Below, piece by piece: positions 1-64,000 of a DNA stretch of 64,000 nt. The notes under the pieces were generated by a model. It searched no databases and was not told the DNA's origin. It worked only from the letters and a program-made list of their open reading frames with translations. Where the stretch lies: contig OY720347.1 of the NCBI GenBank assembly GCA_963082975.1, forward strand, positions 30,273,398-30,337,397, read 5' to 3'. The translations under genes and the position numbers were made by a program. The stretch is from Labia minor. Taxonomy: Eukaryota; Arthropoda; Insecta; Dermaptera; Spongiphoridae. The number at the start of each line of letters is the position of its first letter. Position 1 is the first letter of the stretch.

Positions 1-137
1 CAGACGGACGGACAGACATCATGCTAAAAATACTTTTTTCTGTTAAGAAAATGCATGATTCGTGGAGATATGTAAAAATCTCCACATGTGAAATTTGGTG
101 TGAAAACAATACCTCCCTTACTATCGTCGGTCGGTAA
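1..137 (-). repeat. Dispersed repeat family Y, truncated at window edge
   Basis: This is the reverse complement of the start of repeats at 43245 and 55149. Shared landmarks are the block accgaccgacgatagtaagg (seen here inverted near 115-135), the stretch about a thick gatttttacatatctccacg, and a run of tccg units. Only the first part of the family is inside the window. It does not encode a recognisable protein. The family has features of Helitron-type or other non-autonomous insect repeats. Confidence 0.8.
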
Positions 138-612
138 AAAGAACAGATTTGATAATAATCCGCTTATCACTTGTAATTAAAGTTGGCATTGAAATTTAAT
201 ATTCATTTTTTTCATGAATAAAAAGAATTTATTTCATTATTCTTTAAAAGTAAACACACATTCTTATTTAAAAAAAAAATTAATATTCTTTTTTCTCTTT
301 CTCTTCTTCAAGGATTCAAGGTGCATTCAAACTGAATTAAAAACATTTTTAGAGTGCTAATTATTATCCAATTTTCCATTTCACCAATATCCTCATTTCC
401 CTGCACCCCCCCTCCCCCAAATAAAATCACTACAATATACTCTCGTTAGTGCCCAATGCAATACGTGCTAATTGGACAAAAATATTTCATCCGATATGTA
501 AATAATTAAGATGGACTATTGATGATGAGGAGGGATAGTAAACAGAAAAAGAGGAAAAAGCTAATTTAATGAATAATTGGTAAATTAATTATTAATTAAA
601 TAAACTCCTAAA

Positions 613-1043
613 CAGTGCCGGATTAAGGAATTTTCAAGGACAAGGACAGAATTCCGGGCCCCCACCCATAAAATAACATCAAATTTATTATTTATTTTAT
701 TTTTCATTTAAAAAAATTTTTATTGAAGAGTACTTTTTTAAAAAATATAGCAGAGGTGGGCACACTTGGTGATACTTAGAGCATGAAAAATCATTTTACT
801 TTTTTTTTTAAGAACCATGTTGAAAAAATGTAAAAAAGTCGAAAATATTTAAAAGTCTGATTGTAAAAATCATTTTACTTTTTATTTTTTTATTATTATT
901 TTTTTTATAGAACCATGTTGAAAAATTTTTAAAAAAGTCGAAAAAAAAATATATGTAAAAGTCTGATCGCAAAAGTGATAAAATTCCCGATCTTTTGAAC
1001 CGTTTTACGGGCCCCCTGAAATTACGGGTCCTTGCCTATTCTG
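613..1043. mobile_element. hAT-type MITE with 8-bp TSD
   Basis: The element starts cagtgccggattaagg and ends ccttgcctattctg, a decayed inverted end. It is flanked by ctcctaaa (605-612) and ctcctaga (1044-1051), an 8-bp duplication with one mismatch, as expected of hAT insertion. Inside lies a roughly 60-bp core (agaaccatgttgaaaaaa... then a-rich ...aaaagtcgaaaa) present twice in tandem. The same core recurs in other small hAT-like elements of this window that have different ends. It carries no transposase. Confidence 0.75.
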
Positions 1044-1197
1044 CTCCTAGACAACGAAATATTGAATTGAATTAATAACCAATTCAACATACAAAATATA
1101 ATTTTATATATTTTTATAATAATAAAAAAAAACACTGAATTTTAAACATTCTATGAATGGATAGAACCAGGTCATCAAGTCAGTTACAGCCTAAGTA

Positions 1198-1784
1198 CAG
1201 GGTGGTGCAGAGGAAACGCATGTTTTTCGAACCGCTAGTACGCGGCGAGGGGAGGGGGTATTGACCTTGAACGAATGTTGGCAGACAATGCCGTTTCAGT
1301 CATTCATAATGAATGAAATGTTTACGATGCTACAGTCTTTATGAGTGATGAAGCACATTTTCATCTTGACGGTTACGTCAATGTTCAAAACTGTCGGTAT
1401 TGGGCAAGAATTACACAAAAGAACTCTGCACAGTTTAAAGATAACAGTGTGGTGCTGCAGTTCAAAGTTGTGGATTGTTGGACCATATTTTTTTGAAGAT
1501 TCGCACACTCGATGACCTTAAGAATTCCATTCGTCGGGAAATTGAAGCAGTGCCGAATGAAATGTTGGAGAGAGCCGTCCCTAATTTTCAGAAGAGGATC
1601 CAAATTTTTATCCAGCAAGAAGAACGCCATCTCAAAGACATTATTTTCCGAACCTAAATATGGTATGTAATTTCAAAAACTGCATTAAAAAACCTATCAT
1701 TTAATGCTTGTTTTTATTATTTTCAACCCATTGTGTCCCAGTAATCCAATTCTGTAAAACATGCGTTTCTTCTGCACCACCCTG
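1198..1784 (+). mobile_element. IS630/Tc1-mariner element, internally deleted transposase
   Basis: Ends are inverted repeats of about 29 bp beginning cagggtggtgcagaggaaac on the left and mirrored on the right, with TA on both sides (1196-1197 and 1785-1786). Between them, plus-strand remnants of a transposase are readable. One is a block near 1342-1430 with SDEAHFHLDGYVN, the region of the first catalytic aspartate of the DDE domain. The other is a C-terminal block (about 1517-1657) containing DDLKNSIRREIEAVPNEML. The part with the second and third catalytic residues is missing between them, so the protein is dead. The ends are nearly intact, so it could have been mobilised in trans. Confidence 0.8.
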
Positions 1785-1786
1785 TA

Positions 1787-4250
1787 CCACAGGTTGGTCG
1801 GACCTCGTTCTTATAGATTCCAGGTAGAAAAAAATTCCCTTGCCTAGTCTGAAACTTGAACCTGAGCCTTCGAGGTTGCCTCTCAGAGTGTCAGTAGTTA
1901 TATATTTTAAAGTTGTCCAAATAATTTCTATTTTATTATCTAATTTTATATATGGCGCTGTTAAACTTGAAAGTTCTTAGCTAAAGCAACACATTCTTCT
2001 AACCATATTTTCTTGAGGCATATTTGTTATATTTCCATTATAACATATAACATCTTCATTTCTATTTTAATATAAAACACACGGCGTTTTTAATTAATAT
2101 AGTATAAAATAATATAATAATAATAAAACTAACATCCAATCTTTTTTCACATAATTTTACCCAATGTTTCATCTTTCATTATTTTTTCGTTTTTATCTTT
2201 AGTTAATTTATTATTATTTCATTAAAGTATATAAATATCAACAATAATTATTATTAGAGAAAATATTGACTTCATTAAAATAATATTAATAACAAAATAT
2301 GATTTATTAAATAAATAGGTTAGTGGTTTGTAATCTATGGGATAAGAGTTTATTAGATGAAGGGCATCGTGCAGCTGTTACGACAATAACATTTTCAATG
2401 ACTTCTCAGATCGAGAATATGTGAGATGAAACCTTGAATTATTATTTTTCTATTAATTATCCGGTAATATTCTATTTTTTGTAAAATTTGTTTTCTGTAC
2501 ATTTAAAATTAAAATTGTTATATATTTTGTATACTACTCTATAAATCCCATTATAAATCTATTTTTTTTCTCGATAAAATAAATAACAATATCAGGTGAG
2601 GTTTTTTTTTAAGATTGTTTATGTTTAGAGGGACGTATTGATTTTTTTTAATAAAGAATGATTTGGGGTAGAAAAAGATTGGAAACTAGAATATTAACAT
2701 TGTTTTTGATTTTGAATTTGAATATTATTTATTTAAAAAAAAAATAAATAAATAAATTAAAACTCTTAAGTAAATTATTTCTGTTAAAATTTCTGATTTG
2801 CAATTCCATTGTTAAAACAATTTTAATTTCGATACATTAATTTATTTACATTTACATAAATAAAAGTAATAAATTTATATTGTAAATTTTCCAATATTAT
2901 TGGATAAAATAAAAATAGCAATATATGTATATTGTAAATTATCTATTTAAACAAAAATAAAATAAACTATTATGAAGTTAATAAATGTATAAAATACCTC
3001 AATTTATTTTTTATAAAATATATATTATTAATAAACATATATATTAAATAAATATGAAAAAAGATATGGTCTATATGTGACTATTTGTTATTCTAGATCT
3101 AAAGAACATAGGTAAATAAGTAATTTATATTACGTATATTATGTATATTATAAAACTTTAAATTCATTAGTAACATATAGGTATTAATAATGTCAAAAAA
3201 AATTGAAATGTGTATCTTCTTTGTATCATTCAAGTGTTTTATTTACTTCAATATTTTACTAATAAATGAACCGGATAAAAAATAAATAAATAAGTTATTA
3301 TTATTTATGATTCAATTTTATTGTAAGAAATGAAATTCTCCTGTTAAATCGCAGTGTCTATCATGTACTTCAATTTACACACTAATACTTAGATAATGTC
3401 TGTTTTATCACCATCAAAATTGTACTTGGAAAATGGGAAGTAACAGTTATTATAAAATAATCAATTAACATGTTGATATGTAATATGTTTCAATTCAACA
3501 GATGGCCAACTGATCAAGAATAACAGCTCAAAAACGATATTTACATCCATAATCTCCCTTATATATTTTTAATTAATATACGTTTAAATAGATAACATCA
3601 TATATCAAAATAATTTTGATAAAATTTATAATATTATATATATTATTTTTCTCTTATGAGCTCGTAAGTTCTTTTCAATAGCAGCAATATTATTTAACTG
3701 TGTCTATTCAGAGCCACCTTCATCCATTTCCTAGCTTCTCTTATAATTCCATTATGTCCAGTCTTAAATTATATGCTCGCAGCAGCTTTGATCTACCAAC
3801 CGGTTGCTTTCCAAATAGTCTCTCCAGTACCATATTTCTCGTTCATCTTCCCACACCTGTTTAGCCACGAATATATTTTAAATATCTGGTTGAGAATTAC
3901 TAGAATAAATATTTTTATATTCATTGACGAACATGTGTGAAGGTTCCATGAATTGAAATAGAAATCCATATCACGAAGATTTACATAAATTTTTAAAAAT
4001 TAAGTTTTGTTTTTTCTAAATAGATTGATCAAATTTAACCTAAGTTCATAGAGGGGTAGATATATAATATAATTAGTATACTATAATTCCATAGTAAACT
4101 CCATTTTGAATTTACAACTACTTTCCCAAGCAGTCGGAAAAACATACATGGAAAATTCTAAAGTTATATTTGGATTTTCCAGATCATGAAACATAAAGAT
4201 AATTGAAAAATTTTAAATTTTAATCAATGTGCAGACAAAAACAAACATTA
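1787..4250. other. AT-rich stretch, no gene seen
   Basis: Roughly 2.4 kb of strongly AT-rich sequence with no long reading frame, no recognised repeat end and no RNA gene. Many short A/T homopolymer runs are present. A slightly less AT-rich patch at about 3700-3860 shows nothing recognisable. Confidence 0.6.
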
Positions 4251-4997
4251 ATATTGTAATATATAATCCTAAAAAATACATTTTTTATGTATATAAGGGT
4301 GCGAAAGCGAGAACTTTCATTTTTGAACACGTGCTAAATTAAAGAAAAGGACGTTTGGTCATGGGACATGTTGTCCGCACATGTACAGGGACCCATCCAT
4401 GTGTTCAAAGTGGGGGAAAGGGTTCATTATTGGTGAAAATGATATTTGAGTTAGTCTTGATCAGGCATTGGAGGGAGACATACATATCCCTGCAGGAAGG
4501 ACATCATACACAACCCCTTTTTGAGAAATGTTGCTGCACAATAGATGTTCCAGTTAAATCCGCAGGAAGACAATCAGGACTCAAGTCTCCAATGAACTCT
4601 CCATTCCTTTCTTTCATGCTAAGTGATAACACTTTCATAATTAATAATTAATTATAATTGCAATTGCTAAAATATAAATTAAATTTCTTTTAATTTATAT
4701 TTCTATTTTACGGTACCTTTCAATATGTTCTATTTTATATTAATTTCATTATTATCTATTTTGTAAATTTAAGTCTCCTAGTTTTATTAAATAAATAATT
4801 TGTTATAATTTTATATAAGCATTTTAATTGAACCTATTCAATCTTATCATTTCCAAAATCAACCTACGCGGATTCAATAACCCTTTTAATTATACAAAAT
4901 TCAATCCAGAGTGCTACCATTTAATTAAACTTAATTTTTAACACATTATTTCTTATAAAATACCTCACCCACTTTTCCTCTTATATACGACAATATA
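4251..4997 (+). repeat. TIR element K, copy 1 (uninterrupted)
   Basis: About 750 bp, present again inverted at 59834-60572 and, as a 3' part, at 25695-27533. The start atattgtaatatataatcc and the inverted end (tatattgtcgtatataag) match over about 14 of 16 positions, so it is likely a non-autonomous TIR transposon. It contains tatataagggtgcgaaagcg near 4293. A 98-codon open frame (4355-4651) is shared with copy 2, but every difference I compared between copies changes the amino acid in that frame, so I do not call it a gene. The junction a4924/t4925 is the empty target of the Helitron at 25988. Confidence 0.75.
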
Positions 4998-5008
4998 TAC
5001 CATATCTA

Positions 5009-5515
5009 CTATATGGGCTGAAAAGTGTCGGGATTTTTCAATAGACGATGCCACTAGAAAATGAACATGAATCATTTCGAGAGGCTCATCTGTCACTAGT
5101 TTATGTATGAAGTATCATGACATCCCGTCCATTCGTTTACAAGCTTCAGTCGTTTGAGTGACGCAACTTTCGCCTTCATAAGAAAAATGGAATAACAGGT
5201 ATATCGTCTTGATTAAACATTGTTTTTTAATGGGAAAAACTTGTGATCAATCATTGCAGTGGTTGCAGGAATGTTATCTCACATCTGCTCCTTCGAGAAC
5301 AACAGTTTATCAAGACGTGATATTTCTGTTATTCCATTTTTCTTATGAAGGCGAAAGTAGCGTCACTCAAACAACTGTAGCTTGTAAACGAATGGACGGG
5401 ATGCCATGATACTTCATACATAAACTGGTGACAGATGAGCCTCTCGAAATGAGTCATGTTCATTTTCTAGTGGCGTCATCTATTGAAAAATCCCGGGACT
5501 TTTCAGCCCATGTAG
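5009..5515 (+). mobile_element. mariner-type MITE with ~190-bp terminal inverted repeats
   Basis: The two halves are long inverted repeats: left 5009-5198, right 5326-5515 (start ctayatgggctgaaaag). Both are bordered by TA (5007-5008, 5516-5517). The inner edge of each repeat contains atggaataacag. The left copy runs into a mariner-like N-terminus with IKHCFLMGKTCDQSLQWL and SAPSRTTVYQ, matching the first helix-turn-helix of mariner transposases. Nothing of the catalytic domain remains. It is a deletion derivative that kept the TIRs, the start region and the first ~40 codons; an early stop (taa after atggaa) shows it is not coding. Confidence 0.8.
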
Positions 5516-5517
5516 TA

Positions 5518-7185
5518 TATGCTATATATTTGTATGTGGTTTTACCTCGAAAGATTTTGAACACAGCAAACGAATTCCTTCATCTGTCCCCATCTTGAGA
5601 TATATCAATCCAATTATATATATTTATATGTATTAATAATTTAATATAATCTTTAAAGGTATATTCTTCATTTTTATTTTAATATTTTTAATGAAACCTA
5701 TATAAAATTGAATTTTAATTTATGGTAATTATTATTTAATAACGAAAGGCTTAACTCTTTAGAAAAAAGTTGTATTTTAACGAATTTAATGAATTGAAAA
5801 ATAAAATTAAAAAAAAAACATAGAAGAAAGAGAGAAGGAGAGAGAAAGGAAAGATAACGAAATTCGCTGGCGGTGATGTGGTGTGGATTACAAAAAGCAT
5901 TCTCGGGAGGAGCAACGAAGATCGGTTGGCTTAGAGCTCATTTTACACGGGAGGTGAGAAGCCGCCACCGTTGCTTCCCACCTTTAGGTCTCATGTTGCT
6001 GAGGCGCAGGTGCCTGATACTTTGAACAAAGTACATGAACTTACAGAAGAGGAGGGAAGGCTGATGGGGAGGGGGGAGAAATACGAGCAAAAGACGTTCC
6101 ACCACCCTTTCAGCTGATAAACAAAAAGAACAAATACGGAGTAATAATGCAATTTATCTCGTCATAAACGACTCAGGGCTTAATAAATCAAAACGCTTCT
6201 ATGAAAGAGACAAACGAATTATATCTTAAGTGAATCTATAAAAGAAACGGCGCCAGAAAACTCACAAACGCCTTTGTTTTCTATTTTACATCGTCAGTTA
6301 TATGGTATTTATTTTATACCCAAAAATAATAATAAAAAAACCTCCAAAAATTAGTATAATAATCTTCTTCAGATTTTAATTTAAAAAGTTATATTCATAT
6401 ACTAAACACTTTTTTTTAGTTTTGTTTGAATGTTAATGTTTTAATTTTTATAATCATAGCCGTATTTTTTTCATAAAATTTCCAATTAATATGCAAAAAA
6501 AAACAAGAAAATATAAACTGAATAAATTATTACATTTCTCAAATCCCTAAGGTCTTATGAATATGGATAATGAACTAACTTGAAAAAAGAGGGAGGTGGT
6601 AATCGAGGGAAGGGGGCTGTTCTTTAAAGATGATTCGGTCCTTCTCTCAATACAAAACCCCTCTTCTCTAAATATAATATAAAAATAAAGTAATTACAAA
6701 TTCATATTTAATGAGTCAAAATTCAATGCAGCTTTGCTACTTTGAAATTATCGAACGGGGATCTTGGACCGTTAATAACAATAAAGATTATTAATGCAAG
6801 TTGGAATATTGTTTTGTTTTTATCTCAGATCTGAAATATAACAATTTACATATATATACAATTAGTATATCTACCATATATACATTATTATAATTAAAAA
6901 GTATATAAATAAAAAAAAACTGAAAATTTGTATTTGTTTAAATTTTAATACAATGAATGGATTAAATATAAATTAAAAATATAGTTTACAATTTAATTTA
7001 GTGCATCACAGAGTTAGAAATACAAACAAGTAACTTGGTTGATTATAGGGGACCAATTGAGAAACCACCAGTAGGATGACTAAGATAAAGGAGAACTTGA
7101 GGAAGTTAGGAGAGAATAGGAATTGGTTGGAATTAACTCAGAACAGTTAAACTGTTGAAGAAATCTGTTATCTGCGGTTATAGAC
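5518..7185. other. AT-rich stretch with a GC-richer island at 5860-6120
   Basis: Mostly AT-rich sequence without a gene. The segment 5860-6120 is clearly GC-richer than its surroundings (for example ggagaagccgccaccgttgc-like composition near 5960). I found no convincing reading frame on either strand and no splice-bounded exon. It could be a regulatory element, a noncoding exon or an old repeat. Confidence 0.4.
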
Positions 7186-8049
7186 CAGTGATTCTCAACC
7201 TGTGCGATCTCGCCCCCTAGGGGGTGATCGACATCTTAAAGGGGGCGATTATTTGACTATACGATTTTGGGGGCGAAATCATTTTCATAAAAAAAATAAG
7301 ATGATTTTGCGAACAGGTTCTGAAACTCGATATGGCTCTTTTTTATGTATAAGGAGGGGAAAATCCACGCGGACACCCCGCTGTAAGTTGGTGTCCCAAC
7401 GGGGTAGTGCCGGACTCTAACCGGCTAAAAACCCTCCTGGAACCACCGTAAGGTATTACTTCAGGGGGGAAGCCCATCTACCCTCGGGGACTTGTTAGGA
7501 TCCGCCTACACGCATCGGCCACCGCGCGCCAGTTCACTGTACTGCCCAGCATTAACCCTATCAGGTTTTCAGGCGACGGTTCCTTGCCATTCCGCATTCA
7601 AACAGCATGTGTTCGGCAGTCTCGGGTACCCGGCACAGACCACACCGACCGTCGGTCGTCTTCCCAATCCTCGTGAGGTACGCACCGAAGTCCCCATGGC
7701 CAGTGAGGATCTGAGTCAGATAAAAGTCCGCCTCTCCATGTGCTCTCAAAAACCATAGCCGGTAAGTCCACCTCCCACCGTCAGACTCGCGCCATCTTGA
7801 CTGCCACCTATCCATTAGCCACCCTCTGTTCAGCGCCCGAGAGATGTTATCGGCTCCATGGTGATATGACCGCTCGAGCGCCAACAGGTCAATAGGCGTT
7901 CAATATGGCTCTAAATATCACTTAGTGTACTTACCTTATATTTATTAGGGATTATCATGCAATTTATATCTGTAAAAATTTATAGGGGGCGAATTAAGAA
8001 GCGGGTCTTACAAAGGGGGCGTTTGGTCCAAAAAGGTTGAGAAACACTG
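7186..8049. mobile_element. hAT-type element interrupted by a LINE
   Basis: Ends cagtgattctcaacc and ggttgagaaacactg are inverted repeats of a hAT type. The flanks are ttatagac (7178-7185) and ccctaaac (8050-8057), only 4 of 8 matching, so the TSD has decayed or ends were exchanged. The subterminal sequence (gggggcgattatttgactat) is the same as, but inverted to, the element at 36586. The interior is split by a GC-rich LINE insertion at 7340-7899. Confidence 0.75.
7340..7899 (-). mobile_element. 5'-truncated R1-like non-LTR retrotransposon, 13-bp TSD
   Basis: A GC-rich block on the minus strand encodes the extreme C-terminus of an R1-type ORF2 (frame 7561-7884). It shows an LTQILTGHGDFGAYLTRIG motif followed by a CxxC...H...C zinc-knuckle pattern (CGLC, then HMLFEC). 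R1 elements end with this motif order. The copy is bordered by tcgatatggctct (7327-7339) and tcaatatggctct (7900-7912), 12 of 13 identical. The left junction begins ttttt, the A-tail read from the other strand. This is target-primed insertion of a 5'-truncated copy into the hAT element at 7186. Confidence 0.85.
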
Positions 8050-8064
8050 CCCTAAACCCTAGAC

Positions 8065-8324
8065 CAGTGATTCTCAACCAAGAAAAAGATAAGTGTAAAA
8101 GTTATTTACTTATTTACCATATTGAAAAAATTGAAAAAAAAGTCGAAAATGTTTAAGAGCTTGATCGCAAAAACATTTTATCTTTTTTTTAGAACTATAT
8201 TGAAAAAATTTAAAAAAAAGTCAGAGATGTTTAAGAGCCTCTTTACATTTGTAAAATATAGCGGCACATTTTGATAATCTCGTGGAACACAAAAGTGCCG
8301 CGGCACAGTGGTTGAGCATCACTG
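8065..8324. mobile_element. hAT-type MITE with perfect 8-bp TSD
   Basis: The element starts cagtgattctcaacc and ends ggttgagcatcactg. It is flanked by the perfect duplication ccctagac (8057-8064 and 8325-8332). The interior holds the shared core (atattgaaaaaattgaaaa... aagtcgaaaatgtttaagag) twice. It stands 15 bp from the hAT element at 7186, with similar ends but a different interior near the right side (gtgccgcggcac palindrome at 8296-8307). Confidence 0.85.
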
Positions 8325-8364
8325 CCCTAGACCCTAGAGCAACATAGTTAGATAAGTTTCTTCT

Positions 8365-8858
8365 AAAGGAGGAGGACAACTATGATCTAGAAAAATTAAT
8401 AAACGAACTTAATAAAAAAAAATAAAATAAATCAATTAATTTAAATTAATACTATTAATGAATGTATTAGTTTTCAGTTTATCTATAGTTTTATATAAAG
8501 TTAATTTTACTTTTATAAAATGTCTCAAGTCTCTAACTTTAGATTTCCATAAATTTCATTAAAATTAAAAATATTCAATAAATCAAAGAAAATAAAATAT
8601 CGAAACGAAATGATTAAGAAATATTATAATTCATTAAAACATATAATTGCATTAAAATATAGAATTAATTTACTGATTAAATTAAAATATATGATAAATT
8701 AGAACACAAAAAGATATGAATGATTTAATAATAAACTGTTTGAAATAAAATCAATGAAAACTTTTTGCATAAAGACTTTCAACCAAATACTATGTATCAC
8801 TTCGAGGGTACAGGGGGCTGAGCCACCATTCTAGATGCGAAGAGTGCCGAAAAAATGT
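8365..8858 (+). mobile_element. Helitron family copy C, 3' end broken, no LINE cargo
   Basis: About 320 bp (from ctatgatctagaaaaattaa) matches 60872-61160 of Helitron B. The region from 8780 (actttcaaccaaatactatg, then gggtacagggggctgagcc) matches the subterminal part of Helitrons A, B and D. The 3' hairpin is damaged (gaagagtgccgaaaaaatg) and no ctag end follows. Unlike A and B, this copy has no LINE sequence between the two backbone parts. Confidence 0.7.
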
Positions 8859-8860
8859 AA

Positions 8861-10199
8861 ACAAAATATTAATTTAATTTATTTATATCATTTAAAAACT
8901 TCATTTAAATCCTTTAATAGGAAGTATTATTGCTAACAGAAGCGCCAGAAGCAATATTTACTAAAAAATTAAACCGCTATTTAGTAAAATTACACCAAAA
9001 TAAGTTTTCATATAATCATGTTTTTTTACTAATAATAATAAATGATGAAACTCATAATGACTGAGAGGGTTTAGCAATTGGATTATACTAGAAATACAAA
9101 ACAAATAGACAAGTTGTGGATTATTAGTTTTGTGAATTATGAAAATAAATAATTTCTCTCTGTATATTTCCTAATTATTTATGTATCATTTTAATTTAAT
9201 AACATTTAATATTAATTCACAGTTAAAATATTTACGTGTATAAATTTCAAATAGAATATCTGTTTTATTATATTTAAATATTATCTAATTTGTGCAACCT
9301 TGTACCAGAGTACCAAGTTTATTTCAACTATAAGAAAAAATCTATTAGTTAAGAATCAAAACCTACAGATAAAATTAATCTAATACTTTCAATTAATTGT
9401 TTAACCCAATAAATGATAAATAAAAGAGAAATTAATAACTTGAGTTAAGAAGGAGATAGCTTCTATTTATAGAATAATTTAAAAAAAAAATTAAATTATT
9501 TTAATATAATTAATTAATTTTATAAGGAGTAATAAATTTTATTATCATGATAAATCTAGGAGCGCCGGCAGCGCTCCGCCTCGACAAGTAAAAAACACCG
9601 AGCCTGCCTAGCCTTTATTAACAAAAAAAAAATCATTAATTTTTATTCATTACAACCAGATGCAAATACTCTGTGGTAATGTGGGGAGTACTACCACTAT
9701 TTGAAAAAGTTTTATTGGGAATGCAATTAAATACACTATTCAGGAAATGAACGTTTTAAAAACAATTAATATTGTAAGGTGAGTAACTTGGCGGACGCTA
9801 AGCTTTGATTTCACTAATTTTTTTGAAAGACAACTTTGCGGGGCCCTAACTTTTTTGATTTCCTAACTTTTTAGGGCTCACAACTTGGCGAGGAACCTCT
9901 ACCACGAAGTGGTTTTTTGTCAGATACCATATAGTAAACAGAGGATAAAAATAAGTAAATTTTTTGTATTGTAATTTTATAATATAAAAAATTATCATTA
10001 AAATCTTATTTTATTAATTTCATCTTCAAAAATGGGGCATTAATGTAAATATATATTATTGTAAATTACACTAATGATCTCTTACTCACCTACTTCAACC
10101 CCCAAATTCAAATTACAGAACAACAACAATAATAGATATTCTAATTTTTAGTTATAATATTTAAGATCGTTAATATAAAACAAAGAAATGAATACTTAC
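8861..10199. other. AT-rich stretch, inside or downstream of the Beat gene
   Basis: No exon of the Beat gene was recognised downstream of 10200 on the minus strand. A palindrome-like block gagcgccggcagcgctcc lies at 9561-9578. A patch at 9780-9940 contains the word aacttggcg several times and a small hairpin (accacgaagtggttttttg). I see no gene. Confidence 0.5.
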
Positions 10200-10335
10200 C
10201 CAATACTGTCATATTTTGATTTTCTGCTACTGTTTTGAAATTTGGCCCTTCAGATGATACTTCACATCGATAATTGCCACTTGTATTAAAGGAGAGCTGG
10301 GTTAGTGTTACCGAAGTCATTGGTGTTGGATCTTT
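10200..10335 (-). CDS. Beaten path family gene, exon encoding second half of an Ig domain
   Basis: This minus-strand exon is bounded by a tttttttttag acceptor at 10336-10337 and a G|gtaagtatt donor at 10199. It begins in phase 0, which fits the exon at 15663 that ends in phase 0, and ends with one extra base. It encodes about 45 residues with SVTLTQLSFNTSGNYRCEVS followed by SEGPNFKTV. The YRC cysteine is the second cysteine of an immunoglobulin fold, and the sequence after it is typical of insect Beat proteins (CEVSxEGPxFxT). Beat proteins are neuronal cell-surface or secreted Ig proteins that bind Side-family partners in axon guidance; that role is family knowledge. I cannot choose the Beat paralogue. 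Further 3' exons were not found between this exon and position 1. Confidence 0.88.
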
Positions 10336-11379
10336 CTAAAAAAAAAATAAAATAATTTCCACATTAAAATTATATTAAATTTCCAATGAAATTAGAATCT
10401 ATTGTATTAATTAGTACAAGTATATTGATTAATATATAAAAAAATCCATTATATTGTTTTTATCCGTAATGACACTTTAGATCAGACGTGTCTAGGACAT
10501 CTCTGGGTTGTACGTGTCCGTGATAGGCCATTGTGGATCAAACGCTTCCGATGAATATGCAATAAGCATATGATCAATCCAAACCAGAATGATGATAGGA
10601 TTGGTTGACAGCAGTGAAAGAGTGTGTAAAGGAGTTTAATTAAATTTTAATTAATTTTTCCACAACCGAACTATTTGGGGAAAAAATAGATTCAATTAAA
10701 TTAGAAACATCTTCTATTTATTATTATTTTTTTTTTATTAGCTTCATTACCATTTTAGATTATCTAAACGAAGAGCTAAACATTATTCAAATATAAAAAA
10801 AAACATTTTAAAAAAATAACAGAATAAAATTATTATTTTGTTTTAGTGAATTATAGCTAGATACAAAAAACTATATATAGATATATAGATATTTTTTTTA
10901 TTTTTTTCTAAATTAAATGTAAAATTGTAATTAAATAATATAAATATTAAAAAATAAAGTGTTCCGATTGGTATAATTGGTATTTGGTCAATTTATTTAT
11001 GTATTTTATTCTCAAACAAAAACATTGATTTTGAAATTGCGTTAACGTATCAGATATCTAAATCAATATTTCATTTTGTAAAGCTAATATTAATGTTCTA
11101 TTAGCTTACTGGGTGGATTGACATTTTTGAAGTTGATGGTGGAAAATTTCATTAACTACTTAAGTCACAACATTAATAAATTTGTTCCCTTGACATAAAT
11201 ACAAGATGCATATAGTATAATAAGATTAGAAGAATAATTTTCGGTGAGATTTGCATATATTTAATAATTTTTAAAAGAGGTCGAGAAAAAAGCTCATAAA
11301 GTGAGTTAAATCAAGTCATTAATAAGATTGAATTGTACATTTCAATTAATTAATTTTTTCTATTCAATTTTAATGAAAT

Positions 11380-12236
11380 CAGTGGCGTACCTAGAACTTT
11401 TGCCGCCCGGGGCGATCTCCAGTTTGCCGCCCTTTTTATTATAAGTCAATTAAATAGTGGTATTTATAAATTAATGCACATAAATAAATTATTAAGTTAT
11501 TTAATCAATATTAATTAATACACAGAGTAAATTATTTTACACATATTTGTATGCACTCGTAAACATATTAATATAATATTTACTCTTCTAGCTTTCATAC
11601 TAGAAAAATAATGTATAATGCTCTCAAAATTTATATTTATATTTTTTTTTTCCGGTCCTGCTTTTCAAAAGAAAAATCGATGATTTAAAAAAATATTGGT
11701 ATATCACTTCAAAGTAATCATATAAACTTTTCAAAAGAAATGACATTTATAAACTGATATCAAAAAATTTTAGTTAGGAAAAATTGCTGAACAAAATCGT
11801 AAAGATGCGTTTACGAATTCAACGAATTTTAATGAATACAATAAAATAAAATTATTATCCTGTTCTTGGAATTAGAATTCAAAATTTACACTAAAATGCA
11901 TTTATATACACGGAGGAATAATATTCGAAATCATATAATATATAATAATAATATAATATAATATCATATAATATATAATAATACATATAATACATAATAA
12001 TACATATAATATAATATCATATAATATATAATCATATATAATCATAATTTATATAAATCAAATAGTAAACTTATAATAATCATAATAATCATTTATTATT
12101 CAAGAAAGAAAAAAAATAAATATAAAATGAATAAGTTGCTTTTTACAACTATAACTAAATATAAAAAATGCCGCCCCAAGATAAGTGCCGCCCGGTGCGG
12201 ACCGCACCCACCGCACCCCCCCTAGGTACGCCACTG
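11380..12236 (-). mobile_element. hAT-type element, family CAGTGGCGTACCTAG, copy 1
   Basis: Inverted ends (cagtggcgtacctagaac and ctaggtacgccactg) are flanked by the perfect duplication aatgaaat (11372-11379, 12237-12244). It is an inverted copy of the element at 48917-49610, sharing the GC-rich ends (gccgcccggtgcgg) and the region about ttttctagtatgaaagc. This copy is longer because of an AT microsatellite-like expansion (about 11930-12060) and extra sequence near 11640-11800. It sits inside the Beat intron and encodes no intact protein. Confidence 0.88.
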
Positions 12237-12379
12237 AATGAAATATTTTTATCTTAACCATATAGTATACATATATAGATATATGACTTTATTTATTTAT
12301 TTTCTTATTCCTTGCACAGGGCATTTCTTATCAATGTTGGCGCTTTGGTGCCAGGCATTAAAATTCTTAAATATGATTA

Positions 12380-12580
12380 ATATTTTTTAAAGTTTCAGCA
12401 CTCATTTTGGCGTCATTTTCAAGAGATTATTTAGGTGGGAATATTTTTGGGATTCTGTGTCTTAGTCTGTGTGACCAATGGTTTTGGGTTGATAGGTTGA
12501 GTGGTTTTGTACTCACTACGTTGCTGTGGAACTCCGCCAAAATGGATGCCGAAACGTCGATTGAAATTGATTTAAAATAA
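12380..12580. repeat. Dispersed repeat F, copy 1
   Basis: About 200 bp shared with 46127-46290 (ttcaagagattatttaggtg, ttttgggattctg, gtggttttgtactca). It is edged by near-inverted blocks: gtttcagcactcattttggc at the left and gccaaaatggatgccgaaac at the right. The word gccgaaacgtcga resembles sequence found in Penelope-like elements and hammerhead-related repeats, but I cannot identify the family. Confidence 0.6.
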
Positions 12581-12599
12581 CAAATTTAATTTTAATCCA

Positions 12600-13603
12600 T
12601 AATAAGTAATATGTGTACATTTTTCAAAAAATTTGATTGATAGGAAGGCCAAAAATATTTCAAAATTATTCTTTCATCATAAAGTAAATTATGTTTTGAA
12701 ACAAAAATTAAAAACTTGATTTAAACAAAAAAAAAATTCTAATGTTCATATTAAATTTTATACATAATAAATATAATAGATTAGGTAAGTGAAGGGTGAT
12801 GAATTTACACAAAAATCCCCTATTTGTAAATATTAATAAAAGTATCAACAAACAATAAAAACCTTTTGAAATAATACTATCATAATTTTGTACATTTTTT
12901 TATTTTAATCTATGTTATATTATAGAATTATATTTGAAAAGATAAGTGTGTGATTTGTGAAGAATTTAGATCAGATTAAAGCACTACAACCTATAAAGGA
13001 GAAGTTATATAAATCTCAAAATTCAAATTAATTGTAAATGTCTGCTTAAAACAGGAATGTCAAAAAGCATTGACAAACTATTTTATGAGTACTAGGAGAC
13101 CTTAATTTTAATCCTCTTTTATTCATATTGACGGTGCATAATTAAAATTGTAAGGGTCTAAGATATTTAAGATTAATTAATAGTTAGAAAATAAATCGAT
13201 ATTTAAAGACAAAATCTTCATATAATAATTAAATATTTTCTCTAAAATATTTAAAACAAGTTCATGTTGTAATTGTAGATAAAATAATTATATTTATTTT
13301 TTTGTTAATTTAGTTCATTCGTGGGGCTGTCAATGAAAATTGAAAATGTATTAAAAATCGTTAAATCCGTTGAAATAAATATAATCCTTTCGAGGGAAGT
13401 AGAATATGACCCATGTGATATTAGTAAATTTTCTAGTTTAATTCCGGATTTGCAAATGAAGTTCTAAAGGAAAACGGAGAGGGTTAATAATGAAATTTAC
13501 TTCTCGTCTTTCCCTTTAATTTAAAATTCAATTTAGATAATTAATTTTGAACTAACAATATAAACTATAGTGAGTTAATTAAAATAAAAATAACATTAAT
13601 CAA

Positions 13604-13636
<33 letters not shown>

Positions 13637-14640
13637 CTAATAATAGCCATTTTCCCTAAACGAGTCCAGACAGCTGTGAATGCGAAAAAAAACTAAATGA
13701 TAATGAAGGGTAGAAGAGAAAGAAAGCACTTGAGGTTACGAACATAGAAAAGGAGGAGATTTCTGGAAACCACTCGCATTTCAATCTTAGATTTACGAGG
13801 ATCGGAGCATTTTTATATTTTTCCATTCAGCAAAAAAATGGCTGCATTAATTCGAAATAAGATTTATTTAATTAAAATTACCCTTGTATTTTTTTTATTA
13901 TATTATTGTTAATTTATTTCCTTTAATAAAAGAAAATATTAAACTTATTTATTTATATATTTGTTGAAATAAATAAATATAATACTTCTAACACGTAATA
14001 AAAATATAAATCATGAGCTTAATGGCCCCTTCATAAATAGAAAAACGTCAATAAGATTAGAAAAATTAAATATGATATGCCCGTATTTTATTTCTTAAAA
14101 CAAATACATATAAAATAAATATTTGATGGGTCGATTCATAGAAATTTCATTAAATTTCGATATAATAAAATATCACATTCAAAAAATATTTTTTTATGAA
14201 TAAATATCGTTACGATTAGATTAATATAGAATCATTAATAAAGAGAATTTAACTTTACTTAATTAATTATTTTAATAATGATTATAATAAAAATTCACTC
14301 CTCTTTAACGTTTAAAAAAGATAATTTTTTATTAATAATAATTGCATAACAATCAAGGATAAACAATCAATGTATTGTTTAAATATTGTTTATCTAAGAA
14401 GTAGCAACATTATTGAATTTTATGTCTAATCAATATTATTATTTTTATTATTTTGGAAAAAATTACAAATATAGATATTTCAAAAAAATAACTTTTAGTG
14501 GTTTATCATTTTGAAAAGTGAATATTTTGCATGTTAGACTAAAAATTTATAATTAGTATTAAAATAATTTTAATTGCAGCCTTTTTACTGAATTTTCGAT
14601 ATTTATTCTAGTTTTTGAATATAGATTTAGTATACATATA
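12600..14640. other. Beat intron, AT-rich, no gene seen
   Basis: AT-rich intronic sequence with a (TA)n tract near 13600-13637. A GC-richer patch at 13650-13830 (around gagtccagacagctgtgaat) is unexplained; being intronic and distinct in composition, it could be regulatory. No reading frame or repeat end was recognised. Confidence 0.45.
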
Positions 14641-14643
14641 TAT

Positions 14644-15110
14644 GTTACGGTAAAAGTAGATATTGTGGCAAATGTACACATTTTCCGGTAAATGTGCACA
14701 TTAGCCTCCTCATTTGGGTAATGTGCATTCAACTAACATTTACAATTTCAAATAAGGGAAATGTACATTGAATTCACAATGACCATGTCGTTTTGGTAAA
14801 TGTGAGCATAGATTACTAATTAATGCCATAGTATACTGATATAATTTAAGATATTTAGAGAAATAAGACTCAGGTAAGTTAAAATTTTAATTTTTCTACA
14901 AAAAATTATTTTTTAGTTAGAATCTTTGAAAAACAATCGAACAAAAAGAAAAATTTAAAAACCAACTAGAACAGATTGTATCACAAAAAACAAAAATATT
15001 GTATATGTACATATACATTATATTCAGTTCACATATATCTAACTTTTTGGGAAATGTACACATTTTCCGGTAAATGTGTACATTTCCCAAGAGTGTACAT
15101 TTACCGTAAC
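14644..15110. mobile_element. TIR element with gttacggtaaa ends
   Basis: The left end gttacggtaaaagtaga and the right end (acatttaccgtaac) are inverted. The next ~40 bp also pair, around atgtacacattttccggtaa, which occurs near both ends (14669 and 15053). Each end additionally contains an internal palindrome of the type tttccggtaaatgtgtacat. The TSD cannot be fixed because both flanks are tatacatatat-like. No transposase remains. It lies in the Beat intron. Confidence 0.65.
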
Positions 15111-15662
15111 ATATACATATATTTTCTTATATTAAGGATTTGGTTTTGGGAATTAATTCTATTATAGACATTTTAACTTATAGAATAACTATAAGTTAAT
15201 ACCAATTAAATATTTTATTTTTAAAAAAGTAATTTTGGTGAGGTTAACACCTTTGTTCTCAAGCTCCGTAGTTCAACATGATACCACTAATCGGACCTAG
15301 TTATATTATATACATAATTATGAGTATATGAGAACATATCAACTTTATTATATTTTTTTAAATAATTTATTTATATGCTCTAATTATAAAAATGAATGTC
15401 ATTTATTTTTTAATTTTTTTATCCTTTTCTTTATGAATTTTTTATCTTTATTATTATACGTATAATAAAAAAAAATAATAATTTAGAGGTAAATATTTTT
15501 TTTTCTAAAGCTCACAATAATAATCCATTCTAATTAATATTTAATTCTTTTTTTTTTATAAATGTATTTTTTCCTCCCCTTTTCTTTTTATAAAAGCAAA
15601 GTTGTTTGATCCCCGAAAATCCCCACAACCAGAGTAGAGTTATGAATTTCTTGTCAACTTAC

Positions 15663-15868
15663 TTTGAGGGTGATTCCGGGCGCAGGGAAACTCTGGCTTG
15701 TTGGATTATGATTGGGCATGTACCGGAAGAACTCGTACTCGTCTTTATACCATTTCACTGAATAGAGACTCTTTTCTCCAAGGGAGTATTCGCAAGTCAT
15801 TTTGACATCGTCACGGATATCCGCCTGAGCTGGCACTCGAAGTGCCAACATCTTCAATCCGCCCGTTG
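15663..15868 (-). CDS. Beaten path family gene, exon encoding first half of an Ig domain
   Basis: This minus-strand exon of 206 nt has an acceptor tttttcag at 15869-15871 and a donor AAA|gtaagt at 15661-15662. It starts with two bases completing a codon and ends in phase 0. It encodes GLKMLALRVPAQADIRDDVK, then the first Ig cysteine in MTCEYS, the invariant tryptophan in YSVKWYKDEYEFFRYMP, and a FPAPGI motif before the splice. Joined to the exon at 10200-10335 it gives one complete V-type Ig domain in the order expected for insect Beat proteins, with conserved exon boundary. The signal-peptide exon must lie upstream (above 15868) and was not found; Beat genes often have very long 5' introns. 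The intron between the two exons is about 5.3 kb and has gained at least two transposons. Confidence 0.9.
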
Positions 15869-16330
15869 CTGAAAAATGAAAAATTGTTTGTCAATAGATT
15901 TTGATTTTAATCGGCAAAAGCATCACAAATTGAAACCGTATAAATAGGTTCATGTATAAAATATCTACTCTTATATATATTAGTATATATATACGATCCG
16001 CTTTATACCATATATATTATAGTATGAAAAATAATTTAAAATATATCATAATAAACAATGTTTTATTTTTTTACTTTCATTTATTTGAAATATATACTCT
16101 TATTATTTAACCTGTTCAGCAAAGGTATTAAAAGTAAAATTTGTTTAATTAGCTTGTCATTTAAAAGTACTTTTTGAATTTATTCTACTCTATTTACTAT
16201 TAATGTCAGAGTAGTATAGTATATTAGATTATTGTTGAATTTAAGTTTTTACAACCAAGGCTAATAAAATAAAAAAAAGTTTTTATTAAGTTTAAGCAAT
16301 AAGATTTTAAATAACTCTTTCATTCCAGAC

Positions 16331-16381
<51 letters not shown>

Positions 16382-16588
16382 TGTTATATTAAACCAGTAT
16401 TTTTTTAAAACTCTTATTAATTAATTAGTTATATAAAGAGTATTTAAACTAAAATAAACATAAAAAATTAAAAATTAAAGTTAATTAGTGATGCTTACTA
16501 AACTATTTGACAATAAAAATAAATTTTAAATACATATTATTGTCATTTTTCAAAAATTATCAAAATTTTTTATCTGGATTGTTTATAC
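15869..16588. repeat. AT-rich sequence with a (TA)n microsatellite
   Basis: No gene is seen. A pure (TA)n tract runs from about 16334 to 16375, immediately before the hAT element at 16589. Confidence 0.7.
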
Positions 16589-17763
16589 CAGGGCTTCGAA
16601 CCGGAACTGAACCGAAAACCGAAAACCGAAAAAACCGGTATTTTTGTCGGAACGAAAACCGGAGCTAAACCGAAAAAAATAATATCGGTTTATTTCAGTT
16701 CAGTGTTCAATCCAGAGTTTCCAGAAGTGGTGTTTTTGGGCGTTTTGGCAACACACAACCCCGAATTTTTTTCAATTAATTATGTCTCGTACTGCATGGT
16801 GTCGCTAAAAACTTTGTTTCAAAAATTAGTGTCCTAGTCATACTCTCCCTTCGGTTGTGTTGGCAGCGTCTCGTAGTCGCAATACAGAATTTAATGTTTT
16901 CATCGTTTGTTTAATACTGATATTTTGATTTAATGATAGTATTAATTTTTTAAATTATTTATTCCATTTGTTACAGGGTTATGTATTGATATAAAGAAAA
17001 TGATTCATAAATATAAATAAAATTATTAAATAAATTTAAACAAATATTGAATAACTTTGACCAGGTACGAAGATTAGACAGTAAAAAACTTATTTTAGAA
17101 TTTTGGGAGGAAAATAAAAATACAATTTCTCATTTATACAAAATTGCAATGGTGGTTTTAGGAGCTACTCCAACACAAGTTAGTGTTGAAAGAGCTTTCT
17201 CTGCTTTAAAGTTTATTTTACGAGACAATAGAAATAGTTTAAATACAAATATATTGGAAGATATTTTAATAATTAGAGGTAATTTTCATCTTTTATAATT
17301 ATAGTTATAATTGTAAGTAAATATATCCAAGAATCCTGTATACTTTAACATTAAATATACGAATTTGTTTCGTTTGTTGAGTATTTGAAAGTAGAAGGAT
17401 GGAAAAAAATATTCATACTTATTTGTTCCGTTTAATAAATTATATTAACATCTTATATTATATACTTTTAATTATTATACCTTTAATTAATTATTATTAT
17501 TTATATTATATTGTATCAATTCATGTAGTATGATTTAGGGTGGTAGCAAGAAATATTTTTATATATTTATGGCAGACTCGGCATACCCCGACCTAAATTT
17601 CTAATACAAATAAAAGGTCTTTAAAATTAATTAATCGGAACTGAACCGAAAACCGAAAAAACCGGTATTTTTGCCGGAACGAAAACCGGAACCGAACTGA
17701 TATTTTTTTTTTATTGAACCGGAACGAAAACCGAAACGAAAAAAATAACGGTTCGAAGCCCTG
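16589..17763 (+). mobile_element. hAT element with dimerisation-domain relic
   Basis: Inverted ends cagggcttcgaaccg and cggttcgaagccctg are flanked by the perfect 8-bp duplication gtttatac (16581-16588, 17764-17771). Subterminal regions are rich in the repeated word gaaccgaaaaccg, possible transposase binding sites. Inside, 17047-17298 encodes about 80 residues of the hAT C-terminal dimerisation domain (LYKIAMVVLGATPTQVSVER, AFSALKF, LEDILIIR). It ends at a normal stop. The DNA-binding and catalytic parts are missing, so this is an internally deleted copy. Confidence 0.9.
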
Positions 17764-17817
17764 GTTTATACAAAAGATATCTTATTTAATATTTATTTCA
17801 TATAATATAGTTTAGCA

Positions 17818-18755
17818 CAGGAGTCGGCAACCATTTAGTTGTGGTGTGCCAAGCCACTCTACCAATATGATTCAGGGTGCCGTCTTAATTCTAAATTATA
17901 TAATGGGGTTCTAGAGGAGAAGAATTTTTTACCAAATTTATCTTTTAAACATATTTATTAAAAAAATAACATAAAATACTAACATAAATTAAAAATTTTT
18001 AATGCAAACCTTGCCCCTGCACATTTATGCTTAATATTTCAATATCAGGGGTATAATTTGGTGGAACCAAAAGCGGAAAGGAGAGCACATGCAATTTTCT
18101 TTAAACAATTAAATCTTTCCGGCAATGACATCCAACAATTTAATATATCAGTCGATTTTTCCATAGATTCATCTTCCAGATTTTTTCGTAATTCTTTAAA
18201 TTTTGTTTCCCATAATTCTGAAGATATTAGTATATTATATTATCGATAAGTTCCATCTATTAAATCTGGTTTTATGAGGAAAGAAAATATAGGCACATGA
18301 GCTTCAAAGTCTTTGCATCTTCTGGAAAATTCATCTTTAAGTGCTTCAACGAAGGTTTTAAGTTCATCTTTGTCTATGGTCGATTTATTTGCAAGCGCTA
18401 TATCATTTGGGAAGTATTTGTAGGTATTAGTATCACATAAAAATATATTTAATTTTGCAGCAAATCCTGTTCAATATTTAAAAAGTTCGAGCACAGTTTG
18501 GCGCTTTCCTTGCAATCTTAAGTTTAGTTCATTGAGGTGTTTAGTTATATCAGTCAGAAACATCAATTTACATAACCATTCTTTATCGTTCAATTCGGGG
18601 AAATGTTGTTAATAATTATAATTAAACATTTTCTCTTATTTAAAAATCACTTCGTCTCGATATTTTCGCGATTTCCGTGATTACTTTGTAGAGTGCCATT
18701 CAGAATCCCATCGCGTGGCAAGCCTGGCACGCGTGCCATAGGTTGCCGACGCCTG
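17818..18755 (-). mobile_element. hAT element (ZBED5/GTF2IRD2-like transposase), decayed
   Basis: Inverted ends caggagtcggcaacc and ggttgccgacgcctg are flanked by the perfect duplication gtttagca (17810-17817, 18756-18763). Read on the minus strand, 18600 down to about 18060 gives broken transposase sequence: LNDKEWLCKLMFLTDITKHL, LNELNLRLQGKRQTV and SRRCKDFEAHVPIFSFL. This matches the hAT-like domain of ZBED5 / GTF2IRD2-type transposases. In-frame stops show it is dead. It stands 46 bp from the previous hAT element. Confidence 0.85.
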
Positions 18756-18763
18756 GTTTAGCA

Positions 18764-20625
18764 CTTTACCAGGCTTATATATTTATTTCTTTTATAATAA
18801 TTAGAAAATGTATAATGGAAAAAGGAGTCAGAGCGGACAGCCAGCAGGAAACAGAAGGGTTAGAAATGATTCTCATTCTTATTCTTCTTTTTCCAACCAA
18901 TGCATCAACGTTTCGCTTCCCAATCAGGACAATCTTCAGGGTGTTGATTTTGGTATTTTCCCCATATGCATAGCGATATATATATATAATTAAAGTGAGT
19001 TCTCATTCAGGAAACATACATAAAAGTTAAAGAGTTTCATTTCTAAACTTTCTGTTTTCCTACTCACTGCCCACTGGCTCTTAATCCATTGTATAATTAT
19101 TATTAAAATTTATGAATAGTTCTGCAATTTCACTAGCTCAGCCCTACACCTTTAAGGCACGCTTAAATAACTCACATTTTATTTTATTCATAATTGAGAA
19201 AATATATAGGTTCCTATATAAAATATAAATGTGCTAATATTTAAATGATTATCATCTATCTTTCAAAACTTGATATATAAATAAATGATTGTAAATTTTC
19301 AGGGTGGTTCCTCTTTATAGCTTCAATGCGTGGCAGAATCCCGCCCTCCAAACCCTACTTGAACAATATTTCATCTTGAATGTATAGTGCTTTTTATTTC
19401 ATAGTATATTTGACATATCTGTTGGAAATACAGATATTTCAACTATATACTTCTTTTTAGACATGAAGGTCAAATATAGAATGTATATTTTAATTTCACA
19501 CTTTTTTTTATTATATGTGTAATTTGTGGTTAAATATTTTTCAAGTCTATCTAAAAATAAAATTGAATTCAACCAGATTTATTAATATAATTGGTATTTT
19601 GTATTTTTTTGTTCAAGAATATTATAATTTATATCGACATATTTTACAAATTATTCAACTTTTCCTAAATTACGAATAATAAATTAAGAAAATAAAGTAA
19701 ATGAGATTGTAATTTTGAGATTAGTATTTATTTCTTTTATAATAAATTTTAAAGTTAATTAAATAAAAAAAAATAAATCTGTTAATTTATTTGATAGCAA
19801 TTTATATAAACGATAGAAGATGTAAAGAGTAAGTTAAATGTATTAGATCACAAACTAATTAGCATATATAATAAGTAATATTATCTCTTCAAAAATTGTA
19901 TCACATGTTAGAAAATTACTAATTTAATTTATTCTATAAAAAGAAGAATTTGAAAATTATTAAGTTACTAACATCATCTTTTCAAAAAAATACATTGGCA
20001 AATTAAACATTTATATATGTAAATTTAGATAGATAAATAGTTGAAAATAAATTCATTTTTCTTATTCAGAATGAGTGTGTTTCTTTACTCAATTACTTGA
20101 GAAAGTAAAAAAAAACGAATAAAATCTTTCTTCATTTACATTTCACTATATTTTTATATAAAAAGGCATATAAATTTATATATATACATATATATATATA
20201 TGTATATATATCATGATCTATCGTTTTATCGAATTCAAATAAGAGGGGTGGATGTGTCTTATTCATTCTGTTGAAATATAAGAGCTCACCTGAATGTGTA
20301 TCGAAGGAGGAATAAATTGATTCAGATTTGTTATCGGAGTATGTATCTTATTTTTCTTTTCAAATAAATATTTTTTTTAACGTTAGTAAAGAAAATAACA
20401 TATAAAGACATTAGATACAACTTCTATAGTGATATCTGCTAGTTTATGATAAATTTCTATTTTTTAACCTTTTTAATTCATTTTAATTGAATGTTAGAAT
20501 AGGCATTGTCTGAAAGTATATATATACTCTATTAAAATATTTGGGATTTTGTTTTCCCTCTAAAACAAATTATCTTAAAAATAGCGCTCAAATGGGTGAC
20601 AAAAATAACTTTACATATAAGTATA
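18764..20625. other. AT-rich stretch, no gene seen
   Basis: About 1.9 kb of AT-rich sequence, with a (TA)-rich microsatellite near 20176-20212. No frame with coding character and no repeat end was recognised. Confidence 0.5.
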
Positions 20626-21141
20626 TGTGGGAAGTGAAAGTTGTGGCCGAGGGACCATCGCCGACGAGGTATCGCAATATGGATGGTCTGTGGTCGCAAC
20701 CTTCTCAATCGTCTCCCTCTGGGTAGGACCATTGTGACACCCAAGGTTGTAAAAATGTTTCTCTACCCAGTAACCCTTCCCACCCCTATCATGCCTTTGA
20801 TGAAGTCCAAGGGAAAGTCTCCCGACCCTTCTACCTCCACAATTAATGCTCAATAAGGGCGGGATATATATATCAGTACGCGGACACCAACGCGAGGATT
20901 GCTATTGAGAGAGAATGCTATGACGTAAGAGATTGCTTTGACGAGAGATCACTGTGACCTGAGGTATTGAGAGTGTTTAAATGTTGAAGTTAGTCGTATA
21001 TTATTTGCAAATAAATTGTTTTAAGAAATCTATAAGCTTTTATTGAAAAGCCCAAAGAAGAAGTCTCTGTTGCTCTTAGACCGGTCTGCTCGATAGTCTA
21101 CACTGTTTTGGTCACTCATCCGTGATCAAAATATTCCTACA
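20626..21141 (+). mobile_element. Candidate solo LTR
   Basis: A GC-richer block starts tgtgggaag and ends ttcctaca, so the 8-bp ends are inverted at 7 of 8 positions with TG...CA borders. It is flanked by tata on both sides (weak TSD in AT-rich DNA). It contains aataaa-type signals near 21010 and no coding capacity. A ~60-bp stretch (20790-20845, cccctatcatgcctttgatg...) is related to 50628-50690 in another candidate LTR at 50515. Orientation is assigned from the aataaa position only. Confidence 0.55.
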
Positions 21142-22990
21142 TATAAGTTGGTGGGTGATGATAAAGGAATAAGGAGATTGGAATTAGAACATCAGTTAAC
21201 TTTTTTCAGCAAATGAGTTGGTAATAAATCTTGGAATATAGATTTTTGCTGATTTTAAAATTAAACTGATTATAAATGAAAATTTGTGAGATATTTTAAA
21301 AATTAACTATGTATAATATATATATATATATTTGAAAGATTATATTTGAATCAAATTGGATCTTTAACAGCCCATTCAGTAGAAAAAATGTATTTATTTG
21401 TTATTTAATATATGCTTGCATAGTTGTGTTATAGTTTATTTCAATTATAATTTTAAATTTCTTTATTATTTACTTTCTGCTCATAATTACTAAGTATTTA
21501 TTATCTACGGAATTAATAAACATGTATAAAAACTTAAGTATAATTCTAGTTTAGTTCCATGACCATTTGATCATAAACTTTTTCCAATAAGGCAAAATAA
21601 TCTATTTATTTTACATGTATTGTATTTATTTTACATATAATTTGTAATATATAATAAAGGATAATATTAATGTATTGTAGTATATATATATTAGCTAGAT
21701 AATATTTTTTTAATATATAATCAAGAATAAATTTGGAATAGATAAGTTATTAGTAACAATTGGGTTTCTTAGTTAGCTTATGTAGGTATAATCTTTGGCA
21801 ATGATGGCATATTTCTGATATAACTGTAAAATGTAGAGCATCAATAATCTTAACAAATACCATAATTTGAACAAAATTAAATTTTAATATGATAGAAAAA
21901 GTGTTTTACATATTTATATACATCTTATTGAATATGTATCTTATGTATATATGAATATAAAAGTCCATATACTAAAATTTATAATTCATTTTAATATATA
22001 TATATATAAATACGATACTCCCTTTGCTGAACAATTTAAAACATGATTAATCATTTATTATTAAAAAAAATTCTCATTTAAATAGGAAAAATGTTGACCC
22101 GTTAGTAATAGTAACAAGAGTGGAGCAGAGGTGGCTGGAAACATGATTTTACACTCACCACTCGCCTAAGTCACGAGGAATAAACGTAACTGGTGCCCGG
22201 AGCCTTTCACATTTCGAATTTAATTAAATTAAATTGTTCACGAATTATACATAGCTTGCTAGAGAGAGGAGCATCCTCGAGATAATGACTCGCTGAACTC
22301 AACCAGAAAGTGGTCAAATGATCCAAATAGATATGAATTGGTTTTATATTACTATCTGTGTGCGTTGAGTAATTCATTTGAAAATTATATTAATTTATTG
22401 AGAAGTTATTTATAATTGTTTAATTAAAGATATAATAAAATTACATTGAAATAATAATAAGTATAAGTTGATAGATGGAGTAATCTAGAGAACAAAAATA
22501 AACTATTCTAATAAATGTTTAAAATACAAAATAATAATAATAAAACTTTGTTATTTAAAAGCAATTATTAATAAATTAATAATGATTCTATATAAACTAA
22601 ATTATTACTAGAAACAAGTCTGTTTATTTTAGAAAATAAATAATAGTAAATAAATACTTCAGCAAAATTATTATTGTTCTTATTACCACATTAATAAAGT
22701 TAAAATGTTTAGTTTATTATTAATTCATGTAAGCCTTAACAAACAGTAAGATTAATCTAAAATTTTTATAATTTTTTTTTTCATTAATAGAAATATTTTA
22801 AAATATGTAAAAAAAATTAACAAAATAATACAAATGATTATAATCAAACTTAAATTTAATGAATATTCAATCGGTTGAATATAATCAAAAGTAAAATAAA
22901 GAAAAAAAATCATATATTTTAATAAATATTATTTAAGTATTATTTTATATATATTTTAATTTATGTAATATTCATTTCATTTTCTAATGA
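21142..22990. other. AT-rich stretch with a GC-richer island at 22080-22340
   Basis: No gene is seen. The island 22080-22340 differs in composition from its surroundings. On the minus strand it contains a strong donor-like word gagtg|gtgagtg near 22160, which would suit a noncoding 5' exon of the minus-strand Beat gene; this is only a possibility. I found no signal-peptide frame. Confidence 0.4.
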
Positions 22991-23004
22991 TCAAATTAAT
23001 ATTA

Positions 23005-24350
23005 ATTTATCTATCTATCTATCTATCTCTGTGGCTCTACGGAACTCGAAAGTTCTTGGTCGCAGCAACCACACTTCTCCAATGTCCTGCCCACATAAGC
23101 CTTCTCGATTTTATAATTCTAACTCTATCTGGAAATTCATAGAGGTCATGCAATTCCTCGTTATGCAGTCTCCGCCATTCCTCGGTCGTCTGTGTAACCT
23201 AATACTTGAATTTTTTTGTTTAATTCTATTCCGTTTGATTTTTTCCCAATTTGTCTTATTACATATTCCAGAACCAAATTAAATAGAATTGGTGATAATG
23301 CGTCTCCTTGTTTTAACCCATTCTGAATTTCAAAAGTTTCTGATAGTTGATTCCCGCATCTTACTCTTCCTTTACTACCTACAAGACATATTTGAATCAT
23401 ACGTACTAGTTTTTTTGCAATTCCCATTAAGATCAAGATTTGAAAAAGTTTTTCTTGGTCTATTGAGTCATATGCTTTTGTAAAATCTACAAAAATTTGG
23501 TGAACAGAGATATTGAATTCGCGTTTTTTTTTCTAATATCTGCCTTAATGAGAATATCTGGTCTACAGTTGATCGGTTTGGCCTGAACCCGCACTGATAT
23601 TCTCCTAATATTTCCTCTGCATATGATCGTAATTTCATTGAGATAATATTTGAGAGAATCTTATACGATGTTGTCAAAAGAGAAATTCCCCCGTAGTTAT
23701 TGCAGTTGGTTCTATTACCCTTCTTAAAGAGTGGGATAATAACTGCCTCCTGCCATTCTAAAGGAATATTTTCTTTATGCCAGATCGAAAGAAATAATTT
23801 ATGCATACACTCTACTAAAGGTTTTCCCCATATTTTAATAATTCTGTGGAAATCCCATCTATTCCCGCTGCTTTATTATTTTTGAAATTTCCCATTATCA
23901 TTTCTACCTCCTGTAACGTAGGTGCTTCGAGATTAATTTCTGCTGAGTCGTTAAGGTTTCTGATCTATTACCTAGATTAGAATTTAATAATTTTTCAAAA
24001 TAGTTCCTCCATATATTTTTAATATCGCCCGCGTCTGTTTTTAAATTATTATTAGCATCTTTAATTAAGTCTAAGCGTGTCTGATAACCCTTTTTAATAT
24101 TTTTAATTCCCATGAATAGATCTTTACTATTCTTGTTGCGGTTACTTTCCTCTCTTTCTAAATTCTATTTTTTTAAAATTTCCCTTTTTTTGTTTTTAAT
24201 GACTTTCGTCACTATTTTCCTGCTATTAATATATTCTAATCTATCTACTTCGCATTTGCTATTAACCCATTGTATTTTGGCTTTTTTCCTATTCTATTTC
24301 TTCTAAACATTCCTCATCGAACCATGGTTTATATTTTTTGTTATTTTTAA
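23005..24350 (-). mobile_element. Non-LTR retrotransposon (LINE), reverse transcriptase relic
   Basis: The minus strand carries a frameshifted LINE ORF2. From high to low coordinates it has a pre-RT block (24113-23904, IWRNYFEKLLNSN), RT fingers and palm (23806-23468, AVIIPLFKKGNRTNCNNYGG, ISLLTTSYKILSN, GEYQCGFRPNRSTVDQI) and a later RT block (23436-23161, GLKQGDALSPILFNLVLEYV, then LGYTDD in place of the catalytic YADD-type motif). The extreme 3' end (tcgaaagttcttgg near 23046) matches other copies here and finishes in a (GATA)n tail read on the minus strand at 23009-23029. Stops, frameshifts and an internal deletion show it is dead. Confidence 0.85.
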
Positions 24351-24384
24351 AACCTATATATATATAAATATACTATTTTCAAAT

Positions 24385-24797
24385 ATAATTCCGGTACTTC
24401 CAGCTATTCAATCAAGCTGAAATTCTAAATAGGATAGCAGTTTTATACAATTTTCATGTGAAAAACTATCAAACATATATCTTTATTTTTACGGTCACTT
24501 TAGAGGAAAAAAAATCAAAACGTTGTTGGTAATGATCCTCTTCCGGTTGAGCTACATTTCTCAAAAGTTGATAGAAAACTACGAATTTTGAATAAAGCCC
24601 GTATGCCAAATTTCATTATTCTAGCTCAAACTGTTTTTACGTAATCTTGTCTACATACACACACATACACACTCACAAATTTTTCTCAACCTTAGTGAAA
24701 ATGATTCAGGAACCTTCAATACCTATAAAAACATCAAAATCTTGACATCGAAAATGTTCGTGATTGCAATACTATCTCTGGCGAGATAGCAAAAACT
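24385..24797 (+). repeat. Repeat family X (DINE/Helentron-like), copy 1
   Basis: It shares the whole module order with copies at 39176, 36535 and 56870-57617. First comes tcaatcaagctgaaattct, then tttacggtcactttagagg, ttctcaaaagttgatag and an (AC)n-type microsatellite (24657-24676), then caaccttagtgaaaatgatt. It ends in a stem-loop actatctctggcgagatag. A conserved block, central microsatellite and terminal hairpin resemble DINE-1/Helentron-derived non-autonomous elements. There is no coding capacity. Confidence 0.7.
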
Positions 24798-25226
24798 GGT
24801 AAAAGTATATTCGGCTGCATACACGCATTTTTATATTCTTATATTTTTTGTTCCTAATATAGAATTAATTAAATTCTGTTTATGTACTTACATATAATAT
24901 CTAATAAAATAATAAAAGAATTAAAATATGATTGAATTATCCACATTTTAGTGTTTTTCGTTTTATACGGTTTTAACATAGAAAATTTAAGATTTCGATT
25001 TACACGGTTTTGTTCGGAACCAATCTTCCGTAGAAAACTGGGGACCGACAAGTGTATTTATTATTGTAAATTTGAAAATTTATAAGTTATAAAAAAAGAT
25101 TTATTATTATGAAAAATTAATTATTTATTTCAATATATAATACGTTTCAATTTTGAGTGAAATCGCTCAGCTAGAAGTTCACTTTGCAAGATTTGACGAC
25201 AGGACACGATGTGAAACTATTATAAA

Positions 25227-25470
25227 CTAGCTGATCAGAGCGCCTTCCAGGCGCTCTTCACACCTAGACGGGGGCTCCGCCCCCTGTACCCCCGTGTGAT
25301 ACATAGTATTTGGTTGAAAGTCTGTATGTAAAAGGTTTTCATCCATTTTGTTTCAATCAGTATAAGTAGATAAGACATATATTTGTTTTCTTGGAAAATA
25401 TATTTTAATTTAATCAACAACAAATTTTCCTAGTATAAATATAAAAATGCTTGTTTTTTATGCTTATATA
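25227..25470 (-). mobile_element. Helitron family copy D, 3' end
   Basis: Read on the minus strand it ends gatcagctag followed by t. The preceding hairpin is gagcgcctggaaggcgctc, and before it lies the gggggcggagccccc palindrome and gtatttggttgaaag. These match the 3' ends of Helitrons A and B. A hairpin 8-12 nt before CTRR with a T after it is the canonical Helitron 3' end. The 5' limit is not defined. Confidence 0.75.
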
Positions 25471-26289
25471 TTGGATGTATTATGATACTGAGCACATGGC
25501 AAAGACTTTCTAAAAATAATTGTTTTAAAAAAAAAAACGCAGGGAAAAACCCAGAGATATGCCTCTTCGTTTCCCCAATAGAGAGAGAGGGGTGGACAAT
25601 TTTGCCAAGTGGCAGAGGAGGGGATGATTGGCTTCGACATATTTTGAATTCTCAATTCCTTAACTACACAATATACCAACTGTGGTCGACAATTGGTAAT
25701 TAATAATTAATTATAAATTGCATTTGCTAAAATATAAATTAAAGTTCTTTTAATTTATATTTCTATTTTTACGGTACCTTTCAATTATTCTATTTCATCT
25801 TAATTTCTTGAGTTATCTATTTTAATTTAAATTCTTACAGTTTTATTAAATAAATCATTTTTAGTTATAATTTTATATAAGCATTTTTTAATTGAACCTA
25901 TTCAATCTTGTCATTCCCTAATCAACCTACGCGGTTTCAATAACCCTTTTAATTATTCTAAATTCAATCCAGAGTGCTACCAATTAATCTATATATTTAA
26001 TACGCTAGTGTCCGTCTGTACGCAAAAAACTCCAGAGCCTAAACTACAAGGAGTAAGGTAACCAAATTTTTCTGAGGTGAAGGGTACCTCAAATGATGAA
26101 AAATAAAAAAGAAATTAGAATCTTAGGTAACTCCTGAGCTGAGCTGCGGGTGTTCCATTTTCCAGAAATATATATAAAGGAGAGTATTTGTATGTTTATA
26201 ATTTGTTTACTTTTTTGCTGTCATAGAAACAGATATATATATATATATAATTAGAACCTCTCTCTCTCTCCCTCTCTATTTAAAATTTT

Positions 26290-27245
26290 AAAAAATGGAG
26301 TGTTCTAGCCAAATTAAGAAATTTAAATTCCTTATGCAACATTGATAGGTAAATGAATTGGACTGGAAGAGGAGACATATGATTAGAGAAATTGGGGAAA
26401 AATCAACCGAAATGTAATTAAACAAAAAAATTCAAGAATTATGATACGGATACGACTTACATACAAAATGTAGAATTTGAAAATGTATAAATATTTAAAT
26501 ACTTAAGATCTCTAATCACCAAAGATAATAATATTCGAGAAGAATTTAAATCGACGTTGTAATTGAGTAACGCCTGTTATTATGCAGTAAAGGGGCTTAT
26601 CTCATCAAAGAGGATCAAAATTAAAATATATAAAACAATTATTTTTCATGTTGATCCATGACTAGGGTGACCATATTTCGAAAACACCTAACCGGGACAA
26701 ACGGTATACCTTTTTTTTAGAACTAAATTGAAAAAATTTTGAAAAAAAAATTACGAAATGTCCTAAATATTGAAAAAACAGTAGGGTGTCCCGAAGACAT
26801 TTTTGGGACAGAGCACCTAAAGACGGGACGTTTGGTCACCCTATCGATGACTCTGGGAGACGAGAGTAGATTTGGAGTATTTGTGATATTAATATTGTTC
26901 GCAGCATTTATAGGCCAAAAGAAGATGAGGTCACAGGGGGATGGCGGAGATGGCATAACGAGAAATAATGTCCAGATATAGTTAAGGTTATAAAATCAAG
27001 AAGGCTAGGATGGGAAGGGGACGTGGTTGGAATTGGAGAAACTAGAAATTGGGAGAAACCGATTGGGAAACATCCGGTGGAAGACCAAGGACCAAGGTGG
27101 GTGGACAATGAAGGAAGGGACATGGGAGAGATGGGACAGGGTAGGATTTGGTTGTTTTTTCAGGATAGGGACGCTTAGAGAATTGTAGATGCTGCGGCTA
27201 AGAACTTTCGAAAACTGTAGAGACAGAGTTAGATAAATATAACAT
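26290..27245 (+). mobile_element. LINE ORF2 C-terminal fragment inside Helitron A
   Basis: Degenerate plus-strand LINE sequence of the same family as 23005-24350. It includes EIGEKS...LNKKIQE (26390-26440), then TKDNNI.EEF (about 26518-26550), KIKIYKTI (26620), and the 3' segment ending AKNFRK (27190-27220). Many stops interrupt it. The same 3' segments occur at 54850-55115 and 61190-62118. It lies wholly within the Helitron ends. Confidence 0.8.
26663..26843. mobile_element. Small hAT-type MITE nested in the Helitron's LINE
   Basis: The ends tagggtgaccat and atggtcacccta-type are inverted over about 11 bp. Flanks tccatgac (26655-26662) and tcgatgac (26844-26851) agree at 7 of 8 positions. 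The interior holds the shared core (tttttttagaactaaattga, then aaatgtcctaaatattg). The interrupted LINE reads on across the two flanks. Confidence 0.75.
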
Positions 27246-27533
27246 ATACAATAATAATATATAATTAATTTACTGATTAAATTAAAATATATTTTACAAG
27301 AAAACAAATACATGTCTTATCTACTTATACTGATTGAAACAAAATGGATGAAAACCTTTTACATACAGACTTTCAACCAAATACTATGTATCACTCGGGG
27401 GTACAGGGGGCGGAGCCCCCGTCTAGGTGTGAAGAGCGCCGAAGGCGCTCGGAGCAGCTAGTTAAACTTATTTTTAACCCAATTTTTCTTATAAAACACC
27501 TCACCCCTAATATCTTATACACGACAATCTATA

Positions 27534-29224
27534 CAGTCCCTGGCCAAATTATTAGACGCACTGTATTTTTTTAATAATTTTATGATTCTTAAGAGTTTTT
27601 ATACAGTCATTGTATATTTAAACTACAATATTATTGATTTTTATTTAAAAGATTTGTCGTTGACTACCTATTTGTATTTATTTTAAAAAAATGGCAACAC
27701 TGTGTTGACAAAGTGATACATGAACGTAAACAAGTACAAATCTGTATCAATCGTGATCGGGATCGCGGCAGGTACGTACGTGTTTCTGTGGCTTTATGGA
27801 CTGTCATTGTTTGTTTAACTACTCAATTATTACTTTATTTTGTTTAGAGTGTTTGAAAAAAATATTTGGACTATTTTTATTATGGGTAGAAAAGTCGATC
27901 TTACACCACGTAAAAAAGCTGAAGTGAAGGCCCTTGTGAATGCAAATACATTTACAAACCGGGAAATATCACGAAGATTGAAGGTTTCTGAAGCCAGTGT
28001 ACGCCGCATAAAAAAGAAAATTGAGTCTGGGGAGGAATTAAGCTCAAAAAGAAAGAAAAGATCCGGTAGAAAACCAATTTTCACTCCACGGTCAGAGAGA
28101 TGTTTGAAGAAAATTTGTCTAGAAAACAGATTTGCTACCACAAAGATGATAAAATCACAACTCCAGGATGCTAGCGTAAATGCTTCTGAACGCATTGTTC
28201 GAAGAAAATTAAAAGAATTAGATTTTAAGGCCTGTCGCCCCGCCAGGAAGCCCAAGTTAACAGCTGCCATGAAAGCAAAGCGCCTGAAGTGGGCCAAACA
28301 ATGGAAAGACAAAGATGTGGACTTCTGGAGATCGATAAGATTTTGTAATTTTATAAAAAATTGATACATTATAATCATTTTCAGTTAAATAAAGCAAAGA
28401 AACATGGAAGTTTATATATTTTGTTTATTTTTGACAGGTCTGCTTCAGTGACGAAAGCACGTTTGAAATTTTGCAGAATAAAGCTCTGTATGTGCGTCGT
28501 CGTCATGCAGAAAAGTTTCATCCTGTGTCGTTCCAACGGTGAAACATCCAACCAAAGTGATGATTTGGTCGGTCATTAGCGACAAGGGTGCTGGACGTCT
28601 ATACGTCGTAAATGGAATAATGAGACAACACCAATACAAAGAAGTATTACAAAATCGGTTAATTCCGCAGCTCAAAGAATGGTTTCTAAATGGGGAACCA
28701 TTCACTTTCATGCAAGATGGAGCTCCCTGCCACAGCTGCCACACTGCTCGGTCTGTTAAAGCTTTTTTGGCAGAAGAAAATATCCCTCTGTTGGATTGGC
28801 CGGGTAATAGCCCCGATATGAACCCAATTGGAAATGTGTGGGAGCTAGTGAAAAGAGAAGTGGCTACAGATATGATCACCAACAAAACTCAGCTCCTAGA
28901 AAAAATTATTCATGTGTGGAATCATCACCCTCAAATGCAGGAGACAGTACAGTCTTGCATTGAGATAGCATGCCGCGCAGAGTTGAAGCTTTAATAGCGG
29001 CTAAAGGTGGCTCGACTAAATATTGACTTTTATTTACATTATGTATTTTCATTTTTCTTTAATACTTAATAAACATATAATTTTCTAAATTAATGCTGTT
29101 TTATTTTATTTTCATTGATTAATATAAAAATAAAAAACAATTCAATTTATAAGTACAATATCACTCGGTAATTAATATTTTACATGAAATCTTGCAGTGC
29201 GTCTAATAATTTGGCCAGGGACTG
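27534..29224 (+). mobile_element. Full-length Tc1-like transposon, 30/30 TIRs
   Basis: The 1691-bp element has perfect 30-bp inverted ends (27534-27563 and 29195-29224; outer bases cagtccctggccaaattatt). It is bordered by TA at 27532-27533 and 29225-29226. The transposase within is a pseudogene (see next entry). Perfect TIRs with a damaged gene suggest a fairly recent insertion that could still be moved in trans. It is inserted at the last TA of repeat K copy 3. Confidence 0.93.
27882..29026 (+). pseudogene. Tc1-like transposase, inactivated
   Basis: An N-terminal part (27882-28330) starts MGRKVDLTPRKKAEVKALV, with a helix-turn-helix (TNREISRRLKVSEASVRRIK) and a second DNA-binding region ending VDFWRS. 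An intron-like segment (about 28331-28437) follows. It has a good acceptor (tttttgacag), but the donor reads TCG|ataaga, as if the invariant G had mutated to A. The catalytic part resumes VCFSDESTFEILQNK (first D), then a small deletion near 28522 shifts the frame. The second block (28539-28994) has FMQDGAPCH (second D) with a duplicated CHS, and DWPGNSPDMNPIGNVW, where the catalytic E of the usual NPIENVW is G. A last frameshift near 28965 precedes the usual C-terminus (AAKGGSTKY at about 29000-29023). It is dead on several independent counts. Confidence 0.9.
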
Positions 29225-29357
29225 TATATAAGATGGTAGGTTTAATCAAATGGACTTTAGACAGATTTGTTTGCTAAAAAAAATTTTTAAATAATTACAA
29301 TAAATAGAATAATATATTCTTACCTAAAAACAAATTGGTTTTTATAGTCAACAATTC

Positions 29358-29802
29358 TTTAACACACAACAATTCCGTCTCATTATTGTAATACAAAGTT
29401 AGAAATATTAAGTTAATATAATTAATATTATTTATTTATTAATACCAATTAATAATAGTAATTACTTATAAATAATTCATAATAATAATAAATTGTGATA
29501 CCAACTTATAGGAATATTAAAATAATATAATTATTATTTTACATATATATGAATATAATATAAATATTTTTAATTTTATTTTAAGAATAGATATATATCT
29601 AAAAGGAGGTAACTGTGACGTCACATATATACATTTAAATTAAAAACAACTAATGAAGATGATTTTTTCCAGATATGTGATCAATAAAACTAAATAACTT
29701 AAGAGTATAACTAATGGTTTTCAATTTATAAAATCTAATTTAACACACAACAATTCCGTCTCATTATTGTATTGTAATACAAAGTTAGAAATATTAAGTT
29801 TA
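29358..29802 (+). repeat. Pair of ~60-bp direct repeats
   Basis: The sequence tttaacacacaacaattccg... to ...agaaatattaagtt occurs at 29358-29414 and 29739-29802, about 380 bp apart. The only differences are a 5-bp ttgta duplication in the second copy and flanking ends. What lies between is AT-rich and not recognised. The origin (local duplication or element ends) is unclear. Confidence 0.75.
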
Positions 29803-29819
29803 AAAAAAATTTAAAATAT

Positions 29820-30090
29820 TTGAATTTTGAAAATTATATGTAGCGCCATCTGTCGATAGTTTTGTGACACTACAGACTTTTAGCAATATATTACTAATTA
29901 AATTAATTTTGGATAAATTAATTTTGGATTTAACTACACTAAAACCTTCCTTGGTATGCCCACAACAATCCCTGAAAGTTTCACCGTAATCGGACGGGTA
30001 GTTTTTGAGTCTATAAGAGACAGACAGACAAACCAACAAACAGACATTGCCTTTTATATATATAGATAGATAGATAGATAGATAGATAAA
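29820..30090 (+). repeat. Probable retroposon 3' tail ending in (GATA)n
   Basis: A moderately GC-rich block reads aaaaccttccttggtatgcc, then gaaagtttcaccgtaatcgg, then gacagacagacaaaccaaca, and finishes in (gata)n at about 30059-30088. This order (sentence about flattened phase words, agac repeats, short tandem tail) is common at the 3' end of RTE-type and related insect retroposons. No coding part is present. Confidence 0.4.
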
Positions 30091-31508
30091 AGCGTTTAAA
30101 AATGAATAGGAAAAAATATAAATTATTTTTGTTAATTGTTTTATTTATTATGAGATTTTAATTTTAAACTAAATATAAAAATAAGAAGAAGATAAAATAA
30201 ATTTACATAAAATATTTTAGTAGAAAAAGGTAAAGGAACTAAAAAAACAATGTTTATGATTCATTATTATTGGATTGAGAAGAAAAACAGTTTCAATTTC
30301 CTGGAAAATTTAGATCAAGATCTGATTATTGACAGACTCCTTAATTTTGAATGAATTTTTATGCATTTGAATAATCCAATCCACAGTATATTATATTATT
30401 TTATTACCATCCATTATGACTAATTCTTTTTTTATACTGATTTTCTTTTTTTTTTCTTGTTTGGCTGGTCCAGCAGTCGTAATCTAAAGCCATTCATCTT
30501 TTGAATCGACATTAAATTTGATTTAACGATGAAATCATTTCATTAAAAAGGCCTTAAACTTTTCTAGAACAAAATTTAATTAACAAAATTAAATGCATAA
30601 TAAATTACAATATATATTAAAGTAATGAGTGTAGTCATCTGGATATTTTTTTATATTTTATTTTTTATATTTTTTTTTTCTCAAATACATAATAATGAAA
30701 TATATTCAAGCTTCTTATAGTAAATTTTCATGTTTGAATATATAGGTTAGTTAAATTTAAGTAAAAAATAAAAATGAAAAAAAAAAAAAATAATGAGATC
30801 ATTACATGAATCATTTTCAAAGTAAAGTTAAAACTTCAACATTACAACGTTATAGAAAATAGTATTATATAAAAAAAATATTTACTTAGAGATATTGAAT
30901 ATAAGATTGACATGAGCTATCTTTTTCTTCTATTATGGTCAGAACGTTTGGTTGTCAGTGAAAGGAGAAAAGATTAAAGGATCGTTTTAATTAACTTGTC
31001 ACAATAAGTTTTTCAGAAGGTTTTTAAGTCAATTTGAAACTCTTAAAAGAGGGGCGTGACTAGAATGACCAATAATAATTATTAAATTCATCAAGAATTA
31101 AAAATCAGAATTTTCAAAGTGCTAATTAATAAAGTAATTGGAAATTTATTTTTAACCTTTAATAATTTATTATTTATTATATTTTTTTTTATAATTCCAT
31201 ATTTTTTTATTTTTTATTATTATATAGAAATTGATTTGAGAGATTTGTTTAAATTTTAATAAAATTAAATATAATTTTACAATTATTTAATTGATAAAAT
31301 ATTAAAAAACAAAAAAAAAGATAAATTAAATTATTATTTATTTGAAAATTAAGACGGAATGTTCAGGAAACAAAAGATCTGAATTTAAAAAAAAATAGAT
31401 ATACAAATATTAATGCTTAGTAAAAGTTTATAAACTTTAAATTAATAATGAAAATAAATAATAAAATTATTTATATTTATTTTTAATGTTTAAGTTTGTA
31501 TATTAATT
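30091..31508. other. AT-rich stretch, no gene seen
   Basis: No reading frame, RNA gene or repeat end was recognised. Long A and T runs dominate (for example poly-A at 30778-30790). Confidence 0.5.
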
Positions 31509-31760
31509 AAATAATAATAATATTATTATTATTATTTGAAGATCGAGGCACTTCAGCTACTACGGCCATTTGTGCCTTAAAGAAATCATCCATCGTACAA
31601 GATACATTTCATTTATCCCCAAGCGATCCCTACAGGGAGAATTTCATCTTCTTCGCCGGGGCACAGCTAGGCTAACAGTAAATTACTGAATCCTGACCGA
31701 TTCCATTAAGTCAGACTCAACACTCCCCGGGTAGATCACTTGGACAGAATGATTTTTCCT
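31509..31760 (-). mobile_element. Probable retroposon (LINE/SINE) 3' end with (AAT)n tail
   Basis: A GC-rich block on the minus strand ends ggccgtagtagctgaagtgc then ctcgatcttcaaataataat, passing into an (aat)n tail (31509-31545 on the plus strand). A compact GC-rich body finishing in a trinucleotide tail is typical of a non-LTR 3' UTR or a SINE. I cannot name the family and no TSD was fixed. Confidence 0.5.
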
Positions 31761-31900
31761 TTTAGACCAAAAACAATCTATTCAATAATTAACCAATCAA
31801 TAAATATAATATACAATAAATAAATAAATTAATTAACAGATGAATAAATAATAAAAAATATCACCGCTCAAAAAGGGACTGTAAAGGGGTCCCCATTGAA

Positions 31901-32196
31901 CAGTGGCGTAACTAGGGGGGAGCAGGGGGGACATATGTCTCCGGGCGCCAAATTTAGGGGGCTCAAAATTAGGGAAGCCAATTTGGAACAAAAGAAGAAT
32001 TAATATTTAAAGTTAAACTGTATTGTGTGTAAGTCAATAAATATTATTTATACGCTTATTAAAATCTGTTAAACCTGTTTCGTTATTCGTCATTAATATT
32101 CTTTAAAAAAAAATTAAATTATATATATATATACACGAAAGGGGGCGCTGATTTCTCAGTTGCCCCCAGGCGCAAGAACCTCACGGTACGCCACTG
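31901..32196. mobile_element. hAT-type MITE with perfect 8-bp TSD
   Basis: Ends cagtggcgtaactagg and ggtacgccactg are inverted, and the flanks are the perfect duplication ccattgaa (31893-31900, 32197-32204). The ends resemble those of the 11380/48917 family, but the interior (tctccgggcgccaaatttag, gggggctcaaaatta) is different. Confidence 0.88.
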
Positions 32197-32534
32197 CCAT
32201 TGAACATCACTAGAATATAATAATAAAAACAAAAACAATTAAATAATAAAAGATAATTAGTTAAATAATATAAGGAGAATAGTATAGTTAATTTATAGAA
32301 AAAATCGCCCATTTGTCCAAATTTGATATACAGAAGATCGAATTAGCAATGTAAAGGTTTGAATCCCTCTACGATAGCATTGTATCTATGTTATCACCAA
32401 ATATAGCTAAATAAAAACTTATTTAATTGTATAATATAACAAAAGAAATCGTTTTTTTATCTTTAATTCGATATTTTATTACAATATAAATGTCGTATTA
32501 TATGAAACTCGTTTGATTTATAACACGCTTGGTA

Positions 32535-32930
32535 AAAAAGGGCAAGGATAATAATATTCCCGAAGAATTTAAAATAAGATTGTAATAGGACGGGGCATGT
32601 TATTATACAGTAAAGGGGCTCGTTTTATCAAAATTATTTTTAGCGGTATTAAAACTAAAAAAAATATTATTTTACCTGTTTTAGAAGGCGTGGTATTTAC
32701 TTAATTTTAAGGAACAAAAATTGATTTAATATTTTGAAAATAAAATTATTCCTAACATTTATAGGGCAGAAAAATGACATCATAGGGGCAAAATGGGGAA
32801 AGTATAATAAGGAATTAAATAACCATGATTTTTAAATCGAGGATGCAAGATATATGGCTAGAATGGGTGATGAAAGTTTGGTAAGAATAGCCGATAGGTT
32901 GAATGTTTCAAGGAGTAATAATAAATTTTA
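32535..32930 (+). mobile_element. LINE C-terminal fragment, strongly decayed
   Basis: Plus-strand pieces match the LINE family at 61640-62000: KDNNIPEEFK (about 32546-32575), CYYTVKGL (32600-32625), ENKIIPNIY (32737-32765), and an agaatgggtgatgaaagttt segment. Stops and indels are frequent. Confidence 0.65.
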
Positions 32931-33188
32931 AATTTCAGTATCTAACAACAAATATATTTGTTTTAAATATATTTAAAATAATGTAATATAAAAAAAACTA
33001 ATTTATATATTATAGTGATACTCAACCTTTTTATAACCACCGACCACTTTTAGAATCTTAAAATTAAAATCTTTAAATTGTTCATCTTCACACAATGAAA
33101 AATGAATATTGAAAAAGGAAACTTAGATTATTATAATGTAAAAATACACATTAATATTTTTTTATTATAAATATTGAATTCTCTAAAT

Positions 33189-33478
33189 CAGAGGTTCTCA
33201 AAGTAGTCTATATCGACCCCTAGGAGTCTATGGCAAACTGCAAGGGGTCTACGGTAGCGAATAACAAATTTGGGGGTCCATGAAATGAAAATGGGGGTCT
33301 TCGTGTTTTCCCGACAAGGCTCTAAAAAATGGTAAATTGTTTTAGAACATTTTTGATTTTTCAATATGACTCTAAAAAATGGGGTAAAATTTTTTTATAA
33401 AAAATCAATTTAGGGGGTCTACCCAAAACCGAAAACTTGGCAAGGGGTCTACGACACAAAAATGTTTGGGAACCTATG
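33189..33478. mobile_element. hAT-type MITE, TSD 7/8
   Basis: Starts cagaggttctcaaagtag and ends tttgggaacctatg. Flanks are ctctaaat (33181-33188) and ctctagat (33479-33486). The interior repeats the word aaggggtctac/gggggtcta and includes an inverted match to the shared core (ttttcaatatgactctaaaa). Confidence 0.75.
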
Positions 33479-34735
33479 CTCTAGATATTCTACCACAAAC
33501 ATGAATTTCTCAATATGTAATGAAATAAAAATTTGTTTATAAATTTTTATGTTAACAATATAGTAGTATATAATATAATAATAGTATAATAATTATAATA
33601 TAGTAATTTCAATGGGAATCTATTCAAATAAAAAGTAAATTTTACTATTTACAAAAAATGATAATCTAATACAAAAATATAACTTTTAGTATGAATACCA
33701 ATAATTATTATGTAGGAGTACGAAATAAAGTTATTCAAAAAAAAGTTAACTAGAAAAAAAAACATTTATTAATTCATTATTTTTATTAAGCAAACAAGGG
33801 AACTCATTCTGTTAGAGGAGCGGCGATATAAAATATAGCTGTGAAAACAACTCTGGCAGAAAAGTTAATTTATATGATGTGTCTAAAACAGGGAAAAAAT
33901 GAATAATTTTCTTCAACAGATGCAAAACACTCAGATTATGCACATAAACTTTTATCTCACAAGATTTTACTTTTCATACACACACACCTACACATATACA
34001 TACACAAATATATATGTATATGTATATAAAACTAAAATATTGAATAAAATTATAAATTATCATTCGTATTATCAATGCAATATTGATATTGAAATAAAAA
34101 TAAATATTAGAAATCATCACATTAAAATATGTAAATAAATAATTTCAGAGTTAATATGTTTATTTATCTATTGATATTATAAATAAACATTTTTTTTTAT
34201 TTATTTATTTTTTTAGTATTATTTTTTCATGTGTAACTATTTACTTTTATCATGTGATATATTGTTCAATACGCGTGATTTGGTAAAATGCCAGAATTAT
34301 ATATATAATTGTAAAATAACCGATTGGCAACAATGTTTTATATTATAACTATATATTATTTTCAGTCCGAAAATCAAAGGAATAATAATTTATTAAAAAT
34401 GAAATTAATGATGATGAAAGGATAGAATGAGATGTGTCTACTTACGAAGGTATAATATATTTCTCGTTTGGATGAGATTATCATTAATAAATTAGTAATT
34501 ATTTCCACATGTAAAATTCCTGAAGTAGAATAACATAATGAATCTATTTATATCTCAACTAAAATAGATTATGTAATTATTTGAACAATGTTGACTGATC
34601 ACATTTAATGTATGTAATTTTGAATAATTTTTTTATATGTGAGTATAATAAACTAATTAATTTTTTTTTTAATTTTGGTCAAAAATATAGTTAATTGTTT
34701 TTAAATAAAGTTAATAAAGAAACAAACAAATAAAG

Positions 34736-34987
34736 CCCTATGGGCTTCTTAAATATTTTTCATTCGCGACCCCATTTATGATTGCGAGTTTCCTGGCGAA
34801 TCCGTAAATATAAAAGAAAAATATATAAATATTTTTTGATGATTAATTTATTAGGTAACAATATACATACATATAAATCTAAATGCACATCTAGAATCTA
34901 GGTATTTGACACTAAAATCTCTCGCGACCCCAGAATTTTTCTATGCGACCTCCTTTTGGGTCGCGACCCATAGTTTAAGAAGGCCTG
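34736..34987. mobile_element. hAT-like MITE, decayed ends
   Basis: The left end ccctatgggcttcttaaa and the right end tttaagaaggcctg are roughly inverted. The subterminal gcgacccca and gggtcgcgaccca words also pair. Flanks aaataaag and atctaaag agree at 6 of 8 positions. The element type is inferred from the ends only. Confidence 0.55.
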
Positions 34988-36530
34988 ATCTAAAGAATGT
35001 TATTTTTTATTTCTATATTTAAAAGGGGTTCAATCGAATTATATTCACAAATTACAAGGATAATTTAATATGAAAAATAAAATATAATCTGCCAGTTTTT
35101 ATTCATAAAAAGAGAGTTGAAATATTAAATTTGATTAAAAATATATTTACTTATTGTATTAAATTAAATTGAATTTAGTATACAAGATGAAAAATATTTA
35201 TGTTGCATGTTTAAATATTAAAAGTAAAGAATTTAAAAGAAAAATAACTATACAGAATCAATTTTCTTACACTAACAATAAGTATTATAGATAATCAACC
35301 AAAATTTTTTTTTTTATATAATCAAGTAAATTAATAAAAGAAAGTTGTTTAAATTGTTTATAAGTATTAAATAAAATGTGAAGATGTTAATAATTCATTT
35401 TTATCATCATTGATTTTGAGGTTATATGATAAACATAACCTCAATTCGTTGTCAGTTTAATCATTTATTATTACTTCCAATCCAACGTTACTTTACATAT
35501 ATCTGAGTGTAATATGTCGAGGATATTCTTCTCTTATAAGTATCATAGAGAACTTTACACAAAAATTAGAGTGAAAAAAATAAATCGTATTGGTTAAGAA
35601 TGTTGATAATAAAATTAAGCAATTGCTTAAATTTCAAGAGCATTTTTTCAGATTAAATCAAAATTTATACAATTAAATTTATTAAACATTAATCTGAATG
35701 TTGAAATTAATGAAAAGCGGATGGAAATGGAAAGTATCAAACAAACTTTCTTGCGATGAACAGATTTAAAACGATCGGGATTATAAACAATAACGAACTA
35801 GTTGAAATGTTTTCATTAAAAGGATTTAAATGAATTACTCCACCCTTCTCTCCTTCTCTTACCCTTCAAATAAAATAGAATATTACATTTTCACATTGAA
35901 CTCATAACTATTAAAAAAAAAATTAATAACAATAATATTAAACATTAAAATAATTAATGATAATAATAATTAGTTAATAATTTTAAAAAATCAGAATATA
36001 ATATATAATAATATTAAAAAAAACATAATGATTCATATTTTTCCTTCCAATAGTCATTCTCTTCAAATTCCCTTATATAGGATTTGCCGCATTTTGTTTC
36101 AATTATTATAATATGGACTTTATTAATTATCTCATTCAAGTGGAAATAGATATATAAGTTGAAATATATAATATATATTAAGAAAATTTTTTTAATTAAA
36201 AACTATTTTTAAATTTATCTTATCATCTTTATTTTAATATTTTTAATTTAAATCATTTCAATTTAGATTATTTTATATAATATTTTTTGACATATACTTA
36301 TTACTAAAAGAGTATTATCCACACTGATTAAAACACCGAAGTCACAGAACGTCAATTTTACGTTTATTTTATAATAAATTGATAATTCAAATTCATAAAG
36401 TATTATAAATAGTGTATTATTTTTAAAAAAATAAGAAATTAAGGTATTTTTATTCCTTTAATCTTAAAGGTAATTATTTTAATTAATTAAATTAAATTAA
36501 AAATGTCTGTGTGTATGTATGTTTGTGTGT
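34988..36530. other. AT-rich stretch, no gene seen
   Basis: No coding frame, RNA gene or repeat boundary recognised. Confidence 0.5.
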
Positions 36531-36534
36531 ATTT

Positions 36535-36985
36535 AAACAAGAGTGGGTTATTACCTGAAACGTTTTGATTTTTTTTCCTCTAAAGTAGTTGTTCCCAACC
36601 TTTTTGGACCAAACGCCCACTTCGTAAAGCCGGCTTCTTAATTCACCCCCCCCCCCCTATAAATTTTAACAGATAAAAATTCAAAATCATATTATCTTTG
36701 TTTTTAAGAACCATATTGAAAAAATTTAAAAAAAGCGAAAAAAGCCTGTTCGCAAATCATCTTTTTTTTAAGAGTTGAAAATGATTTCGCCCCCAAAAAA
36801 TAGTATCGCCCCCAAAATCGTATAGTCAAATAATCGCCCCTTTTAAAATGTCGATCGCTCAGGTTGGGAATCACTACTCTAAAGTGACCATAAAAATAAA
36901 GATATATGTTTGATAGTTTTTCACATGTTTAAAAATTGTATAAAACTGCTATATATAGAATTTAAGCTTGAACTTCTTTCACTAA
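36535..36985 (-). repeat. Repeat family X, copy split by a hAT
   Basis: The family X sequence (gttattacctgaaacgtttt then ctctaaag) breaks at 36585 and resumes at 36877 (ctctaaagtgaccataaaaa, then tttaagcttgaactt). It is inverted relative to copy 1. The 291-bp block between is a hAT element. Confidence 0.8.
36586..36876. mobile_element. hAT-type MITE with perfect 8-bp TSD
   Basis: Ends tagttgttcccaacc and aggttgggaatcacta are inverted. The duplication ctctaaag (36578-36585, 36877-36884) is perfect and is confirmed by uninterrupted family X copies, which have it once. The subterminal sequence equals that of the element at 7186 in inverted orientation. The shared core (agaaccatattgaaaaaatt) is present. 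Confidence 0.9.
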
Positions 36986-39175
36986 TTTCATCTACCTTAT
37001 TTAGTTTTTAGATAATTTAACTGGAAATAATAGAAAAATCGGATGAATTCATGATCGAAATTATAAATCCAAATATATTTATATACACATAACTGTTGAA
37101 TTACTTTTTTCAAAGAATTATGTTGCCTATACTTACATCATGATATATGGCTCTACTCAAGTCATCTAGCAGAAAACACACAGAACTTATTGTTTAACCT
37201 ATTAAATTATTATTTTATTTATTTATATTTTTTTTTTTTAAATATCTCAACTATAAAAATAAGTTAATAAGATTTTAAATGAAAAATTATATAAATATAT
37301 ATGATGAAGATTTAAATTTAACAATTTTTTTTAAGAAGAGAGAATCTTCAATTAAATTTATCATATATTAGTTAGAAAAGATGAAGTTATTATTTTTTTT
37401 TTTTTAAATAAAACAAGCACCACTTAAGTCAATAGGCCTCATCCCAACCTAAAGTAAAATAACTACACAAAAGAAGGGAAAGAGGTTAGAACAAATAAGT
37501 AAACAAAAGCTAATTAAATCTCTAGAATCTCTAGGCATTTTTAATTGTTCAGTACAAAGCACTTGTACATAACTTTCTCTTTGATAAACAATTCAAATAG
37601 AAATTCAACTTTCAGATTTATTTAGTTACATATTAATCATACGAATATTTAAACTTATGTTTAATATTTCTTTATTTTTATTTTATTTTGATTAAAAAAA
37701 AATATGAAAAATTTTTTAGCTAGTTTTAAGTTTAATTTATGAAAATCAGTAAACTAGAATAATAATCATATAAAATCTGAGAAATAAATTTTTGAAAATA
37801 ATCAAAAAAGCATTAATACGTTATTTCATTTTAAATAGCATTATTTATTATTAAACAAAAAAAATGTTTTTGAAATAAAATAATTTATTTATAATAATGA
37901 ATAATATATTAATATTTGAAAAAAAAAAACAAAAGCAAAACAAAATTAATTCAATATTTGAATGATTTATTCAAAAAAAAAAATTTAAACATTAAAGATT
38001 ATTTAAATAAAGAAAAAACGGAAAATCATATATGTACTAAATTATCTAATAGTCGTTTACTTTTTTTCTAAGTAAATAATTAAGTTTTTATTGCCTTCAA
38101 AATTTTGAATAATATTAGGTATCATAACGGATTGCTTGATAATTTTATTATAGTATTTATTCAGTTATCCGATGACATAAACATAAAATTATTTTTTACA
38201 ATGTTATAAGTCTAACAACAAATATAAAAATTTTAATTTATGATTTATAAAAAAAATAGTTAATATAAAATTATAAACATATTAAATTAAATGCGAGATT
38301 TATTTTATTTGTTCTATATATCATATGCAGGTTGGATAGATGTTAATCTAAATGAAATGTACCCTTGAAAGTATACTGTCCAGTCTTGAAATAAATCCTG
38401 TCTTAAAAGTTAGGATTTATTCAAGCATATATAAAGAATATCGCGTCGTTGGTTATCGTTTTAGATTTTCAAGAGAGTGAACCCTGGCACAAACATTCCT
38501 TATCAACCAGGTGTTTAGGGCACTCTTAAATTATAAGAATAAAATTAAATGAATAATTAAAATATTAAATATTAAAATATCATTTATAACTATTTTTTTT
38601 ATGAATTATAGGTTAATTAAATTCAGTGTTAAAATTAAGATTTTATGATATTTAAAACTAGAAAATTATGAAAAATAATAAATTCACAGTTATACATTTA
38701 GCTTGATCTTTAATAAGCTCAATTCAATATTATTTTAAACAAAAATTAAATTTCATACATTTTCTTGAAAATATCTTATTTGATATTATTCAATTATAAA
38801 AACCTCTGGCTTTTGAACATATTATCATATGTAAGGACGGTTGCCGTCTAAACGAGGTTAAAGTGTTGTATGATTAGTACAACGGATTCTCTCATCCTTT
38901 ATCTTTATTTTCCTGATAAGACGCCGCTACTTCTAATTTCAATTATTTTCCCAATCTTGATCACGTATACTCGTACACCTGAGTAAAAGAAAAATTTACT
39001 TGCCATGCTCGGGACTTGAACCAGATTCACAAGCTTGAAAGGTAAACTTTTCCATATATATATAATATTTATGTTTTATTTATTCATTAGAAAATTTGTA
39101 AAATAAATGAAAGATATGATCAATTCAAAAATTTGACAGAAATTATTTATTATACTTTCTTGATGTTTTACCCAA
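36986..39175. other. AT-rich stretch, no gene seen
   Basis: No gene. A GC-richer patch at 38440-38520 and another at 38800-39050 contain no frame or RNA that I recognise; a tRNA was looked for there and not found. Confidence 0.45.
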
Positions 39176-39690
39176 TTTTTACTATCTCGCCAGAGATAGT
39201 ATTGCGATCACGAAAATTTTCGATGTTGAGATTTTGATGTTTTTATACGTTTTGAAGGTTCCTGAATCATTTTCACTAAGGTTGAGAAAAATGTCTGTGT
39301 GTGTGTGTGTGTGTGTATGTGTGTGTGTATGTATGTAGGCAAGATTGCGCAAAAACGGTTTGAGCTAGAATGATGAAATTTGGTACATGGACATTATTCA
39401 AAATTCATAGTTTTCTATCAACTTTTGAGAAATGTAGCTCAACCGGAAGAGGGTCATTACCTACAACGTTTTGATTTTTTTTCCTCTAAAGTGACCGTAA
39501 AAATAAAGATATATGTTTGATAATTTTTCACATGATTAATAATTGTATAAAACTGCTATATATAGAATTTCAGCTTGATTGATTCGCTGAAATTACCAGA
39601 ATTAATTTTTTAACACTGCAAATCTCACGCGCCAACACGTGACGTGGTGCCATCAACAAAAAGCCAAACATGCGCTGGTTTAATATTTAT
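39176..39690 (-). repeat. Repeat family X, copy 2, inner part
   Basis: An inverted family X copy with the terminal hairpin at 39182-39200, a (gt)n microsatellite at 39296-39340, and the outer segment with ccaacacgtgacgtggtgcc. The outer end of the same copy is found only after a 2.5 kb insertion, at 42171-42262. Confidence 0.8.
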
Positions 39691-40111
39691 CTTATCTTAT
39701 TATGCTAGCTAAAATTGTATATATCTATCTATCTATATATATTGGTTCTCAAAAACCGCTCTAACGATTTTTTTCAAATTCACACTAGATATAGTATTTA
39801 TAAAGAAAAATTAAGTTTTATTGATGATATCTCTTGAAACATTCAGCTTCATTATTAATTTCTTAATTGAAAATTATATATGGAAAACGTCAAAATTGGC
39901 CTCCATTTTTATTTGTATTAATATTTTTTTTTATTTAAAATATTTTAAAATTTATTATTTAATTTCGAAATAAAATTAAAAATATTTATTTTTAATAAAA
40001 TATATATAGATATTTATTAATCTCTCTCAAAAAAAAAAAAATAAAATAAAAAACATCAAATCTGCCTGCTAAGACAGTAAAAAAATGACAATTTTTTATC
40101 TAAATACATTT

Positions 40112-40178
40112 AGTCCAGATGGTAAAGTGATGTTTTAACGAGTGGATTTCGTCGGTTCGAAACTCTCCGGGTGAATCG
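40112..40178 (+). repeat. tRNA-like (SINE head or tRNA pseudogene)
   Basis: The stretch has a box-A-like tggtaaagtgatg near the start and a good box B, ggttcgaaactc, 30-odd bases later, at tRNA-like spacing. The putative acceptor ends pair poorly, so it is not a functional tRNA. It could be the head of a tRNA-derived SINE or a degraded tRNA copy within the composite insertion. Confidence 0.35.
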
Positions 40179-41284
40179 TTATTTAAAAATGAAAATGAAA
40201 ATGAAAATAATGAATTTGTTATTTTTTTTCTTTTTATCTATTGTTTACATTTTAATAAATTACTATTTTATATTTATTTATTCATTGTTCTTTTATTAAA
40301 TTTAATATTTATTAATATTATTTATTATTAATTTATATATTGATGACATCACAAATGACATTTATATTGAAATTTGACTCCCGCCTTTTTTTAAAGAATA
40401 TTGTATTAATATTTTTTTTATATTTAAAATATTTTAAAATTTTTTATTTAATTTCGAAATAAAATTAAAAATATATATTTTTTTTATATTTAAAATATTT
40501 TAAAATTTTTTATTTAATTTCGAAATAAAATTAAAAATATATATTTTAATAATATTTTATAATTATAAATTACGATATATATTTATCAATAATAATGAAT
40601 TTTTTTTTTTAACTTAATTACAGAGCCGAGGCTCGGGGTCCCGGTATGATCTTAATATATTGTGAGAATTAGATAAATAATGTAGAGAGAAAAAAATATT
40701 TAAAAATAGATATTTATTTAAATGAAATAAAATTATTTAATTTACAGAATGAAAATGTCTATAATAATGTCTAAACATTTTTTCTTTATAATTTTACATT
40801 ATAATAATACTAATTACAGTAGTTATAATATATGGGGAATTTTCAACTTTGACTGCCGATTTGACCATGTTCCCAAACGAATTTTAAAAAAACCAAGACC
40901 ACTTTACATTTACACATTTTAAGCTCTAATCGAATCCAAAATCAAAATTTAAAAAATCGAAAAACAAACTCACAGATATATAGATTTTATAAATGAACAT
41001 TTATACAATTTATTTTAATTAATTTGAAACATTTTAGGAAACAAATTTTTAATGGGTCATTTTTAGAAATCCCATTTAACAATTATAATAAATAATTAAA
41101 AAATTGTAAAATTTTTAAAGTATATAAAAATAAATTGTATAAATTGGTTAAAGGGTCGAGTGATAGTTCGGTGTCCCAGGTATATATTTTATATTAACAC
41201 GCCTACTTTTCTGTATAATAAAGATATAAAGAATCATATTTTAATTTTTATATAACCAAGAAATCATTTTTTCACTTAAAATAT

Positions 41285-41395
41285 AGTTGTAAAGCCCAAA
41301 TCTCCGATCCATATAACATCATCGACTGGGCCGCTACCAAAAGGAGTCTTCTCTTGCTCTGACTAGGGCCACCGGTATTTGCCATTAGTCTCGAA
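41285..41395 (-). mobile_element. LINE reverse transcriptase thumb fragment
   Basis: Minus-strand translation gives LMANTGGPSQSKRRLLLVAA then MMLYGSEIW. This matches the region after the RT palm in R1/Jockey/I-type LINEs (usually LMPNxGGP...RRLL...LLYGAxIW). Only about 110 bp remain. Confidence 0.65.
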
Positions 41396-42170
41396 AAAAT
41401 AATATTAAATTTTATATAAATTTATAAATTAGAATATTTGAATTTGTTTAAATTTTAACACATGTAATCAATCATATGCATAAAGAATAGAAAATTTTGA
41501 AAATCAACTTGGTATTAAATTCAGAAAAAAAAAATACTCATATATAGAATATATAGACTATTCGAATATAATTGAAACTCTTTCTCTCCCTCTATTTTAA
41601 ATTTGAAAAAACGGAGTGTTAAGAAATTAAGATTCCTTATACAACATGGATGGTTAAATGAATTGGGCTCCCTACCTCCCTGAGAAATTCACATTAAAAA
41701 TGTTTATAATATTTTAGTTTATTAAATCAAACTATTATTTTTTTATTTCAATATTTTTAATGTTAATACAATAATTTTTATTTTATAATCTATAAAATAA
41801 TTTAATTATTTTTAAAAACAACGGTCTTCAATTACAATTTTTTTACTCTCTACTGACTGTTCATTTCATAACTGAAAATAGTGTCGAATAGAAATAGACG
41901 ATATTACTTGGATTAATCTTATTATGCTAGCTAAAATTGTTTGTTTGTATTATTGAGGACCCCAGTTCAATTCATTTTAATCAGATTGATGCAATGATGC
42001 AACATTTAATAATTGTAATAAATAATTAATTGTAGATTAATATTTTTTAAAGGGTCGAGCGACAGCTCGGTGTCCCAGGTATTAATATTACCAGCCAAAC
42101 CCAATAATAATGAATCATTTTTTTTAACTTAAGTACCGAGCCGAGGCTCGGGGTCCCGGTACTTATTTAT

Positions 42171-42290
42171 TATTTATAATTTATAATTAATTTAATTTAA
42201 TTTAAATATAATATATTATGTTATTTAATCCAATTCAAATTGCGAGATAGTTGAGTGGAGACACTCCAGCTAATTTAAAATAGATCTATC
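42171..42290 (-). repeat. Repeat family X, copy 2, outer end
   Basis: Inverted match to 56697-56793, including ccaattcaaattgcgagata and gtggagacactccagc. It completes the copy broken by the insertion 39691-42163. Confidence 0.75.
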
Positions 42291-42779
42291 AAAAGGCAGA
42301 ATTCAAATATTGGAATTTGAAAGCGAAATTATAATTTTATAATACGTGTTTATTTAAAAAATAATTTAGTTTAAATGAATACCACTTTTCACTAAATTGT
42401 ATAGCTCTATATGTCACATATAAATGTAGAAAAACAAATAATAATAAATTTAAGATTGTGAGATGATTAAAAATATTTAACTACGACTAGGCTAGTTTGA
42501 CATAAATTATATTATTAATAATTATAAAATTAATTAATATTGATTAGATAGAAAAAAATTTTGAAAAATCTAAAATTAATAATCAACATATGTTTGTTTG
42601 TTTTTTAAATTATTAATCAATCTACAAATGAATCTTAAAGTTATATAAATTTTGATAAAAATCATATAAAATAGAGCAAATTGCATTTCGTGGATTATTA
42701 TTATTTTTTTTTAATACACCGACTTTCTTCTTTTATTTTATTAAATTAGAGAAAAATTAAATGAATTCGTGTGAAACTT

Positions 42780-43030
42780 AGTAGAGAGTTTGGTGAATAT
42801 TGCGCTCTGAAGAAAAGTTAGTGAGACAGCTCTCATCGAGTTGGCACATGCGCAACGGAAAAGCCTTTGATTTAGTCAGCTCGAGTTACTGGAGGTGTCG
42901 ACGTTTAGCAAAGGGCTGGCTGCTTGGCACTTCAGGGTTGTCTCGCGGGTTAACAAGATACTCACCTCACACTCTCTCTCTTCATCTCATTAACAAACTA
43001 AAGGTTCAGATATCTTCAAGTCAAGACATT
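42780..43030. other. Unexplained GC-richer block
   Basis: A distinct GC-richer segment with an 83-codon open frame on plus (42800-43051) that resembles no protein I know. On the minus strand it contains a strong splice donor word, gag|gtgagtatc (near 42960). It could be a noncoding 5' exon or promoter region of a minus-strand gene such as Beat, 27 kb upstream of its first recognised exon; not proved. Confidence 0.35.
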
Positions 43031-43244
43031 ATTTATTACAAACCAAAATAATAATAATAATAATAATATTGAATATTTATAATTAATTATAAAATTATAA
43101 TTACTAGCTAGAGAGAGAAATTTATAAAGAAACAGCAATATTATGATATTAAATTAAAATTAAAAATTATATTATAACATAAAAATTCAAAGATATTATT
43201 AATAATTTAATAATCAATATAAATAAATATTTAATTCGTTATTT

Positions 43245-43760
43245 TTACCGACCGACGATAGTAAGGGAGGTATTGTTTTCACACCAAATTTCACATGTGG
43301 AGATTTTTACATATCTCCACGAATCATGCATTTTCTAAACAGAAAAAAGTATTTTTAGCATGATGTCTGTCCGTCCGTCCGTCCGTATAGATGTGTACAG
43401 CCTGAACGGCTCATCCGATTTTGATGAAATTTGGTATATTTACTTAATGCATCAGTGGGATGAATTGATCAACTTTTGGTGCAATTCCGGAAACCGGAAG
43501 TGGTAGTATTAGCGATCGACGATAGGAAGGAAAGGGTTATTTTCACACCAAAGGAGATTTTTTTATATATCACCACGAATCATGCACTTTGTATTGGTTT
43601 TATCCTCGAGAAAAATCATATTTATTAGTTTTTTCTTGATTTAAAATTATATGACGTCATCCAGCCATTCATGACGTCACAGCCTGGTCTTGCATATATA
43701 TTATAAATAAAATAAAATTAAAAATGTTTATATTTATTATTTATGTATCCATATCTGTTT
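43245..43760 (+). repeat. Dispersed repeat family Y, copy 2
   Basis: It begins accgaccgacgatagtaagg, continues through a (tccg)n run at 43373-43386 and ctgaacggctcatccgattt, then ggaaaccggaagtggtagta. It closes with two CRE-type palindromes (tgacgtca-like, 43651-43680). It is nearly identical to 55149-55690. Compared with that copy it lacks ~34 bp containing gggcaacgccggctacttca. Confidence 0.8.
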
Positions 43761-44649
43761 TTTATTACATTAATAGATATATTAAAATTATTTGAAATTG
43801 TTTCTGTAGCTGGAAATTAATTTATTTCAAACAGTCGGTCGGTTCGGACCTGGCCACAGGTCAACTTATTTTGTTTTAATTTCGGAAATTATTTGATGGC
43901 TTTCACTTTCAGAAACTATGTTACGGATAGTTCCTTTTAATTAGATCTTTTTGAGGATCTAGGCAGTGATGTATTGATAAAATAAGAAGTAAGGGAACGC
44001 GTAGTGAGAGCAAAAAAAAGTTCTATTTTCAGCAAACAATTTTTTTCCTTATAAGTTTTTATTTTTTCTTATTCTTACTATACAAAATATTTACGAACAC
44101 AAAAAAAGAATTAAAATTTTTTTTTAATAAATAATTTATACTAACACAATGTGGTCTTTAAATAAAAATTCCCTTAATAATTATCAAATTAACCACAAAA
44201 GCTTTAATAAATATAAATATAAAACAGTCGATTTAAGTGGGAGTTGTCGGGTCATGAAAAAGTACTAGAAGGCGTTCGGGTTCTGAAAAAAGGTAAGGGA
44301 ACGTCGTTCCCCCGCGTTCCCCTCCCTAGGGTCCCAAAGAAATCTTTGTAGGTACTTTCAGATCTTGACATGGTCAAATTTGGTGGTAACATGATGTGTG
44401 TCAAAATTTGATAAATATCCAACTTAAATGTTACATTCTTTTAAAATCTTCGATTGGCACGTAAATTTCGTTATATTTCTTGACATGAGTGTTTTGCCGC
44501 TAGGAATCCTGAACTAAGCTCATCATAAACTTCAATCAGCATTTGTTAAAGGACGTAAATAATTCTGTAAAGGTTTTCATGAGTGAACTTAATTTATAAT
44601 TTTTGGATTTTGATATTGTTTTAGTGATTATATTTTAGATTATATATCT

Positions 44650-44815
44650 TAATTACAGACTTTCAAGTTAAAAAAAAATAAAACATATAAATGTAATAAA
44701 TATTTTATTAAGTATTGATCTATCTTCCAAAAAATAAAAGTAAATTAGGTTTTGTTTATTTACGAAATTTTATTTTCATTATTCATTCATTATTAGTATT
44801 TGATTCGTTCATATA
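44650..44815 (+). repeat. ~165-bp direct repeat with 54284-54440
   Basis: From attacagactttcaagttaa to ttttcattattcattcatta, about 93 percent alike by eye with 54284-54440. It lies upstream of the IR gene. No coding content. Confidence 0.75.
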
Positions 44816-45119
44816 GAAAGTGAATTCAGCTTAATAGTATGTGAATTATATTAGATGATTTTCAAATAAAATAAAATCAAATAAATACATATATTTACGA
44901 TTTTAAATACTTAAAAAATTTTCTTTATAATTAAGGTAATTCTTTTTTTTAAATTACAATACAAATATATTATTTTTACATGAAAAAAGTATCGATAATA
45001 TTGGTTATTGGTGTAATTCTTTCATTTTATAACTGTATTTTTAAGATTCTAATTATAAGTGGGATATAATCTTTGAAGAAATTTTTAAAAATATAATATG
45101 ATATCCATATTAAGATGAT

Positions 45120-45370
45120 AAAAAAATGATGTAAAGTTTATTTGATAAGTATTATTTTGTATAACTAACTATGGTAATAATCATTTATTTACATTTATAT
45201 TTCCAATTTAAACATTATTTTATTAATATAATTATTTTTGAAATACATTTAATGAAAAATAATAAAATAATATAAATTTTTTGTTATAGGGCAGTGGATA
45301 TTTGTTAAGACATTTTGTGGATTCGAGACAACAAATAACACCATTCTTGTCTATAATTAAGGTCATTTTT
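45120..45370 (+). repeat. Duplicated copy of the IR gene 5' flank
   Basis: Aligns with 46550-46790: ttttgtataacta, then the same AT-rich order, then ttttttgttatag followed by a leader-like ggattcgagacaacaaataa (compare cggactcataacaaataaca). No IR coding sequence follows it; the next 750 bp contain no recognisable gene. It looks like what remains of a tandem IR duplicate or a duplicated promoter/leader. Confidence 0.6.
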
Positions 45371-45389
45371 TGTTAATTCATTTCAAATA

Positions 45390-46120
45390 TATAGGTATTA
45401 TATATTGCTAACCAGAGGGATATGGCGGACAATTCAGATTTTTGTCAAATCTCAATTGCTAATATCTTTTATTATGACATGATTATTGGTATTAATTATA
45501 CCTAGGACTATTAGGTAGTCATAAAAAAATTGCAGATTTATTCTTAAAATAAGAACTACTAAAATTTACAAAAAATAAATCTAATTTTCAACAAGACCCT
45601 AACAGGGGTATTATTTTTCAATAGTAAGCTAAGGTAAAATGCACGTCATTTTCCTATTACACGCATTGTCATATCACTCTTTCGACATAATTTTAGACAA
45701 AGACTTATAAATAGTGTATATACATTGACGGATATATGAATAAATAAGTCTTAATATGAATTTTAAAAAATGTGCAAAACCATGGAATACACTATAATTG
45801 CAAAAATTGCAAAAGAAAACAAATTACAAGCATTTGAACTAAAGATAATGAAATTTATTTCAAGATGGGGACAAAATAAATCCTCCTTACATGACGATAT
45901 GTTTATAAACATAATAAGATAGACAAGCTTCATCTGATAGTGTATGTGTCAATTATCGTCCATCTATGCTTTTCCAACGCCAAAACGCCTAGTTTTTGAG
46001 ATATAGAAAACACGTCATATCCCTCAGTTTTACCTTATATGAAATAAGTTTACTTAAATTATACCTAAATACTCCAATTATAACTGAATTCTAAGTAGGA
46101 TATAATCACGTATTTTTGTG
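45390..46120. other. Intergenic, no gene seen
   Basis: Less AT-rich than average but with stops in all frames. The word atatggcggacaattcagat and others are unique here. Nothing recognised. Confidence 0.4.
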
Positions 46121-46126
46121 AGATTG

Positions 46127-46535
46127 TTTTCTCGACGTTTCGGCACCCATTTTGTCGCCATTTTCAAGAGATTATTTAGGTGGAAATATTTTTGGGATTC
46201 TGGGTCTTAGTGTGTGTGACCAAGGGTTAATATCGGGATTTTGGGTTGATAGTTTGGATGGTTTTGTACTCAATGCGTCGCTGTGGAGCTCCGAAGAATC
46301 CTGGGCAATCCTGACCTTGGCACACGTCCGTACCGGACAATAGCCCGAGGCCAACTGGGACCCGACCCTTTGGATTCTACCTGAGCTTGCTACCTGCGCA
46401 TGCGCAATTTGCTTTTGTGTACTCTGGTGGGCGGAGCTTAACTTTATGGTGGGATTTATATTGATTCTGGATCTGAGGCGGGAATTCCAGCTGTTTGTAT
46501 ATATATACAATTTTTGCTAGTATAATAAAATAAGA
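46127..46535. repeat. Dispersed repeat F, copy 2, and inverted element start
   Basis: 46127-46290 matches 12380-12540. It opens ttctcgacgtttcggcaccc and includes ccattttcaagagattattt. The following 200 bp are GC-richer and unrelated to copy 1. The right end (46497-46535) is an inverted match to the start of the composite insertion at 39691 (tatcttat...ctagc...aattgtatatat). Confidence 0.55.
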
Positions 46536-46544
46536 TAAAACATA

Positions 46545-46835
46545 TTTATAAAAAGTATTATATTTTGTATAACTAAATATGATAATTTATTGACATTTAT
46601 CTTCCTAATTTTAAACTCATTTTAATAATATAAATATTTTAAAAGTTAAATAATTTAAATTTGTTTGTTATAGGTCTGAGGATTTTTTGTAAGAAATTGT
46701 GTACATTCGGACTCATAACAAATAACATCACCAGCAACAACATAAATTGATAGTGAAATTTTTATATAAAAAATTAAAATTTATAAATTAAAGATCATTA
46801 TTTTAATTAATTCTAATTAAGAATAAAATAATAAT
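46545..46835 (+). promoter_or_regulatory. 5' flank and likely leader of the IR gene
   Basis: This region is duplicated at 45120-45370. Both copies keep ttgttatag|g, which looks like a 3' splice acceptor, then about 70 bp of conserved leader. An upstream noncoding exon is therefore possible. The final stretch before the ATG (gaataaaataataatatg) is A-rich. Confidence 0.45.
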
Positions 46836-48515
46836 ATGATACCGAATATTTTACTAACCCCAACGTTATTTTCGCTTGCAAATCATAATTTTTCATTTCT
46901 TATCAATCATGGAATTGAAAAACATTTCAATCCAAATGCATTAACATGTGTTCTGTTTGAAATAAACCATTATCCAATAATTGATCATTTATTAGTATCT
47001 ATTTCTAATCATTTAAATATAAATTATTATTTTACGGGGTATAGTTCGAAACTCAAGTGTATAAATGTGTTAAATATTAATTATGAATTTTATCGTAATG
47101 CAAGATTTTCTCCCTTTCAAAATATTATTTTTTATTATGATTTACGACATCTCAAAGGAAAAAATTTATGTTACAAATTTTTGAAATATATGTTAGAAGA
47201 TGATAATAGTCAATTTTGGATGATATTTCGTAATTTATTTGTTTGTGAATTTTCATCTAAAAAAGGGGAAATAATATCCCAATTATTTGTTCAAGAGCCG
47301 TGGTCCCAAATTAAACCTAAAAATATTTCTGATGTCCGTTTGGCCTTTTATAATCGAAGACCAAATTTTCATAAAACAATAATTTATTTAAATCGTTTTT
47401 TGGATTATAATTCCGACATTAAAGATAAACGGATATTTAAATATATAAAAAGAGAAGCAATTTTTAACACTATATTACAAAAATTTAATGCAAATCGGAG
47501 TAATTCTACAACTATTATTAATTTAAAAATACGAAATTATCTTTCGAAAGACCTGGGCTATACATATTGGATACAACCGTTATGCGTTGTAATACAAAAA
47601 GGAGATTTACATCCAGATTGGCAAGCATTGTATTGGTGTTTCCACTGGACCACATGGCTCGGAATATTAGTTACTTTAGCCTGTTCTGGATTCATTTGGC
47701 ATTTCATTAATAAGAGGCAAAAACATTGCTTTTACTCGCAAATGGATACACTAAAAATCTTCATGACTTTTCCTTGCACTTGGATAAATTCACCAACACA
47801 TAACAGATCGAGGATCTTGACTGGAATTTTATCTCTTAGTTCAGTTATTATGATCTCCAGTCTACTCCTTTCCGAATTATATTCTAATCTACAATCTCCA
47901 GGCAGATTTCCCTCCATTAATTCATTAGATGAATTGTATAAATCAGGGCTCATTATTTCTTGTTACCATCCATATTCATGTAAATTTATTAAAAGTGAAA
48001 AAATTTTAAATTCATCAATATTATTTAGAAGTCGTTATAAGGCTAATGATAACATAAAATACCCATCTAATTTGGAATTTGTTTACCGAAATTCAAGTAT
48101 AGCTTTAATTTATGTTTGTGAGGAGGCTGAATCATTGATGAATGACATTGAAAGATATAAAGAGAATTTACATATAATGAAAGAGCGAATAGGAATATTT
48201 CCACTTATTGTGGATGGAGATCATTTTTATATTAATATGTCATATTCTCATGTCATTGAAAAATTTTTTACTAGTTATTTTGAAAGTGGAATCGCTCAAT
48301 GGATGGATCGAATGTTAGTTAGATTAAATATTTTAAAACATTTAAAAACAGAAGATAGATTATTGAATGAAAAAGCATTTTCAATGGAAAATTTACAAAT
48401 TGCATTTATCCTATTAATTTTTGGTCTATTATTTGCAATTTTTATTTTTTTAATTGAAATTATTTATTATCAATTGCGGGTGAATCATCAAAGCTTAAAT
48501 TTTTCATATATTTGA
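46836..48515 (+). CDS. Divergent ionotropic receptor (IR), single exon
   Basis: An intact 559-residue protein with the layout of insect divergent IRs, the variant glutamate-receptor family used in chemo-, thermo- or hygrosensation. Residues 1-240 are a variable N-terminal region. Next is an S1-type end (LGYTYWIQPLCVVIQKG, 240-256). M1 is at about 265-291 (WCFHWTTWLGILVTLACSGF). The pore and M2 lie at about 303-350 (TFPCTWIN, then LSLSSVIMISSLLLSELYS). S2 spans about 357-512, starting FPSINSLDEL. M3 is at about 517-545 (MENLQIAFILLIFGLLFAIF). The canonical glutamate-contact residues of iGluRs are not evident, as usual for IRs. I see no clear signal peptide at the predicted start, so either a short upstream exon supplies it or the annotated ATG is internal; the flanking ttgttatag acceptor permits this. 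There are no stops or frameshifts over 1.7 kb in a very AT-rich, stop-prone sequence, so the frame is under selection. AATAAA-type signals follow at about 48640-48660. Ligand and subfamily cannot be named. Confidence 0.88.
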   Translation: MIPNILLTPTLFSLANHNFSFLINHGIEKHFNPNALTCVLFEINHYPIIDHLLVSISNHLNINYYFTGYSSKLKCINVLNINYEFYRNARFSPFQNIIFYYDLRHLKGKNLCYKFLKYMLEDDNSQFWMIFRNLFVCEFSSKKGEIISQLFVQEPWSQIKPKNISDVRLAFYNRRPNFHKTIIYLNRFLDYNSDIKDKRIFKYIKREAIFNTILQKFNANRSNSTTIINLKIRNYLSKDLGYTYWIQPLCVVIQKGDLHPDWQALYWCFHWTTWLGILVTLACSGFIWHFINKRQKHCFYSQMDTLKIFMTFPCTWINSPTHNRSRILTGILSLSSVIMISSLLLSELYSNLQSPGRFPSINSLDELYKSGLIISCYHPYSCKFIKSEKILNSSILFRSRYKANDNIKYPSNLEFVYRNSSIALIYVCEEAESLMNDIERYKENLHIMKERIGIFPLIVDGDHFYINMSYSHVIEKFFTSYFESGIAQWMDRMLVRLNILKHLKTEDRLLNEKAFSMENLQIAFILLIFGLLFAIFIFLIEIIYYQLRVNHQSLNFSYI

Positions 48516-48916
48516 ATGAATTATCAATCATTATTAAATCATTTTGTTTTTTATAATTTTTCTCTCTTTAACAAAAAAATGTATATATATTTTTTTTTAT
48601 TAATACTAAATTAAGTATTTTTCACCTTATGAATAATAATAAATGTTTAATGAAATAAAATGTTCTAGTTAATAAGTGATATTTAAATTATTTACTAGAG
48701 TAACAATTAAAAGGTATTTATATTTCATTTATTTATTTACTTTATTTTATCTGTAATATATTTTCTTGAATGAAAAATAGAATTCACTTGTTTAGTAATA
48801 TTTGTTTGTATGTAACACCGTTTCAGAAAAGTATTATTTTAATTTAGATTTATAATTAGAAATATTTATAAAGCTGGGGAATAATAAAGACTATCACGTG
48901 ATTGATTAATAATAAA

Positions 48917-49610
48917 CAGTGGCGTACCTAAGGGGGGGGGGGGCGGTGGGTGCGGTCCGCACCGGGCGGCATTTATCTTGGGGCGGCATTTTTTATATTT
49001 AGTTATAGTTGTAAAAAGCAACTTATTCATTTCATATTTATTTTTTTTCTTACTTGAATAATAAATGATTATTATGATTATTATAAGTTTACTATTTGAT
49101 TTATATAAATTATGATCAACTATATGATTTCGAATATTATTCCTCCGTGTATATAAATGCATTTTAGTGTAAATTTTGAATTCTAATTCCAAGACCAGGA
49201 TAATAATTTTATTTTATTGTATTCATTAAAATTCGTTGAATTCGTAAACGCATCTTTAAGATTTTGTTCGGCAAAATTATCTTCGTTCTACAATGAGTCA
49301 ATTAAGACTACAAAATCTTGCAATATTGTCAATAGAACAAGAAATTACAAATAATATAAATTTTGAGAGCATTATACACGATTTTTCTAGTATGAAAGCT
49401 AGAAGAGTAAATATTATATAAATATGTTTACGAGTGCATACAAATATGTGTAAAAAAATTTACTCTGTGTATTAATTAATATTGATTAAATAACTTAATA
49501 ATTTATTTATGTGTATTAATTTATAAAAACCACTATTTGATTGACTTATAATAGAAAGGGCGGCAAACTGGGGATCGCCCCGGGCGGCAAAAGTTCTAGG
49601 TACGCCACTG
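48917..49610 (+). mobile_element. hAT-type element, family CAGTGGCGTACCTAG, copy 2
   Basis: Ends cagtggcgtacctaag and ctaggtacgccactg, with the perfect duplication ataataaa (48909-48916, 49611-49618). A g-run of 12 follows the left end. It is the inverted counterpart of 11380-12236 and shorter (694 against 857 bp). It contains a short C-terminal transposase relic. Confidence 0.9.
49293..49421 (+). pseudogene. hAT transposase C-terminal relic
   Basis: 42 codons reading MSQLRLQNLAILSIEQEI, then INFESIIHDFSSMKARRV and a stop. This matches the very end of hAT transposases of the ZMYM1/zinc-finger MYM-like group (LSxLAxLSIExE...FAxxKARRxxL). Nothing upstream of it is coding, so only the dimerisation tail survives. 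Confidence 0.65.
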
Positions 49611-50083
49611 ATAATAAATATCAATTATAAGTATCATATATTGATATTAGTTAAGAGTTAAATCACACAATTATTAATATTTGATCAACATATTGTTTTA
49701 TATAATAAGAGAGAATATTTTTTTGAATCATTCAATTTATAAAAAAAATGTATGATAAATTTAATAAAAACATATACCTACTGATAAATGTGATACTTAA
49801 TACATAATAAAATTTCCAAGACAATTGCTTTGTGTTCATTTTTTTTATTTATTTTTAAATTACATATTAGAAATTATTATTATTTAATATGGTACTTGAT
49901 AATTGATTACATCGTTTATGGATTTAAAAGTTGTTCGAATCTTGGTTTTTTTAAGTCTCTTTGGTCATTCATTTATTTAAATTTAAAATTTATTTTAAAA
50001 AACATTCTTATCTATTAAGAAATTAATGTCTAATTAATATTAAAAATTTAATGATAAAGTAATAATACAATAATCTTGACGTA

Positions 50084-50272
50084 TTAGGTGCGCTCGCTGA
50101 AATTTTTTCATTTTTTTTTTTTTTTTTTTTTTTTTTGAGAAAAAATTCGACTTTTTGAAAAATGGTTACACAAATTAATCATTCAAAATATTCCCCATCG
50201 CTAGCCACAACTTTTCAATTTTTCTGGCAAAACTCGAATACCGTCACGATGAAGTGTTGGTCTTTTAAAGGT
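50084..50272 (-). mobile_element. mariner transposase C-terminal fragment
   Basis: Minus-strand reading gives PLKDQHF...EFCQKN then KVVASDGEYFE, the standard C-terminus of mariner transposases, next to a TIR-like ttaggtgcgctcgctgaaa at 50084 preceded by TA. A long poly-T run (50109-50136) interrupts the 3' untranslated part. The rest is cut off by the hAT insertion at 50281. Confidence 0.7.
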
Positions 50273-50514
50273 TTAATAGGCAGTGGCGCAACCAGGGGGG
50301 GGGGGGGTTTGGGGGTTAAAACCCCCCCCAGGAGAGAAAAAAAATAATAATTGCTGTATATTCAGTGGCGCAACCAGGGGTGGTTTTGGGGGTTAAAACC
50401 CCCAGGAGAGAAAAAAAAAATAATTGCTGTATATTATGTTTTCAAATAGAAAAGAAAAAAAATTCTTAAAATATAACTTAGTGTATAATAAAAAAGTTTT
50501 TTTTTATTAATACA

Positions 50515-50787
50515 TGTGGAAATTGATACCGAGGTCAAGGGATGTTTCGAGCTCCTCACTCCACTTCCTTATCCCTGGTTGTAAAATTTAACAGAGGGAT
50601 AGCGGAAACGCAGGCCCTCACCCCCACAGGGCCTTTGGTGACGTCCAGGAAAAAGTCTCCCCCCTTCTCCACCACAACGGGTAGGGCATTTGTAAATAAA
50701 CCATTTTATAGAAATTCGCAAACAAGAAGTTGCTCTATCGAGAACATTTACCCTAGACACCAATTCAACCCCTTCCACATTGCTACA
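50515..50787 (+). mobile_element. Candidate small solo LTR nested in the hAT
   Basis: Starts tgtggaaattg and ends ccacattgctaca, with flanks taca on both sides (50511-50514, 50788-50791). It is GC-richer than the surroundings and shares a block (gcctttggtgacgtccagga, then agtctcc...) with the candidate LTR at 20626. Located 29 bp before the transposase ATG. The TSD is short, so evidence rests mainly on the shared block. Confidence 0.5.
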
Positions 50788-50815
50788 TACATTAATTGCT
50801 AATTTCATAAAGATT

Positions 50816-51026
50816 ATGAAACGAAGACTAATTTCAGATTTTTTTCAAAATAAGAAAAACAAGAAAGGTAAGATTTAAATTTTTTTTTTAAATTAGTGAA
50901 TTAATTCTTAAATACTTTTCCATTTAAGAATTAGATAGTGAAGCTGGACCTTCAGAAACAACAGATTGTGTTAATAGCAATAGCGAAGAAGACAATAAAG
51001 AAATAGTTGATTTCACAACTGAAAAG
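50816..51026 (+). pseudogene. hAT transposase, first two exons only
   Basis: Exon 1 (50816-50867) encodes MKRRLISDFFQNKKNKK and ends G|gtaaga. Exon 2 (50929-51026), after a catttaag acceptor, continues in phase with ELDSEAGPSETTD...SNSEEDNKEI and ends AAG|gttaat. A short basic start followed by an acidic linker with GPS is typical of the N-terminus of ZMYM1-like hAT transposases. The DNA-binding and catalytic parts are absent, so this is a relic. Confidence 0.65.
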
Positions 51027-51058
51027 GTTAATTTTTTTTATTTGTTTATATATATTAA

Positions 51059-51171
51059 CCCATTTGTAGAGCCAGCGTTCCCAAATGGGAACATTTATTT
51101 TTATACACCAAAAACCCTTTCAAAAATATTTTTTTCTATATTTATCTACATGATATCTGGTCACCAATGGG
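51059..51171. mobile_element. piggyBac-type MITE in TTAA
   Basis: A 113-bp unit flanked by TTAA (51055-51058, 51172-51175). The ends cccatttg and caatggg are inverted, and subterminal palindromes (cccaaatggg near 51087) repeat the same word. TTAA duplication with C-rich ends is the piggyBac signature. It lies in what was the second intron of the hAT transposase. Confidence 0.7.
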
Positions 51172-52028
51172 TTAAAATCGAATTTCATTTTTTCACGTAG
51201 CCAGGGAAGAGGCAGGGGGGGAGATTCGGGAGCTTCAGTTCCCACACATAAAATCTATTTTTTTCTAAATTTTCTTAAGTTTAATTTTTTCAAATTATCC
51301 TACCACTACGGGCGGACGAAAAGCTTTCGTCATCTTAAAGTAGTTTATTATAAATAACTCCTTTATTATTAAGTTTAGGTAAAAATGAATATAATGAAAC
51401 TTTTAGTAAATGCGATTTCCTATAAATTTAATACGATAGTATGATAATTCTCATAAAAATCGGAATTTATAAAGAAATTCAATAAAATGTGTTTTGACAC
51501 CTCTTTAAACTAGCATTACTTATGGTCCCATCTTGTCCAAAAACAATCCAATCCCCGCCCATCATTCCAAAAAAAAACATCTAAATATCAAATCCCAAGA
51601 TAATATCTCATTTCGTTTAGACTTAATTTTGGTAACGAACGGCCGGCCGGATCAAAATTTTTTTTTGCAAGTTTGGATTCAGAACCGTCTGAAAAGTGGA
51701 AATCTCGAAGAATCTCGGAGCAAAAATTTTCCGATCATCGTAAAAGCTATCCTTATTTCATGAGGAAAGCTAAAATGGTTTACTTATAGCTGGAAAAAAA
51801 TAATTTCTTTCTAAAACTGTGAATACGAGTAAATAAAATACTAAATTTGCCAGATTTTGTAAAATCATTGTTTCATTTACAAAACTTTTTTAAATATTTA
51901 ATATAAAAAAAAAAATCTTAATGAAAATTTGTCTTTGAGTGAGCCCGGGGGGGGGGGGCATAGGAAGGTGGAGCGGCTAGTCAAAACCCCCCCCAGGAGC
52001 AAATTCTGGTTGCGCCACTGTTAATAGG

Positions 52029-52575
52029 AATAGTTATTTCTTATATGGATGATATGATAATACCAGATAATGATAAAGAAGAGGCGTACTAAATTTAATT
52101 AAAACATAAAAAAATACCTGAAGGAAATTAATTGGAAAAATGTACATTCATGCAAAGAAATGTTGAATTTTTAGGATGTAAAATAGAGAACGGAAGCATC
52201 CCTCCTTCCTATTCAAAAATTTTTAGGACATATTTATGCTAGGATTGGTTATCCTTTGTCATATACCCTTAAAAAGAAGAAAAAATTCAAGTTTGAAAGA
52301 AAGGAAATAACAGCTTTCAATCAATTAAAAGGCATTTTATGTAAGAAATCAATTTTACGAATCTTTAATTTTAAAGACATTACCGAACTTCATACATATA
52401 CAAAAATAAGGTTATGAAGAAATACTTTTTCAGAAGAAAGAATATGAAAAATATTTATATCCCCTTTATAATATAAGCAGAAAAACTTCAGAGGAAGAAA
52501 AAATATCATTCTTATGAATTAGAAATTTTAGAAATTATCACAGCACTAAAACCTAGATTTGAAATTCAAAATAAT
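52029..52575 (+). pseudogene. Gypsy-type pol fragment (RT to RNase H)
   Basis: Broken plus-strand frames read ISYMDDMIIP (RT catalytic YMDD box), then INWKKCTFMQRNVEFLGCKI, then PLKKKKKFKFERKEITAFNQ, ILRIFNFKD and ELHTYT at the RNase H start. A degraded YHSYELEIL-type block follows near 52505. This is the order of Ty3/Gypsy reverse transcriptase and RNase H. The hAT element 50281-52020 sits directly at its left border, and no integrase follows. Confidence 0.8.
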
Positions 52576-52978
52576 ATTATAATAAAAAGTCCTACATATA
52601 TACATATAAGTAAAGTTAAAATAAATAGTAATTCTATTATTTTTTGTACTCTTATTTCAATGAATAAATTTAGTTGTCTTCAAATTTTGTTGAGTCATTA
52701 AAATTTCATCGATCATTTTCATATTATTTGCTTAGTAATATTTTTTTAAGCAAAAATTTATGAATTTATAAACAATTCACACAGAGTAAGTTTTTGTAAG
52801 CGAATTCAGGTAAATGAAATTTCTCTGTCTGCCGACTCATACCGTAATTATTTAAAACTATAATCATATGGCAAACTAACTAAAAGTTATTTAAAATTAT
52901 ATTTATTATGTTATTTGCTTTTATTTTAATAAATTATAATTAACTTATGATATAAATGAATGAATTAATAATGAATAT

Positions 52979-53838
52979 TGTAACGGCCTCCCTTTGTTTA
53001 AGCCACCGTGGCATGGAAACTTTCCATTCACGACATCCGTTGGATAGCAATATAACGGAAAATGTGACAAGTCAAGTCATTGGCTCAAATAAGGGATGAC
53101 ACCACCATTATTTGGCCAATGAGAGGCATTAAAACAGAGAGCAAGTGTAAATACTGGTGTCAAGAAAACAGTTGTCTAGATGTCTAGAAGCTTTGAAAGA
53201 GGAAAGACGTGTCGAGCCGACCGCCTCCCTCGCCATTTTCAAACGCTTTCTAAATTTCTCACTCTCTTCGCCTTCACCTGTACAATAGGGATTAAACTAT
53301 TCCCTATTGCCGAGGTAGTTTGATTGAACGAAAATCCGCTAGTTCTTCATTCTATTCTCCCACAGTTCTTTTTCTTCTCCCTTTCCTTTTCCTAGAAATT
53401 ATCTTCGGGTGAAACCTTGATAATTTCCCCTCCCCTTGCAATTATATCTAATCTAAGATTGTACCTCAATCAACCTCTCTGTATTTATTATTGTAAATAT
53501 AAAATATATGTATATAGAAGACTTCTTTTTCTTACCCTTTCTCCTAGATATTCTAGTAAACCTAATTTTTCCCTCCTTATTCTTTTTCACCTATTCTTCT
53601 TCTCTATCTTTCCTTTTACGAGTTTAGTAAAACTCGTTGGCGCTCAACCCTTTCATCACTCTCACCTTCCATTGTAAAGGAGACCCGAAACCTCTCCCTA
53701 CAAGTTCCCCTTTCCCGAGGCGGTGGTAAGCCTGAAAGCCCCTCCCCTCACCCCTCTGTCCCTCTCCTTGTAAGTGTGGATCGCTGGACTGCCGTCACCT
53801 CCCCTCCATCGCTGGCACCCAACGTAACCCCCACTACA
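52979..53838 (+). mobile_element. Candidate solo LTR (Gypsy-type)
   Basis: An 860-bp GC-richer block that starts tgtaacggcctcc and ends ccccactaca (TGTA...TACA ends), with atat on each side. It carries a TATA-rich middle (53495-53515). Near the end it contains gctggcacccaacg, which resembles a lysine-tRNA primer-binding site; if that is a real PBS, the LTR would end earlier and a piece of internal sequence would be included. It follows the Gypsy pol fragment by 400 bp, and could be its 3' LTR or an independent solo LTR. Confidence 0.5.
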
Positions 53839-54283
53839 ATATTAGTAAAGTATCGGTACATATTTCGTTAGAAAAAAGTATTATAAGAGGGCGTTCCTAG
53901 AGTCCATCGAGAGGACGAACCGGACAATTACCAGATAGCCTGTTGGGCCAGAACGTCCCTGATAAAATGATAGTGACATACCTATATATAAAATAAATCT
54001 GTACTTGTTTATATGAGATATATATGAAGTATATATATAGATAGTGTATAAACCTATATATATAGATGTATAGATTAATAGATATAGTTTTATAAATAAA
54101 GATATTGACATATAAACAAAGACTTTTTTAAACTATATATTATAGATATTATGGAAATATAGTTAACATTTAATATACAAATTTATTTATAATTTAAATT
54201 AAATCTATTTAATTTTTTAATCAATCAATAAATACAAAAAAAATATTTTTTTGTTTTGGTAGTTGAAAATAAATTAAAAAGAT

Positions 54284-54440
54284 TATATTTAAATTACAGA
54301 CCTTCAAGTTAAAAAAAAAAATAAAACATATAAATGTAATAAATATTTTATTAAGTATTGATCTATCTTCCAAAAATAATAAAAGTAAATTAGGATTTGT
54401 ATATTTACGAAATTTTATTTTCATTATTCATTCATTATAT
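54284..54440 (+). repeat. Second copy of the 44650-44815 repeat
   Basis: Same sequence in the same orientation, with small indels. No element ends are visible. Confidence 0.75.
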
Positions 54441-54849
54441 ATTTGTATAATTTTGTTTGTCAATGGCACGAATTAATATTAATAATTATGAATTCATTGT
54501 CAAACATGTATGGATAAATGGATAGGTTCTCTATACCAAGAAATTGAGAGATAGTTTTTATATATAGAGATATAAAAATGAGATTATAAGATAAGAATAT
54601 AGTAGTAAGAGGATATTCATTATAAACGTCCCAATAAAAATATTAATATTCTCAGCCAAACTCGTAATAATCTTAATACAATATTCACCGTCCTTAAGGA
54701 ATAATGTTTACTGAACGGATGCTCGGTGATCCAATTATTATTTTATTATCATTTAATTCTTTCATATGAATTTTATTATTTTTTTCACTAATATTTATAA
54801 TATCAATACTTATAATTTATTATAAAAATAATAGATTATATTTTTATTT

Positions 54850-55115
54850 ATAGTTAGAATTATGAAATCGAGAAGGTTGCGATGAGCAGGGCACGTGGCT
54901 AGAATGGGAGAGGAAAGAATGGCGAAAAATATATTGGTGGGGAGACCGAGTGGGAAATGCCCGATTGGAAGACCAAGGACGCGATAGGTGGATAATGTAG
55001 GAAGGGACGTGAAAGAGATGGGAAAGGGTAGGGATTGAAGGGTTGTGGCTCATAATAGGCAAACTTGGAGAAGGGTAGTTGCTGCGGTCAAGAACTTTCG
55101 AGTTCCATAGAGCGA
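54850..55115 (+). mobile_element. LINE 3' end fragment
   Basis: Plus-strand reading gives AGHVARMGEERMAKNI, then GRPSGKCPIGRPRTR, NVGRDVKEMGKGRD and RRVVAAVKNFRVP before a stop at the 3' end. This is the conserved end of the LINE family seen at 23005, 26290 and 61190. Two in-frame stops replace tryptophans. The tail begins gacagagatatatagatatt, and repeat Y starts 34 bp later. Confidence 0.8.
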
Positions 55116-55148
55116 CAGAGATATATAGATATTTTTATTTATAATTTT

Positions 55149-55690
55149 TTACCGACCGACGATAGTAAGGGAGGTATTGTTTTCACACCAAATTTCACAT
55201 GTGGAGATTTTTACATATCTCCACGAATCATGCATTTTTTTAACAGAAAAAAGTATTTTTAGCATGAAGGCTGTCCGTCTGTCCGTCCGTATAGATGTGT
55301 ACAGCCTGAACGGCTCAACGGATTTTGATGAAATTTGGTATATTTACTTAATGCATCAGTGGGTTGAATTGATCAACTTTTGGTGCAAATCCGGAAACCG
55401 GAAGTGGTAGTATTAGCGATCGACGATAGGAAGGGAAGGGTTATTTTCACACCAAATTTCACATGAGGAGATTTTTTTACATATCACCACGAATGTATTG
55501 GTTTTATCCTCAGGAAAAATTATCTTCATTATGTTTTTCTTAATTTAAAATTATATGACGTCACCCAGCCCTTCATGACGTCACAGCCTCCGTATTATGA
55601 TCACGGGCAACGCCGGCTACTTCAGCTATATATTATAAATAAAATAAAATTAAAAATATTTATGTTCTATCCATATCTGTTTTTTTATAT
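55149..55690 (+). repeat. Dispersed repeat family Y, copy 3
   Basis: Collinear with copy 2 at 43245. It has in addition tcacgggcaacgccggctac then ttcagcta near 55600-55627. This resembles the 3' end of many insect Helitron-type repeats (gcaacgccgggtac...cagctag), though the final ctag reads ctat here. Two tgacgtca palindromes are kept. Confidence 0.8.
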
Positions 55691-55699
55691 TATTTATTA

Positions 55700-56540
55700 T
55701 CATTTACCACTAAAATCTAAATATTTTAATATTAGTTTATTTATATGTACTCAGTGATATGCTGTTTTGTCCTCACACCTTAGAAAATTAATAATAATTA
55801 AATAATGATAAACCGATGTATGAATCAAACCATCCAACCTCCAACTTTGAACCAACAATAAACTAATATTATTTGTAATTTAAATTTATTAAAACATTTT
55901 AATTGGAAATATAATACTACGAAAATTTATTTTAAAAAACTCCAGTGGATGGGTATTTATTTAGAAATTAATCAAAATCATTTTTTTGAATATGACTGAG
56001 TGACCTTGTGAATGAATTCAAAGATTTCCAATATAATATATAAAGATATAAAGAAAAAATCAACAGAATAGAAGAAAAATAAAATAAAAATAAAAGAAGA
56101 GCAAAATACGAAATCTTTCTAGATACGGACAGTCAAGCAAACAATAGATGCGATCCAGAGAAAGAATGGTTGATAGAACGTGATAGAAATGCGTTCAGAA
56201 GGAGAAAAAAAAGTAAAACACAACACAAAAAAAGAAGAAAAATGAAATGGCAAGACAGTTAGATACAACTGATAAAAGAGAAATGGCTAATAATTCTAGT
56301 GAACAATAGATCATCGGAGGAATATTAATAACTTTATTTATTATTTAGTAAAAGAGATTTGTGAATAATCTCCTATTAGTATAATATACAATTAAAATAA
56401 CATTTAGTTAGCTATTTATTGAATTAATTAAAAATCATAATTTATTTTTAATTTGTATCAAATTAGTTATACATTATACACACATATACTTCCAATAACA
56501 TTTTCTCAAAAATATTTTTTGAATCTTTTTATATTGTATT
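55700..56540. other. AT-rich stretch, no gene seen
   Basis: Nothing recognised apart from purine-rich runs at 56060-56280. Confidence 0.5.
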
Positions 56541-56542
56541 AT

Positions 56543-56690
56543 ACAGGGTGTCCCAAAATGAAAGAGCAGATTTCAATTTCGTATTACAGACAAACTATTA
56601 AAGTTAGAAACACATTGCGCATGTCATTCAATCTCTCGTTAATTTCGTGTTTATTTATCGAATGTATGACCATGTATATAAAATTAAAAA
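56543..56690 (+). repeat. Single transposon-like end (tacagggtgtccc)
   Basis: The word tacagggtgtcccaaaatga is a common terminal sequence of Tc1/mariner-type MITEs. No matching inverted end was found before repeat X begins at 56697, so it is at best a truncated copy. Confidence 0.35.
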
Positions 56691-56696
56691 TAAGCT

Positions 56697-57139
56697 GGAG
56701 TGTCTCCACTCGACTATCTCGCAATTTGAATTGGATTAAATAACATAATATATTATATTTAAATTAAATTTAATTAATTATAAATTATAAATAATAAATA
56801 TTAAACCAGCGCAAATTTGGCTTTTTATTGATGGCACCAAGTCATGTGTTGGCGCGTGAGATTTGCAGTGTTAAAAAATTAATTCTGGTACTTTCAGCGA
56901 ATCAATCAAGCTGAAATTCTATATATAGCAGTTTTATATAATTATTAATCATGTGAAAAATTATCAAACATATATCTTTATTTTTACGGTCACTTTGAAG
57001 AAAAAAAATCAAAATGTTGTTCCGGTGAGCTACATTTCTCAAAAGTTGATAGAAAACTATGAATTTTGAATAATGCGCATGTACCAAATTTCATCATTCT
57101 AGTTCAAACCATTGTTGCGTAATCTTAGTTACATACATA

Positions 57140-57170
<31 letters not shown>

Positions 57171-57617
57171 TCAAAGACATTTTTGTGTTAAAAAATTAAT
57201 TCTGGTACTTTCAGCGATTCAATCAAGCTGAAATTCTATATATAGCTGTTTTATACAATTATTAATCTTGTGAAAAATTATCAAACATATATCTTTATTT
57301 TTACGGTCACTTTAGAGGAAAAAAAATCAAAACGTTGTAAGTAATGAGCCTCTTCCGGTTGAGGTACATTTCTCAAAAGTTGATAGAAAACTATGAATTT
57401 TGAATAATGTCCATGTACCAAATTTCATCATTCTAGCTCAAACCGTTTTTGCGTAATCTTATCTACATACATACACACACACATACACACACACACACAG
57501 ACATTTTTCTCAACCTTAGTGAAAATGATTCAGGAACCTTCAAAACGTATAAAAACATCAAAATCTCAACATCGAAAATTTTCGTGATCGCAATACTATC
57601 TCTGGCGAGATAGTAAT
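56697..57617 (+). repeat. Repeat family X, full-length copy with partial tandem duplication
   Basis: It begins ggagtgtctccactcgacta and runs through aaccagcgcaaatttggc to the conserved block at 56888. The block plus its (AC)n microsatellite (57130-57170) is then repeated at 57190-57500 with a second microsatellite. The copy ends in the actatctctggcgagatagt hairpin. It supplies the uninterrupted sequence that defines the insertion in copy 2. Copies differ mainly at the microsatellite. Confidence 0.8.
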
Positions 57618-57619
57618 AA

Positions 57620-58576
57620 CAATTATATTTCATAGCTTCATCAAGAACAGGAAGGTCTAAAAATTGAATAGGGGAAAGTGAAATATAATAATAATAAAAA
57701 TGTGTTTGAGCAAGATTAATTCTCCCGCAAATTAGTTATTTTTAAATTTTGTAAAGCTCTAGTGGCAGAGGAGATAAGATCCCAGTCGTTTTCTGTTTTC
57801 TGGGCCTTTGGTGCATGTTCTGGTGTACAAATCTCACGTGGTGATTCGATGTATTTCTTTTTCGACGAAAACCATTAAGGTTTGCAAAATTTTCCCTGTC
57901 TTTAATTGTTGCTTCTCAGGTATTGAAATTTATATATTGATTATTAATTTGATATTCCGAGTCTAAATTATAATTTGAATTATTTGTGCATCTGAGGTCC
58001 GCTGGAGAATTTCTTTGTTACCATTGTATGACCTCAATTTTATTTTATAATTTAGTTGTTTATTAATTTTTTGTTTATTTTATATTAAGATTATTTGTTT
58101 TATATATTTTCATCTTTCATTTAATTAGACATTTTTTTTATATATATTGTTTTTACAAAGATTAGTTTACATTTTATTTTCATCTTACACTTAATTGTAT
58201 ATTGCTTTATATTTTATTTTTTTACTAATTTCATCAGTTATAAATATATCAGAAAACGAAATTGGATTTGTTTTATTTATTAATTATTTGTTTATACCTT
58301 AAGGAGATACAGGTGGGTTAAATTGATTGTGGTTTGGAGAGCTTCCAGTGTTTTTATTTCTTATTTTATCTAAATAAGAATTAAAAGCCACGTGTCTGCA
58401 ATTCTTCGGATCACCTAGAGACGATTAGGATATTTCTTATCATTAAGAGAGACCTTAGTCTAACTAGTCCATTTGGTAAGTATTAATTGCATTAAAAGGT
58501 TTCGCTAATCTCCTTTTAAAAATAAAAGATTCGTTGACGGCCTTGATAATAATATTTTATATTAAATAAAAACATC
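57620..58576. other. No gene seen
   Basis: AT-rich with somewhat GC-richer patches (57770-57900), no frame, no RNA gene or element end recognised. Confidence 0.45.
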
Positions 58577-58580
58577 TTAA

Positions 58581-58824
58581 CACACTATGAGCGGTGCGGG
58601 TATTTGTACCCGTTGCGGGGACCGCCACTTATAAGCGGGGCGGATATTTATACCCGTTGCCACTTATATAATATATATTTTCCCTCGTGTCACTTAAAAT
58701 TACTTATTTTAAACGATAACTAATATATATCCCTCATATAAGTGGCAACAAGTATAAATACCCGCCCCGCTTATAAGTGGCGGTCCCCACAACGAGTACA
58801 AATACCCGCCCCGCTCATAGTGTG
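58581..58824. mobile_element. piggyBac-type MITE, ~98-bp TIRs, TTAA TSD
   Basis: Flanked by TTAA (58577-58580, 58825-58828). The ends cacactatgagcggtgcggg are inverted for about 98 bp on each side, leaving a ~45-bp AT-rich loop. Within each arm the word gcgg-ggtatttgtacccg occurs twice, giving palindromes inside the palindrome. The whole unit could fold into one long hairpin. No coding content. Confidence 0.88.
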
Positions 58825-58828
58825 TTAA

Positions 58829-59833
58829 CGTAAATAAGGGAATTGATTTATGTGCTGGAGCATATTTTCAATTGGGAACTCCTTTGCATTAACAAAATGT
58901 GTTATTGTATTATATTTGAAATTAAAAAAATTTAGATTTTAATGAATATATTTTATATATGTGTTTTCTGACTCTCTCCCTATCCCGCCGACTGAAGCGT
59001 TTTAATCAAAATATTTTTGAAATTTTCACGGTAATCCTTGTGGAAATTTTCATCAATTTTGTTTATAATTTTTTAATAGTATTAATAGTATTTTAATATT
59101 TTTCCTAGCCTTCACCAAATGAAATTTTTTTTTTAATTCAAAATATATATAAAATGGATTGAGAAAACAATGGGAAAAAAAAATTGAAAAATGAAAATGG
59201 ATTGTATTATTTCTTGTAAATCTGGTCATTATTTTATAATTTATATTTTCAGGTTGTTTGTAATGTATGATTTTTAATTAGTATTTATTTTAAAATTTAA
59301 TAACTCTCAATATTTTCTAAATATTTATTTTGACTTGAATAAATCGAGTTTTAAACGAATTATTTTTTCCTGTTACTTTTTAAATTAAAAGATTTTTCTT
59401 GACTTTTTGACTCCTAAGATACTACAGTTTTGAATCCCAAAATTAGAGATCATTAATGGTAAATATTGCTGATAAAATAATTAAATATTAATTACCATAA
59501 AGAGGCAGATAAATGTAATTTAATTAATAAAGATTTGACAACTTTAATGTTAATTTAACAAAGATAGTATTATATTAAGTTATATTTGAATTATTTAATA
59601 CATATTTGCTTTAAATAATATTAAAGAAGGTACTTGGAAACCAACACATCTGTAAAAATTTATAATGCCGATTAAAACGGATCATAATAATCAATAATTA
59701 TTGACTAAATTATTTATGATTAATTATACAAATATAAAACCATCAATAACAATAATAAATAAATAAATAAATTACAATGAGTAGGAGATATTATTTAAAA
59801 TGTAAGATTATAACACTATTACAATCTATATTG
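58829..59833. other. AT-rich stretch, no gene seen
   Basis: No feature recognised. Confidence 0.5.
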
Positions 59834-60572
59834 TCGTATATAAAATATAAAGAGGGAAGGTAATTTTATGAGAAAAATGTGTTAAAAAATAAGTTTAATT
59901 AATTGGTAGCACTCTGGATGAATTTTGGATAATTAAATGGGTTATTGAATCCGCGTAGGTTGATATGGGAAATAATAAGATTGAATAGGTTCAATTTGAA
60001 ATGCTTATATAAAATTATAACAAATTATTTATTTAATAAAACTAGGAGACTTAAATTTACAAAATAGATAATAATGAAATTAATATAAAATAGAACATAT
60101 TGAAAGGTACCGTAAAAATAGAAATATAAATTAAAAGAAATTTAATTTATATTTTAGCAATTGCAATTATAATTAATTATTAATTATGAAAGTGTTATCA
60201 CTTAGCATGAAAGAAAGGAATGGAGAGTTCATTGGAGACTTGAGTCCTGATTGTCTTCCTGCGGATTTAACTGGAACATCTATTGTGCAGCAACATTTCT
60301 CAAAAAGGGGTTGTGTATGATGTCCTTCCTGCAGGGATATGTGTGCCTCCCTCCAATGCCTGATCAAGACTAACTCAAATATCATTTTCACCAATAATGA
60401 AACCTTTCCCCCACTTTGAACACATGGATGGGTCTCTGTACATGTGCAGACACATGTCCCATGACCAATCGTCTTTTTCTTCAATTTAGCACGTGTTCAA
60501 AAATGAAAGTTCTCGCTTTCGCACCCTTATATACATAAAAAATGTATTTTTTAGGATTATATATTACAATAT
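59834..60572 (-). repeat. TIR element K, copy 2
   Basis: Inverted relative to copy 1 at 4251 and nearly identical over its whole length, including the 4355-4651 region (here 60173-60484). The Helitron target site is empty (59898/59899). The Helitron B body begins directly at its right edge. Confidence 0.85.
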
Positions 60573-60595
60573 ATATAAAGGAGAGTGTTTGTATG

Positions 60596-60626
<31 letters not shown>

Positions 60627-62352
60627 TTTGTTTACTTTTTTGCTGTCATAGAAACAAACAAAAAAGAAATTCCCAATCAAAGAATTATTATAATATTTAA
60701 CTTTTTATTTTAAATTCTAATATTCAAATATCATTTCAATTAAATAATTTATTCTAAAAAAGTTCTCATTTTAATTAATATAATAAAATATTTAAATCAT
60801 ATTTAACTTAAATTATTTTGTATTTATTCTTTCTATATTTGAATACTTCTTTTATTTTAAGGGAGGGAATTAACTATGATCTAAAAAAATTAATAAATGA
60901 ACTTAATAATAAAAAATCAAATAAATCCATTAATTTAAATTAATACTATTAATGAATGTATATATTGTTAATTTATCTTTAGTTTTATCAATACTTTTAT
61001 ACCGTTAATCTTTATAAATTAATTTTTATAAATTGTCTCAAGTCTCTAACTTTGCATTTTCTCAAATTTTATTATAATTAAAAATATTCAATAAAAATCA
61101 AGCAATGAAATTAAAATATCAAAATGAAATGATCAAGAAATATTATACTCTATTATAACATATACAATACTTATAAACTATAGGCGGAGGAAATATTAGA
61201 CGATATCATTGCGGGTTCAGGCCAAATCGATCAACATTAATTAAGATATTTTCATTATGACAGATATTAAAAAAACCGCGAATTCAATATCTCTGTTCAC
61301 TAATTATTTGTAGACTTTAGTAAAACCTACGCATGACTCAATAGATCTGGATAAACTTTTTCAAATTTTGATCTTAAAATTTATCTTGAAGGTAGTAAAG
61401 AAAGAGTAAGATGCGGAAATCAATTGTAAAATATTAAGTGATTCAGACGACTTAAATATAATAGGAGATTCGGCAATTGCAATTACAGATAGCGAGGAAA
61501 AATTAATCGAGGTAGGAAAAGAGATGACGTTTGAAATTAATAATGATAAATAAATATATTTAGAAACAAACAGGAGCAGTATTAACAAACAAAATGTAGA
61601 ATTTGAATATGTAGAAAAATTGAATGTAATCACGAAGGATAATAATATTTGAGAAGAATTTAAATCGAAGTTGCAATCGGGAAACGCCTGTTATCATGCA
61701 GTAAAGAGGCTTATCTCATCAAAATTATTATAAAAGGGAATGAAAATTAAAATATATAAAACAATTATTTTGTCTGTTGTATTATATGAGTGTGAGACAT
61801 GGTCTATGATCTTAGGAGATGAGAGTGGATTCAGAGTATTTGAGAATAGGATTCTCCCCAGCATTTATGGGCTAAAGAAAGATGAGGGAATGACGTACGA
61901 GAGAGATGGAACAGAGGTTCAGGATAAGGACACTTGGAGAAATGTGGTTGTAGCTGCCAAGAACTTTCGAGTACCGTTGAGCCACGCATGGTCTATCACC
62001 CTGGGAGATGAGAGTAGATTCAGATTATTCTTTTCAGCATTTATTGGCCAAAGAAAGATGAGGTCACCGGGGACACTTGGAGAAATGTGGTTGTAGTTGC
62101 CAAGAACTTTCGAGTAGATAGATATAACATATTCAATAATAATATATATATAATTAATTTACTAAATAAATTAAAATATATTTTAAATAATCACACAATA
62201 AGAAATGAATGTTTTATGTTATACATTGTTTGAAACAAAATGGATGAAAACCTTTTACTACTTTCAACCAAATACTATGTACCACTCGGGGGTACAGGGG
62301 GCGGAGCCCCCGTCTAGATGTGAAGAGCGACGAAGGAGCTCTGAGCAGCTAG
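60573..62352 (+). mobile_element. Helitron copy B, 5'-truncated, with LINE cargo
   Basis: The body starts at atataaaggagagtgtttgt, which corresponds to 26168 in copy A, so the first ~180 bp including the TC end are missing. A (tgta)n run follows at 60592-60626. The 3' part has the gggggcggagccccc palindrome, a damaged hairpin (gagcgacgaaggagctc) and gagcagctag at 62343-62352 followed by t. LINE sequence lies at 61190-62118 between two backbone parts that are adjacent in copy C. Confidence 0.8.
61190..62118 (+). mobile_element. LINE ORF2 fragment inside Helitron B
   Basis: Starts within the RT (EEILDDIIAGSGQIDQH, decayed). It continues near 61440 with SDSDDLNIIGDSAIAITDSE, where DD is the RT catalytic box in altered context. 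Next come EEKLIEVGKEMTFEIN, ACYHAVKRLISSKLL, then KIKIYKTIILSVVLYECETW and the AAKNFRVP end at about 61950-61980. The segment from the tggtctat...gggagatgagag word to ...aagaactttcgagta is repeated (61799-61975 and 61988-62115, with a deletion in the second). Stops show it is dead. Confidence 0.8.
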
Positions 62353-64000
62353 TATCATATAATATTCAAGTGAGTTAATGGTAGCAGTTTTGAAGAAATT
62401 AAGGCGAATCAAGAATAAAATCTGCTTTAAAGGTTAATAATAATTTTATTTTAGTTTCACAAAATTCATCAGATTATTCAATAATTAAATTTTAGAAATA
62501 CTTTTTTATAAATATTCAAATCAACATGAAATATTGAATATATATATATATATTATAAATATCATAATTTAATTTTATATTATACCTTTAACAAAAATTC
62601 ATATATACTATTGTTTAAAATACTCATTTTTGGAATCTCTTTAGTTAAAAGTTGAAAGTAATTAGATGGGAAGTTGGTTCAGAGTGGGATGGAAAGTGGA
62701 ATATCGTGCGCCGGCGCCAATTCTACGAGATAACCCCCCCTCCTCCCAGCATTGCGCCTCGTCACCATTCTACATATACAGAGTAGAAAAGGGAGATGAG
62801 GCCAGTGGGTTGCAACATTTAATTACGAGTTGTGCCAGGCTTTGTTCACAACCCCTTCTTCCTATCCCATGGCCTTTGGCCCCTTACCGCCCTCTTGTCG
62901 CTTGCCACCCTAAAGGCGGTCGACCTTAACGCTCTCTGCTGGACAGAACAAGTTCTCCAATAGAAGGAAAAGTCAAAAAAGTTCCTGAACTCGATAGGAG
63001 GTTGAAACTTTAAATTAGGAAAACTATCTCTATTAGATCTAATTAAAAGATTTTTCACTTTGGAATTAATCGAAAACTAAAACCAAATATCTTGAAATTC
63101 AGTTTTTTTTTTTAAATTTTCTTTTAAGAAATTTTGACCAATTCAATTTTTTTAATAAAAAATAAATAAATAAAATAATTATAATTCTTATTAATAGATA
63201 AAATAAAAAGGTTTTTTTTTTGTAAATATTAACTCCACAAAACAATCTATATTAATGTAAAATTATAATTATATTATATTTTAAAAATTTTATGTATTTA
63301 ATTTATAATTTAATTTATGAAAAAGTTCTTCACAATCGATGATAAATCAGTTGATTTTTAGAAAATCAATTATTTACAATTTAAGATGTTGAAAAATGCA
63401 AGTTCTCTATTGAAGTAATAATTATCCTTATCATTATTGAAAAAATATCTATAAAGTTAATACTTTGACGAAAGTGCGGTAATATTTTCATTTTTCTCCT
63501 CCACTCTTCGCCTTCCAAGCAGTGTCCTATTGCTTTTATGATTCTTATAAGTATTTGAGCAATGTATAATTTGTTGAAACTTTTAAAAAATATCAGAGCC
63601 TTTGAATGGAAGGAATAATTAAAATTTATTAATATTTCATCAAAGAGAGAAGCTAAGTTCCTAAATGAGAAGAAAAAAATTGACTAGGTCCCCCCTTAAA
63701 GATGATGCGAGTGACATCAAATTAACTCCATTATTTATTCTTAGAAGAAGAGGAAAGAGGTTTATTTTGAGGAACAATTATATGCATTTATATAAGAATA
63801 AATGAAAATTAAATGAAAAGAAAAAAAAAATATAATACAAAATGAAATGATGAAATCAATATAAATGTATTCAAATTATATTTTAATAATTATATATCCA
63901 TTAATACAGAGTAGAGCAAATAAAGCGCAGTTTTTTTTCTTTTATTATCTTTTTTATCTTTATTTAAAAAAAAAATTTATGCAGATTGAACATTTGTAGA
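62353..64000. other. AT-rich end of window with a GC-richer island at 62665-62960
   Basis: The island includes a ccccccctcctccc run and an 87-codon open frame on plus (62666-62929) with no resemblance to known proteins and a composition explained by the GC content. No splice-bounded exon was found. The rest is AT-rich with no gene seen. Confidence 0.4.

Follow-up and report, generated by a model that had tools for sequence, protein, structure and literature searches.

Unlike ends around a common middle: evidence suggesting that small hAT-like elements of Labia minor exchange their interiors

In the genome of the dermapteran Labia minor, short non-coding elements with hAT-like ends carry a common internal core under at least eleven different end families, and this distribution suggests that small hAT-like elements swap middles with one another. 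The core is probably filler, passed repeatedly between hAT-like miniature elements (MITEs) by template switching in repair and then amplified by the transposase of each family. The core-bearing elements are about 150–480 bp long, and the core itself is very A+T-rich, with homopolymer runs. A first-pass annotation of the region had described a core of some 60 bp; the core is real, but longer, comprising a unit of ~75 bp (range about 62–85 bp) that frequently occurs in tandem.

The core in the 64-kb window

The window, that is, the whole 64,000-nucleotide stretch that was analysed, was searched by nhmmer with a core profile built from six clean window copies (802–875, 900–979, 8105–8178, 8181–8246, 26710–26786 and 36698–36763). 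Eight matches with E < 0.05 were obtained, the next lying at E 0.45, and all eight fall within six hAT-like elements of five end families, in agreement with the earlier proposal of a shared core inside these elements. The six profile-building copies score E 2e-16 to 2e-10, and the remaining two matches lie on the minus strand, at 33379–33305 (E 5e-4) and 7344–7302 (E 0.04). The elements and their core units, with terminal inverted repeats (TIRs) and target site duplications (TSDs), are as follows.

613–1043, plus strand: family E MITE; left TIR CAGTGCCGGATTAAGG; TSD CTCCTAAA/CTCCTAGA (7/8); 83% over 271 columns to the E consensus
802–875, plus strand: core unit 1 of the E element; nhmmer E 6e-15
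900–979, plus strand: core unit 2 of the E element; nhmmer E 2.5e-14
7186–8049, minus strand: family J MITE with its core split by an insert; flanks TTATAGAC/CCCTAAAC, only 4/8 matching
7302–7344, minus strand: core remnant of this J element; nhmmer E 0.041 and family alignment
8065–8324, plus strand: family A MITE; TIR CAGTGATTCTCAACC; TSD CCCTAGAC on both sides (8/8)
8105–8178, plus strand: core unit 1 of the A element; nhmmer E 2e-16
8181–8246, plus strand: core unit 2 of the A element; nhmmer E 6e-15
26663–26843, plus strand: family H MITE; TIR TAGGGTGACCA; TSD TCCATGAC/TCGATGAC (7/8)
26710–26786, plus strand: core unit of the H element; nhmmer E 2e-10
33189–33478, minus strand: family K MITE; TIR CAGAGGTTCTCAAAG / CATAGGTTCCCAAAC; TSD CTCTAAAT/CTCTAGAT (7/8)
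33305–33379, minus strand: diverged core of the K element; nhmmer E 5e-4, and 4e-5 with another profile
36586–36876, plus strand: family J MITE; TIR TAGTTGTTCCCAACC / TAGTGATTCCCAACC; TSD CTCTAAAG on both sides (8/8)
36698–36763, plus strand: core unit of this J element; nhmmer E 2e-13; holds the 19-mer at 36708

The elements at 7186–8049 and 36586–36876 belong to one family (J) in opposite orientation, with arms 81–92% identical, and the window therefore shows five end families; the ends had been described as different, which holds for these five families but not for the J pair. Likewise, the 8-bp duplication ascribed to each element is present in five of them, at 7–8 of 8 positions, but only at 4/8 in the element at 7186. 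The damaged inverted core reported in the latter is supported by a weak minus-strand match (E 0.04) and by the family alignment, and is interrupted by a ~575-bp insert (about 7340–7914) with an A-run and AGAGCCATAT on both sides. The elements at 7186 and 8065 have a 15-bp terminus in common and unlike subtermini, and the A element at 8065–8324 carries a left subterminal deletion with respect to other A copies. The element at 26663 holds a single core unit with a weak second half. The profile search detected no core in three further hAT-like elements of the window (16589–17763, 17818–18755 and 31901–32196).

Similarity among the copies is also apparent without the profile. The 15 pairs of clean cores give local alignment scores of 35–81, and 14 of them exceed, for both members, the best of 610 background 100-mers taken on both strands; the pair formed by unit 1 of 8065 and 26663 (score 35) does not. 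The cores of 33189 (16–32 against the others, with a background maximum of its own of 28) and 7186 (16–39, against 29, the 39 being its pairing with 36586) are marginal in this test, since their scores lie close to their own background maxima. When the window was simulated ten times with a first-order Markov model (640 kb in total), the best score was 10.6 bits, versus 19.5–51.6 bits for seven real matches. The 7186 copy gave no significant match with the second profile used in this comparison, and is accepted here because of its family alignment with 36586.

Distribution and ends across the genome

An exact 19-mer of the core, found only once in the window (at 36708), occurs 1038 times in the 604.5-Mb genome, where ~0.12 occurrences are expected from the window base composition and the reversed control yields 0. 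Of the 1038 sites, 100 were listed, and the first 90 of these, all on contig C1, were fetched, and all 90 loci contain the core by construction, having been selected by the exact 19-mer. End families were clustered on their termini, with arms cut at fixed distances. Both ends of one hAT-like family are present in 68 of the 90 loci (A 27, B 11, F 7, D 6, E 4, J 4, C 4, G 3, H 1, I 1), one end in 17, and no probe match in 5. The statement that unlike ends share the inside is hence borne out genome-wide, in arms that rarely match, and the spread of the core exceeds what had been claimed. Core orientation is constant within each end family, and no opposite-strand end probe lies within 700 bp of the core in the 90 loci, M probes left out. 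Six probe matches fall on the same strand at the unexpected side (two in L032 and one each in L058, L062, L094 and L099), and an M left probe gave a minus-strand match in L066.

Away from the selected places, 17 profile matches were recovered (7 in the window, 10 elsewhere), and 16 of them have a family end probe within 500 bp; for the match in L024, the only probes nearby are those of the selected element. Random stretches totalling 60 kb contained two core matches, both beside H-type sequence: the weaker one (L101) is absent from the list of 17, and the match in L114 is not independent, because it belongs to a duplication of the sequence surrounding window positions 26500–27000. In L032, a lone piece of core sequence sits outside an element, close to one of family A. 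The only both-ended members away from the selected places without a core match over threshold are a window J element and the duplicate of it that lies in L004, both of which carry a damaged core; two pairs initially scored as G without core are the halves of core-bearing G elements. A degenerate form of the 19-mer matched twice in IMG/VR, where by eye no core extends beyond the pattern, and these matches were taken as chance.

A TIR with an 8-bp TSD (at most one mismatch) was identified in 45 of the 90 loci, 28 of them perfect and 41 both-ended, and in none of the other 45 at that score. Among loci with TIR and TSD, the duplication follows nnnTAnnn (TA at positions 4–5) in 33/33 loci of families A, B, C, D, I and J, as in the Buster group, and in 0/8 loci of families E, F and G, which lack the Buster-group pattern (Fisher p 1e-8). 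The short TIRs start with CA/TA, as in MITEs of the hAT superfamily, a likeness that is not independent of the TIR count because the search required it. Core-free arms of different families are unmatched at E 0.01 except in three cases (E 4e-4 to 0.005), whereas cores of different families, among the matches listed, align locally at about 72–100%, mostly 80–95%. The termini of A, C, D and J have a CAG..T...CAACC-like pattern in common, and A and J share 15 bp.

Candidate autonomous elements were sought with PF05699, and 150 matches were scored of 3604 candidates. L122 encodes an 845-aa open reading frame with DUF4371 and Dimer_Tnp_hAT, and L123 one of 621 aa with zf-BED and Dimer_Tnp_hAT. No core match below E 0.2 was found in L122, L123 or L124, three loci of the 150 scored matches. 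Among the examined sequences that contain transposase parts, the window element at 16589 has different ends, L122 and L124 gave no convincing match to any family end probe, and ends were not found for L123. L117 and L121 were considered as an autonomous C element and rejected, none of the frames of at least 70 aa in L121 being hAT-looking by eye. L121 also contains a separate H-type core copy.

Borders of the core and its possible origin

Pairwise similarity around the 19-mer ends at points specific to each pair of families, 6–73 bp to its left and 0–60 bp to its right, although left extents of 8–12 bp are in part set by the length of the T-run and only short stretches were supplied for the L031, L087 and H rows; these extents revealed no constant core border between families. 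In B, C and G, the common portion amounts to about 40 bp of a single unit; at the other extreme it comprises two or three units. C matches D at 85% over 94 columns, from the D subterminus into the core, and there is a further match of 22 bp to the right of the core. A C left arm without D sequence is present in L117, diverging from the C/D form after AATCTAATTTC; apart from this partial arm, no parent with an empty interior was recovered for any family. Duplications at core edges were looked for by eye. In L094 (family G), a 42-column copy of the right arm stands to the left of the core and again to its right, the left copy terminating in GGCAAC at the core start ...AACATTTTAC, and in L097, also of family G, the core lies at another junction. 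Among the three G loci, only L094 has a strong arm duplication (score 62), that of L099 extending over just 18 bp (score 31) and L097 having none (17). When all 90 loci were compared in a fixed window, L094 ranked first with a score of 55, ahead of a second-best 33 and a median of 18; L099 was outside the top 12.

A tree built from 75 core units can be fitted with family labels in 17 changes (minimum 9; shuffled mean 32.3, with 0/200 shufflings as low). Of its 72 inner branches, 57 are open, and the D units, like the E units, show no grouping by family at all, each set of 4 rows requiring 4 changes. Divergence of the core outside the 19-mer is 0.139 and 0.082 in family A, versus 0.039 for the left terminus and 0.069 for the subterminal part, and 0.051 and 0.077 in family F, versus 0.044 and 0.053 for the left arm. 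The right arms (A 0.113, F 0.086) are more diverged than the core columns after the 19-mer (0.082 and 0.077). Outside the 19-mer, core divergence is hence higher than that of the left arms and similar to, or lower than, that of the right arms, which provides no clear sign of constraint.

Repair-gained filler, a mobile unit within MITEs and a functional module had all been put forward in the first-pass annotation, and the first of these fits best, because the borders vary by family pair, C holds the interior of D, L094 has a duplicated arm and L032 a solo fragment. In the process that we infer, from the donor role of D through the pathway of repair to amplification by a separate transposase for each family, the core would originally have been part of the interior of one resident MITE, D or a D-like ancestor being the best donor candidate. 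During the filling of an excision gap or break within another MITE, synthesis could jump, aided by short matches, to a core copy elsewhere and then return. The product would be a chimera in which only the middle is borrowed; it would retain the ends that its own transposase requires and be amplified by that transposase. Amplification of each chimera through its own ends would account for the single orientation of the core in each family, and the T- and A-runs may have given rise to tandem units through slippage or unequal repair.

Many of the same patterns would result from nested insertion, in which a core-bearing hAT MITE jumped into other MITEs and later internal deletions removed the inner ends, together with parts of the host. 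Several features agree with such nesting: D contains CAGGGGTGGGCACACTTGG, a near-identical sequence of which forms the left end of L037 (TSD TTCTAGAT on both sides), C holds much of D minus its outermost ends, and a complete hAT-like element is nested in the A element L091. By eye, however, no examined locus has the core between intact inner ends and an inner duplication inside another family. Furthermore, among the rows listed, the A, B, F and G consensuses and the H element show core units and no recognised inner end remnants, and about 19 bp lying upstream of the supposed inner end are common to E and the D copy L074. Nesting is therefore considered rather unlikely, if still a serious contender. 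A more doubtful proposal is that the core behaves as a hyperparasite, its T-tract/A-tract causing breaks or stalled forks that invite template switching, so that it spreads sideways between MITE families and rides the transposases of unrelated hAT groups with neither ends nor enzyme of its own.

The idea that the core aids any hAT element, as an accessible A/T-rich stretch or a binding site, and is kept by selection draws on its occurrence under at least eleven kinds of ends and with two types of TSD, on the confinement of unmatched both-ended members to the damaged J copies, and on the greater divergence of the A and F right arms. Conversely, the core outside the 19-mer is less conserved than the left arms of both families, the shared length varies from family to family, and other hAT-like elements, three in the window as well as L122, L123 and L124, lack it; with no clear constraint outside the selected 19-mer, a functional module is not favoured and seems improbable. 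Descent of every end family from one core-bearing element through divergence of the ends, to which the terminal pattern of A, C, D and J lends some colour, is very improbable: core-free arms barely align between families whereas cores do, and a single diverged family is unlikely with six Buster-type families against three otherwise, two TSD types that also speak against the simple point divergence of one family envisaged in the first-pass annotation. Harder still to credit is an independent mobile unit inserting into MITEs, suggested by the many hosts and by the fragment outside an element in L032, since its borders are not constant, its orientation is fixed per family and a family end probe lies near almost every match outside the selected places. 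Lastly, chance similarity of A/T-rich, homopolymer-laden sequence, which the first-pass annotation had itself envisaged, can be dismissed in view of the 1038 exact copies against none for the reversed control and of the far lower scores of simulated windows.

Relation to known systems

These observations bear on how MITEs acquire interiors that match no autonomous element. Because one traceable sequence recurs in at least eleven end families with two TSD types, donors, recipients and switch points become readable from one genome. They also advise caution in repeat clustering, since grouping by interior similarity may merge unrelated transposon families. A Helitron-borne satellite carrier, which inserts without target duplication, does not agree with the TSDs and TIRs present here. 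Tandem repeats riding on a MITE in Xenopus were reportedly described by Hikosaka and Kawahara in 2004, likewise with tandem units inside the element and, judging by the title, in a single MITE. In the open-licence PMC literature, as judged by titles and the beginnings of abstracts, no hAT case with a shared interior and unlike ends was found.

The Mar element of Drosophila is a hAT MITE that arose by internal deletion of one autonomous element (PMC3517528). It resembles the present elements in being small and non-coding, with an 8-bp TSD that is nnnTAnnn in the Buster group, and differs in that no interior common to unlike families is described in the available text of that report. For Pack-TIRs in animals, of which 208 of 370 are hAT, the commonest class, a model of template switching at microhomology has been put forward (PMC8277862). 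Pack-TIRs and Pack-MULEs are thus alike in being TIR elements that gain filler, by template switching at microhomology in the proposed model; their filler, however, consists of non-TE sequence that has been captured and that, in animals, is almost invariably single copy. Here, many families contain the same filler, which seemingly derives from other MITEs, and the products are multicopy. The closest precedent is provided by the CMITEs of the corals Acropora millepora and A. palmata, in which several MITE families with different TIRs have a conserved 75-base interior whose origin was left unresolved there, and among which tandem arrays are also encountered (PMC2872659). CMITEs are piggyBac-type elements of about 100 bp with TTAA duplications, of one superfamily and with a common terminal motif, and whole elements are arrayed. 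The Labia minor elements share with them an interior common to different TIRs, but have neither TTAA duplications nor piggyBac-type ends; they are hAT-like, with two types of 8-bp duplication, and fall into at least eleven end families. Core borders vary among them, core units occur in tandem, and there are indications of the way in which the middle was transferred. The present elements offer a system for testing the repair explanation that is relevant to the shared interior of the corals.

The core in the window and its repeat structure

The window has an A+T content of 73% and, judging by the Lig_chan-like and Tc1-like frames listed below, resembles the nuclear DNA of an insect-like animal. 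A core of about 75 bp is common to six of its small hAT-like elements, labelled here by their end families (A to K). These and the other features discussed are as follows:

613-1043: core-bearing element, family E
7186-8049, minus strand: core-bearing element, family J
7340-7914: insert of ~575 bp splitting the preceding element
8065-8324: core-bearing element, family A
26663-26843: core-bearing element, family H
33189-33478, minus strand: core-bearing element, family K
36586-36876: core-bearing element, family J
16589-17763, 17818-18755 and 31901-32196: further hAT-like elements
27840-28994: Tc1-like frames
46836-48515: frame with a sub-threshold Lig_chan match

In a profile search of the window with six clean copies as input, the six core-bearing elements alone matched below E 0.05. 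For all but one of the 15 pairs of clean copies, the core-to-core score is higher than that of any of the 610 background pieces, and seven core matches in the window score above simulated windows. The copy at 33189 is weak yet significant by profile (E 5e-4), and the marginal copy at 7186 (E 0.04) was accepted because its element belongs to the family of 36586-36876, in reverse, and is split by the insert. The insert is flanked on each side by AGAGCCATAT, carries a run of A at one of its ends and resembles a fragment of a non-LTR retrotransposon truncated at the 5' end. The neighbouring elements of J and A (7186-8324) recur together at C6:12457350 (L003, L004) with a similar flank and an A part 95% alike; between them lies one CCCTAGAC at L004, as against CCCTAAAC-CCCTAGAC in the window.

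An exact 19-mer of the core, GAACCATATTGAAAAAATT, has 541 forward and 497 reverse copies in the genome, where window base composition predicts ~0.12, and the pattern read backwards had 0 occurrences in the same search. The 90 loci studied are the first of 100 19-mer places listed, all 100 on contig C1; the sample was chosen by an exact match in one genome, and most of the loci examined overall come from a single contig. The consensus unit of the core is TTACC-T8-AGAACCATATTGAAAAAATTTAAAAAAAGTCGGAAATGTTTAAGAGCCTGATCGCA, with 129 matches in the 90 loci, two of them on the minus strand, and two or three matches in 37 loci. Successive same-strand units lie head to tail at 48-85 bp in 31 of 37 pairs (62-85 bp in 29 of these), the remaining six being 229-1230 bp apart. 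The ~60-bp motif of the first-pass annotation thus corresponds to a single period of a short tandem array (mostly 62-85 bp spacing, head to tail). Another repeat, starting ACCGACCGACGATAG, ending near GTCAACTTATTT and bearing inverted CGACCGACGGT-like ends, sits within or next to the core T-run in five loci (L042, L056, L058, L062, L067) and away from the core in L068, L114 and L124; it may use the T-run as an insertion site.

End families and genomic distribution

End probes found both ends of one family in 68 of the 90 loci, one end in 17, some of which other repeats interrupt, and none in five. These five, like several other structures, were read by eye: L037 shows ends and a target duplication (TSD) of its own, L061 F-like ends, L085 I-like ends, and L031 and L087 further hAT-like ends. 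L032 holds a solo core fragment and, ~120 bp away, a complete A element; at L062 a core fragment abuts a different repeat. A core search independent of the 19-mer choice, covering 354 kb with the selected loci included, yielded 17 matches away from selected places, seven being the window's own; for 16 of the 17 a family end probe matches no more than 500 bp away, and the match at L024 has none of its own. Twenty random 3-kb stretches (60 kb) gave two matches, L114 and L101, both adjoining H-type sequence, and the surroundings of the former duplicate those of the window H element. Those surroundings (26500-27000) recur at C1:46.1 Mb (L114), there twice in 3 kb, and H copies have thus spread partly via duplication of larger segments.

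For each of ten families (A to J), one or more of the 90 loci retain both ends, and family K was found in the window and at L004. The proposal that unlike ends share the inside is borne out, core-free arms of different families matching at E 0.01 in only three cases: between C and J over the terminal inverted repeat (TIR), between C and D in what is D interior, and between J and a C-rich stretch of E. Independent lineages are fewer than family names, since A and J have a 15-bp terminus in common and the ends of D and the single element L037 are related. Target duplications fall into two types: in A, B, C, D, I and J the fourth and fifth bases are TA at 33 of 33 loci, in E, F and G at 0 of 8. 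Of the window elements, those of A, J (36586) and K carry this TA, and those of E and H lack it. The consensus given for Buster is nnnTAnnn (PMC3517528).

Proposed transfer and possible function of the core

Core borders vary with the family pair, some left values being an effect of T-run length. E, J and D have in common the core and an upstream stretch ending CACT..GTGATACTTAGAGCC, and GAAATAATATA, further upstream, is common to E and D copies. C carries D sequence that runs from CCTTTTTCAATAG into the core and resumes to its right, with D's outermost ends absent, and L117 has a C left arm that parts at the same point and is free of D sequence; apart from this part of a C arm, no coreless parents of core families were found. 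In the G element L094, a right-arm copy left of the core ends GGCAAC at the core start and a second lies to its right, the two matching over 42 columns. L099 (G) has an 18-bp arm match, and L097 (G), with a different join, has no arm match around the core. Template switching during repair could leave a duplicated arm around filler of the kind in L094. At L091 a complete hAT-like element (left end CAGTGTCGCATTTAGC, TATTTACC/TATTCACC duplication, by eye) is nested inside an A element, adjoining the core.

On a tree of 75 core units, family label needs 17 changes (minimum 9, shuffled 32.3); A, C, F, I and J cluster, B does so weakly, D and E do not, and most branches lack resolution. We read this pattern as suggesting one or few core captures in most families, followed by inheritance, while D and E would be near the source or have exchanged more often.

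Among hAT-like elements, 16589-17763, 17818-18755 and 31901-32196, all with 8/8 duplications, gave no core match by profile. The first, together with L124, has TIR CAGGGCTTCGAACC and a TSD, GTTTATAC, that matches perfectly; read by eye, it also holds the remnant of a hAT C-terminal frame, and many of the PF05699 matches of 93 aa may belong to this family. L124 likewise gave no core match. L122 (C4:35008500-35014000) holds at 1648-4185 an open 845-aa hAT transposase frame (DUF4371 and Dimer_Tnp_hAT) and no core match below E 0.2. No autonomous partner of the core families was found among the hAT loci examined in this one genome.

Columns beside the 19-mer in A, B and F are conserved less than the left terminus and mostly at least about as well as the right arm; divergence in A is greater over the 30 columns preceding the 19-mer (0.139) than in the right arm (0.113). 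Clear constraint on the core is not evident from these alignments. Because of this, and because three hAT-like window elements have no core match, the functional module offered as one option by the first-pass annotation is not favoured, although A/T-rich filler may have a weak effect.

In Pack-TIR work, according to which hAT outnumbers every other class of Pack-TIR in animals, a template-switching model has been put forward (PMC8277862), and it is applied here to core transfer. The closest system known from the sources consulted is that of the coral CMITEs, MITEs described as having "different TIRs" and a conserved 75-base interior whose origin was left open (PMC2872659). Both systems combine unlike TIRs with a common interior, and, set against that account, the present case involves another superfamily, more families and more traces of mechanism.
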